Source: Sipunculus nudus (lineage: Eukaryota > Annelida > Sipuncula > Golfingiida > Sipunculidae). Taken from it: a DNA stretch of 64,000 nt. Below, in pieces: positions 1 to 64,000 of this stretch. A model generated the notes under the pieces. The model ran no database searches, had not been told where the DNA came from, and saw only the letters and a program-made list of their open reading frames with translations. The stretch spans positions 100,640,642-100,704,641 of the forward strand of contig CM049306.1 in the NCBI GenBank assembly GCA_026874595.1. The letters run 5' to 3'. A program made the position numbers and the translations under genes. The stretch's first letter is position 1. Each line of letters opens with the position of its first letter.

Positions 1-118
1 CACCACAATTGCTATTACTACAACTATTTCTAATACTACTACTGCTACTTCTATTACAACTACTACTACTTATACTAGGAGTACTACTCCTACTACTACT
101 AGTACTACTAATACAGTT
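1..118. repeat. Degenerate ACT/ATT trinucleotide repeat
   Basis: The window opens inside an imperfect trinucleotide tract made of ACT, ATT and ACA units. It is simple sequence with no coding signal. From about 120 to 480 I see only AT-rich sequence without a recognisable feature. Confidence 0.75.
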
Positions 119-484
119 TTTAAATGAACCTGTTTACAGTATTTCGTCCGGACAATAGATAATACAAGTTATGAAGATTCATTGTTTCACCATACATTTG
201 GTTTTTCCAAACTGCGTTGTATGCGGGAGGTGTTGTGCTTTGACTCACTTTGTATACAAGCATTACTAAAATATTCATATTGATACTATAATAATTATTA
301 TTCTTGTTATTATCAGGAAGATGTTATTATCATCAAACATGGTATTTCAACAAGGTTCATCTGGCTTCAGAGATTGATTCGTTTAGATCTGAACACTTAA
401 AGATAAATCCTCTAAACCCTTTTTTGTTGGTCAAATAATATCAAAATAGTTAAAATTTTACTGACAAATATCAGCTTAATGGTA

Positions 485-1300
485 AATGAAACAAGTGACA
501 CATGGGTCATGACGCTCAGCTGACAAGCATGAGATAATGGCTTAATTTTTACTACTGTTGTTTTATTAGGAATAAAATGATGTTTAATGTTGTTAATATT
601 TTAGGGAGCCCTGGCCGGTATATTTGTACGCATAAAGTACATTACTTGATGACTGAACATTTGCTACTGGTTCAAACAGCGGAACTGATTTTTCCAGAAA
701 ATAGCTTGCAGAATATTGATCACCATGAAATTATTCAAGGTTTGCATGGATTTTTTTCCAGCTGAGCTAAAAAGTAAATTCTAGGTCCAGTGGTTACGAT
801 TTGTGACCTGCTTTAGCATCAAATTTTCAATAAATCCGGGTGTATTATAAGCTCCATAGCTTTAAGAATATGGGTAAAACAGACTTAATTTCAGGTTTCC
901 TAGGAGACTTTTTTACGGACCTCCAGGTCCAGTGGTTACGATTGAAGCCCTGTTAACGGACGACCGCATCTTTAAAGGTCTCAAAAAGAGAAAAAATGCC
1001 TAAAAATAAAAAAAAAATAAAAAAAAAAAAAAAACAGGTGGCCCCACCAGTCTTCAGGAAATGACGGCACAATTCTTGATCAATATGTATGCAAAGAATC
1101 ATGGTGGTCAATGCATTAGTTTTTCAGATACGGAAAATTGTGAATCAATTTTTAATGATTCGGGGGGGGGGGTACATCTGAGCCCCGTTGCTCGGAGGAT
1201 ATGGGTAACAGAGACCTAATTTCATGTTTCTGAAGAGAACTTTTCATGGACCACATTTACCGCACATTATTTAAGGTCCGAAAGTTAATTAACTGAGCTA
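485..1300 (+). repeat. Dispersed repeat family R1, copy 1
   Basis: This block aligns by eye with 11480-12710. Shared landmarks include the start (GGTCATGACG then CTCAGCTGACA), GCAAAGAATCATGGTG with AATGCATT, and TTTCTGA.GAGA.TTTTCATGGACC. A third copy lies on the minus strand around 36790-37120. No intact reading frame is shared between copies, so it is probably a non-autonomous or decayed element. Its superfamily is not recognised. Confidence 0.6.
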
Positions 1301-1760
1301 TAGCTTAAGTCAGGTGGCGCCACCTGCAATCCTTCCTGTGTAGTACGAATCTCGGTGTCTTTTAGGTAATGGCCCTTACCAAAAGTTCAATGAATTTAGC
1401 TGAAAGTTTGCATGTCCATAGATCTTGAATCTCTCCATATGGTAATCGCGACTGGTGGCGCAACCTACGATACTTTTTGCGTGCCGTCCATCTGAAAATG
1501 TGACTTCTGTTCGTCTTAGTGATTCTTTAATGTGTTTGGTTGAAATCGTGCATGTCCATGGATCCTCCATACCGACATCTCCTTAACAAGACTGGTGGCG
1601 CCATCTGCAATCGTTTTCCCGTAGCTTCAATCTGTACATGTGCTTCAAGGTTCAAGGTATTGATCTGACATTCGGCATGTTCATCCATCTTGGAAAATTT
1701 TCTCGTAAACTACACAGGTTGCGCCACCTACCTTCCCTTTTCCGTAGAATAAATTAATGC
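1300..1760. repeat. GGTGGCGCCACC-centred tandem block 1
   Basis: Near-copies of the palindrome GGTGGCGCCACC recur at about 1313, 1453, 1593 and 1719, spaced 126-140 bp apart, with loosely similar spacer sequence (CCATGGATC.T, CATGTCCAT). The same motif family forms blocks at 3.9-4.8 kb and 49.3-50.3 kb. From 1760 to about 3100 I see only AT-rich sequence with no supported feature. Confidence 0.55.
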
Positions 1761-3109
1761 TCTTAGAGTGGTAAATCCTGGTAAGAATGTCCACTGCAAC
1801 CCTTTTATAAGGACTATTCACATAATTCATGATTTGTTTGCACTCAGGAAGTGATATTGCTCATTGTTCTACGTTCCTTGAAGTCAGCTTAGCGTCATGG
1901 CCCATAGACTAGTTCTTTATTCACTTTAAATATATTTATTAAAAAAAAAAAAAAACACAAAATGGTTTACAAATTTTCAGAAAATACAGTTCTGGGCACA
2001 ATTCATATGTGTATAATTATAGATTTACTAAAATGTCTTCAAAATGTGGAAGAAAAATAAGAAAATAAATATGAAAATAAATAAATAGCAATTTGATCTT
2101 TGTCCATGAGGCTGATGATGAATTCCAGATTCATGCAGTACATAATGTGCCCTGCCTTTTCGTGCTTGTTTCTGTACTTGTAAAATAAGCAACGAACTCA
2201 AGGTTCTTATGACAAAAGTCTTTCAGGTTGACTGACCAAGACATGTTTTTAAGGACTTGAAAATATTGCAAAGGCATATTTTCCATATGAGCAATGACAG
2301 AAGTTTAACAGAATGTATTTTCCCATTATGATGTAACATGACTTATACCTGAATATAGGTATAAATGGACTTTGAGGAAGCATCTCCCAGCCAAGAATCC
2401 TCCGGGATTAAAATTTCCCATCCCCCTTTTTCGTCGAAAACCGTGTCAGAGTCGAGGTGTGTTTTACTATGGTTATCAAATGTGATATTTGCCCCCATTA
2501 TAATTTTTGTGGGTAAATTAATTTGATAAATTTATGGTGAAATAATTTAATTTAATGATATTGAACATTAAAAATAAAAGTTCCCTTCCGAAGATATAAT
2601 ACGCTATTTGTACGTATATTTGTCAATATATTTTTTCTATTTATGCTTATTTAATAAAGTAAATATTTATACAAGGTAGCTTGTTTTCTGAAATTAATAG
2701 TTCTCTCATGGTGCTATATTAATTTGAAATAAATATCATAATATGAGATAGGAACAAATTATTGTACTTGTTCTCGACACAATGCAAAAGGACATATCAT
2801 GTATATATATATTATTCATACACATACATGCAAGACGCCCTGCATAAGGGATTGACAGATTGAAAATGTGTCATCCCTAACAGTGAACTTAGGCTAAATT
2901 AAGGAGAAATCCTGAAACTGTATAAAATAAATAAATAAGCAGATCTATGCAGAAATGAAATGCTTCCAAGTCTTCCTTATAATTGTGAAAAAAATTCCCA
3001 TGTTTATCAAAATAATGCTTCATGTTAAAGGATTCAGTACGAATATGGACCGACGTGGGAACTAATATATATGTCTGATGACAGTCACTTGGCCTCCCAT
3101 TTCAGACCA

Positions 3110-3400
3110 GGAAGCTTAAAACTTGTATCCATACACAGATGTTGTTTTACCTATACACCCAAACTGCTTCGACCTTTACGAGCGATGTGAAAGAAGCACC
3201 TCGGAGAGAACCTTCCTTGGACACTACATACAACACTCATGCCTTTAAGGTTTCGTCACTTGGTGTCATTGGATTTTCCAAATTTCTACTCGACATCTAA
3301 TATAAACCCCCCCGGTCAAACAATATTGAAACGGGTATCAGAGTCAAGAAGAGAACGAAATAAGAACATCGACAGAAGAACTACCACCATTGATACAATC
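3110..3400 (+). repeat. Dispersed repeat family R3 copy
   Basis: The segment shares patches with 22990-23250 and 21230-21330: a GTGAAAGAA.CA..TCG stretch, TTCCTTGGACAC, TATCATTGGATTT.C.AA, and a segment around TATAAACCCC then GGTCAAA. The similarity is patchy, so limits are approximate. Open frames across it are not shared between copies. Confidence 0.4.
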
Positions 3401-3569
3401 CAAGAGAACAGAGTCGACTTTCGATCACATATTGGCATATTTTACATCTCAACAGCTCAATTATACTCGCATCTTCAAGGTTCAGTGGCAACCTGATTTC
3501 TACGTAAACAATGATGATCCAATCGATGGTCGAAGGTATCGTGCATTAATTCAATCATCACTGTTATTT

Positions 3570-4860
3570 CCACGGCAGGGCGTTTTGTAACTTGCCACTC
3601 TCATAGGAAAGGTCATGACCCAAATTTAACTGGAATACCTCTAGTCGAAAAGCGACTACGTGTATCCGCCATATCATAGAGGCTTGGGTAAAGTAAGCCA
3701 TGGAATGTTCCTGACAGGACATGACTCCAAATCTGACACCAGTGAAACCAATTTTACCCCCATATTTGTGCAAATTTCACCAAAATCTGATCTATAGATG
3801 GATACACCATGCAAGATTTTAGGCCGAGACACCAATCCACTACTGAGAAAATGTACATCAATGTATTATATAAAAACAGAAAAGCAGGTGGTGCCACCTG
3901 TCTGTTTCTTCAACAGAGCCATCCAAGACATATAAACATGGCAAAATTTCAGGCTAATACATCCATCCACTCCTCAGATGTAAACGATTTTCACCTAGAG
4001 CAAATGCACGGTTGCACGCCACACAAAAACAATTGCAGATTGCGCCACCAGTCTTCAATACGAGATGGAGGTATCCAAGATCTATGGACATGCACATGCA
4101 ATTTCAGGCCGATTCGGCAAGGTAGGTGGCGCCACCTGTCTGGTTGACAAGAAGACTCTCCAAGATGGATGTACATTTCAAATTCATACTAACACATTGA
4201 AGGACTACTGAGACATGAGCAATTTTCACCTAAAGCAAATAAATGTACGGATGGACGCCATGGTCACGAAAACGATTTCAGATGGCGCCACTAGTCTTGA
4301 ATACAAAATGGAGGTATCCAAGATCAAAGGACATGCACAATTTCAGCCCAGTCTGTCCATTAGATTTTGACTTATAATGCTCAAAGTTATGCCTAGTGGC
4401 AATGGCGGGATATTGAAAGGCGCGAAGGACAGAAGGTTGCGACACCGGTCTTCCGCAGAAGACACAGCTATCAAAGATCTTCGGTCAATATAATTTTCGG
4501 ACCTATCCATGCATCCCTGATTGAAATAATTTTGATTTGGTGTGATTTTTACCATATATGGTAATATTCAAGGTCAATGCCACTTTCATAGGAAAGATCA
4601 TGACCCCAGTTTAAATATTCATCATCAAAATTCACCCATAAATATGTATATGCATAATATGAAAGAAATTTGTCCATTAGTTTTTTACTTATAATGCTCA
4701 CAGTACTGTCAAGTGACAATGATAGGGGTATTAAACGGCACGAAACAAAAAGAAAGTATAAAAGGTGGCGCCACCAGTTTCCGGTTCATATTTTCAACAC
4801 TATCCAAGATCTTCGGTCAACATGATTTTGGATGAATCAATGCAAAATTTCTTGAGACAT
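3570..4860. repeat. GGTGGCGCCACC-centred tandem block 2
   Basis: Exact or near copies of the palindrome occur at about 3886, 4032, 4122, 4273, 4437 and 4764. They often run into CAGTCTTC or CTGTCTGG, and phrases such as TCATAGGAAAGGTCATGACCC (3600, 4590, 4910) recur between them. It is a decayed tandem array of roughly 140-bp monomers. Apparent reading frames here follow the repeat rather than any protein. Confidence 0.55.
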
Positions 4861-5038
4861 TTAGGAATTTGTGATTTTCCCCAAAAATGGACCAGTTCAA
4901 GGTCAAGGACACTCTCCTAGTAAAGGTCATGACCCCATTTTACAAAGGCTTCTTATTCTCAACAATATCTATGCATATATCAAGTTTACTAAGGATCCAT
5001 ATAATATTTCTCGAGTTATCTCTCCTGAAAGAAATCTC

Positions 5039-5053
5039 TGCGGCGGCGGCGGC
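5039..5053. repeat. Short CGG trinucleotide tract
   Basis: A GCGGCGGCGGCGGCG run stands out in AT-rich surroundings. It is too short to interpret further. Confidence 0.6.
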
Positions 5054-5194
5054 GCGACCGTACCTAAACCTAGTATCCCAACTGTGTCTAGGGATACAAT
5101 GCTTAATACGCCCATGCACACACATTTAGCAAAAAAACACTATACATATGACAAAGTATAAAACTGTATTATCACGAGGGCACCAAAGCGATAT

Positions 5195-5810
5195 ACACTA
5201 CAGATGGAATTTATACTGTTTAGTGATTGCTTATAAATAATTTTAGGCTTTCGAAAGCATAAAACAAGAACAGATGTAACAAACAGTTTTTTCCGGTTTA
5301 ATTTGTTCTGTGTACACGCGTGGTCCTTGCATTTAATGGGTCTATCCGCTTACCCGGGATGTTAAATATTAATGTATTTTATGGTCTCATTTCTTATAAT
5401 GTTACGATATCTGCAATATTTCTTTCAAAACCGTTTGCCTACTCCTGTATTCAAGTTGAATAAGCTTACATAAAGTACAATACAGGATGGCCAGTAATAA
5501 CCTAATAGTGGGTTGATCTTAATATAAGACACTAAATCGGTACTACTGCAGATGGAAATCATACTGTTAAGCAACTGCTCAAAAATATTCAGGAATTTCC
5601 GAAAGAATATAACGAGAACGAGAATATAAACTTTTTATTTGTTCTGTTTAAACGCATTTTCCTCGCATGAAAGGGATGTATTCCGATAACAGGGATGTTA
5701 AATATAAATGTACTTTGGACTTACATCCTTACATGTTACGGTATCTGCCTATACTACGTTCAAGATCCGTTTGCCTTCTCCTGTATTCCAGTGGAATAAG
5801 CATACATCGG
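5195..5810 (+). repeat. Diverged direct repeat, two copies of about 340 bp
   Basis: The stretch 5195-5475 matches 5545-5810 in order: CAGATGGAA.T.ATACTGTT, TTTGTTCTGT, GGGATGTTAAATAT.AATGTA, ATGTTACG.TATCTGC, CCGTTTGCCT.CTCCTGTATTC and GAATAAGC.TACAT. The offset is about 336-348 bp. The pair lies just upstream of gene D, so an ancient tandem duplication of flanking DNA is possible. No gene is seen in it or in 5810-6228. Confidence 0.65.
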
Positions 5811-6228
5811 GCGCGATAAGTGGCGCAATACATAAACATAGCGCGCACGCACCTGGTGTTTCTTCTTTCGAGTTACTTCTCCTTATTTGGGTGTTGTCGT
5901 GAATGCACGTGATCGGATCTCTAGTCACGTGGTCTTGCTATGGTAATCAGACACGTGGACTGTGCTTGCATACACATATCCATAAAAACACATAAAACAT
6001 ATAAACTGGAGGTACCCAGATAGTCCATGTGCCGTGACAGTTTTGCTGGAAAATAAACTGACCGCGTGATATAATATACTTATATCGTAATGTATATTTA
6101 TACCTTTAATTTTACCACAAAATATTCATTTTGTTGTTATTATGTTCTTTTCTAGATGTTCTAATAGAGACCTTTTTCTCTTTAAACAGATGCAATTAAG
6201 TAACCATTGTCGTATTATATTGTTACAG

Positions 6229-8609
6229 GTATTCAAGTGAGACGCCTGGTTCTTTCGTCTGTGTTTATGTTTTTGATTCAAACAGAGGTCACCGCTTCCA
6301 AAACAGAGGTATTGGAATCTGCCTGTGCCGGAAGTAACGGGCTCCCGACGTCATCAAGACAGACCACCGCCACAGAGTCACTGGATACGTTGTACCGTGA
6401 CGTCATCGAATTATCCGCCGAGGGTTCCCCGCACATCGAGAAACTAATGAGGCGATACGTAAGTACCCGGATACCAGTCTGGTCAGAAGTTTATAGACTA
6501 GATGTGTACTTATCGGCCGCATTTTGAGATCTGTTGCACACTGGTTCATATTAATCTTTCCTTTCCAACTATTGCATCCATTGTTATTTATCTCTTTTTA
6601 TACTTGTCACCATGTTATAGAGTCAAAACATGCCTTCGTAATTTCATACGGGAAATAAATACCATATTTAGGCTTACCGTTTCTAATTTTTGTCTGAAAA
6701 CTCAATATGAGGATGTTTTCAGTCGGAATCCTGGACTGGCATTGTCGATACAGCTGATAAGAATAACCCCCCCCCCCCGGACAGAGCCACCAAGACTTGA
6801 CCTTGCTGGATATACGTTAAAACTCTTGGGACAGGTACTGCCACCTGCTGACAGATTATATAACTTATTCCCGGTTCTCTGACCGACCAGCGCGTACTGA
6901 TCTAAGTCCAACGGTGCATGTGATCACGTTTGGGTTTACAAACATAAATACTAACAGCCTATCACGGCTGTTGGAACCCTTCATATCTATAAACCAACTT
7001 GGCCCTGATATTCCTAGACATGAATATATATGGAAAAGCCTGTTAGGCCGTAACATATCATTTTTTTCAGGGAATATTCTCGTCAGCTTGCGGCTCACGA
7101 TGAAGGGAAACGCAGAATATTTTGCAGAAGACTTTTGTCCTGACCCAAATTCAATTATTCAGTGTATTATTATAATTCTGATGTTATTGAATTGCTCATG
7201 TTTAATCCTTTCATTTTTTTTCTATTTCAGACCAAAATGTTTGGTAAAAAAAGACTCCATCGGACAAACACATTAAGTAAACTTTTAGACGTAGGAAAAA
7301 TAGACAGTGAATACCTAAGCAATTTAGAGGTAAGAGCTGGAGATTACCACTTATTTTCTCAACAGACTAACAAGGGACATCCACATATAGTAATTATTAT
7401 ATTATTTTATATCAGACAATCTACTGCATATTAACACACATACGCATCTGCTTTGTTGTAAACATAAGTAAATTACATCTGATAAACCAGATAAAACATT
7501 ACTAAATTACACCTGATATGGACCATATGAAATATTGTTAAATTAAACCGAATATGGAATTTACTAAATATTAATCAAATACATCTGTTATGGACCACAT
7601 CAAACATTACAGAATTACACCTGATATGAGCCATACCACATATAACTAAATTACTTCTTATATAGGCAATATTAAACCCCAATAAATTACATCTGACACG
7701 GGCCATATTAAACGTTACTTAATTACTTGATATAGACCTGATTAAACATTTATCAATTATATGTGATATGGACCATATTGAATTACAGCTGATATGGGCC
7801 AGATTAAATATTATTAAATTACACCTGAAACGGACCATACTAAATATAACTAAATTACGCATGGTACGCATTACTAGATTAATAAATAATATCCAATATG
7901 GACCATTTCAAACATAACTAAACAACACCTCATATGGACCATATCAAATATTCCTCAATTACATCTGATATAGACCATATTAAGCGATACTAAATTACAT
8001 CTGACATGGGCCATAATAAACTTTACTTAATTTCACCTGATATGGACCATAAGGAAGATTAATAATTAAGTGTGGGAAAATGAATATGTTTAACTAAGAT
8101 ATGCCTAATCATACATTGATTATATATCAAATTTACAATGATACTTGAGAAAACAAGTGTAATCATGATTATGTTTTGCACGCATGTATCTTCTTAGTGA
8201 CATAAAATGATTGAATCAAAATCGTTCGTCCTCTCGTTAACAGGAAAAGGCGCATATTCAGGTAATGATAGAGAGACATGCTAGGCTTGCGCTTCTGCTT
8301 GAACAAGCCATCATGGCTGAACAGAACCACAACACCGGCATCTTCAAGCGCCACCTGGCGGACATAAAAACAAACCACCTGAACCCAATGCTCTGTAAGC
8401 TGAAGGAAATCATGGTCGCCATGGATACAAATCTGGAGAGACATATCCGTGAGAGACTGTCCGGGCTACAAGTTGGACAGGGGAAGAATTCTCAGGAAAA
8501 TAGGTCTCGGGCTTATCACACGCTGCGCCATCTTAACAGACTGTTCAAACAAGCCAATAAGCTGGAACTAGAAGCGCTGCTCAACAGACTGCGCCCCCTG
8601 GAGGAATAA
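6229..8609 (+). CDS. Cytokine-like secreted protein gene D (diverged member; first exon not found)
   Basis: I assign three coding exons: 6229-6458 (phase 1 in, phase 0 out), 7231-7329 (33 codons, phase 0) and 8244-8609 (121 codons plus TAA). All have AG acceptors and GTAAG donors. Exon 2 begins with a hydrophobic leader (LVLSSVFMFLIQ), then ESACAGS and a helical segment ending IEKLMRRY. Exon 3 (KMFGKKRLH...SEYLSNLE) parallels the LYFGDKYTG...DYLNSLD exon of copies A-C. Exon 4 (HIQVMIERHARLALLLEQ, KRHLADI, PMLCKLKEIM, NRSRAYHTLRHLNRL) matches the A-C exon 4 position by position. Both cysteines are retained. I could not identify exon 1, which should be a short ATG exon ending in phase 1, so the N-terminus is missing. 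The AATAAA at 8605-8610 overlaps the stop codon. Function as a helical cytokine is inferred from architecture. Confidence 0.75.
7450..8065 (+). repeat. Degenerate minisatellite of about 39 bp in intron 3 of gene D
   Basis: Around fifteen imperfect units of the type AAATTACACCTGATATGGACC followed by ATATTAAACATTACT fill most of the intron. Units vary in length and sequence, and no unique spacers separate them, so this is a minisatellite. Confidence 0.75.
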
Positions 8610-8940
8610 AGCTCGCATTAAAATTTAGGTGCACAGGCACTCTTGGATATTTTTATTGATGAGTTGATGAGTGTTATAAAAATGAAGAAGTATTTATCAG
8701 TTTTTTTATATTAATAGTATAAAGTATTCATGTAAATATTATTATTAAATATTTATTCATGTAAATATTATATAACCATTAATTTATTATATTCACAGAA
8801 AGTATATACAGTATTATCACTTATTTATTTGTTCATATGAGAAAGTATCGGAATACGTGTTTTTTATATTGCGATGTGATGAAAATTTAACTGACTAAGA
8901 CTCGCTCACCTTTTCTACTCTGAATATATCTATTAAAGAG

Positions 8941-8945
<5 letters not shown>

Positions 8946-9001
<56 letters not shown>
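8946..9001. repeat. (TA)n microsatellite
   Basis: A pure TA dinucleotide run of about 56 bp lies downstream of gene D. The rest of 8610-9590 is AT-rich with no supported gene. Confidence 0.95.
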
Positions 9002-9006
<5 letters not shown>

Positions 9007-9589
9007 GAAATAAACACTCAAGCAGTTACTTCTTACTGCTGTCCATATATACATTTACCCATGTGTCAGTTTGTTTGAGAGAGAGAGACAGAGAGTCAGA
9101 GGGAAGGAGACAAGGAAAAAATATATATTTTGTATGTGCTTCTTGCGACAAAATAAGATAACCAGTCAGCAATCTCATTACTTTTCTAGTCACGGTGGTT
9201 ATTTGGTCGGTTCAAGCAAACAAATACTAGAGGTCATGTTACTGACAGATAAAACGGTTCAGTTTGCTTTAAAGAAAAAGGCTAAAGACATTCAAGAAAA
9301 CATAAATGACACTATATTTCTGTTCATATCGCAAGCATGTTATGAAAGTTCTCTATGGTAAAAGTTATGTCAAAAACCGCCGTGACATATGAACAATGAT
9401 CGATCTGTTTTTCTAATCATCGCTCGAAGACTGAAACAAATTTACATAAAGTTTTGGAAAATTTGCTCCAAGCAATAATTATTAACTGTTTCACAATGAA
9501 TTGAATCTTTGCAGTAGATACATTCCTTGACACATCGCTTCGAAAATGTAAAATGGCCTGATTCAGTCACATTTTAACTTAGGCCTTAG

Positions 9590-9900
9590 AACCTTGAGAA
9601 CTGCGCCTTCTTCATGTCTAAACAATTCAAAACTGCTCCACACGTATCATAATCTAAACTATGACAGTAGCATTACCGATAACCGTCAACCCCTTGGCAT
9701 CGAATTAGTTGAAGAAAAATATCTTACGCCTATCCTTATGTATAAATGTCTGAATAACTTAAGTCCATCCCATAAGACAAACCGACTTACTTATGTTCAC
9801 CAAATCCGCCAATATGACACATTCCCATGAAACATATGTTCCAAAACCTCGCATAGACAACTTAGAAAATTTTATTTTAATGCAGAGGCTTTTCTTTTGT
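9590..9900 (+). mobile_element. LINE (non-LTR retrotransposon) ORF2 C-terminal remnant
   Basis: The frame starting near 9594 reads through NNSKLLH, then GIELVEEKYLTPILMYKCLN and NLSPSHKTNRLTYVHQIRQY, and stops at 9828. Sequence just after (ETYVPKPRIDNLE in another frame) looks like its continuation after a frameshift. The 'MYKCLN.LSPS......Y' block is typical of the C-terminal end of reverse transcriptase proteins of CR1/RTE/Jockey-type elements. There is no catalytic domain, so it is a dead 5'-truncated copy. Confidence 0.6.
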
Positions 9901-10242
9901 GGAAGATATAAAATGACAATTATAGAAATTCCTCCTCCTTAGTGGTCATCTAAAATGATCACGTATAACTGGATGAAACCTCCTTTGTAACTTAAAGCTA
10001 CTCCATATGTTCTATATTAAATTTATTTCATATTTCCTAGTTCTCTCATTCTCGTAAGTTCACTGTGTATACACTGAATTTCATAGTTATATAATTTGAT
10101 TCATGTTAAATATTACATCTTCCCGTTAGCCGCTTTTATCATATTATCATAGTTTGTGGATTTTATTTGATTTTATATTGTGTTTATTGTATTTCCCAAC
10201 AGTGTCCTGTTGTAGATCAGACTATCTTGTTCGAACGTTTTA

Positions 10243-10245
<3 letters not shown>

Positions 10246-10289
<44 letters not shown>

Positions 10290-10311
10290 TATATATATGT
10301 GTGTGTGTGTG
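10246..10311. repeat. (TA)n/(TG)n microsatellite
   Basis: A TA run passes through AAATAAAT into a short TG run. Nothing else is supported between 9900 and 10900. Confidence 0.9.
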
Positions 10312-10911
10312 TTTAAATAAATATATAAAATAAAATTATACAGGTACATGGTTGCGCTCCCTGTAACCTTGGTCTTGCCGAGCACGTTTTACTGGGATTC
10401 TATTAGTGTAGCTATATGCTTGGATTTAGTTTACACGTACATGTATATTAAATGATATTATGGGTAACGATACGTTATATGACTCGTAATTAGCAATTAT
10501 TTTAACTAATTACCAACGACTATGGAATAACATAAAACATTCCTTGTTTAAATTAAGTAACTTATTCTCTTAATGACGTTTAAGGAAGTGTTTTCTGGAC
10601 CGAAAATGAAAGTTTACGCTCACCAATATTATTACAAATGCTGTTATTTAAAGGTGGGGAAGATCCCGATTTTGGTTGCGATGGTGAATGAAATACTATT
10701 ATAATAATATAAACAATGATTCGTGACATGTGTAGTAATGAAGTATTTTTGCCCCGTGACACTTCGTAGGATCCTGTTTGGTGCTGGCATATCGATTTAT
10801 CGATACCGATATGCATCACTAACCTCAACTTCCTAAACCAGCTAATATTGACGTGATGTTTTTATTTTGGCTTTCCCTTGGGACTGAAGTAGGCGGCTCA
10901 AGTTACGGGAG

Positions 10912-10930
10912 CCGGGGGGGGGGGGGGGGG
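10912..10930. repeat. Poly-G tract
   Basis: About 19 consecutive G residues. Similar long G or C runs occur at many places in this window. From 10930 to 11480 I see no gene. Confidence 0.9.
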
Positions 10931-11479
10931 CGCAAACCAACCATTTGTGGAGAAAACCCTAAATTACTATATTTCTCTTTTGTAATTACGTAGTAATTAT
11001 TTTTGTTTTATTTTTTAAGAAAAATAAATGTTGTTTAGGGCAGTATTCGTGACATTTCGAGATATTCTGTATGAAAATATAATCCCTGATCGTCTTTGGA
11101 AGTTTTCTCAACATTTCTCGGGGATCATGAAGACCCACACACAGGTGGCAGCCGTTTGTATTATACGAGTACGCTTCGGGTTGAATGCTCGCAGTAGATC
11201 CGGTTGATCGTGATGAATATGCTGCATATATATGTGATCTAGCGGATGCGGGGACGTTCTTTTATCAGATCATTTAAAATCAAATGTCATTTATAACCTG
11301 CTACCAGGAAAAAAGTTGTGTTTGTTCCTGGTTACCATGCAAGCTAAAATGAAAATAAAATTGAAGTTATCAACAAGTTCAAAATAAAATAGACCTTATA
11401 GGGCAGAGAAATTTCGTTCATAAAAAGCAATTATATAAGGCAGCGAAACAGATGTTAAGTTTGCCTTTTACACAAAACA

Positions 11480-12710
11480 AATGACCTATAGGTCATGACG
11501 GTCAGCTGACAACCATGAGATAATGGCCTAATTTTTAAAACTGTTGTCTTTTTTTTAGAAGAAAATGATTGCAAATGCTGTTAAAACTTTCGGGAGAGGC
11601 AGGAAGATTTGTACGTATACAGCACATTACTTGATGGTTCAGAGCTAAGCAGTGACACTAGGCATGAATAAATATTTTCCACTAGTAAAACAGTGAAATA
11701 GATGTTTCCAGAACACAGCTTGCAGAATATAGATCACCATGACCTTATTTAAGGCTTGTAAGGATTTTTTTTTTAGATGAGCTTAGAAGTAGGGTAGCGC
11801 CACCAGTCTTCAGTAACTGATAGAAATAGTCATAATCAAAAATCATATGAACACTAAAACATGAAACAAAAGTCAATCAACTGATATAAAGCTGTCATTT
11901 GTTGTCTCTAAAACAGAGGGGGGAATGCATGAAGAGTAGAACTAGGAAGACATTCACAAACGGAATGTTATCATCTGAATGCCAAATTTTGTTGGTAGTA
12001 TCCTCATTCAACTGAAGCATAGCTTGGAGGATATGAGAAAAAAAGACCTAATTTCAGGTTTCTAAAGAGATTTTTTATAAATTTCCATGGATGTCAAGTT
12101 AGAGGATTCTAGGTGTAATGGTTACGATTTCAGCCATCATAAAAGACCACCGCATGTTTGTAGGTCCTAAATTTTTTTTTAATGATACGTAAAATTTAAA
12201 AAAAATGCAGGTGGTGCCAACAGTCTGCAGGAACTGATAAAACACTCCATAATGAATGTGCTTGCAAAGAATCATGGTGATGAATGCATTGGTTGTTCAG
12301 AAACTGGAGGTTTTGTATCAAATTTTAAATTATACTTAGGGTATTTAAAGCCCTATAGCTAAAAGCATATGAGTAACAGAGATCTTATACCAGGTTTCTA
12401 ATGAGATTTTTCATGGACCTCCCTGGATATGAAGTTAGAAGTTTCCAAATTCATAGGTTACGATATGTGCCCTGTTAAAGTTTAAGAGTCCCATAGCTCG
12501 AATGATATGGGTAACAGAGACGTAATTTCAAGTTTCTGAGGAGATCATTTTAGAACTACTAAAACTGCATAGAGTTCATGATCCTAGCCCTTACGGTTAC
12601 GATTTGTGCCCTGCTAACGGACGGCCGGACTCATGGACGGCCGGACGGAAGGACGACGGACAATGACCCATTGCTATAGCTCAGCATGACTGAAAGTCAG
12701 CTTAGCTAAA
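11480..12710 (+). repeat. Dispersed repeat family R1, copy 2 (fullest)
   Basis: The block runs from GGTCATGACGGTCAGCTGACA to the GCTATAGCTCAGCATGACTG end, with internal landmarks shared with 485-1300: CTGTTGT.TTTT..TAG.A..AAAATGAT near the start and TTTCATGGACCTCC later. It contains two palindrome-family sites at about 11796 and 12210. Frames are broken throughout. From 12710 to 13020 only AT-rich sequence follows. Confidence 0.6.
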
Positions 12711-13129
12711 AACCCTTAATCTAATAATACAACCTGTTTATATTTCACAGACAATATAGTATAGACACTTGGACCATAAACCCCATCTTCTGATAAAAAA
12801 ATTATAGACATTAATATAATTAATAAGTATGACTGCTCAATGTAACTTCTACATGTGCTCCCTCCGCAATTAAAGTGTTTTCTGAGATGTGGGATTATAA
12901 ACCCTGTTACGTTGTGAATATAAAGTAAGAAATAAATCCGAAAACAGGTCCGAGTAAAATTATTCACCGGTGTATATTTTATCTTCAAAATTTGACATAA
13001 TTATAATGAAATAAATGGTAATTAGGTCTCGTGTACATCGTGCTACTGAAGTCCCTTCCAGAATGGGTAATTCAGCTAGTTTTTCATGACACGCAGCTTG
13101 CCCCTGATGTAAAATTGCTACTATAACAC

Positions 13130-13353
13130 ACAGTTCTTTGTATCCTGAATCTGGTTTTCATATCGATTTCATGATTGACAATAATCCATTTATCCCTGAA
13201 TCCCCTGTGCTATTTATAGCGCCATGCACAGGCCCTGCCTTATAAAAGGGATTGTGTAGCTTGTAACGAGCAAGTCACAGCTCTTGATCAATAACAATAC
13301 ATCCTCAATACATATCTGCTAAAGAGCAATATCTCCAGAAAAAAAAAACAACA
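13130..13353 (+). promoter_or_regulatory. Promoter and 5' leader of copy A
   Basis: A TATAAAA box sits at 13241-13247, 113 bp before the ATG. The upstream 110 bp shares ordered blocks with the promoters of copies B and C: TATCCTG, TTTCATGATTGA, GAATCCCC and CTATT.ATAGCG. After the TATA box all three share a CTTGTAACG..CAAGTCA-like leader. Conservation while surrounding DNA has diverged suggests functional constraint or recent common descent. Confidence 0.75.
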
Positions 13354-15557
13354 ATGGTTTTTGCAGAAGTAAATAGAAATACAGGTAAGTCTTTTCGAAC
13401 TACTTTCTCCTGTATCCCCTGACATTCAAGCAATATATTTTTTTACAGAAAAATTATTACATATAATTTAACATAAACGCAGAAGTATTTAAAAAGTGAT
13501 TTTAAAGTAGATGTAATTTAATATTATGTATAGTTTAAAAATACACGTAAATGACTGTTCATGATATCACATAAATGTTACAAACAAAACATGTTTAGTA
13601 TTAGGACAACAGAGTGACTTAGAAAAAAAGATAGAATGTTATTATGTTGATCATCATCCACATTAATTTCAATCATTAATTTCAGCATCATCAGTCTCGT
13701 GTATATTGCGAGCTATCTTCATAATTTTACTAAGTGAACATGGCGCGAGGGGTGTTCCCATAATGCAGCGGGGCACTGACGTCACCACAGCTATGCCCGT
13801 TAGCCAGTCAGAGGACAACACGTGGCATCCTTGTGTTCGCTCAACTTACAGCCTGTTGAGAAGAGTTCCAAATAATTTAGAAGAACGCCCTTTACATGAG
13901 TTGTACAAGAGAGTTTTACAGCTTACCCAAGAGCTTTCAAGTGTCTTGCGAGAAGTTATGGAGGACTATGTAAGTTCTAAAAAGAGCAAATAATGGTGTA
14001 CTTTTAATTGCTCTCCATCGCTAAATTATCACTCAGTTACAAAGTATACTTTATTATTATCACCGTTGCAAGACTTTTTAATAATAATATTTTAGATTGC
14101 AGTTTAAAGGACTTTCTTCTGTTTGTTTTAGACTTCTGTAGTTTCTGGTCAAACTCAAAATACTTGTGTATTTTCAGGAATTTATTCACCTACCAACTTT
14201 GATTTGATACCACTATATTTTATAACAAATATACTGTTGTTCATAATTATGTTACATATGATTCCCAACAGGAACTTTATTTCGGAGACAAATACACAGG
14301 ACACCTCAGAGAACACCAATCGTTTCACGGAATGCCGGATATTCCTGAAATCACGATAGATTACCTTAATTCGCTTGATGTAAGTACAGAGTCATGACGT
14401 CATTTCGCATATTACCTCAATATACATATGAGAGCTGGCCTTCAGTGGTTTGTTACGAAATGATGATGTAAATTAATGTGAACAAATCCTGACCTGGTTT
14501 ACACATTTACACTGAGAATTAAAGGGATATTAGAGGACCTCCATTTTTACTTTTGCGTGATAAAATAGAAATATGTTTTACAAGCTTTCCCTCAGTCGCA
14601 AGGGAACACATCGTTTGAAACTTCCCTTGTATCATACTAAATTACATGAATTGATATTACTATCTGAGATACAAATACATCCCCTGGTTTGATTGAACAC
14701 GATCTTCATTGATTAATTGGAACCAGTTGTACACGTTTAAATCTACAAATATGTTTGACTTAACTTCGTTTGTAAATTAATGCACTTTAACCAAACACAG
14801 TTTTTACACATACATGAAAAGCTGGTCATTTCTCACTCTTTGATTTCTAAGCTAACAACGTATTATTTCAAAGTATTTATATTTACACTACCCTAATATG
14901 AAGGAACGCAAAAATAAGGTAAAATGACGTCTCGATGTAGGCAATTCACCAAGCTGTGGAAAGTTTCTCAAATGAATTTGATAAGATATATACCGTTTGA
15001 GATCTTAATATAATCACAAATCATTAAATGTGTGTATATGTGTTTGTGGGTACATGTTTGTGACAGCTGCGTTACGGCGTGAGGCGACAAGAAACTTTGA
15101 GCATGTGCTAGTGTACCCATTGTGCAAGTAGGCTTTATCACCAGAAACCTAATCTTTTATTTTTATTCTTGACTAGGAGTCGCATACCCAGGTTTCCTTC
15201 GAGCGCTTCGCCCGGTTTGCCATCTTTTTGGAGCAAGGGATCCGAGACGAAAGTGAACACGCGTCAGGCTTGATGCAGCGCCACCTGGTGAAGGTCAACC
15301 ACAAATACGTATATCCCTTGCTGTGTTTGTTTCGTGAGATTTTACAAGTCAAGAAGAGACCACTGCCTAAGAGGGTCACCCGCAGTATCATTCACACAAA
15401 GTTAATTACAATGGAGTCGATCCAAGAAAGTCGATCACGTGACTTCATCGTCTTGCGGGATCTACGTAGAATATCGTCTGTCATAACTCTGGAGGAATAT
15501 AAAGAACTACTGCTGCGCCAACAGGAAAATTCCAAGGAGAAGACAACAAACCTGTAG
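13354..15557 (+). CDS. Cytokine-like secreted protein gene, copy A
   Basis: Four exons join into a 267-residue protein: 13354-13384, 13686-13969, 14272-14379 and 15177-15557. Intron 1 is phase 1 and introns 2 and 3 are phase 0, all GT-AG. The ATG is chosen because it follows the TATA box and aligns with the ATGs of B and C. Residues 14-33 form a hydrophobic leader ending near ARG. After a short linker come C60 in WHPCVRSTY, a long helix to residue 105, a loop exon with LYFGDKYTG and FHGMPDIP (106-141), and helices near 143-165, 168-199 and 210-243. The second cysteine is C191 in PLLCLFREI. The segment RSRDFIVLRDLRRISS and the exon plan resemble long-chain four-helix cytokines (IL-6/CNTF/CLCF1 type). 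That assignment is inference; no receptor evidence is present. A secreted helical protein of another family remains possible. Confidence 0.85.
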
Positions 15558-16090
15558 ACAAACAAGGGGCTAATAGTTGGATCTATTTAACATAAATGTC
15601 CCGCAATGACAATCGTGCCTCTTTAACCATACACTAAAATTCTTAATTAGGAGTACACGCTCACAACGTCGTACCCTTTAAAGTAAAACAGTAAAGTTCT
15701 GTTTCAAATTAAACATTTTGCAGTTTGAAAAGTACAATTCCTTATATTATACTAAGTGCAATTTTGAACATTAATTTTATAAGCTTGTATAAAATAATTT
15801 ATCCCTCAAAGATAGTTAATGATCTGACATGATATACAAACACACTGATGTAATGTTTACATATTTAACATTACATCAGTATCCCCGATAAAAGGTTATT
15901 TTCAATGGAAATAGTCTCAGGGAAAAGAAGAAATTTCAGTTACATTTAAATATTCATTGATGCGCGTGTGCGTTAGAAATGTTAACGTCACGGTTTTTTT
16001 TATCTTTTCTACACAGTCAGCATACGAGACATCGTAATACAATACACAGAATTATATATAATAGCACACTGGGACACCGATATGTACAGG
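15558..16090 (+). other. 3' flank of copy A
   Basis: AT-rich sequence with an ATTAAA at 15711 that could serve as a polyadenylation signal. The ACAAATAAAAG signal seen after copies B and C is not retained here. No further gene is seen. Confidence 0.3.
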
Positions 16091-16099
16091 AAACTGATC

Positions 16100-16680
16100 T
16101 CATGATATGAACCTTTGAACGGGTGATCGTTATATATATCCTAGATGCATTATACAGTTCTTATTTAATTTGCTATTTATTACAAATTTTACTATATGTA
16201 TCATATGGATGAACTTTATTTATACTGAATAGTTATATTTATTTTAAATCATTCCCATATTCCACTAATTTATGCATTTCTATCAACTTATTTCACAGTC
16301 AGAACAGGGTGAGTGTTATATATCTTGATGCATTATACATTTCTTTTTTATTTGCTATTTATAACGAATTGCTACGTACTATATGTACCATATTGACAAA
16401 TAATTTTTATAGTTTTTAATTATGTTTTTTTTATTGATCCTACCCATAATCCTCTAATTTATACATTTCGATCAACTTATCTCATAGTCAAAGCTTTTGA
16501 ACGAATGGTGGTATTATATATTCTAGATGCATTATACATTTCTTATTTTATTTATTTATTTAGAAGTGTTAATTGTTATTTAAATTTGTAGTTAATAGTT
16601 AACTTTATTTTAATTTATTCTCTTATTTACCTTTTTATGTATTTCTATCAACATCAATTTACACAAGTGATCTTTTATCA
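16100..16680 (+). repeat. Tandem repeat, three copies of about 190 bp
   Basis: GATGCATTATACA recurs at about 16145, 16328 and 16526. Each is followed by TTCTT.TTT.ATTTGCTATTTAT, an ATATGTA.CATAT segment in the first two, and a TTTAT.CATTTC.ATCAACTTAT segment. Units are diverged from each other. The array lies about 550 bp after copy A and has no coding content. Confidence 0.7.
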
Positions 16681-16864
16681 TTTTATGCACAACACGCAGA
16701 ACTGTGGATTGAAGAAGAATCTCAAATAAATCATTAATTTATATTCTTTTGTATAATAATATATGCAACCAGTGTTATATCTTACGTGAATGTGTGTATG
16801 GCAGCGTCTGTTTGTTGTACGGAAGAAGAGACATTTTATATGAACAGTGTAGGCGACACGCTAT

Positions 16865-16902
16865 CGGGGGGGGGGGGGGGGAGAGAGAGAGAGAGAGAGA
16901 GT
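16865..16902. repeat. Poly-G followed by (GA)n
   Basis: A run of about 16 G leads into about ten GA units. From 16900 to 18350 I see no supported gene; open frames there are short and not conserved. Confidence 0.9.
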
Positions 16903-18352
16903 AGTCGATTGAGGATATAAATGTATTGTATAAATAACTTATTAAATCTTGTCCTCATCGGCAGTGTCAACTTCGGGTTCATGCTTCCCGTGTTTAACTT
17001 TTAATCCACGCACATCAGCTCAATCTGATGCTCCATGATGTAAGAACGATATTCAAAGTAGTCTCTGTAAGCTCTGTTAATGTTCCTTGAACATATGAAT
17101 TTACACATTAAATAATCAATATATTCATGTTACAAGGAGACGATATGACCTGTTTACATTGACAACCCGTGATACTCGCGAAAAATCTAGGCATTGTTTA
17201 TCTAATACCTCTTATTGATTAGTTTATAAATGTACCGTTGGATGTACTGTATCATTTCATAAGTAGTTATCATATAGCATTTGAACATGGCCGTTTTGTG
17301 GATATTCGTCTATACGCTTTATAGTGCGGGGTTTAATATTTACCAAAAATCTCCTTAATGAATAACATGTCAACCGGGCGCATCCTACACTTCGGTCTCT
17401 CGGTGGGGTTTGCATTTCCTTTTCCAAAGAAGAAAAATCTTCAATGCAATACCATCTATTTAAGTTTTTGTTTCGATTTTTTCGGGAAGTTACAATTAGG
17501 CTTCTCAACAAGATATAGTTTATCGAAGAACATCCTATCATTCGATACGTATTAATAGTAGTAATCTGGTAGTTATAACCGATATTGAAACTTAAATTAA
17601 GTTTCGTGCTTTGATAAACCGAACCATGATAAAAGGGAAAGATTTAGAAAATATCACCGAATCTACAAGGTGACATGCTTTCACGGTGATTAACATATAT
17701 TCAAATTAATAGTGCAAATATAGGGCAACTCCATAAGCCATTGTCGAGAAAAGCTATTAGTTGTGCCTGATTTGAACAGGGTATAGGTACAAATATAGGA
17801 GGCAAACCAAACATGGTTCTGAAATATTAGTAAGGGCAACATTGCCTGATAATTGGAATATATGTGTGAATGAACAGATATTTTCTTTTTGTGTATAAGT
17901 TAACCCATGACTTCATAAAAGAAGAAAATGCTCAAGAGAAAAATTTTCATATTCCTATCACATTGAACACCGTTAATTGATACTTACGACTCCGAGCCAT
18001 CGGAAGAGTGGCGACCAGCGGTGATGCTTTCAAAGAAATGCTATACTGGAATATGCCTACCTGTTGCATAAGGCATAGGTTTACATCTCAAACAGAGGCC
18101 CATCTTGCATATTTAGCCAAAAGCAAGAACATATATCAGACAGGCGGAAGTACGATAGATCAAAGGACAGATGTGTGCTTAGATAAAACACAGAACAGGC
18201 ATAAGACTAAGACTGGCGATAGTATACAAAAGAAATATATTAAAATCAGAGGATGTCCAATATGTCCATGATAACTACTCTGTGTCTTAAGTATTTACTA
18301 TATCTGGTTTTCTTTTTACAGATTACTGTCCAAATCTTTATTTAAAAAAAAT

Positions 18353-19404
18353 AGCAGGCGCGTGGCCAGGATTGAGGGAGGGGAGGGGGCCATGATCAGT
18401 GGCCGACTATAGAAATTCGAAAACGGGGGAGGGGGGGAGGGCGGGTATAGGGGCGCTAATGTGCATGTATGGGTACTATATGAAAACAGTTATATAAACG
18501 TGTAAATGCACGTATATATATATAATACTATTATTAATAATATTATTATTACTATACGTTATATATTTTAGTGTAAGAAAATATGATTTTTTTAAATTTC
18601 CAGTTATGAACCATGGTTTGATTACGATTAGTTTCAGGTACATGGAGAGGGTATGGGAGGGGGATACCTCCTCCCATATTGGGAAATGTTTTGAATATGC
18701 AATGTAAGGAGGACATTTTGAGGCAATTTTCACAAAAAAATGAGGATATCCTGTTCCTGAAAAACTGTTCCATTATGTCTTTGCGTCACGTAGTCAAACT
18801 GTCAAAAGGTTCAATATTTAATATTTATATTTGTTCAAAATAAGGATATAAAATTTCAATCGTTTTCGAACAAGTCAATGGCGCAAAGGCGCATTTACGT
18901 TTGTACCTTGCAAAATATTATCTTTAAATGTAAAGATAAAAAAATGGATTCGTAGACTCGACAGCACACAGGACTCCTAAGACCACAGACCGCGAGTACT
19001 AGTATCGGTATCACCAGAGCCGTGAGATTGTTCACGGTCGACCCGATCCAGGGCCTGTTGTACTTCAGTTGCTCTGCAGCTGTTCATAAATTTCCTGATA
19101 CTCAACTAATAAATTTGAAAATAATTAACTGCAGATAAATTTAATAAAATCTAATTGATAATTAATAATAATAAAAAAAAGAAAAACGAAAATTGGGAAA
19201 TTAGATAAAATGAGAGATACTGCAGCTCAACAGGGGGTCGCGCGCCAAAGGCGCTCCCTCTGGATCCGCCACTGATAGCAAAGGCAATTTAATGCATATA
19301 TATTAGATTAAGTGAAAATTCGAAAGGACGGCGAATACTGGATGCGACCGGGGGGGGGGGGGGGATGGCCCCCTGCGCCCCCCCCCCCCCCGGCTACGCC
19401 CCTG
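18353..19404. mobile_element. Non-autonomous DNA transposon with CAGG.GCGT.GCC inverted termini
   Basis: The left end reads CAGGCGCGTGGCCAGGATTG and the right end CCCCGGCTACGCCCCTG, an imperfect inverted pair of about 17 bp. Both are flanked by AATAG, a possible 5-bp target duplication. A second, inner inverted pair (CAGTGGCCGAC at 18397 and the GGATCCGCCACTG end at 19274) suggests one element nested in another. The interior is G-rich and AT-rich junk with no transposase. Superfamily is not certain. Confidence 0.5.
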
Positions 19405-20460
19405 AATAGGATTCCGGGGTTGAAGAGAGAGACCGAGTTATCCTCTCACATAACAACGCTCATATCTGTCTTACGGCAACGTGATGCTCGCCTGTGGCCT
19501 CTTAAAAGAGAACTTCTTCTTTCCGACTGACCATATAAAAATAAAATACCATGCACAAAACATACATCGATGCAGTCAGGAATGTTAGGATATTTGATTC
19601 CCATATCTTTATGGTACAATTGAAGGAAGCAGTGATATCAAAAGCAAATAGTGCTTTTTGTTTTGACGCCTGAGGTGTACAGGTAGATACTATGGATTTA
19701 GCACCGATAGGTCGTTCTAAGAGTAACGAGAATAAAAGCATCTACAGAAAATACAATACCGGAGAATGCAGCTGCCATCATATGGATGTCTTCTATTTAC
19801 ATTTAGGTGAATATGTAGCAGGTGTAGTTTGATTGATTCAGGGTACACTGCGAGAACATGAAAACATGTTGGAATAAATGTAAAAGCTTTGACAGGTTTA
19901 CACAATTAGGTCGCCCTCTCACAGGTGTGATGAGCGTCCGGTCTCTCGGTGAAATATGTGGGTTCACTTAGTGTTACAATGAATTATGTTACCGCAAAGA
20001 GACACCCATTTCATGAGCGGCGAACCATTAAATTACATTACATTGTAAAAAAACAGATCTTTCAACACAAAATTTTATGTATATACAGTGTTATATATGG
20101 CGAGAGGTAATGCGTTTAACCACTAATTGCTTGGTATAATTTTACGCAGAAACAATCCGTAAATTATGCAGACAATCTAAATCACCATAAAACGATTTTA
20201 ATTCAAATTATGCTGATAACATATGACCATTTCTTAATAATAGAGCTTTTCTGGGGATCGCTTTATTCTTAAGATGTATTTGAAGCGTGAAAACTGTACA
20301 CATTACAGCTTTATATGAATCCTTGCTTCTATTGTGGTTTCTGCCTACCTTTTCGTTTTTGGTGTTTCTTTAAGCATTGAAAAGGAAAAACAGGCTATAG
20401 TAAAATGTCATTTAAAGACGGTACCAGTGAATTTCCTAAATTACAATGCACTTCTTCTCT
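19405..20460. other. Intergenic, no feature recognised
   Basis: Mixed AT-rich sequence without long conserved frames, splice-consistent exons or repeats that I could match elsewhere in the window. Confidence 0.3.
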
Positions 20461-20465
20461 TAAAT

Positions 20466-20740
20466 AAACCCCTGGGGTCAAATAATATAAACGAACACCA
20501 GACTCGAAAGTAAAACGGAAGAAAATCGTTATTCTGGAAATGGACTTGGACTTGGTTGAGGATCATGACAGTTGTGTATACATTATATCTTTATATGAAC
20601 ACCGATTTATAAAAACTCCTGAGGTCAAATTACCAAACGAACATCACACTCGAAAGGAAAATGAGAGAAAAACTTTAATCTGGAGATGGATCTCGACCGT
20701 GTTGCGGAACCATGATTGCTGTGTACACATTACACACTGC
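20466..20740 (+). repeat. Two tandem units of about 150 bp (R3-related)
   Basis: The phrase (T)AAA.CCCTGGGGTCAAAT followed by AAACGAACA.CA.ACTCGAAA, TCTGGA.ATGGA and ATCATGAC.G.TGTGTA.ACATTA appears twice, at about 20466 and 20612. A weaker copy of its middle part is at 23190-23240, and another at 21290-21320. No protein is implied. Confidence 0.55.
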
Positions 20741-21229
20741 ATAAAATGGGGGTTAGTTGACGTGTCAAAGTAGAGGCGAAAAGTCCCACTTTATAATATG
20801 TTTTAGATAGAGACATGTTTTAAACATTGTTACAGAACCTAACATCAACAGATCACGTGGTCGATCGTGATGAACATAAATTTTGAAATGGAGATTTAAA
20901 AAAATCAGATTCTGTAACAGTAGGCAGCGTGAAATGTCTAGGGGAATGAATAAAGAAGTCCGTGGGTTTTTTGTTAACAAGTAATTATAATTTTATTCTA
21001 AAAACAATCCTAACATTAAAATACACTAAATCAACACAATTTCACAGTATAACAACAGTGCTGCTTTATGTGAATCCTGGTTGGGATTTGTGGTTTCTGG
21101 CTCCTTTTTTTATTATTATTGGTATTATTTATATCACTAAGACTAGAAAGTATACCTAAGAATTATTTTCTTTTATGTTGAGAACAGAAAGTACATATAC
21201 CTGGACATCGGCAACATATCACAGGATAT

Positions 21230-21330
21230 ATAGAGACACACTTTTCATACGGTATCATTGGATTTCACAAATTACCACTGGACATTTTTTATAAACCCCT
21301 TCAGTCAAACTATCAAAAATTATACTAAAC
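21230..21330 (+). repeat. Short R3-family fragment
   Basis: ATACGGTATCATTGGATTTC and the following TATAAACCCC.TCAGTCAAAC match parts of the repeats at 3.1-3.4 kb and 22.99-23.25 kb. From 21330 to 22980 I see nothing else that I can support. Confidence 0.4.
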
Positions 21331-22989
21331 ATTAGCAAAATACCATGGTATCAGACAGATTTCTAATACGTCAAAAGAAGGCACTGATCTCTAATTGCTG
21401 AGCTGGGGTTAAAATTAATGGGTTGTTTGAGATAGTCACGCCGTCATCTTTGTTCAGTGAACTTGTGTGTCGATAATTACAAGAACATGCCATGAATCTC
21501 TTAAATGTCTCAAGAATGTGCCATTAGCCGGAAGTCATTAATCAATTAAGATCTGAACATTCAATGTTAATTTCTGTTAGCCTTTATTAATGAGTATCTA
21601 ATAAATGAATGGCTAAAATAATACCCTGGCACTTCATGGCAACGGTCAGATAATATATATTAATGTTCGTATCAAGGCCGTGAGTGTGGATTATAGTACA
21701 ACAATGTGTCCATATGTTAAGAAAGAGCGGAAGACTACTTGTTTTGAGACACAGAAATTGATGATCAAAATATCTTGAGATTCCTATTAGTGTAGTTCCA
21801 CAAGTAAAAACTAAACTCAATCCTACCTGTTGCACCTTCCAAGATATTTACAGACACCTACCAAGGCAGGATGAAATTTCCCTGTTATATTTCTAACTTG
21901 TTTAGTGCTAAACAAGCAAAACACTTTTCAATTTACAGAATGACATTATTTCTCATTACACAGTGGAACCATGTCTATATTCAATGCATTTATAGCTGTA
22001 TCTACTTTATTTGTACCCACGTTATTTGACAAGTTGTCATCTGGTAAAGTGTCCTTTAGGTGTAGTATTAAACAACAGCCATTTTCAACTTCAAGGCTTC
22101 ATTACACGGTGCTCAGGATTTATTTTGATGTAGCCATATGATAAAACATCAAGATATAATACAAGAACAACAGCTTGCCGTAAGAAGCATGTGAATCCTC
22201 AACTTGTGCACGATAAATGACTGCTTAGAGCAGTTGCATGTATAATGCTTTCTTTGGTAATTTCGAAATAAGCGTCATTTGATAACACATACGTTACTTG
22301 TTAGAACGGTATCCTCTATAGGTTGCAGATGTTCATGATGTAAAGTTGAGGGAATCCCCGAGCCATGCGGTACACTGAATGCCCTACGTATCCCTGCCTG
22401 TTCTCTGAATATTAAGTGATCAATCACCCATGGACCGCAAGGATAGAAGTCTTTGTTCAGGTTGACTGCCCAACCACTAAGGACATCCACACATATTACA
22501 CATGAATGTTTCCTCTCGAGTTAGATAAAAGTACAAGTATTCTAAGGATGGAATATATGAATACTATTATCATACACCAGACACTGAATTGATTACACTA
22601 CACACCTCTCTCTTCCTGAGATTAATAATAATTAAAAAATTAATAGCATTTTATTTATGGATACAAGTTTTTAAATAATTTTAATGTGTCTGAAATAAAG
22701 TGAAAGATTAGCCACGTAGGAATGCTTGATATTCTGTAACGTAAATACATTTCTGACATATGTTCACACACGATAGGGATCTGATTTAAATTTAATTAAC
22801 TTGAATTGTCGAGCATGCCTACAGCTGTTAGAATCAATCAGCCCTTAATCAGAACGGAATGCTCCGCATTGTACATGGTCTCTGTATCACTCTTAGAAAA
22901 AAACAGGTGACAAAATGATGCATTAGATGGAAGGATTCCAGTTGCTTGGATACACCAAGGATAGGATGTTAGAATTAAAGGTGTGGAAA

Positions 22990-23250
22990 CCTGCGCTCGT
23001 ATTCAGAAGAAGTTTAACATACAAAACAATCCTTACTTTATCCTCCTGTTCATAGAAGTGAAAGAAACATCGTGGATGGGATATTCCTTGGACACAACGC
23101 ACGGCGGTCATGTTTCTGGGGTATTATCATACAGTATCATTGGATTATATTGTGATCATCCTGAGATAACCTATATATATATAGTGTACTATCAAACGAA
23201 CATCACACTTAAAATGGAAAAAGAGCGAAAAAAAAACTTCTAAAGCAGAA
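22990..23250 (+). repeat. R3-family fragment
   Basis: It carries GAAGTGAAAGAAACATCG, ATTCCTTGGACAC, CAGTATCATTGGATTATATT and CAAACGAACATCACAC, each found in the other R3 copies. The 86-codon frame across it is not conserved in the other copies. Confidence 0.4.
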
Positions 23251-24385
23251 CTATAACCAGCCGTATAGAAATCAAAAATTTAATAATCTTTTTGCAGAAC
23301 TGCCGCTGACTTATATATAATTCGAGTTTTTAGTGTTAGCTAGTCACTTGTTTAAGTTCAATGATCAAAGGTATCGTGAATCATCGTTGAATTTATCATA
23401 AACCATTCATGAAAGGGATAACGGATTGTAGTGTGAGGGAGCAATATATTGAACGAGGAAAGGATTAATCAGCAAAGCCTCCGAGAGCAGATTTTTGAGG
23501 CGACAAAAAAAAAAAAAAACTGCCCCCCTTCCTTTCGTTTCGTACGGATTTTATCAACTCTGTATTCGGCTTTATAACGCTCATGTTTGCTACCTTTCGA
23601 ATAAATAAGGAAACCCGAGCGTTTTTCTGAAAGCGACGAAGGCTGTTTTTCTAATATTCTATTATATAAACATAATTTCAGATTTCTGTCCTAACATTCA
23701 CTTACACCAAACCTTAACGCAGATAGTGAGTTAGGCCTAATATTAAATATAAAAGAAAACTTACGGTCGTTATTTATGCAAATATAGCATTACTCAAGCC
23801 TCAAAGAAGGCACCTAACAACCGTTTACCCACACTGTAGTCTAAGGTTTACACAATAACGACAAAACAAAATGGAATTTAGAAGAAAAAAATGGTGCAAT
23901 GATAAGCACTGAAACGATTCTGATCGCTTATCAACACATGAAGCCGCACCACAGCCAAACGAGTGCGTCAGCATGATTATGATTTGATTGGTACGCGATA
24001 TCAACAAAAGTTAGCCCCAAATGACAAAAAGTTTAGATCAACAGCGAAAGCTTTATGAAAATCATCTTTTCCTTTTAATATACAAAATGTCATGGTTTAC
24101 GGATATCTGTATCAAACACCATTAAATAGATCAGAGTAATGATTACACTTGCTTGTCAACACTCTTAGGATATCAACCATGAGCGAAAAAAGTTATATAA
24201 CGAAAAGACCATGCCTAAATTGCCCGAATCGCGGCTGAATATTGTACCGCTAGTATCTCAAAGGCACCCGTGACTGGCAAATTAACACACTAAAATGCTA
24301 CATGCCTTCATGAAAGAGTCATGGTTAGCATTTTATGATACACACAGGAATAAGGAATTTATAAACAAGATAAATTTGAGCTCCA

Positions 24386-24408
24386 CCCCCCCCCCCCCCC
24401 CCCCCCCC
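24386..24408. repeat. Poly-C tract
   Basis: About 22 C residues in a row, then GCCCCTTCCCC. The unit 2 counterpart near 46665 has only a short C-rich patch, so the tract has expanded or contracted since duplication. Confidence 0.9.
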
Positions 24409-24569
24409 GCCCCTTCCCCGATACACACACACCGCAATATTTAAATAGGATTCCACTGAAAATTTCAAATTCAGTGAGCATTATAAATATATGTGGTTCC
24501 TTGAATAATCCTGTTAAAACCACTGATTAACCAAGGGAACCTATGAAATATACATGTATTTTTAGACTG

Positions 24570-24735
24570 GCCCAGTCCATGAAAAAGTTATGACTTCATT
24601 GTTACTTCTGACAGAGAAATCAAACGTTTCCCCGTTGTATCGCACTTAGTATCGGTACCGCCATCTTGCGGCAATTCATATAACTAATTTTCCACTATCT
24701 GACCCTCTTATTTCATGGACTGGTAATCTTGGCCG
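24570..24735. mobile_element. Small inverted-repeat element (MITE-like) in unit 1
   Basis: The left arm GGCCCAGTCCATGAAAAAG and the right arm TTATTTCATGGACTGG are inverted relative to each other, about 130 bp apart. The segment from about 24565 to 25625 is missing from unit 2, where the flanks meet near 46820. The element may therefore be the edge of a roughly 1-kb unit 1-specific insertion. No transposase is seen. Confidence 0.4.
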
Positions 24736-26928
24736 GTTCCCGGACCGTCAGCGCCATACATCACCGCCTCGCTGAACTAAGGTCTTTTCCAGTGACGTCA
24801 GCAGTGGTCTTTCCCAGAACCTTTTTCAAAACCAACATGGTTCATTCAGTCATCGCCTATTCCGGGCTTCCAATTGGCTACTTATATTCCCATTTACTTT
24901 GTCTTAATATGTTTAGGTCGTCGCTTATGTTGAGTTCGGCGAAACTTTAAAACACTATAACCCTCAGCCTCAGTGTTAACGTTTATCGGACCACCACTCT
25001 TGAAAGTCGGCCTAACAAACTCTGGCTCAGCCAATCAGCGCGAGATATTCAGGTGCACACGACGAGAGCAGTCAAAATGTACCGGCTGACTGAAACGATC
25101 ACGATTCGCGAGTCGCAATTTGAGAGTTAATACACGGGTTCAGACAAATGCTGCCAGCTGCTCTTGTCATCCCGGTAGAGAGAATTTTACTGGACCTGTC
25201 GGTACAAAATTGTTGCAATAGTGTCTACAAATGCACTTACATTTGGCCCATGGACCGTAATATTCGTTCAGCAGAGACAATCATAAGACACGAAGGCCAT
25301 GTGTGGTCTACCTGAATACATTGATTTCAGTGCGAATGTTACCAAGTGGGTCCAGCTGTCGGACCGCTGTTGGCGTTCTCGTAACAACGATGCCACTCAC
25401 ATGAGGCGTGACGGCCTGATATGCAAATATGGGGGAATCGTCAAATCCTCAAAGAGCCGTGTGACGCCTTAATATGCAAATATCAGGGATTCACCAAACG
25501 GACTTTACAGGGCTTTAGTGATAAGAGCTGACACTGAGTTAAGTCTATCGGTACATGGAATCACGTTTTATTTTAAGCATTTTATAAGGAACGCAAATAC
25601 TAAAGCCCAGGCAGGGCTAAAGTATTTTATTCACTCTTCAAATTAGAAGAGGAAATGAGTAAATATAATTAAAAAAAAATAGGCGAAATGGTACGACATG
25701 TTATTTTCTTCAATGGTCCTCCAGGATGAAAAAAAAATTATTTGTAAATTCCATCTATGTATGTGTGTCGTTGTAGATATAAGCCCGAAATGTATTGCTA
25801 GCAATTGTAATATAACCGCTCGGGAATTTGTGTATGTTCAAGCATTGTATGGGGTCTCATGATATGTCTGGCCCTACTGCACCAACGTACCGGATTAAAT
25901 CCTATAAAAGCTTATTTAAACAATTTAAATATTGACAATGAGATTGACAATGATGACTCAAGTGATGGTCATGTGGTATTTAACCTCGTAATGGTCATTG
26001 GATATATTTCTTATATCAATATTTATCTAAGCTGTTGATACAATGAAATTATTTTTATCGTCATATTTTTATGTACCGCTACTTCTATTGTTATATACGA
26101 AGCATGATATTAATATATCAGCCATTGCGAGATGCATCGCTATAACCGTTTGTTTACTTTAATAAAATGTATTCATTTGACAAAAAAAAGTTTAATATTT
26201 ATAACAACAAGTCAAACATAAAGAAATGCAGGAAAATGAAGTCAAAGTGATTTAACCCTTTCATGCATCAGTTACGAAGATGTTAACCTCTCTCATAGCT
26301 TCTCTGCTGTGGAGGATGATCATGTTCAAACCGAAAACTGCTACATAAACATGTCAACACAAAAACTTTTTTCTTTACAGGTAATTATTAAGGAAAAATT
26401 TCTGCAGGAACAAATAAATTGTTGGAATGGCCTGCTACAGAAATATGTCATCACTTGAAGACAGACTATTTGTTTGGTGCTATGATTATTCAAACAATAA
26501 TCTTGTTAATATATTTTATTGTTTCAATTCAATAAAATCTTAAGGCATTGCTGACTTGGATTTATACCATACCTTTGAAAGTCATTGCATTCGTTGGGAA
26601 ATGAGTTTGACACTTAGGGCGACCAAATGCGTTTTTGCTTTCTGGGAACGGTTTTTGTTCTGCGCAGACAGAAGATGGTATTTGGCTCTAATACAAACAT
26701 CTGTAGACGTGGCCCCTGAACAAGCATGACTTTAACTGGCCATTGAGTGCAAACGGGCTCAAACCCAGCCGCTTCAATACAGGGACATTTTGGCTTGACA
26801 AGCATAAAACCACAACAAGCTCAAGCTTTTTCAAATAATCAGATTGTTGGTCTTAAACTCTGTTTGTCACTATATTTTCATAAAAACAGCCGCATATATT
26901 TTAAGAAACGCGACAAATGTTGACACTG

Positions 26929-27436
26929 ATTTCGTCATATCAGAGACGCCATTTTGTTTTTGACAAAGTAGCTTGTTAGTGCAATGCAGCAACCAGCTTC
27001 TGTTCACAACCTCCCGCACAACTCGCCAAATATAGTCTGACCTATTTATAACATATATTTGTGTGTTTGGCAAAGGATATCAGCTCTTCCGGGTGTACAG
27101 AAACCACAGTAACGAGGCATAACGCCACAGTGGTTTAAAAACAGTAAATGAAACTGAACGATATCTTCACCAATATCAACTGATTTCGTTATATCAGAGA
27201 CGCAATTTTGTTTTTGACAAAGTAGCTTGTTAGTGCTATTCAGCAACCAGCTTCTGCTCACAACCTCCCGCACAACTCGCCAAATATAGTCTGACCTATT
27301 AATAACAGATATTTGTGTGTTTGGCAAAGAATGTTAGCTCTTCCGGGTGTACAGAAACCACAGAAACGAGGCATAACGTCACAGTGGTTTAAAAACAGTA
27401 AATGAAACTGAACGATATCTTCACCAATATCAACAT
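26929..27436 (+). repeat. 254-bp tandem duplication, two units
   Basis: The segment from TCGTCATATCAGAGACGC to CACCAATATCAAC at 27181 repeats at an offset of 254 bp and ends at 27435. The few differences are single bases. The related sequence in unit 2 (48265-48340, ACGAGGCATAACGTCACAGT) is a single diverged copy, so the tandem step happened in unit 1 only. The minus-strand frames over it simply repeat with the DNA. Confidence 0.85.
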
Positions 27437-27775
27437 GACAAAGGTAGGCGACAGAAGACCACGGATTGGCGTTGTTGTTTGCTGACTTCAATAATTCAAT
27501 AAGAACATTACTTCGTGATTTGTTCAGCTATTATTAACAGGCTCTTGTTACCCCTCCTACCCCGGTATCCCGATTAGTGTTACCATATCGATATATTGTC
27601 GATAAACCTCATCTTTTTGACTCTGCTTAGACTGACGTTTCCTGAACATGCTTTGTGTTAACTTTTTTTCAATCTAGATGGAAGCCACAGACATAGCTTG
27701 ATAAACATGAGGGGACGCTGCTCATGGAAGCATATTTCAGTTTACTACTACGTAACTATCACTGTAATAAACCGG

Positions 27776-28035
27776 CTTCTGTGGCTCAGAGGTACAGCAA
27801 AGGGCTTAAAGCCGGGAGATCGTGAGCCGAGGCGGTGAGATTTTTCACGGTCCCAACCCAGGTTGAGCGCTCTGCAGGCTTAATAGGGAGACTGTGCCCA
27901 ACAGTTGTGTTTCACTCACAAACGAGTGCGCCTTTCGGGGGTTCCTCGGTGTTATGACCCAGCTATGGGGATGACACACACCCAGGTGCCACAGGAGTGA
28001 TTACACCGAGCCTGGTGAAAAAATTAACCAGAACC
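27776..28035 (+). mobile_element. tRNA-derived SINE-like element, family 1
   Basis: A tRNA-like head has an A-box-like TGGCTCAGAGG and a degraded B-box region (GGGAGATCGTGAGC). A body with a stem-like GTGAGATTTTTCACGGTCCC and a CACAGGAGTGATTACACCGA tail region follows. A related core (GTGAGATTGTTCACGGTC) occurs near 19020. A true tRNA gene is rejected because the cloverleaf pairs poorly. Confidence 0.5.
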
Positions 28036-28907
28036 AAAAATAATGAAGAAATTTCCTTTAATGAATAAATATTTCGATAACTTTAATTCAAAACAAATAC
28101 ACACTATTCTATACTAGTATATTGATAAAGAAACTAATACTTGATTTTAAAGATTTGCATTATTCATGAAAATTGTAAGCTCGCGATATTTTGGTGTTCT
28201 ACAGTATCTGAACTTCACATGGTTGTCTGTAAGAAAGCAGACGAACATTTTGTGAACCATGACTTATTTGCATGATTGAATAAGAAAGTATCATACATAC
28301 ATATACCTCCCGATTATTGGTTTTATTTAAAGATACAATGTACTTAATATCTCCCTTAATTTTATGCGCCGATCCTATCTAAGAAGGAAAGTTCATGCGA
28401 GGTAGACATGCAAATGACTACTTTTAGAGTTATAATGGATTTGAACATAAAAAATATTGTTGTAATTTTTTTTCTCAAGTAATGCATATGACGAGGATCC
28501 CAAATATATGATTGTAATGATAAAAGCGTCCACAGGCATTCTTTATTTTCCCTTTATATACTTTATTCTAACTTTTTATTAACAAAAAAAAAAGAGATAT
28601 TTCAGCAACGATCAAGAGTATTTACCAAAATTTACCACATGAACATGTTTGGTTTTGAAAATAATGGCGCTAAACCGGAGACAAAAAAGGCATGACGGAA
28701 TATCAACCAGACTATCAAACCTTATTTATTTTTGTAATAAAATTTACTAAAAAAGAATAAAATCCCTGATCCTTTGGGACAAATTTGCAAATCAATAACG
28801 AATGGATTTTGCTTGTGGTTGCCTGTATTTTTAGCAAATCAGAAAGATATTACAGAAAGATATAAAGGTATCAGGAAATCCGCTAGATCCGCTCAAGATA
28901 CGCTGCC

Positions 28908-31454
28908 GACTCCCATGCCCTCTGCCAGATGTGGGCACCAGGCATTTCTCTTATCAGTTTATCAGTCTACTGGGAAATACTTTTTGTGTGGATAGTCTAC
29001 ACCCTAGGTGTTAAATTAATAAACACAATGGGAAAACATTAACTGTACCTTCTAACAGTGCAAAATTGTTGAAAATGTCATTCTTAAAGGACTTAAACTT
29101 CTCTAAGGATATAGCAGTTGAGGTAAATATTACGGTGGCTGATTTAGGACACAGAAAAAAAATATTTTTTTTCGAGATCTCGACATAAATTATCATAAAA
29201 AATATTTTGCTGCAGAAAAAAAATATTTATTTCGAGATCTCGACATAATTCATCTCAAGATGTCGAGATCTCGAGATGTTAAGTCGAGATCTCGAGATAA
29301 AATTTTACATTTGTACGAACCGTTTGATGTTGTTTTGACATAAAGCAAAACAACTTTAACGGGACAGGATACGTGAAGAGTGCTTACTATTGCAATTATA
29401 AAATCAAAGAACATGTATACTGTGTTTAACTGTCCGGTAATACAATATAATTCATTTGAAATCAATCAAGTTTGTATTTCCCCTAAGATAGGGCGAGGTG
29501 AAGAAAAGTTCAATATAAAATTCAATATTTAATATTCATATCCGTAAGGAAGATGTCAAAGCCCAATGAAACTGAACATTCTACCTGAACGGCGGATTCG
29601 AAGTCATGGCTGAGAAAATCACTCAAATAGAAATGATTTGGTCTGCATACATGCATTGTGGGTACCTTATGAATTTTTAAAATACTAACAGATATGAGCT
29701 TGGTTTAAAAACACGCTTTTTGAACAATTTTTTTTCAGGTTTCATTAATTGAATTGGTGGTTTGTTTTATTGCATATGTATTTGATCATCATCAATGAAA
29801 ATATATTAAAAATGATTGCTGTGTTTTCGGGTAAGTACGCGGGGGGGGGGGGGGGGGGTTGGATCCACTATAATTATAGCTCAGATTTCCTTTTGTCTAC
29901 CTATCTAAATCACAATTGATTCATCTCCATAAATAAACGGTATAAATATTAAGACAATCATCTCTCATTATGTTTTTCCTTCTGCAAAATGCTCTGCTTC
30001 GGTCTTAAAGCCACTATATTCACCTGCCTTATTTATAGAATTTTTGTGATACCGGCTAACTCTGCATATACATATTAAAGAACTTAAGGTAAACCTTGCT
30101 GGGAAATGTTCTTATAACGCCACTTTGACGTATAAACATTTTATCTGTAGGCTACTTGTACACAAGCTACTTGATCTTTAAAATAAAGATAAAAACATGT
30201 AACCGAGTAATTGAAAGACCCCTAGTTGATGTTCGTGAGAGCATGTGAAGCAAAGCAATTATTGTCATTTAAAGAACTCTGAAGCCAGATGTCTTTGCCG
30301 GAAGTGTTTCTGTTACGATCGGTGGCAAATTTTGCGAAACTAGCCACCGTAAAATGTGGTGTTTACCGTTAATTATTTTGAATTAAAGACAAATCAATGT
30401 CTGGCAAACTTTGTTCACAGACTATATACTGTTCCCTGATCAGTAGTTCACTCCTCTTAATATCCTTCATTATCTCTGAATATAAAATGCAATCAACACT
30501 AACGCACTAAGACACGTGCTTAATTCATCCTTCAAATAATGAATGTAAATGTATGGAATAGCAGCGAGACATAATTGTGTGGTGCAACAACAATACTTGG
30601 GTTCAGTGAACTTGGAAGAATTGCTTATCTGGGGCTTGGAGAATGAAACTATGAAAACAATTGTGACTATATCCATTTTTAAAATAAGTTACAAAGCCGA
30701 TTTCTGTGTTAAATGATCAAATGATTTTGTCCGATGCGAAAACTAACCGCAAACACTTTTATACAACCGACCACGACCTGTTGCTGTGCCACACAGCCAT
30801 GCGATGACTTCCTGCGTCCATTAAGTAGTAACAATGCAGTAGTAACATTCACTCTGGCTCATCCCACTTATCCACCGTTTGCAATTGCCGCTTTTCCGAA
30901 CACAGCCGACCAAGTACAAGAGGGCCAAGATTTCCCCGAAACAGTGCGACAGCGCAGGCTTGAATCACAAGATATAAGCAAAAAGCGCAATAACCTGCTC
31001 TGATTGGTCAGAAGTTATGAATAATTTTGACAGAAGGAATACACGGCCTTTTTTATATCTCTGGCTTTCTAACTGTAACTCTTTGGGCAGCCGGAGCTAA
31101 ATTCTCCACCGTCTATCTTCTTGAGAAAAAAAACTGACAAAACGGCACCGCATATATACACTGTAAAAAGTGCCGTTTCTCTTATGTTTCAAATAAACTC
31201 TTACATGTTTCAATTTGTGACATGTTTTGTGGCTGACACATGTCTTTTACATGTGTCATCAAATTTTTCCAGATGAACGGTCGTTGAAACAGCAAGACAT
31301 GTCTGAGACATCTTTGAAACGTGTTTTATGGGGTCATATAATTCAACGGCTCGATTTTTTGCCTTTTCGGTTTAATATTTCGTCACTTGAATTTAAGTCT
31401 GAGCATGCAGAAGCATTCCAACTGAAAATGTCGTCCTCTGTTAATGAAAAAGCA
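28908..31454 (+). repeat. 2.55-kb tandem duplication, copy 1
   Basis: 2547 bp starting at GACTCCCATGCC. It is followed directly by copy 2, with the same sequence apart from one base in a poly-G run (18 G here at 29841-29858, 17 G in copy 2). It contains the TCGAGATCTCGA cluster, the segment homologous to 52300-52620, and the left end of the transposon-like insertion that continues after copy 2. Confidence 0.93.
29175..29301. repeat. TCGAGATCTCGA palindrome cluster, copy 1
   Basis: Four copies of the 10-12 bp palindrome TCGAGATCTCGA lie within about 130 bp, two of them embedded in near-identical AAAAAATATTT...TCGAGATCTCGACATAA units. The cluster can fold into hairpins. It recurs at 31722-31848 through the tandem duplication. 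Confidence 0.85.
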
Positions 31455-34000
31455 GACTCCCATGCCCTCTGCCAGATGTGGGCACCAGGCATTTCTCTTA
31501 TCAGTTTATCAGTCTACTGGGAAATACTTTTTGTGTGGATAGTCTACACCCTAGGTGTTAAATTAATAAACACAATGGGAAAACATTAACTGTACCTTCT
31601 AACAGTGCAAAATTGTTGAAAATGTCATTCTTAAAGGACTTAAACTTCTCTAAGGATATAGCAGTTGAGGTAAATATTACGGTGGCTGATTTAGGACACA
31701 GAAAAAAAATATTTTTTTTCGAGATCTCGACATAAATTATCATAAAAAATATTTTGCTGCAGAAAAAAAATATTTATTTCGAGATCTCGACATAATTCAT
31801 CTCAAGATGTCGAGATCTCGAGATGTTAAGTCGAGATCTCGAGATAAAATTTTACATTTGTACGAACCGTTTGATGTTGTTTTGACATAAAGCAAAACAA
31901 CTTTAACGGGACAGGATACGTGAAGAGTGCTTACTATTGCAATTATAAAATCAAAGAACATGTATACTGTGTTTAACTGTCCGGTAATACAATATAATTC
32001 ATTTGAAATCAATCAAGTTTGTATTTCCCCTAAGATAGGGCGAGGTGAAGAAAAGTTCAATATAAAATTCAATATTTAATATTCATATCCGTAAGGAAGA
32101 TGTCAAAGCCCAATGAAACTGAACATTCTACCTGAACGGCGGATTCGAAGTCATGGCTGAGAAAATCACTCAAATAGAAATGATTTGGTCTGCATACATG
32201 CATTGTGGGTACCTTATGAATTTTTAAAATACTAACAGATATGAGCTTGGTTTAAAAACACGCTTTTTGAACAATTTTTTTTCAGGTTTCATTAATTGAA
32301 TTGGTGGTTTGTTTTATTGCATATGTATTTGATCATCATCAATGAAAATATATTAAAAATGATTGCTGTGTTTTCGGGTAAGTACGCGGGGGGGGGGGGG
32401 GGGGTTGGATCCACTATAATTATAGCTCAGATTTCCTTTTGTCTACCTATCTAAATCACAATTGATTCATCTCCATAAATAAACGGTATAAATATTAAGA
32501 CAATCATCTCTCATTATGTTTTTCCTTCTGCAAAATGCTCTGCTTCGGTCTTAAAGCCACTATATTCACCTGCCTTATTTATAGAATTTTTGTGATACCG
32601 GCTAACTCTGCATATACATATTAAAGAACTTAAGGTAAACCTTGCTGGGAAATGTTCTTATAACGCCACTTTGACGTATAAACATTTTATCTGTAGGCTA
32701 CTTGTACACAAGCTACTTGATCTTTAAAATAAAGATAAAAACATGTAACCGAGTAATTGAAAGACCCCTAGTTGATGTTCGTGAGAGCATGTGAAGCAAA
32801 GCAATTATTGTCATTTAAAGAACTCTGAAGCCAGATGTCTTTGCCGGAAGTGTTTCTGTTACGATCGGTGGCAAATTTTGCGAAACTAGCCACCGTAAAA
32901 TGTGGTGTTTACCGTTAATTATTTTGAATTAAAGACAAATCAATGTCTGGCAAACTTTGTTCACAGACTATATACTGTTCCCTGATCAGTAGTTCACTCC
33001 TCTTAATATCCTTCATTATCTCTGAATATAAAATGCAATCAACACTAACGCACTAAGACACGTGCTTAATTCATCCTTCAAATAATGAATGTAAATGTAT
33101 GGAATAGCAGCGAGACATAATTGTGTGGTGCAACAACAATACTTGGGTTCAGTGAACTTGGAAGAATTGCTTATCTGGGGCTTGGAGAATGAAACTATGA
33201 AAACAATTGTGACTATATCCATTTTTAAAATAAGTTACAAAGCCGATTTCTGTGTTAAATGATCAAATGATTTTGTCCGATGCGAAAACTAACCGCAAAC
33301 ACTTTTATACAACCGACCACGACCTGTTGCTGTGCCACACAGCCATGCGATGACTTCCTGCGTCCATTAAGTAGTAACAATGCAGTAGTAACATTCACTC
33401 TGGCTCATCCCACTTATCCACCGTTTGCAATTGCCGCTTTTCCGAACACAGCCGACCAAGTACAAGAGGGCCAAGATTTCCCCGAAACAGTGCGACAGCG
33501 CAGGCTTGAATCACAAGATATAAGCAAAAAGCGCAATAACCTGCTCTGATTGGTCAGAAGTTATGAATAATTTTGACAGAAGGAATACACGGCCTTTTTT
33601 ATATCTCTGGCTTTCTAACTGTAACTCTTTGGGCAGCCGGAGCTAAATTCTCCACCGTCTATCTTCTTGAGAAAAAAAACTGACAAAACGGCACCGCATA
33701 TATACACTGTAAAAAGTGCCGTTTCTCTTATGTTTCAAATAAACTCTTACATGTTTCAATTTGTGACATGTTTTGTGGCTGACACATGTCTTTTACATGT
33801 GTCATCAAATTTTTCCAGATGAACGGTCGTTGAAACAGCAAGACATGTCTGAGACATCTTTGAAACGTGTTTTATGGGGTCATATAATTCAACGGCTCGA
33901 TTTTTTGCCTTTTCGGTTTAATATTTCGTCACTTGAATTTAAGTCTGAGCATGCAGAAGCATTCCAACTGAAAATGTCGTCCTCTGTTAATGAAAAAGCA
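31455..34000 (+). repeat. 2.55-kb tandem duplication, copy 2
   Basis: 2546 bp. The outer junctions and the internal junction all carry GAC (28908, 31455, 34001), a 3-bp microhomology consistent with a single template-switch or end-joining event. The lack of substitutions implies very recent origin, a polymorphism, or an assembly error. Confidence 0.93.
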
Positions 34001-34170
34001 GACGACAACCGGATCAACAGCGGCTCTTCTCTAGTCGATGTAATATCATGGGCCAAAGTGAAGTTCAAGTTTGAATCTGCTTGAGAACGATTGAGAGGTA
34101 GGTATCAATTCAGTAATCGTTCATTCAAATATCGCTTTTTCTTATTGCATCAGCGTAATGTGTGTGTGCG

Positions 34171-34219
34171 GGGGGGGGGGGGGGGGGGTAGTTGTTGTGA
34201 TGGTGGGGGGGGGGGGGGT
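34171..34219. repeat. Two poly-G tracts
   Basis: Runs of about 18 and 14 G are separated by TAGTTGTTGTGATGGT, inside the transposon-like insertion. Confidence 0.9.
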
Positions 34220-34779
34220 TAATTAATACGGCTGGGGTGGATAATTCAGGATATGGGCAGATTTTCAAATAAATGGTTCGTAATATGGTAATGATTAACT
34301 TTCAAAGTCAAGCTTGACCCATTTCATATGGGTCATATATATAATATATATATAAAACTTATATATAATTTATATTTCCCTGTAAAATGTTCTCATTAGG
34401 TGACTTGGCTGAGCCTTTTTATTATATTTGAGAATATTTGGAGTTCACTGAAGATTGAAAGAACTAGTTAAACCCATTGCATGAACTGAAATTGATATCT
34501 TACACATTGAAGAAGAGCTCAATATAATGTTTAAATACTGTTCTCAAGCAGTGAGGTAGCAGTGGCTGGATAAATACAAGATAAGTAGACAAACATATAT
34601 TTAATCATTTGTTCAATGCATTTTAATTGCAATTTTTTTATACTGCCAAATTAAATCTTAGGTGTCCGTTTCTAAGCAGAATTTCTAAACCTGCAGAATT
34701 ATCTGTTTTATCATTTTTACATGCTTAATTTTACTAGTGCTACAAGTACCTGCTCGCCTAGTGAACAGCCGTGTAGCAG

Positions 34780-34978
34780 CTAAATTTTTACATGCATAGT
34801 CAATATGTTATGTGTGATTTTTATGTATTTTTATGTATTATTTTTATGTATTTATCTATCTATTTACTTATTTATTTTTTATGTAATGAATTGCAAGTCA
34901 ACAACAAATTCCTGGAACTGAAGGCTAATAAATGTTATCTTATCTTATCTTATCTTATCTTATCTTATCTTTATCATA
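34780..34978 (+). mobile_element. Possible non-LTR retrotransposon 3' tail with (TTATC)n
   Basis: GGCTAATAAATG is followed by TTATC repeated about seven times. Such short-unit tails after AATAAATG are common at the 3' ends of CR1/RTE-like LINEs. The preceding sequence is too decayed to show a protein, so this rests on the tail alone. Confidence 0.35.
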
Positions 34979-35439
34979 ATAAGAACTGTGTATATGTGTA
35001 TTAGTCATGATTAGTTTGATAAACAAGACAAGCTGTGTCATTTTTTAATTTTATTGAAATTGCTGGTAACTGCCAGGTTACAGCAGACATGTGATTTTGT
35101 AAAATCAGGCTTTATATATATTCTCCTGAAATTGATATGCATGATTTGCTCATGGAGAGTATTAAGAGGAATTTTTCTACTATCCTTTCCCCTAATTAAG
35201 CACTTTTACTTTGATTACAAAAGCATTTTATACAAAAGCATCAGTTGCTAATGCCTCATGCACTGATTAAATTGAAACTTAGTATCCATGTTAACTTAAA
35301 ATAGCCCCATCTGATGTATGACACAAGTTGTATCTGGAACATGTTAGCATATAAAATTGTAATTATCAGAATATCAGTTATTCTACAAGATTTACTCCTC
35401 TTAGTTCATATATGTAATTTATTTATTTTTTCTTCCAAG

Positions 35440-35604
35440 GAGGATGTTACTGGAAACAACACATTCAAATCTGCTGAGGGAGCTGAGCCTTTCATCATCT
35501 TTACCTATGATGATGAAGATTTGAGATCAACAGTCATAGTTGGAGATAGTATAGAAATATGTGTCTTAAATGGCGCTGGACATAAATGGCATTTGGAAAT
35601 CTAA
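35440..35604 (+). CDS. Possible terminal exon of an unrecognised gene inside the insertion
   Basis: After an acidic-tailed acceptor (TTTTCTTCCAAG) a 54-codon open segment runs in phase 0 to TAA. It encodes EDVTGNNTFKSAEG, then FIIFTYDDEDLRSTVIVGDS, then a VLNGAGHKWHLEI C-terminus. An AATAAA lies at 35743, about 140 bp later. The composition is protein-like (mixed charged and beta-prone segments), unlike the AT-rich noise around it. No upstream exon could be assigned. It may be the last exon of a transposon-encoded protein or a captured host exon. I do not recognise the family. Confidence 0.35.
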   Translation, partial: EDVTGNNTFKSAEGAEPFIIFTYDDEDLRSTVIVGDSIEICVLNGAGHKWHLEI

Positions 35605-36419
35605 CTGAGATTTCACAGTCTACGACCTGTTAACAGCATGACTCATTGGTTCCTTTATACATTTAAAATCTACAGATGAGTGGTATATATAATATTTTTT
35701 CATGCAATTTGGATGTATTGTTATTTTTGCTTTTGATTTTAAAATAAATATTTTTTTGTTATTTTGAGTCTACTCCGTATCAAGATCCCTACAGTGTATA
35801 CATCATCATTAGCACATCGTTGAGCTCCAGCACCATGACTGGTCTGTCTATCGTTTGTTGTTCATCTCTTAATACCAGCAGCTTTTCTTATTAACGGCTG
35901 TATAGATACTTTAGATTTTTTACATATGTGTTATATGTGGCAAGTGCCCACATACAGAAATTGGTGGTGCCCGCACATTTTTGGTGATTTATTTGTTAGT
36001 TTGTGTATAACTATTGTAGGCCCATTAGGAATCTGACTAGAGCAAGGCAGCTTATAATACCTTTAACCCTAATGTATCAAATCTAAAATAAGAAATTATT
36101 TGCATCATTTAGATATTTATTCTTCTTACCAAGCAAATTTTGAAGGAATTTTGCCTAACTAAATGTTCATAAAATGTAAGACACATTGGCGCTTAAGGCA
36201 TGATTATGACTATTTCATTAAATGCTGATACAACAGGAAGCTTTTCTGAGAAATGATTGATGAATTTGCACTATATTTTGCACGTATTAATTTAGGTGGA
36301 GGCATATCATTTGGTTAATTTGTTGATTTTATTTACATTTTTAGCTAAATTTGGTCTTAGATTTATGCGCACTTTTCCAGAATCACAAAACAATACTCCT
36401 CCTTCTTTCTTCTCCACTG

Positions 36420-37130
36420 ACTTTAATTAAAGCTCAGCTGACTACAAGTCATCTGAGCTATAGTCATGATCCTTTGTCAGTCTTCCGTCCGGCCGGAAAT
36501 TCATTTAAAGGGGGGACGTTTTGAAACTCCTACTACCGAAAATGTTGTCAGCAGGTTTTTGTCCCTCTGGGATACTATGGAAAACCTCAATTTTCCATTA
36601 AAAAAACATTGTTATACTTCAACCTTGCCTATTTTCAAAACCACTGCTCTGGTTTTGGACATATTTAAAATATTGAAGTTATGGGCATTTACATAATACA
36701 TAATGCACTTATTGAAAATCAGAAAAAAAGTTTTTCTCACTAAACATTAGAAAAAGAAGCTATAGAGACTTTTCAGCTAAGCTGACTCTAAGTCAACTTC
36801 GCTATCGTGATCAGTCAGTGTCCATCTTCCGTCTGTCTGTTTGTCTGTTAGAATGGCACGTTTTGACACCATTTGATCTAGAAACCTGTAACTGAATATC
36901 CAGGGAGATCCATAAAGAATCTCCTTGGAAACTTGAAATAAGGTTACTGTGTCCTATATTCTTTGACCTATTGGAGTCATAATTACCCACCAAGAACAAT
37001 TAAAAATTTGATACAAAACTTCAGTATCTTGACAATTAATGCATGTATTGCTCTGAATCTTGGCTTGAATGTTAACAATGACTAGGGTTTTCAGTTCCCG
37101 AAAATTGGTGGCACCACTTGCATTTTTTTT
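36420..37130 (-). repeat. Dispersed repeat family R1, copy 3 (minus strand)
   Basis: Read on the minus strand, 37120-36790 gives CATGCATTAATTGTC, GAAGTTTTGTATCAAATTT and GAGATTCTTTATGGATCTCC, the same order as in copy 2 near 12280-12440. Two palindrome-family sites (37105, 37283) accompany it. 36420-36500 holds the AGCTCAGCTGAC / CCGTCCGGCCGG end. Confidence 0.5.
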
Positions 37131-37379
37131 TTCTAATTTTTACGACCATTTCCCTTGTTTTTGAGAATATCAAATGACAGCAATTGAGTCTGGTTCTCGA
37201 CTGCGATTTCATCTACTGTTCATCTACTGTTCATCTACGGGTGTGTTCATTGATTGTGGCTTGTTACTTCAGTTATTGAAGATGGGTGGCGCCAACTGAG
37301 TTTTTTTTGTTCCTTTATTTTGAGACTGCCAAATTGTATATATAATATAAGATATGCAACTGTGGTTTCATCTAGTGTC

Positions 37380-37930
37380 CTGAAAACTTGTGTTTTATTA
37401 GGGCCTCATTTGAGTAAGTGGATGTCCTGTGGTATTCACCCTGTCTGTTCGTCTGTCCTTCTGTTTGTCTTTCTGTATGTCCGTCATATTTGTTTCCTGA
37501 TGATAATTCCAGTTTGGATTGACATATGGATTTCAAACTTGACTTGCATATGGCCCACCTTTAACACAAGAAACCTATTAATTTAGGGGTCATAAGGTCA
37601 AAGGTTACCCAACCCACTCATTTTGAAAGATGGTGCATACATTAATAGCCAAACTTTTCATCCCAGACCTTCCATCTTGCACCTAATCTCACCCGCAATA
37701 GGGGAAGAACCTGATTAATATTGGGGTCACAAGGTTAGAGGTCAAGGTCACAGTGGCCATCTGTCAACATATTTTTCTCTGAATGATAGCTACAGTTTTT
37801 GGATTAATAAATTGGGTTCAAATTTGAACGGTCAGATTCCCGATTGGGATTTAGTCTGAACGTTATAAAAATATTTTCAAAATCAGTTTCAGCTGAGCGC
37901 CGTGACCCACATGTCCCTTGTTTTATAAGG
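37380..37930. repeat. Dispersed repeat with GGTCAAGGTCA-type phrases
   Basis: TAAGGTCAAAGGTTACC, GTCACAAGGTTAGAGGTCAAG and GTCACAGTGGCCATCTGTC are typical of a common, decayed invertebrate repeat. There is no coding content. From 37930 to 39420 I see only AT-rich interior of the insertion. Confidence 0.35.
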
Positions 37931-40339
37931 CTAGGTGTGGGGTCTGCATGGTTATGACTGGGCATTGCTAGGTTTGGCTGGGCATAATTCCTAATACAAT
38001 TTGTTTGTTGTCACCAGATTGTTTACATAATTTTATTATTTTGTAAATTGATCAAGTTGTAAATTTCTCTACCTATTATATTTTAAAGGTTTAAGGACTT
38101 GCTCTTCGGTATGTGTAAATATTTTATTCTTGAAGTTTTCTCTAATATAACCAAGCTGCTGCCCTGGGAACCTAGCTAATTTTTAATTAATTTGATAATC
38201 ATTTCAAAAGCAAGTTACATTTTTCTTCAGTGCTCCACACTGAGTGTTAATTGGTCTGACCAGTTTAAATATTCCCAGTTTTACCTAAATAATTAAAGTG
38301 GCAAAACAAATATCTTGAAAATGCACACTATCCATTATATATGCTTGCAGGATTGTGCTTTTATAATGCTTTATTGTTGTGGGGCCACTGTTTTCTTTAA
38401 GCCACATGGATAGCTCATCCTCAGTATTATGTTTTATTTTTAACACCTATTGTTGTGTTGATTTCTTAACCTTTTTTTCTTATCTTAATAGACTCTAATG
38501 GGGTGTGTGTAAATATTGCTTTAGTTTTGTCTCAATAACTCGAGGGCAATTTTATATATTCTGAAATATAATAATTTTCTGTGCTCGGTGGTATACGGAA
38601 CTTTGAAAATGTCCACATCTTGGTGATTGCCATCTTTTATCAATTTAAGCCTCACAATTTAACTGACATGATCATTTATTAGCCATTAAGTGTTCAAACA
38701 TTCCATTTTCAACATTGAGGCCATAAACACATGTTACAGAACATTTTATTTTAATTTTGGGTCTACAGTGAATAGAAAACTCATTTTTAAAGAAACTCAA
38801 AATGTACTTTATTAATTTGAATTTCAAAATCTGTATTTTAGCATATATGGTAGAACTAATTATACACACTCCTTAAACAGTCCTCTGTTGAAGCAGTTGG
38901 TTTTTGTCTCTTGAATTGGGCTTCCAATTTTTTTTATAATTTTCCCACATATTTTCTTTTCTTTTAGATGTAGTTTTTACTGTCATTTTTATGGACAAGC
39001 TGCATTAGACCTCAAATTTGTTTATTTTGAGCACTTGATAATCATTAATGTTGGTTTCACTTTTGTACAATCATTGGTGCACATCAGTGCACATTAGTGC
39101 TAAGTTATGTCTTTTTGACTCTACCAGAGTCAGTCCAACAATTATTTGCAAAACTGTCATGGGCATATTTGTGAAATTTCAATATAGCAGCCATGGAAAA
39201 TAGTAAACTGTTGAAATTTACATAATTTTGCAGTTGAAGTGATCCATTTACTTTCAGGAGTTTTCTTTTTATGAAATCATGAAAGAGTAACTTGTGCATT
39301 TCCAGTATTTTCATATGTGAGAAATTTCACAGGTGAACTTTGGGGGCCTTTGGCCCTTGTTTATGGTCATGTGTAGTATGTTGTGTATAACCTTGTGATT
39401 CTCATCAATACTTAATGTAAAGCAAGCGAGGATTTTTAAAACATGTTTCTCACACTTTGAAACATGTCAAAAGTGAAACGGGGTTTGAAACAGGAAAACG
39501 TGTGCCAAAAGTTGGGACAAACTGGTGCTTCAAACTATTTCCAGTTTCAAGATGAAACAGGTGGTTTATCTTTTGAAACATGTCGCAAGAACGTGTTTTG
39601 TGGGTCGCCGATTTTCCCAATCATGTGTTTGGGACACGTGTTTCAGGTTGAGACATGTAAGCTGCACGACATGTAATATACACGAAACATGTTTAAAAAC
39701 ATGTCTCAATCCCGTCACTGAAACATGTTTCAAGTTGACACAAGTACCGTCTCAAGCTGAAACGTTAAAGTGTGAATTTGAAACATGTCTCATTTTAAAA
39801 CGCCATATGTACCTGACACTTGTGCCAAAAGTTGGGACAAAATGCCATGTTCATTTGAAACACCAAACATGCTTTCACTTTTTACAGTGTAGTGTTGTAG
39901 CCTTTTACACTACATTTACAGATAGGCAGATATGAGGAATACAGACAATAGGACCTGGTATTAAAAAAACCCCTATGAATCACTTCAATTGTGGAAAGTC
40001 TTAAAATAAACGATTATATTAGATTTCTAAATAAAAATGTTTACACCCTCTCGTGTCTGAAGAAACAGTATATGGATATATATATGAACTTTAAGAATGT
40101 TATACTGTAATCAAATTGAAATTTTATTAAAAAAAGAAAATATGTCCAGTGAGGTGTAATAACTAGGAAATTTTACACCTTCTTTAGAATGTGACGTAAC
40201 TAAAAAAGTGAATGGTAACAAGGACACATTTGCTTCGTGCCACTGTAGCCCCTCCCACGGCGGGTAAATACTGTTTTAATGGGGCGTATTTTTTTACGCG
40301 GGGGAGCCACAAGCCACGCAGCACACCCCCAGTGCAAAC

Positions 40340-40564
40340 AATAACCACTGTGCAGTCCTCAGTTCCCTGCATCCTGTCTATAGGTTTCTTATTGATTTCA
40401 TGATTGATATAATCGGTTTTTCTGTGAATCCCCTTATTGCTATTAATAGCGATATAACGATATAAAAGGGAGCCCTGTAGCTTGTACCGGACAAGTCATA
40501 GCTTGTGATCAAGGATTCATCATTTACACATATTAATCAAGTGCAGAAATAACACGATAATACA
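40340..40564 (+). promoter_or_regulatory. Promoter and 5' leader of copy B
   Basis: TATAAAA lies at 40461-40467, 104 bp before the ATG. Upstream blocks CATCCTGTCTA, TTTCATGATTGATAT, ATCGGTTT.TCTGTG and CTATTAATAGCGATATA match copy C almost base for base, and copy A more loosely. The leader (ATATTAATCAAGTGCA.AAATAACAC) is shared with copy C. Confidence 0.78.
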
Positions 40565-42649
40565 ATGTCTTCTGTAGAAGTAAAAGGACATTCAGGTGAG
40601 ATTTCATTCCGATCCGAGTTCTTAATTATCTGCAGCTTGTAAATAAAAGTTCATATGGCACAACTGTTGCAAATTATGTAACACAAGATTTTAGAGGAAA
40701 ACATCAAATGCTTTTTGATAATTTGGAGATACAAGTAAGAAAGTTTACTTATTTAGGAAGTCCATGTATGTTTAAACATTTAATTTATTATGAGTAAATC
40801 AGAGTAACCTTTCATTTTTTAAAATAAATTCCCACACACCAATTATACAATCTACAAATCTTGATTATCACGAAACAATTTTCTTTATATATTTCAGTTT
40901 CATCGTTTATGAACATACTGCGAGCCATCCTAATCATTTTACTGACTGATCACGCAAGGAGTCTTCCTATATTACAAAGGGGGATTGAAGTTAATTCCGT
41001 CACAACAACGGCCATGCCCGTAAGCCAATCAGATGACAAGACGTGGCATCCTTGTGTTCGCTCAACTTACGGTCTGCTGAGGAGAGTACCAAATAATATA
41101 AAACCACGTCCTTTAAATGAATTGTACAAGAGAGTTTTACAGCATACCCAAGAGCTTTCAAGTGTCCTGAACGAAGTTATGAAAGATTATGTAAGTTATA
41201 AAACGGAACATATTGATTTACATTTCTTTCTATTGAACAAATATATTTTGGACTGCAGTTTAAACGTACTTTTTGTCAGTTTTTGAACTCATTTTATTAT
41301 TGTACAAAAATTACTAGAGTATATATCAGAAAGTTTACTTATAATTTACTTTCAACCTGCAACATTTAACTGAAACACCCAAAGGAATTTTTCTGAACTA
41401 TAACCGATAATATATACTGTTTAATCATACTTTCCTCTTTCATGTTTCTCAACAGAAACTGTATTTTGGTGACAAATACACGGGGCAGCTTAGCGAACAC
41501 CCATCGTTTCATGGGATGCCGGATATCCCTGTAATGACCATAGATTACCTGGATTCACTTGATGTAAGTAGTCTCAACACCTCCCGAAAACCGCGGATAT
41601 ATTATATATATATAATATATAATAATTAATTCTATATATAATTATATATACATGTATATATAAATATCAGTCGGTTTTATTAAATTAGTACAAGATGGGC
41701 ATCACACTGAGAGAGCTGAACATGACACGCACAAATACACAGAAAGGGAAACAGAAGACCTGAATTAACATCAGACGACTCAATTTTCAATCAAATACTG
41801 TAAAACAGAAGATGTACTATTGTTCCAATACCATAAGATAACTTCCTTATGGTGAAAATATTCAGTATTTAAATGCACAATATCTGACTAATTGATTCTC
41901 TTGGGATTTCAATTCCGAATCAAAGGTGGTCTGGGTTTGAACCTATAAATATCCAATTAATTAAACTTAATACATTAAAGTAAAGCTAGTTTGGTTAAAA
42001 ATAAAACCATTTAAATCAGGTTTTATCAAATTGGTTATTTGTTGCCGTTTTATTATATATAAACTACACATATTATATCAAAACCAGAACACTTAAGTTA
42101 TGGTTTTCACCAGCATATCGCGAAAATTCATTCCTTTATGTGTGCGCGCGTGTGTGTGTGTGTGTGTGTGTGTGAGTGAGAGAGAGACAGACAGAAAGAT
42201 AGAGAGTGAGGGGGGATAAATGCACCACGACGTTCGGTGATATTAGAAACTACTAAAATTAAATCAATTTTTTTATCCACTTACAGGAGACGCATACACA
42301 GGTTGTCTTTGAGCGCTTCGCCCGTTTCGCCATCTTTTTGGAACAAGGGATCCGGGACGAAAGTGAACACGCGTCAGGCGTGATGAAGCGACACCTGGTG
42401 AGGATCAACCACAAATACGTGTATCCCTTGCTGTGTTTGTTTCGTGAGATTTTACAAGTCCAGAAGAAACCACTGCCAAAGAGGGTCACCCGCAGTATCA
42501 TTCACACAAAGTTAATTACAATGGAGTCGATCCAAGAAAGTCGATCACGTGACTTTATCGTCTTACGAGATCTACGCAAGATCTCGTCCGCCATTACTTT
42601 AGAAGAGTATAAAGAACTGCTACAGCGAGAACAAGAAAAAAAGCATTGA
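40565..42649 (+). CDS. Cytokine-like secreted protein gene, copy B
   Basis: Exons 40565-40595, 40898-41190, 41456-41563 and 42287-42649 join into 264 residues, with intron phases 1, 0, 0 and GT-AG borders. Exon 1 encodes MSSVEVKGHS. Exon 2 gives the leader NILRAILIILLTDHARS, the linker with TTTAMPVSQSDD, the cysteine in TWHPCVRSTY and the first helix. Exon 3 starts with lysine (KLYFGDKYTG) where A and C have glutamate. Exon 4 has the ETHTQVVFERFARFAIFLEQ helix, PLLCLFREI with the second cysteine, and RSRDFIVLRDLRKISS. The C-terminus is shorter than in A and C, ending REQEKKH. AATAAA at 42737 follows the stop by about 90 bp. It is the closest relative of copy C. Cytokine function is inferred from architecture and helix pattern. 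Confidence 0.86.
42139..42200. repeat. (TG)n/(GA)n microsatellite in intron 3 of copy B
   Basis: A GCGC and TG run passes into GA repeats about 90 bp before exon 4. Copy C has a pure GA run at the matching place. Confidence 0.9.
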
Positions 42650-43789
42650 AACGAGAAAATAAGCTGATGACAAGCAAAGGGCATATATTCCGAAAGAGAA
42701 TGATTAAGCAAAAGTATAATCATATGTTCATAAACAAATAAAAGGGACATTTTCAAGCCATACTACAAATTATTAATCACTCATGCATGTTAATACATCT
42801 CAAACATATCAAGTATAAGTAAAACCGTAAAGGAATGTTGCGAACCAGTCATTTTCTGTATTGGTCGTTTAAAAACCCCTGCAAAAAATTGGTACAGTTC
42901 TGAAAATGAAAATTTCAGAAAAAAATTACAGCATAATATTTTAACTGAAACACATTAAGTGAATGAACATTTACATGAATATTTTACTCTAAATTTTCTA
43001 TGTATATCAATATTATTGAGTTATGTGTATATGTGTGTGTGCCTTTAATCTCATGATAGATTTTTTGTATACACTTTACTATGAAACTGTGATAAAACTT
43101 TCGAATAAGAATCTACGTATGTGAAACATATTTACAAACCAGAACATTAAACTGATCTCGTTTTATATATTTTCTTATTTTATCTATAATAATCGAAACC
43201 GTATTAAATTTTGTATTATATCTATAGATCATGTGATATTTATTGAAAAGCATTCTTTTATTATATTTATTGTAAATTATTACGCTTATTCTGTATTTAA
43301 CAATTTTACATTATTATGTTTGCAGTGAGATTAATTTATTTATTCAGTTAGATTTTGTAATATTATTCGGTGTATTCTGGGCAATCGATGCCGCTGACTA
43401 ATTAATATCATTTAAATAACTCAATCGATTTGATGGTTAATAAATGTATATTTTTCTGGAAAAAATTATTTATTTTGAAGGTTTGTTAAAGTGTGCTTGT
43501 TTGTGTATTTGGCAAGATCAGAAGTTGCTTGGTTATGTTGATTTGAAAGTATGTTATTTACACAGACGAGCAGACGATGCACAGCCCGGTCTTAGTCCCG
43601 TGCAGCAGTGACGAAATCAATAGCCAGATATTAGAAATATGAGATTCGGTCTATAAACAAATATGGCTTTGTAAAGTATATCTAAACAGTAACTGTTAAA
43701 ACCGGTCTGGTGTGGGGTTAGCGATTCATTTCTCAATTCAAAACACAAATACGCTTAGCTAGAGTTTCCTTTGCTAGGCAAAATTATGT

Positions 43790-45545
43790 CAGCATTGTAG
43801 TGCTGCCTACCTCAGCTGTACATAACTCTGGGCGAGCCTGTCGTACTAAACACACAACGGTACGCCAGGGACTGCTCCTGGAGAGACTTACCGTGCTGAT
43901 CATGTAGCATGTCATCACCAGTATTTGTTTATTGCCTCTGCCAGATGGGTATGCGTTCATCCCGGTTAGTGTGTGTGTTTGTATGTTTGGTTTCAACATA
44001 ACTCACGCAATCATGAACGGAATCTCCTGAAATGTTTACGGCATTCCGAGAATGGGCCGATGAAGAATAAGATTATGTTGTGGATCCGGCACTTTTGATG
44101 CAATTAAGGAACGCCATCAGTTATTAATCAGGAACGCCCAGTCATTTATGCACGCATGAACTTAGGAATATAGGACCCCCCCCCCCCCCCAACACACACA
44201 CAGGCAGAGGGTTACCCGAACGTTCTGCCTCCAATGGAGTCCGAAACTCTAAGAGAAAGATTTTCTCTTTGATTCAGCACCTAATTACCTAATAATATCC
44301 GATAGATAGTTCTTCACTCATAGATTCCAATGATGTCGCCTAAGAATAGACCCTCCATGCTGTAAACAAGAGCCGATTATCTGGTTTTCTTGAGAGTGAG
44401 TGCATAAATTCATATTGAAAATAAAGTTACAATTATTATCTCAACTGAGTCAAGACGACGGAATACGCGTAACATGTAGGGGTTGTTGCATGTCCCTAAC
44501 GCTGACCGCCGAATATAATGGTCTGAACCACTTTGTTCAGATCTGACCAAGCTTTAGAGGGTAAACTCTCCCCCTTGGCAGCTGTAATACAAACAAGAAA
44601 GAACAGTTTAATAAGAATTGTTCGCGTTACAAGCCTGTAGCTAGACAGAGGCTCGTATTCCTTAGAATGCAGAATTCTACATTTTGAATTATTTTTATTC
44701 CTGTATCCAGACACTTCGATTCTTGATCTTTCCTGTTACAAGAACATGAGTTAAAGTCCGACAATGGGCGCCATCTTAGAGCAGCACCACCATCCAATGA
44801 TCTTGCACAGCAGGCATCCAAGCGAACTATTAATGGCCACACTGAACTGGTCATTGATTGTTTGTAATATCCATTTTCAATCTGAAGGTGGTAACAACAG
44901 CCTTCCGTTGAGATGGGAACAACTCCACAATGTCTCACTTCCAAACAAATATTTTCATCAGAAGACACCTTCAATTATCAACTCTGTAACCTATTGAGCA
45001 AAATAGTAAAAAAAACTATTTTTAAGTAATAAAATGTCCCTACGCATTACTGACTTTGTCGAAATCAGCCATAACCCAAATTTCCAACGGAAATTATATG
45101 CAAGAACTTTTAAACAATAGTAAATATAAAGTCATTTATTAATCAAGATTTCTTGTTGAACAAAAGTGTGGAACCAAGCTCGCAGAACTGAAGGCATTCT
45201 GTATGCGTCCTGCGAAACGGGTGTTCAGAAAAGGAGATGGTGTATATGCTATAGACGATAGATAAGTTAGCCTTATTACCAGATAAAAACTTCATCCATG
45301 CAATTCAGTTTTTTTCAAGAATATAGCAGGGGAGATAAAAAAATAAATGTATACATAAGAAATCAACATATTCCGGCATAGAGTAAAGAAAAGACACCAT
45401 GTGGCTACATATCAGAACGACGGTTTATAGCTAAGTAACCTCGCAGAATGTTACCCCATGATTATTTATTGATATACATGATGCGGTGTATATTGGAATG
45501 GGCATGTGATCTATCCAATTTAACCCCTTTTCACGATTTCAGCTT
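43790..45545. other. Distal part of duplication unit 1, no gene
   Basis: This stretch holds a poly-C tract (44167-44180) and sequence homologous to 56580-57700 and 58680-58830. Frames of 70-115 codons on both strands are not kept in the homologous stretch of unit 2, so I do not call them genes. Confidence 0.4.
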
Positions 45546-45725
45546 GCCCCCCCCCCCCGTTTCAGATTACTGAGGGTAATCTGAAACCGATCTAAGATTG
45601 TCCCCCCCCCCCGTAACTTGAGATCGCTTTCAGATTACCCCGACCTCTTTAACTTGGAATCGATTTAAGATCTCCCACCCCCGGATTTTACTTGAAATCG
45701 ATTTCAGATTACCCCTAACACTTGT
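45545..45725 (+). repeat. Degenerate repeat of CAGATTACCC phrases at the unit junction
   Basis: Phrases such as ATCGATTT.AGATTACCCC, TAACTTG.AATCG and poly-C tracts recur three to four times at roughly 45-65 bp spacing, including an inverted CAGATTACTGAGGGTAATCTG hairpin. The array sits exactly between the two segmental-duplication units. Confidence 0.6.
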
Positions 45726-46473
45726 TTCGTTGTATATGTCTAAAGTTTTTATCTTTCTTCTGAACTTCTCAAATTAGGTTTAATCTGTGCAAATCTTATG
45801 TTTTTATATAACGTGTATAATGTGCTTTGGTGAAGTATGTAAGTCAAGAAAAATATAATTAACATTCAAATTAGAAATTTGCGACAATTTTATTTATACA
45901 ATCATTAAAATGCCTGAGCTTTTGTATGAATGATATGAGAGCTCTGGTTTACTAATGCTCTATTGTACATAATTTCGTATTTCATTCTCAAAATACACGT
46001 ATACCAAACCTTAACGGACATATGTTATTAGGCCTAATACTTCAATTAAATAAGAAAATCGAAATCAAAGCTAATATAGCAGGCATCACTATTGGCTCGA
46101 CGCAGTCAACGCACAAGAGTTCACCCACACTGCAGGCTAAGGCTTAACAAAATGAAACCCGGAAGAACACCATTTACCAGGGTTTGATAAGCACTAAAAC
46201 AAATCTGACTGAATAACACAGCCAAAGTGAGTGATGTGGCGTCTGATGATCACATAATCGTACGCCGTAACAACAACAGTTTTTCCCTCAATAGATAGTC
46301 TAACTATCTGTAGCTTTATCGATGACAGCTTTGATAATGTGTAAAATCACTTTTTTTATTTATATACAAAATGAACGGTTTACGGATATCAGTATCATAT
46401 TCCATCAAATAGATCAGAGCAAAGATTAAACTTGCTTGTCAATACTAAGGAAATTAACCATGTGTGTAAAAGG

Positions 46474-46474
<1 letters not shown>

Positions 46475-46510
<36 letters not shown>
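46475..46510. repeat. (TA)n microsatellite
   Basis: About 17 TA units lie within unit 2. The matching place in unit 1 near 24200 lacks the run. Confidence 0.9.
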
Positions 46511-46517
<7 letters not shown>

Positions 46518-49274
46518 AATGAATACTTGACAGTCAGTATCTCAAACGTACCCATGATAAGCTGGTTACCATACTGAAAAGCAACATGCCTTCGTGAAAA
46601 GTTCATTATCTACATTATAGGATGCACACAGGAATAAGGGATATATAAACAAAATAAACTTAGCTCACCCCTTCCCCCATATCTACACACACACATACCT
46701 TAAAATTTAAATGGTACCTCTGCTTTGAAATTCAACGAGCATTATAAAAAGACAGGTCCCTTTACTAATTCTGTTTAAAAAATTCACCGAAGGAACCTAG
46801 GAAATATATATTTTTTTTTATGCTTGACCTTAATCTTGAAATTCGAAGAGCAAATGAGTAATTTAAAATAATAAAAAAAATAATATAATAAAGTCGACAC
46901 GAAACCACCGGTATAGCTTCCAGGCCCTGTAGGATGAAAGCAAGTACATATTTATTTGTAAATTCTGGTCATTGTAATATAACTTCTCAGGAATCTGAGT
47001 ATTTTCAAACAATTAATTTTCTCTTAGGAAATATCTTGCCCCATTGCTTCAATGTACAGGTTTAAATCCTATAAAAGCTAGTTCACACAATATAAGAGCA
47101 ATTACTTCCGCACCTATAAGCATGTTCTTGTGCTCTTGGGAACTCTTGCAGCTGGATATACAGGTTAACTCACAAACTCACAAGACAAAAGAGAGTTCCC
47201 CATTTCTAAGCATTTTCTTATGATTTTCATTTAAATAAAAGGCCTCAGGCCCGCCTGGTTACTTCCAAATAAATATACATTAGTACAAATGACAAATGTG
47301 AAAATACATTTTTCTAATGGGATTTGATCTGGATTTGATCCCAGTTGAATCCCTATTCCTTCAGTGTACAGAACTTGGGTTGATCTTTAACACAGGCATA
47401 GGACTGGTATACTTCAGGTAGAGACTGACCATATGCTTGCAAATATTTGCTCGAATAAAGTTAAATAATGAAGAAATATATATAGAACAGGGCACCAAAC
47501 TACGCTGGTAAAGGTTTCTGAGGTCAATAGAATCACCGCTCTGCCCCGATCAAATGAGGTCTTAACTTTTTTACACAATCTGGAAATAGTTCATTTATAT
47601 TTAGCTAGTAAGGCATTATACTTAATGACCGCATCTCTCGCTTTCTAAATTTCCACGACCAGTGTAGGATATCAAGAAATAAGCTGCATTCATAGTCCTT
47701 TAAAAAATTAAAAGACCAATCTACTTTCGTTTGCAATTAGCATATTCTTACTCGGGTTTGATAGAAACACGCAGAGATACTCAAATTACAGACAGTATTT
47801 TCATAAACTAACGTAAACTTTTTTGAAAACCCGACTATATTGTTTCATTTACTTTATTATGGAACCTTTTTTCTTTTTGAACTGAAATCTGAATTTGGCC
47901 ATTTATTAAAAAAACCAAGTAATTCTTAACATTTTTTACAGTTAATTTACAAGACGATGTCAAAATTTCTGCAGGAACATATATTTATTGTTAGAATGGT
48001 ATATCATAGAAACAAGTCAACCCCTGTAGTGAGACCATTTTTTTGGTGCTATGGTTATTCAGACAATAATAATCTTAATATATTTTGTTGTATCAGTAAA
48101 ATGCAATCTTAAGGCATTGTTAATTGGATTTTATAACATGCAGTTGAAACTCATGCAGACAATGGGAACTGCAGATTTCAGGAGAGAAACTTGGAATCTG
48201 ACATTTAGTTAATATAATCTGTCTTATTTAGCTAAGACTATTAGCTCTTTCTTGTGTAAAGAAGCCCCAGGAACGAGGCATAACGTCACAGTGGTTTAAA
48301 CAGTTAATGAGATTAAACGATATTGTCACCAATTTTAGCATGAAAAAGTTATTACACTTAGTTTATTTTTATATAAAAAGGAAGGAAAAACAAAGGCCGG
48401 CATCCTCCCATGTGTTAGGTGTTGTTAGAAAGTACAGATATATCTACCGATTGGTCAATGTTATGTTAGGTAAAAGCCTACCTGTAGATCATAAAGCGTT
48501 GTCAAAAATGAACAAACTATTTGCATCCTTACAGAGCTTTGTGGTACGGCCCTACATATAGGATTTTAAGGCACTCTGAGGCAAATGGGACACTCTCTAT
48601 GATCAAAGGGCCGAAAATTGATACTATAAACCCATAACATGGCTAAATAAAACCTAGACACGATGATTGGTCGACTTGTATCAGTTTGTTTATTAGGGAA
48701 TCAAAGAATCTTATTTTGAAGTCTGACGGGGTCACTAGTGTCAAGAGAATGACAGAGCTATCCTAAGTTTTATACTTTACTCCTAAGTTTTATACTTTAC
48801 TTTCAGTTAAATTCTGTTGAACTATTATGGGCCGACCTTGTGCGAGCATGTTATTTTCGAGATTTTGTTTAACTAAATTGAAATTTAAAAGAAAATTATA
48901 GCATCAACGAAAGTGAACACTGACAATGCATGAAGGGTCAAGCTAATAATGCATTAAACTGCGTCAACATAAACCGGCGCTGCTTGGCGTCCGCCACGTA
49001 ATAATTGTATCCGCCAAAACGAAGTTTTGCGGATACCATGTTTTTGACCGGGTTCCGCCGCCGCCGCGTTCGTTTCCGGAGAACTTCTCTGAGACTACTG
49101 GACGGATGTTTCCAAAACTTACACAAATTATCGGGTCACATGTGAACTGGTGGCTAACCAAGTGGCCTTGACCTCTGACCTTTCCTCTCTGCCCAGCGTC
49201 CGTTTGTACACATAAACCCACATATCTCGGGAACGGTTTGACCGATCAGGAAAAAAATTTACACAAATGTAGCC

Positions 49275-50290
49275 CTTGGATAGCTTTATAACATACACGA
49301 AAAAAGGTGGCGCCACCTGCAACCATGTTTGCACAGTGTCCATCTGTTCATCTGCCTTGGGTTAAAATCACTCATATCTCTGCAGTGGTTTGACTAATTC
49401 ACCTAAAATTCGGCATGCGTATACATCCTAGATAGCTTTCTTGATTTTATGACAGGTGGCGCCACCTACATTTACGTTGACGCTGCAGACATCCAAGCTC
49501 ATAACTCAGGAACCGTTTGACCAATCAGGAAAAAAAAAATTACACAAATGTATGGATAGCTGTATAACATATACAAAAATGGTGGCGCCACCGGCAGCTA
49601 TTTTTGCACAGCGTCCATCTGTTTGTCTGCCTTGGGTTAAAATCACTCATATCTCTGCCGTGGTTTGACCAAATTACCTGAAATTCGGCATGCGTATACA
49701 TCCCGCATAGCTTTCTTGATTTTATGACAGGTGGCGCCAGCTTCATTCACGTTCACGCTGCAGACATTAATGCTTATATCTCCGGACTCGTTCGACCAAT
49801 CAGGAAAAATTGTTTACACAAACGTAGCCCTTGGATAGCTTTATAACATACACAAAAATTGTGGCACCACCTGCAGCAATTTTTGCACAGCGTCTATCTG
49901 TTTGTCTGCCTTGGGTTAAAATCACTCATATCTCTGCAGTGGTTTTACCAAATTACCTGTAATTCGGCATGCGTATACATCCTGGATAGCTTTCTTGATT
50001 TTATGACAGGTGGCGCCAGCTTCATTCACGTTCACGCTGCAGACATTAATGCTTATATCTCCGGACTCGTTTGACCAATCAGGAAAAAAAATTACACAAA
50101 TGTAGCCCTTGGATAGCTTTATAACATACACAAAAATGGTGACGCCACCTGCAGCAATTTTTGCACAGCGTCCATCTGTTTGTCTGCTGTGGGATAAAAT
50201 CACTCATATCTCTGCAGTGGTTTGACTTTTGCATGTGTATACATCTTGGATAGTTTCTCGTTCAAATAACAGGTGGCGCCACCTACAATC
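49275..50290. repeat. 278-bp satellite with GGTGGCGCCACC cores, about 3.6 copies
   Basis: Unit starts (GGATAGCTTTATAACATACAC and variants) fall near 49277, 49553, 49831 and 50110, giving a period of 276-279 bp. Each unit has two half-monomers of about 130-150 bp, each carrying a GGTGGCGCCACC-like palindrome (49308, 49454, 49581, 49729, 49859, 50007, 50137, 50271). Other constant phrases are CATCTGTTTGTCTGCCTTGG and CGGCATGCGTATACATCC. No protein is encoded; frames on both strands merely repeat. Confidence 0.85.
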
Positions 50291-51729
50291 ATGTTTATGT
50301 AGCAGAGATCCATTCTTATATGTAACACATGTAACTCTATTTCCCCTTGCCACTCAATCCATGCCTCACTTCACCCGTCCTACTCTGATTTTTTGCGGAT
50401 ACACGTAGTCGCTTGTCGACTACCCGTGTATTCTAGTTGTTCAAAGTATGCGCCCCAATCATGCAGAATAAAATGCAATTCTTTCGAGTTCTCGAATCAA
50501 GGCACTGTCGCGAAATTTGCGAAAATTGCTCGCTTCCGATATTTTGCCGTTTAACAGTATCTGCACATCACATGGTTTGAGGTAACAAAGCTGACGAACT
50601 ATTAGTGAACCATATGCATGACTAGGATCAAACTAGTATATAACTCCAAATGACTGGTTTTGTTGAAAGACACATTCTACTTTATAACTGACAAAATATT
50701 ATGCGTCCTTCGATATATATCTAGATCTCAGTCCATACTAGGCAGACATGTCAGTGATTACTTTAAGAACAATATCGGATTGTGAAAATAGAATATTGTA
50801 TACTTTTCTCCCGAATGGGACATTTGAAGTGGAGTGCAGATGTATGGTTGTGTGTTGATAAATGTGTACACAGGCATTCGTTTGCGATGTTCCGTCTATA
50901 GTTAATTCTTTATTTTCCCTTATATGCTTTATTGGAACCTTTAATTGAAGAAAATATTTAGGTTATCAAGATTTTACATTTTTGATTTTGAAAAGAATGG
51001 CGCTAAACCGGTGACAAAATGGCATGGTGGAAAATCAGATTATCAAAACATATTGAATTTAGTAATCAAATATACTATATCACATTGAAATTCCTGATCT
51101 TCCTAATTTTCTAAGTCAATACCGATTGGACAGCGCGTGTATTTTTTAGTAAATCAGGAAGATATAACGGTATAAGGAAATCCGCCAGATTTTCTCAAAA
51201 TACGCTGCCGACTCTAAAGCGCTCTGCCGGATGTTGGCGCCAGGTAGTTTTAAGTAGTTTGTGAATAGTTCTACACGCTAATGTTTAAAATAAATAAACA
51301 GAAAGGTAAAAGTTAAAATGTACCCGTAACAGTGCAATTTCGTTAAAAATGCTATTCTTAAATGACATAACATTCTCTAAGAATATATCATTTGAGGTAA
51401 ATGGGGCGTGTATAATTTTACATTCTAAATTTAAAAGTCAAGTCAACGTTTGTACAAGGTTTGATCACTGACAACGACTGTCAATACAGAAAACGGTCAA
51501 GCAAATCGTTTACTCCCCTTGTTATCCGTCACTTTATCAATCTCTTAAAATAAAATACACTTATCACAATACAATTAACCCAGACGCGTGTATAGGCCAT
51601 GCTGCAAATACAGAATGTAAACGTGCATACCAACAGCGAGGCTTTTAAAATTTATTTATTTTACATTGATTGTACAACCAGTTATAATAACTAATATGAG
51701 GCACTCTCAATGACTCAGATGTTGGCGCC

Positions 51730-51905
51730 CGGTAGTCGGTAAAGGTGGGGGGGGGGGGGGGGCGGAAGACCCGGAGAAAATTACTTACCTTGGACGGGCC
51801 ACTTTAACCCACTCTCATATAGCCACGCCGGGAATAAATCCCGGTCGCCAGCGGAGGGGGCCGAGCGTTTTACCACTCAACTGTCCAGGCCTGAGCAGAA
51901 AGAAA
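51730..51905 (-). mobile_element. tRNA-derived SINE, family 2 (minus strand)
   Basis: The complement reads CCTGGACAGTTGAGTGGTAA, then CGCTGGCGACCGGGATTTATTC, then AGAGTGGGTTAAAGTGG. This matches the SINE at 63600-63790 across about 110 bp. The B box is degraded here. A G-run lies beside its 3' side at 51747. Confidence 0.7.
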
Positions 51906-52261
51906 GTAGTGGAAAAAAATAGCGGTCCTGGGACATGTGGAATAAAACTATACTTATTCAAATCAAATTTCAGGGTTAAAAAACACTTGACAAGTTCAGA
52001 TAAGTTGGCTTCAGCGAACAGAGGATCAGTGTTTATAATATATATGCCGATGTGGCTGTATTTTTATATCCGACAGCTCAGATTCAGGGCACCGTGAGGA
52101 AACCGCACGGGCAAAGTTTACATCGGGAGGTAGCCGTGCGGACCCCACACAGCAGCCATTCGACTTTTCACATGTCACACCGAGCCCTTACGGGTACCGT
52201 AAGGTTATCGCACGGTGCTAGTACGGCAACGGCGGACAACGCAAGGCGCCCGTAGGAATAT

Positions 52262-52640
52262 TTTCGGGGAAAATGCGGCTTTATGCAGTGGCAATGCAGT
52301 GTAACATTCGCTCTGGCTCATCCAACCTATCCACTGCCTGTCATCGCTGCTTTTCCGAACACAGCCGACAAGGTATAAATTATATATAGAGGGCCAAGAT
52401 TGACCCGTATCATCATGAAAAAGTGCGACAGCGCAGACTTGAATCAGAAGATCTTTGCGAAAATCCGCAATAACTGGCTCTGATTGGTCAGAACATTTGA
52501 TATACATGTACATACACCTTGATAGAAGGAATACACGGCCATTCGTATAACTCTGTCGTTGAACTGTTATTCTTAGGGCAGTCTGAGTTAATTTCTCCAT
52601 CGTCTTTCTTCACTGCAAACCCGAATCGCATGTATGTAGT
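52262..52640 (+). repeat. Unit 2 counterpart of 30830-31160, ending at the empty insertion site
   Basis: CTCTGGCTCATCC, GCTTTTCCGAACACAGCCGAC, AGTGCGACAGCGCA, CTCTGATTGGTCAGAA and GGAATACACGGCC are shared with 30860-31060. Its 3' edge, GCATGTATGTAGTTGTAGCC, joins the two flanks that in unit 1 are separated by the 6.2-kb insertion. Confidence 0.75.
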
Positions 52641-52706
52641 TGTAGCCTTTTACACTGGTTCTCTGATGATACAAACGGTAAAGCATTTAAAGATAGACAG
52701 ATTTAT

Positions 52707-52728
52707 GGGGGGGGGGGGGGGGGGGGGG
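52707..52728. repeat. Poly-G tract
   Basis: About 22 G residues in a row; the corresponding place in unit 1 near 39950 has none. Confidence 0.9.
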
Positions 52729-53164
52729 TGGAACCAGAATATTATAATCCTCTGATCACTTCAACTGTGGATTTAAAAAAAATAAATGAATATATTTTAT
52801 TTCTAAATGCTATATGTATATATGCTCCTGTGTTTGAATTAACAATATGTTGTAATATAAGAACGTTTAGTATGCTATACACTGTAATTAATTTACAATA
52901 TATATATAACTATATATGTGTGTGCGTGTGTACAAAAATAAGAAAAAAAACAGTGACCATTGAACACTGGGAAATGTTACAGCTTTTTCAAATGTGACAA
53001 AATTATATAAAAAATAAATGATAATAAAGTCACGTATTCTTCGTGTCACTGAAGCCCATCCCACGCCGGGTAAAAACGGGTGTTTATGCAAGGTTTCTGT
53101 ATTATATTTTTTTTACGTGGGAGAGATACACAGGACATGCAGAACGCCCCAGTTTAACAGGACA

Positions 53165-53397
53165 GCTACTGTGCAGTCCTCCCCTCCCAGTGTATCCTGT
53201 CTACAGTTTTCACATTACTTTCATGACTGATATTATCGGTTTATCTGTGTATCCCCGTAACACTATTAATAGCGATATACCCATGCCCTGCCTTATAAAA
53301 GGAGGTTCTGTCGCATGTAACGGATAAGTCATATATCCTGATCAACGATTCATCATTATAACATATTAATCAAGTGCAAAAATAACACAATAATACA
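53165..53397 (+). promoter_or_regulatory. Promoter and 5' leader of copy C
   Basis: TATAAAA at 53294-53300 stands 104 bp before the ATG, the same spacing as in copy B. TATCCTGTCTA, TTTCATGACTGATATTATCGG and CTATTAATAGCGATATA precede it, and CCATGCCCTGCCTTATAAAA is closer to copy A than to copy B at this point. Confidence 0.78.
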
Positions 53398-54427
53398 ATG
53401 TTTTGTGTTGAAGTAAAAAGAAATTCAGGTGAGTTTCCATTCCGAATTGAGTTCTCATTCAGCTGCAGCTCAGAAATTTCATATGGCACAACTGTTGCTG
53501 ATTATGTAACAAATCTAATTTGTGTTGGTATTTTGGAAATACACGTATGAACAGTAACTAATTCATGATAGTTTATGTATGTTAAAAAGAGTGAATTTAA
53601 TATATATAGAACAGGGTAACTATGATTATTATTTTCAAATTGAATTCACATTCTAATAATACACTTTTCACACATTAAACAAATTTCTTTATATCTTTCA
53701 GTTTCATCGGTCGTGAACATATTGCTAGCCACCCTAATGATTTTACTGACTGATCACGCAAGGAGTCTTCCTATGATGCAACGGGGCATTGATGTTAATT
53801 CCGTCACAACAACGGCCATGCCCGTAAGCCAATCAGATGACACGTGGCATCCTTGTGTTCGCTCAACTTTCGATCTGCTGAGGAGAGTGCCAAATAATAT
53901 AAAACAACGTCCTTTAAATGAATTGTACAAGAGAGTTTTACAGCATACCGAAGAGCTTTCAAGTGTCCTGAACGAAGTTATGAAAGTTTATGTAAGTTCT
54001 AAAACAGAACATACTGGTTTACTTTTTTCACTATTTTCAATTATAAAATTATGATTCATTTACTTAAGTTTACTTTTATAATTACTGTTTGATTGTGATG
54101 AATCATCCGTTGGTTATAACAATATTGTAGATTGCAGCTTAAACGTACTTTTTGCGGGTTTTATGTATTATTGTCTTTTCATACTAAAAATACGATTGAG
54201 TGTATATTAAAAAAAATAACAATGAACTGAAAAACTGGACCTTAACTGATGTTGTATACTGTTATTCTTACTTTTCGCTATCATGTTTCTCAATAGGAAC
54301 TATATTTCGGCGACAAATACACGGGGCAGCTTAGCGAACACCCATCGTTTCATGGGATGCCGGATATCCCTGAAATGACCATAGATTACCTAGATTCACT
54401 TGATGTAAGTAGCCGCAACACCTCCAA

Positions 54428-54464
<37 letters not shown>

Positions 54465-54971
54465 GTCGGGGTTTATTTATAATTACAAGATGGGTATTGA
54501 ATTGAGGATAAAGGAAGCTTAACTTAACACATACACAAATACAAAAAGAAAACGGGAGACCAAACTTGATATCAGGTCACTGTTGCTTGGGTGAGATACT
54601 TTCCCATTATATATACTATGTGACAGAATGTTTTTAGCTGTTTTGGTGCAATTATATACCTGCTTTGTGGTGACAATTTTCAGTATTTAAATGCACTATT
54701 TCTGACTACCAGATACTCTGGGCCTTTTAATTCCGAAACATTGTGTTCTGCGTTTGAACCTATAAATATCTTATAAATTAAACTTAATACATTAAGGTAA
54801 AGCTAGTTTCTTTAAGATAAAACCATATTAATCAGGTTTTACCAAAACGCGTTATATTTTGGCGTTTTATTATATATAAACTACACATATTATTTCAAAA
54901 CCAGATCACTAAGATAAGTTTTGGCTTTCCAGGCAAATTGCGAAATGCTACCCTTTGTGTGCGTGTGTTTC

Positions 54972-55016
<45 letters not shown>

Positions 55017-55458
55017 AATGCACCACGACGTCGGGTGATATAAGAAACTGCTAAAATTAATTTTGTTTTCAATTCCCTTACAGGAGACGCATACCCAGGT
55101 TGTCTTTGAGCGCTTCGCCCGTTTCGCCATCTTTTTGGAACAAGGAATTCGGGACGAAAGTGAACACGCGTCAGGCGTGATGAAGCGACACCTGGTGAGG
55201 ATCAACCACAAATACGTGTATCCCCTGCTGTGTTTGTTTCGTGAGATTTTACAAGTCCAGGAGAAACCACTGCCAAAGAGGGTCACCCGCAGTATCATTC
55301 AAACAAAGTTAATTACAATGGAGTCCATTCAAGAAAGTCGATCTCGTGACTTCATCGTCTTACGAGATCTACGCAAGATCTCGTCCGCCATTACTTTAGA
55401 AGAATATAAGGAACTGCTTCTGCGAGAACAAGAAAGCAGCAAAGAGACAAGAGAATGA
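53398..55458 (+). CDS. Cytokine-like secreted protein gene, copy C
   Basis: Exons 53398-53428, 53702-53991, 54297-54404 and 55084-55458 give 267 residues, with intron phases 1, 0, 0. Exon 1 encodes MFCVEVKRNS. The leader is NILLATLMILLTDHARS, followed by LPMMQRG. One codon is missing before TWHPC compared with copy B. Exon 3 (ELYFGDKYTGQLSEH, FHGMPDIPEMTIDYL) differs from B at two residues and from A at five. Exon 4 differs from B at three positions before the C-terminal tail, which ends EQESSKETRE. AATAAA at 55532 follows the stop by 75 bp. The strict conservation of exon 4 against freely drifting introns indicates purifying selection and a working gene. The cytokine assignment is the same inference as for copy A. 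Confidence 0.86.
54430..54459. repeat. (TA)n microsatellite at start of intron 3 of copy C
   Basis: A TA run follows the exon 3 donor by about 25 bp. Copy B has a more scrambled TA-rich region at the same place (41600-41665). Confidence 0.9.
54975..55016. repeat. (GA)n microsatellite in intron 3 of copy C
   Basis: About 20 GA units lie roughly 70 bp before the exon 4 acceptor. Read on the minus strand it creates serine-leucine frames that are not genes. Confidence 0.95.
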
Positions 55459-55539
55459 GCTGAAGAAAAGCAAAGGGCATATATTAGAAAAAACAATGAA
55501 GAGTAAACGTACGGTCATATGGTCATACACAAATAAAAG

Positions 55540-58500
55540 GGTTATTTTTTACATATGGCTCCTATAAATTATAAATTATAAATCACTCATGCATGTTAAT
55601 ATAGAACATATCAAGTATAAGTAAATCCATAAATAATTTTGCCAACCATTGATTATCTTCCTTGGAGAAACACTGCATAAAATATTATAGTGTACAGTTT
55701 TGAACAAGATTTTAAATCTTACAGGGGAAAATAACATTACAATATTTAACTTAAACACATTAAGTTACTGAACATTTCCATGCACATTTTAGTTTTACTA
55801 GATTTTTTTTTTTAAAGATATGGAATGACAAAAGGTATAAGATTTTTCAATAATATTTAAATATGCACATGTTCATTTGTGTGTACCTTTATGTCAAGAC
55901 AGATTTGTTGTATACACACTATATACTCTGATAATGTGATAAAAAAATACGAATGAGAATCAACTTATGTGAAATATAATTACAAACCAGAACATTTAGC
56001 TAATCTCATAAAATAACCATGGCAAGAACCATTGTGATACTTCTTCTAGACGTTTTACATATTACTTATTTGATCGTTATTTATTGAAACGTGTTATACT
56101 TTCTTATTATATCTATAAATCATGTGATATTTATTGAAAAGCAATCCTTTTTTTATATTTATTGTAAATTGCTACTTTATACTGTGTATAAAGTTTACAT
56201 TTTCATAAATGTTTACTGTTTATTTATATTATACGGTGTACTACTTGCCACCGGCACATCAATCTAAGTAATTAAATCTTCATCAATGTGATGGTTAATA
56301 GATGTATGTTTTTTTCTGCAACAAGTGTTTAATTTTGAATGCTTGTTAAAGTGTGCTTGATTGTCTTTAGCGAGAAATGGGGTTTCCTGATTCTATTGAT
56401 TTGAAAGTATGTAATTCACGCAGACGCGTAGACGGTATAGCCCGGCCTGAGACCCGTGCAGCAGGGACTGAAACAAGTGTCAGAAACAGTAAATATTAAA
56501 ACAGTTTTGGTGTAGGGTTTGGGATCTATTTCTTAATTAAAAAACTTAACTACTCTTAGCTGGGGTTTCCTTTGATACTCAACAATATGTCAGCATTGTA
56601 GCCCTGCTCTAGCTATTTATAACTCTTGACCTACCAGTTGTACCTAAATAAGACACAGCAGTACGCCACGGGTTACTCCTGGAAAGACATGGCCTGCTGA
56701 GCAAGTAGAATGTTGGCCGTGAACACGACTCAGTATATGCATTTACACTGGCTGGTAAGCCTAACTTGAGTCGTGATACAAGCCATACGGGCAATAGAAT
56801 GATACCGTCACCCATCCGGTTGCTTTTATGTCGTGATAAAAAGCCGATAATCTTAATATATTAGGCTATGATTGGTGAATAAACACTTAAGAATACATGA
56901 GAACTCACAAACTGAACTGAAAATCCGTCTCTATGGGAGACTGTATCGCGTACAAGTTGTCTGTCGTCCATTTACCCGTGCAAGCCATGCTTGTATTCAA
57001 ACCTGCAGAGGGATTTATCAGTATATGCTGAGGTAAAACGGCAGTTGTTTTCGCACCCGGTGGGTATTGTTAGAAAGTATACTAAAAAAGCTTATAACTG
57101 GTCTGATTTATGTTAAATGACAGCGTATTTATAAACCATGAGGCGTTGTCAAAAATGACCAAAATATTTTTGGAGCCCTCTAGAGCCCTACAGTGTGGTC
57201 CTCGATGCCAGATGTATACTCAAGGCACTCTGACGCCTATACACTGGTCGTAGACTCTCTAATGTCAGAAGGCCGAAATGTCGCTGGTAGCATGTCTTCT
57301 CCAGTAACCAGCTAATTTTTGCATGGGTTACCCTGTTACCAGGAAACTTGGCTCTCGTTCCTCCCCGTTACATCTCTGTTACATTTCAAGTTACATCTCA
57401 GAATCTTGTTTAAAGGCCGGTATAGGGCGCCTTCTGCCGTTGTTATGGTATCACCAGCACCATCCAATGATTAGACACAACAGGCATCAAAGCGAACCAC
57501 TCGGCCACACTGATCTTGTCCTTGATATTCTTTAATATTCTTTTTCAGCCATAAGTCGGTAACACCAGCCGTCTGTTGATATGATAACAAACCTACAGCA
57601 TCTCACTTCATCTATCATTTAATAAACAATGTTAACAGTTGATAATGTTATTTTCATTCAAAGACACCTTCAATGCGCAACTTCGTGAACATACATGAGT
57701 AAAAATATCTCTAGCTATTATACGTACCGACTTTGTCGAAATGTATATTAATAAGTCTTTTGTAAGGTCCAGGATATGTTCCCCAAAGAGAGTATCTAAA
57801 CTTGTGGTTCATGTGTCTTCGGCTTTGTTATATCTCCGCTAGGAGGATTTTGTCTTTTTACTTTTTTTTGTTCCTTTTACCAACTTTACTAAAATTATTT
57901 ATTGGGATTGTTGGTCGCCCTTGTTCTGGTTGGCACAGCTGCTACCAAAACATCTAGGTGATGAATCGTGACACATATTTCACTATGCTTGCATTCATAT
58001 ATGTCCGGTGCGTACGTAGAGCACGCCAAAGTATGACCAGGTTCCTGGAAGAGCTACTTCTGCGAGCGCTTGCTGCTTTCTAGTTTCATATATTTCAGCG
58101 GAAAATAAACTTATGCTCGCACACGGTGGTAGGGATCATTAAGCAGACGTTATATTTATTAGCCTATTCTTCATCCTTATAGCAAGGTTTTTTTTTAATC
58201 TCCCCAGCTGGATTGTTTTCCTCAAATTCAGTAGAAATAATATCGAATGCATACGAGGTTCAACTGACGACAGAATCAGGGCGTAGCCGTTGCTGTCCTG
58301 TCAATAAGTCAGTACTGCTGCCTAATGGTGACCAGAAACCAAGAATAGAGGTCTTTTGTACATTTGAATGAATTAAATATGAGGTTCAGTTCACATATGC
58401 GAGTGTGTGATATAGTACCTGGTGACGTAAGATTCGATTAAACTTTGATTAAACTAAAATTCATATATGAATAAGAATTATGAAATATAAATAAATATAA

Positions 58501-59190
58501 AAATGCATATAGGTTATCAAGAGTCATTTAACAAATGAAATTATTTGCAAGAAATTTTTACGGTTTATAGGAAGAAAACGTTCATCCATACAAAATCAGT
58601 TTTGAATATCTTACATGAATATTGTAAGAATGAAGGAATAAGTAAAATGAACAGCCGAAAAAGAGGCCCTAGCTGCCAGGACGTCATATGGCTTCATATC
58701 AGAACGCCGGTCTATAGCTTAGTAACCTCGCAGGATTTTACTTCATTATTATATATTGATGTACATAATATTCTTGTGTGCAGGATAAGCACAGCGTATT
58801 TTGAAATATGTTTTCTTCCCAATTTAACCGAGGGGCCCCTTCGATGAGTTACTGTTGTGAGACTGACATAAACAATCAATTCCTGTGGTCAGAACCAGAG
58901 AGATAGTAAAACGGTTTAGTTATAAGATAATTTATTACAGAAAATATTCAGGTTATAAAAAATATTGTTTATATATTATATCTTGGTTTTCTTGGCATAA
59001 TTTTATGAAATCCTGATCGGCTGTTCCCGGAGTATACTCAATTTACTGTATGACGACTGATTGTTGAACATAATAAATATAGTGAATTACCGTTTCATTG
59101 TTAATAAAAGTAATATTAAAATACCAACTCTACATTTTCTTATTCAAATTAGCTACACTGACACATTATGGATTCAGCTCTGAGAAATTT
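55540..59190. other. Distal part of unit 2 and following spacer, no gene
   Basis: The stretch is homologous to the unit 1 DNA after copy B, up to about 58870. 57050-57290 additionally resembles 48410-48620 (TTGTTAGAAAGTA, AAAGCGTTGTCAAAAATGA, AAGGCACTCTGA), so a shared repeat lies at both places within unit 2. No frame is conserved between the copies. Confidence 0.4.
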
Positions 59191-59199
59191 GATTAACCC

Positions 59200-59765
59200 A
59201 GATGATACGCCACCCCGTTAACAGTACAACCTCAGTAATATGACCACCCCAGTAATATACAATCCTCGGTAATACGACCACCTCATGTATAAGCAACGCG
59301 GTAAAACGCCAATCCAGTAACATGACCAACCCTGAAACACAACCGTTCATTAATACAACCATCCAGTTGCAAAACCAAGCCAATAATACGACCATCCATG
59401 TAACACGAACGCCCAGTAACACGAACATTAAGAAAAACACGACAACCTGATAATACGAACACCCCTGTAATAACATGACCAACCCGGGAAACGAGCATTT
59501 AGTGATGAACCAAGTTACCTGAACTAACATGAGCCCTAGTGACAGGACAAGGTCGGTACCTTGTCAAACCAGTAAACACGGCCATACCCGGTAAAACGAC
59601 TATCCCAATAACATGGTTACCCTGGTAACACGACAATCTGATAACATAGACCAACCCTGTTACACAACCACCCAGAAACACGGCCAGCCCAGCAACATGT
59701 TTACCTCGGTAACACGACCATCCCGAAAACACAGCCAACCCAGTAACATGGTTAACTAACTTGGA
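59200..59765. repeat. Degenerate minisatellite of about 20 bp
   Basis: Units of the type CCCAGTAACACGACCAACC recur more than twenty times with substitutions and small length changes. Minus-strand open frames rich in valine, leucine and glycine run through it because the unit rarely creates stops; they are not conserved proteins. Confidence 0.85.
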
Positions 59766-59911
59766 GGTCATCATCTGTTACCGTTCACCTATCAGCGGAC
59801 ATCTCAACCGGGACTGTCCTGACCATAAATCAGGCTAAATACATAAACAAAACTTTACGTTCTAGACTTCATTCTCCAAAACAATCAATGAATTTAACAA
59901 TATCACCATTT

Positions 59912-59913
<2 letters not shown>

Positions 59914-59961
<48 letters not shown>

Positions 59962-60025
59962 CGATATATAAATTCACATATTCACATGTTTATATATATA
60001 TATACATATATATATACGCATATAA
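59914..60025. repeat. TA-rich microsatellite cluster
   Basis: Two long TA runs are separated by a short segment with TTCACATATTCACATG. Nothing coding is seen from here to about 60430. Confidence 0.9.
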
Positions 60026-60433
60026 TTTACGTATTTAAGGATATGTGAATTTCTTCAAGACGTCAGGGAAGATAAAAATTACTTTAAAAAAATCTATTGA
60101 ATCTTACATCCTATATGAACAAATATAAACACTTCTCTCGTATTTTGTTTCCATTTGCCCCCGTATTGTTGTGCGTATTTCCTTAAACCGTGTTTTGCCA
60201 AAAAAGGAAATAAACACTGACATAATACATCTAATCAGATGAGAAGGCCGTGATGGGAGACAAGGATTCTGTACCTGTCAGGGTCAGGCCTTATCAACAC
60301 ACATGGCCCAGTGTTAACTAACCACGGTCTCTGTTTGTTAAAATATGTGCATGCGCATACACACCATACACACACATATATTTATATTATTGTTACTATC
60401 GTTCATAATCATTTTTTTTTTCAAACTAAACAG

Positions 60434-60495
60434 TTATTGTTGTTAGGGAGCACTCACAGAGCATATCCCTGTACCAACGCCAAAGTATACGTATA

Positions 60496-60549
<54 letters not shown>

Positions 60550-61421
60550 CACTGAAGAAAAAAACACTGTAAATTCACTACAGACTGTTTTACGAGATGA
60601 GCCCGATCATCAGGTGAATGTTGTTAGAATGAAGCTATCGGCCATAGAGCACTTACAACATTACTTTATAGAAACATTTAACACTGGTCCAACAAGCGGA
60701 GCAAGTATAACTCGGTTCCTTAATAAAATTAATTCTTCTTTACCTCTAGAAACACCTCTGAGTTATGTATCATAAAATGAAATATTTTCCCCAGATATCT
60801 TGGACAAACAATTTTTACGGACAAACATTCTATCAGAGTGACAGATCTGTATAAATGTAAGCTCCCACAGGTATGCTTCACAATGACCCCCTCCCCTCCC
60901 CGTTCCTTTCTGCATGTCATAGATACTTTAATCCGTGAACTGTCAAAACCATATAGTTCAAAGTCCAACGTCAATGTCCATCAGCTGCCAGCCAAACCAT
61001 TCTATTACACAGATTTTGGAAGGGAGAATAAAAAAGAAGTATGAAAACCAATCAAGCACTTAAAACGGGATAAACTGGGAATAATTCAAACAGAACAGAT
61101 TTACCGAATAACCATCTTGATGTGCTCCCTAGGACCTATGATTAGTTGAGACCCTGTAGGGCCAGAGCTACACAGACTTTATTGACCTTTGTCATGTTTT
61201 TTTCCAGGAACAACGGCATTGATCACTTTGACCACATAATATATATATACATATACAGCACTAAATCTTTGTAACTTATCTGTTTCTGTATCTTCTATCA
61301 GGAAGGAAATAGGGAGAGACTGGGTAAAAAAATCAAAGACGATGAACATCTAAATATAAGACGGAATGTCATACCGGAAGAGATAAGCCAAGGAGTCGAT
61401 ATGATGCTCATATCTACTTAA
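60434..61421 (+). CDS. Putative multi-exon gene E, unrecognised (5' end missing)
   Basis: A consistent model uses exons 60434-60484, 60584-60766, 60871-61038 and 61302-61421, all joined in phase 0 with GT-AG introns, and an AATAAA at 61463. The first segment reads LLLLGSTHRAYPCTNAK, like the end of a leader followed by a cysteine. The second is amphipathic (VNVVRMKLSAIEHLQHYFIE, SITRFLNKINSS). The third starts VCFTM and includes RSFLHVIDTLIRELSKPY. The last runs EGNRERLGKK to MMLIST and TAA. Intron 1 holds the TA microsatellite. The donors GTATCA and GTATGA are weak, and exon 1 with the ATG is not found. Gene size, phase-0 introns and two cysteines would allow a distant helical cytokine, but sequence similarity to copies A-D is not convincing. 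Confidence 0.4.
60497..60545. repeat. (TA)n microsatellite in putative gene E
   Basis: A TA run of about 48 bp. It stays open in the same frame as its neighbours (alternating Tyr-Ile), so either it is translated or, more likely, it sits in the 99-bp intron 60485-60583. Confidence 0.9.
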
Positions 61422-61429
61422 TAACCTAC

Positions 61430-62995
61430 TCCCTGTCATACAAAGATAAGCATATATATATAAATAAATATTGGCATTTTCAATTTTAATACTTTTAAGT
61501 ACTACCTTTTTAACTTGATGCACACTTGATATATATCAGACGCTTGGTACTTTACATATGTTACGTCTACCGATATAATAAATCTTACCCTTATCGGTAA
61601 CTTTTCTTTTTCTATACCTTCACTATTATACTCTTGGTATAAGAATAAGTTTTCTATACTACTGCTATTTATTCCTGATTTATCGATCAGCATATTATTA
61701 AATACCTCACCATAGAACAATAAACATTCTTCTGCAATCAACCCCGCTGCTTATACTTTTACCATCTTTTATTTCTCATACACTGTACAAAACCAATTCT
61801 CATCAGCCCATACATCAATGGTTTTCATGATCTATAGTACTAATAGTAGTATATACCTTATACCTAGCATAGATACAGGTTTCTGTGTAAAAAAAACAAT
61901 CAGGCTACTGCCATGAATGATGGTCATTGCATAATCAATACGTTCTACTGTCAAGGAGAGAAACATGTCGGATAGAAACATGTGAAGGATATAAATGTGT
62001 GAGATGTGGGAGGTGTGCTCCTTTCCATGGCGGCGGTTGACTAATTGTTCCTCTGTCATGTGTAATTGTTTTTTATTCAACGTTGGCTAGCTGTATCTGT
62101 GTTAAAATCTTTACTCAAAATATTATGAACGGATTTTTATGATATTTTACTGAAGGTCTGGCTGACATGCAAAAAACAGTCATTATATTATAACTTTGAA
62201 GTTAATCTGGATTAATAAAATGTGATTTTAAGGATTCTTTACCATTGCCAGATAGGACAATCTGGTAATCCTGGTCGAATTAAGGCGAGAGCCCTTCACA
62301 CACTTGTCTGGGTACACATTTGTTTGGGCAAATAGATTTACACATTTATACGTACCGCACGCCAAAATTTGATCAATATACATGTTATATTTTATAACTG
62401 GTGATTCAGAATGTTTGTAGGGATACATGCGGTCTCTGATTGCTTTCTAGTTTGAGTATAAAACGGGGCGAAACTGAAGCACTTTCCACTAATCAATCTA
62501 ATATAGTATAATGCAACCACTTGTATTTCACCAGGAAACCATGTAAGAATATTTTTTTTCTGTATGCAAGTTCTGTGTTCTTTCTAAATAAAAATTCATT
62601 TTGATGATATTAGCATCAGGGACAAATCTGGGCAGATCTTCAAATATTTCTGGCTTCCTCTGTACAACCCATGAATTCATTCACAAATACCTATTGTTCA
62701 CTTTACTTTCTCAATCATTGCAGAAATACTGTTATCATATTTTGATGAAAATTATGAAACAAATAAGGAATTGGATATGGTGTCGTGTTGAAAAAATATC
62801 ACAGTGTTAAATATATATATATTTTGTGTTATGATAAACCATGCCAAAACCCAATCGTAAAAAGCAGTCAAACCCATGAACTAAAAAAAGACTAAGAGCG
62901 TGTAGTATCTTTGCTTCATCTGTGGAAGTTATCATGAAAAAATTTTAAAATTACCACTCAGAGAAACAGATACAAAAATAATAATTTTTCTTCCT
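61430..62995. other. Intergenic spacer between E and F, no gene
   Basis: AT-rich with short frames on both strands, none with splice support, homology within the window or a promoter. The minus-strand frames at 61502-61741 and 61832-62080 are the longest and lack any recognisable feature. Confidence 0.3.
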
Positions 62996-63109
62996 AGGCT
63001 GGGTGTAGGCGTGGACCATTTAATCTCCTTGGTACGCTACTTAGCCGCAGGCGACATTGATATGCCATTTCTCTGATAAAATCTAGGACATGATGTTCAG
63101 TCAAACTTC

Positions 63110-63236
63110 CCTCTTATTCCCCGGCTTTGCTGCAGTATATAAAGCTTAGCTCTGACCCAGCCAAGCAAGTAACTTGTTTCATCCAGCGATAAGACCCGGT
63201 CTCTGAAAACATTACGCTGACAGAAATTCTTAGAGA
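63110..63236 (+). promoter_or_regulatory. Promoter and 5' leader of gene F
   Basis: TATATAAA at 63136-63143 lies 101 bp before the ATG, the spacing seen in copies A-C (104-113 bp). The upstream blocks of A-C are not obvious here, as expected for a diverged member. Confidence 0.55.
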
Positions 63237-63289
63237 ATGGACATGTCACATAACATGCTATCTTTCCGACAAGTTGGGAATAGCTACGG
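63237..63289 (+). CDS. First exon of a probable further family member, gene F (partial)
   Basis: The ATG begins MDMSHNMLSFRQVGNSY and the exon ends with a single G before GTAAGTG, that is, in phase 1, as in exon 1 of copies A, B and C. The exon is 17 codons plus one base against ten codons plus one base in the others. The rest of the gene is not in the window: the only nearby acceptor (TAGATTTCAG near 63570) leads straight to a stop, so exon 2 must lie beyond 64000. Assignment to the family rests on promoter spacing, exon size and phase. Confidence 0.5.
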
Positions 63290-63596
63290 TAAGTGTCTAA
63301 ACCATAACAGATGTGGCGTTCTCAACACACTATACTGTACTGGTTCGGCTGTGAGACTATCCTGCTCATCACACAGATAGTAAATCAGTAGGTCTTTCAT
63401 ACATAATATGCTCACTGATTAAAATATACAGTAAATATTGAAAGGAACGGCCGTGCTCTTTTTGCAGGGCATATCTTGTAGGGGACCCTCGATATACAGT
63501 ATTCTGACGTGCTTTTTTTTTTGCAATTTTACCATTTGGCGAAAAAGAGCGCACAAATCTTATAGATTTCAGTGCTGCTGTAACTTAACTGCAACT

Positions 63597-63830
63597 TAAG
63601 GGACCTGGACAGTCGAGGGGTTAAAAGCTTGGCTCTCTGCGCTGGCGACCCGGGTTCGATCCCCGGCGTACAGCTATCAGAGTGGGTTGTAGTTTCCGGT
63701 CAAAGGTCGTTGGTTTTCTCCGGGTTCTCCGGTTTTCTTCACCTATAGAGACACTGAACGCCATCATCCGAGCCATATAGGGTGCTTAGCATTAGTTGTT
63801 ATAAATATTTGTATAATAAATGAAAAAAAA
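63597..63830 (+). mobile_element. tRNA-derived SINE, family 2 (plus strand), in intron 1 of gene F
   Basis: The tRNA-like head has an A-box-like TCGAGGGGTTA and a perfect B box GGTTCGATCC. The body runs AGAGTGGGTTGTAGTTTCC, TTCTCCGGGTTCTCCGG, then AGACACTGAACGCCATCAT, and ends in an AT-rich tail with AATAAA-like repeats. It matches the minus-strand copy at 51730-51905. A functional tRNA is unlikely because the acceptor stem does not pair. Confidence 0.75.
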
Positions 63831-64000
63831 TAAAGTTTGAGTAAATAAAGTTTATACTATCATAAGGCAGTAAGTGCTCCATGCAAGCCAAAACCTATTT
63901 ATGATTAAAAGATATCAAGTAATGCACTGGAATTATTAGAAATGTTTATCTACAACTCATCAGAACAGAGTCTAAAGACCTTTAGAAAAACAATATAAAA

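Follow-up and report, generated by a model that had tools for sequence, protein, structure and literature searches.

A tandem array of ten paralogous genes

The window analysed here, a 64,000-nucleotide stretch of contig C1 of Sipunculus nudus (C1:100640642-100704641, in a searched genome of 1.43 Gb and 153 contigs), contains four nearly whole genes, D, A, B and C, and the beginning of a fifth, F. Their exons, including the proposed exon 1 of F, were recovered on one strand where the original prediction had placed them, with open frames and AG and GT at their borders (Table 1). All five genes counted in that prediction are present in the window, but the count understated the family: our genome search found ten intact paralogues, plus an exon relic, on one strand within ~143 kb of contig C1. 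Their order is G1 G2 G3 G4 D A B C F G5, with G1, G2, G3 and G4 upstream of the window and G5 downstream of it.

Table 1. Gene features in the window, numbered from its first nucleotide.
Feature	Position	Strand	Basis
D exon 2, leader and helix A, phase 1 start, phase 0 end	6229..6458	+	exon model behind phase-1 acceptor
D exon 3, loop, 33 codons, phase 0 at both ends	7231..7329	+	exon model, profile scan
D exon 4 through stop codon, with presumed helices B to D	8244..8609	+	genome search, exon model
A TATAAAA box	13241..13247	+	aligned box
A exon 1 coding part, from start codon to phase-1 donor	13354..13384	+	exon model
A exon 2	13686..13969	+	exon model
A exon 3, loop	14272..14379	+	exon model
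A exon 4 to stop	15177..15557	+	genome search, exon model
B TATAAAA box	40461..40467	+	aligned box
B exon 1 coding part	40565..40595	+	exon model
B exon 2	40898..41190	+	exon model
B exon 3, loop	41456..41563	+	exon model
B exon 4 to stop	42287..42649	+	genome search, exon model
C TATAAAA box	53294..53300	+	aligned box
C exon 1 coding part	53398..53428	+	exon model
C exon 2	53702..53991	+	exon model
C exon 3, loop	54297..54404	+	exon model
C exon 4 to stop	55084..55458	+	genome search, exon model
F TATATAA box, proposed	63136..63142	+	less certain than the boxes of A, B and C
F exon 1 coding part, proposed, from third of three in-frame ATGs	63255..63288	+	remainder of F outside window

When exon 4 of A was used as a genome query, with matches accepted up to E 10, 11 were returned: nine strong places, A itself included (E 5.5e-75 to 1.3e-11), G5 as a weak tenth place in the cluster (E 0.185), and a single match outside the locus (E 2.15). 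The ten cluster matches all lie on the + strand of C1 and span about 141 kb, and this count of ten places in one locus against one elsewhere bears out the paralogy that had been proposed. Exon 4 of G1 gave 10 matches, which are the same ten places. With G5 as the query, again up to E 10, six of the nine non-self matches fell in the cluster, among them the top four, all weak (E 0.045-0.17). Profiles of exons 2, 3 and 4, run against all 5,369 open stretches of at least 20 residues in 159.6 kb, recovered the ten genes again and one additional exon 3, which is a relic with a shifted frame lying between G4 and D, along with one minus-strand chance hit (E 0.22); besides the ten intact genes, the locus thus contains at least one relic.

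In the tree, G4 groups with D (support 100/100) and A, B and C group with F (93/99), and by far the longest branch is that of G5. The array is under purifying selection, with dN/dS of 0.16-0.49 in six of seven pairs; for the seventh, A-F, dS was not obtained. Taken together, the open frames in ten copies, the common splice borders and the low dN/dS indicate that these are genes and not chance frames.

A common exon plan

As had been proposed from the copies in the window, the genes follow one intron plan: a leader that holds the phase-1 acceptor, then an exon for helix A, a loop exon and one last exon in all ten, with intron phases of 1-0-0 in every model. Exon 2 always starts in phase 1, exon 4 runs to the stop, and exon 3, the loop exon, is 81-108 nt long (27-36 residues) and flanked by phase-0 introns throughout. 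AG and GT stand at the exon borders of all models, the exon-2 donors of G3 and G5 being weak. The coding exon 1 of A, B and C is 31 nt long and ends in phase 1; the aligned TATAAAA box stands 104-113 nt upstream of its ATG. Exon 1 of F, which resembles these and is less certain, is followed by a GT at 63289, and exon 2 of F lies at 64608, past the end of the window. An exon 1 was looked for in D, G1, G2, G3 and G4 and not found; in G5 the ATG lies within exon 2.

Class I cytokine genes have a phase-1 intron in the leader followed by phase-0 introns, and we read the exon plan of the array as closer to theirs than to that of class II genes. Were the products instead class II helical cytokines, interferon- or IL-10-like in the manner of oyster CgIFNLP and signaling through class II receptors and JAK-STAT, their genes would break an all-phase-0 rule: fish type I interferon genes carry four introns, all phase 0 (PMC4929537), and introns split no codons in IL-10 family genes (PMC2654155), whereas a phase-1 border stands ahead of exon 2 in 10 of 10 models here. 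IFNL2/3 is a published exception to this rule. Since, in addition, the interferon and IL-10 models in Pfam match no member and the receptor candidates described below look class I, we consider a class II identity quite unlikely.

Features of the predicted proteins

The most hydrophobic 10-mer is N-terminal in all ten proteins, in agreement with the shared leader of the original prediction; a start codon could be assigned in five of them only, A, B, C, F and G5. The two positionally conserved cysteines proposed there also align in all ten models, one ahead of helix A and the other in the fourth exon, with a spacing of 123-136 residues, and in B, C, D, G4 and F this pair comprises the only cysteines of exons 2-4. 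The expectation of four or more helices held in part. The 100-degree hydrophobic moment is strong for helix A (p 0.0005), but the presumed helices B (p 0.087), C (0.12) and D (0.80) fall below significance (loops, 0.83 and 0.27), such that this test does not establish four amphipathic helices. Helix A is closed by a Y-x4-G motif, aligned by eye, with Tyr in nine of ten proteins and Gly in nine of ten, the exceptions being a Met for the Tyr in G5 and a Ser for the Gly in F. Exons 2 and 3 are separated by an intron that lies directly after the position of this Tyr in every gene but G3, where it comes one codon later.

Searches of sequence and profile libraries

Standard libraries do not name this family. 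Six Pfam families were hit by the ten members, none of them a cytokine family, and none of the ten is matched by the Pfam models for cytokines, nor by those for interferon, IL-10, Unpaired or egg lysin. NCBIfam does not recognise the family, PDB chains gave no match to the family profile, and tblastn of human CLCF1 against the genome did not find the cluster. A full-length, collinear profile match to CLCF1 was obtained, with a score reached by 0 of 400 shuffles; it drops to 3.1-3.5 once the divergent G5 is left out, and none of the 11 smaller profiles tried favours CLCF1. In local mode the CLCF1 level was reached by 2 of 100 shuffles, and an IL-10 sequence scored 20.9 against 18.5 for CLCF1. 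We treat the profile match to CLCF1 as fragile.

These results bear on whether the genes encode cytokines at all. Invertebrates commonly have families of secreted proteins that are encoded in tandem and diverge quickly, and the array could consist of helical proteins of another kind, such as gamete-recognition or defence proteins; that amphipathic character is clear for helix A only, and that the family is named by no library searched, would suit such an origin. Yet dN/dS is well under 1 in six of seven pairs, the exon plan and Y-x4-G are cytokine-like, and the Pfam models for egg lysin or similar proteins match no member, so that we regard this alternative as unlikely.

The original prediction had described an expansion of cytokine-like ligands that homology searches would miss. 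There is good support for a tandemly arranged family of short secreted proteins to which homology searches are blind. Its class I character draws support from the intron phases, the loop exon, Y-x4-G and the CLCF1 match, but that match is lost without G5 and the cytokine models of Pfam are silent. On the evidence of sequence, it is reasonably probable that this ten-gene tandem array encodes small secreted proteins that belong with the long-chain class I helical cytokines and come closest in plan to the IL-6/LIF/CLCF1 group, and that would serve as ligands of a JAK-STAT-coupled receptor. The best explanation of the locus is a cytokine identity, based on the architecture of the genes, a single motif and a profile match that is fragile.

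For such ligands we infer a fold, a disulfide, receptor binding and a pathway. The leader would export the protein from the cell, where helices A to D would pack into a bundle, held together by a disulfide that joins the Cys ahead of helix A to the one in the fourth exon. The bundle would then gather class I cytokine-receptor chains at the cell surface, and receptor-associated JAK kinases would phosphorylate STAT, altering gene expression. The divergence among the tandem copies suggests that individual ligands have their own timing or receptor.

Candidate receptor and JAK-STAT components

The Pfam IL6Ra-bind model gave seven matches in the genome, none above the cut-off. Three of these are retroelement tails, and two more were discarded by eye. 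Those placed sixth and seventh lie on C13 (E 5.2) and C4 (E 7.6), likewise below the cut-off, and carry, inside exons with splice borders, the C-x9-C-x-W pattern of domain 1 of class I receptors. Searched singly against Pfam, the two exons have IL6Ra-bind as their sole family hit (E 7e-4 and 4.5e-3, respectively), values that overstate the match, since both exons had been selected out of a whole genome. When the C4 exon was joined to the one after it, IL6Ra-bind reached E 1.1e-4 and 23.0 bits (cut-off 24.3), with EpoR_lig-bind and LIFR_D4 among the four other Pfam families listed; of the three PDB sequences listed for the joined exons, two are IL-13 receptor alpha-1 and one is the thrombopoietin receptor, all at E 0.1-1.2.

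Downstream components were also sought by profile. Exons matching STAT_int lie on C12 (E 2.6e-13 and 4.2e-4), and FERM_F2, presumably a JAK domain, has one match above the cut-off, on C8 (E 3e-5), an exon that is probably JAK-type. Jak1_Phl matched nothing in the genome, and control genomes were equally silent.

Possible implications for invertebrate cytokine signaling

The ten-gene cluster matters because invertebrates are reported to have IL-6-type receptors for which most signals are unknown. In a May 2026 paper (PMC13203501), IL-6 family cytokines are reported in vertebrates only, IL6R, JAK and STAT are reported together from Mollusca onward, and the other ligands given are, for insects, Unpaired and, for crustaceans, a C-type lectin that is IL-like. 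The family was not recognised in the searched, largely open-access journal literature on helical class I cytokines in molluscs and other invertebrates; its members may be deposited as uncharacterised proteins in animal protein databases.

The same work bears on a kinship with arthropod Unpaired in place of the vertebrate IL-6 group, which would mean the same working with another ancestry. In invertebrates, the Unpaired proteins act as ligands of Domeless, a receptor resembling gp130 (PMC7378365), with which the IL6Rs of molluscs reportedly cluster (PMC13203501); the Unpaired model in Pfam nevertheless matches no member, and we hold this ancestry to be highly improbable.

More tentatively, and with the balance slightly against it, the array may be a true invertebrate branch of the IL-6/CLCF1 superfamily, having inherited its intron positions, loop exon and helix-A motif from an ancestor common with the vertebrate genes. 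Such inheritance would make the ligand as old as the receptor, and the array would be a missing ligand set of the invertebrate IL6R-JAK-STAT module. If true, IL-6-type cytokines would be older than vertebrates. With a search-invisible family of class I architecture, candidate receptors, STAT and a probable JAK in one genome, the ligand question becomes testable.

Comparison with known cytokines

CLCF1, CNTF, OSM and LIF likewise carry Y-x4-G at the end of helix A, as read in their sequences. In CNTF the intron that follows codon 38, and in LIF the second intron, probably lie directly behind the same Tyr. LIF has one intron fewer than the cluster genes, which add one ahead of the last exon. The N-terminal Cys of LIF and OSM is disulfide-paired with a helix-C Cys, and the cysteine parallel is with these two only, CLCF1 being without a Cys ahead of helix A, unlike the cluster. 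CLCF1 does have the full-length collinear profile match, and is secreted, as are CNTF, LIF and OSM. The cluster proteins are without the F-x-x-K motif found at helix D in the IL-6 family, and CLCF1, LIF, CNTF and OSM have no detectable sequence match to the cluster in Pfam or tblastn.

Among invertebrate ligands, Drosophila Unpaired, compared by its Pfam model alone, is also secreted and is without a match in the cluster. Oyster CgIFNLP, compared by description only, is another proposed helical cytokine, class II-like and of low identity to vertebrate cytokines (PMC9756803); its interferon domain is absent from the cluster, as judged by Pfam. Parts of the exon plan recur in interferon-lambda and EPO. 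Interferon-lambda 2/3, of class II, has the very short first coding exon and the phase-1 intron followed by phase-0 introns seen in the cluster (PMC2654155). EPO, of class I, has a separate in-frame AB-loop exon of 87 nt (29 residues) lying between the helix-A exon and the later exons (PMC5473850), as the loop exon does in the cluster genes.

Signs of gene turnover, and repeats, in the array

Between G4 and D of the cytokine-like gene array lies a relic of an A-type gene, of which only a frame-shifted exon 3 is left; this suggests that genes have been both gained and lost within the array.

Several repeats also lie within the window. They include a minisatellite in gene D, within its final intron, and a segment present twice in direct orientation at a spacing of about 2.5 kb, whose two copies share one identical open frame of 92 residues and a second, near-identical one. 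Between F and G5, a further repeat array has units resembling VLHGHHSTSID and two open frames of 625 and 573 residues, and looks like a satellite, not a gene.

Features with coordinates (window numbering, negative upstream, unless a contig is named)
Feature	Position	Details
A-type exon-3 relic (L025)	about -3170 to -3058 (C1:100637471-100637583)	
Minisatellite, gene D	7459-8051	36-nt unit, 17 copies
Tandem repeat	26925-27434	period 254, 2 copies, 95% matches
Direct copies	30725-31589; 33271-34084	
Tandem repeat	49222-50226	period 279, 3.6 copies
F-G5 array (L028)	86282-88298	
Candidate receptor exon(s) (L061)	C4:57936696-57937652	C-x9-C-x-W pattern; IL6Ra-bind
Candidate receptor exon (L060)	C13:68300093-68300212	C-x9-C-x-W pattern; IL6Ra-bind

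Elsewhere in the assembly

Small contigs (C60-C89; loci L062-L064) carry nine frames for cytochrome oxidase subunit I, with 46-47% identity to a metazoan consensus. They are probably bacterial companions within the assembly.

Judged by sequence, exons on C4 and C13 are candidates for receptors of the class I cytokine type: IL6Ra-bind is the top Pfam family for both, yet falls under its cut-off, and the cysteine-tryptophan spacing that they carry is the pattern of class I cytokine receptors.
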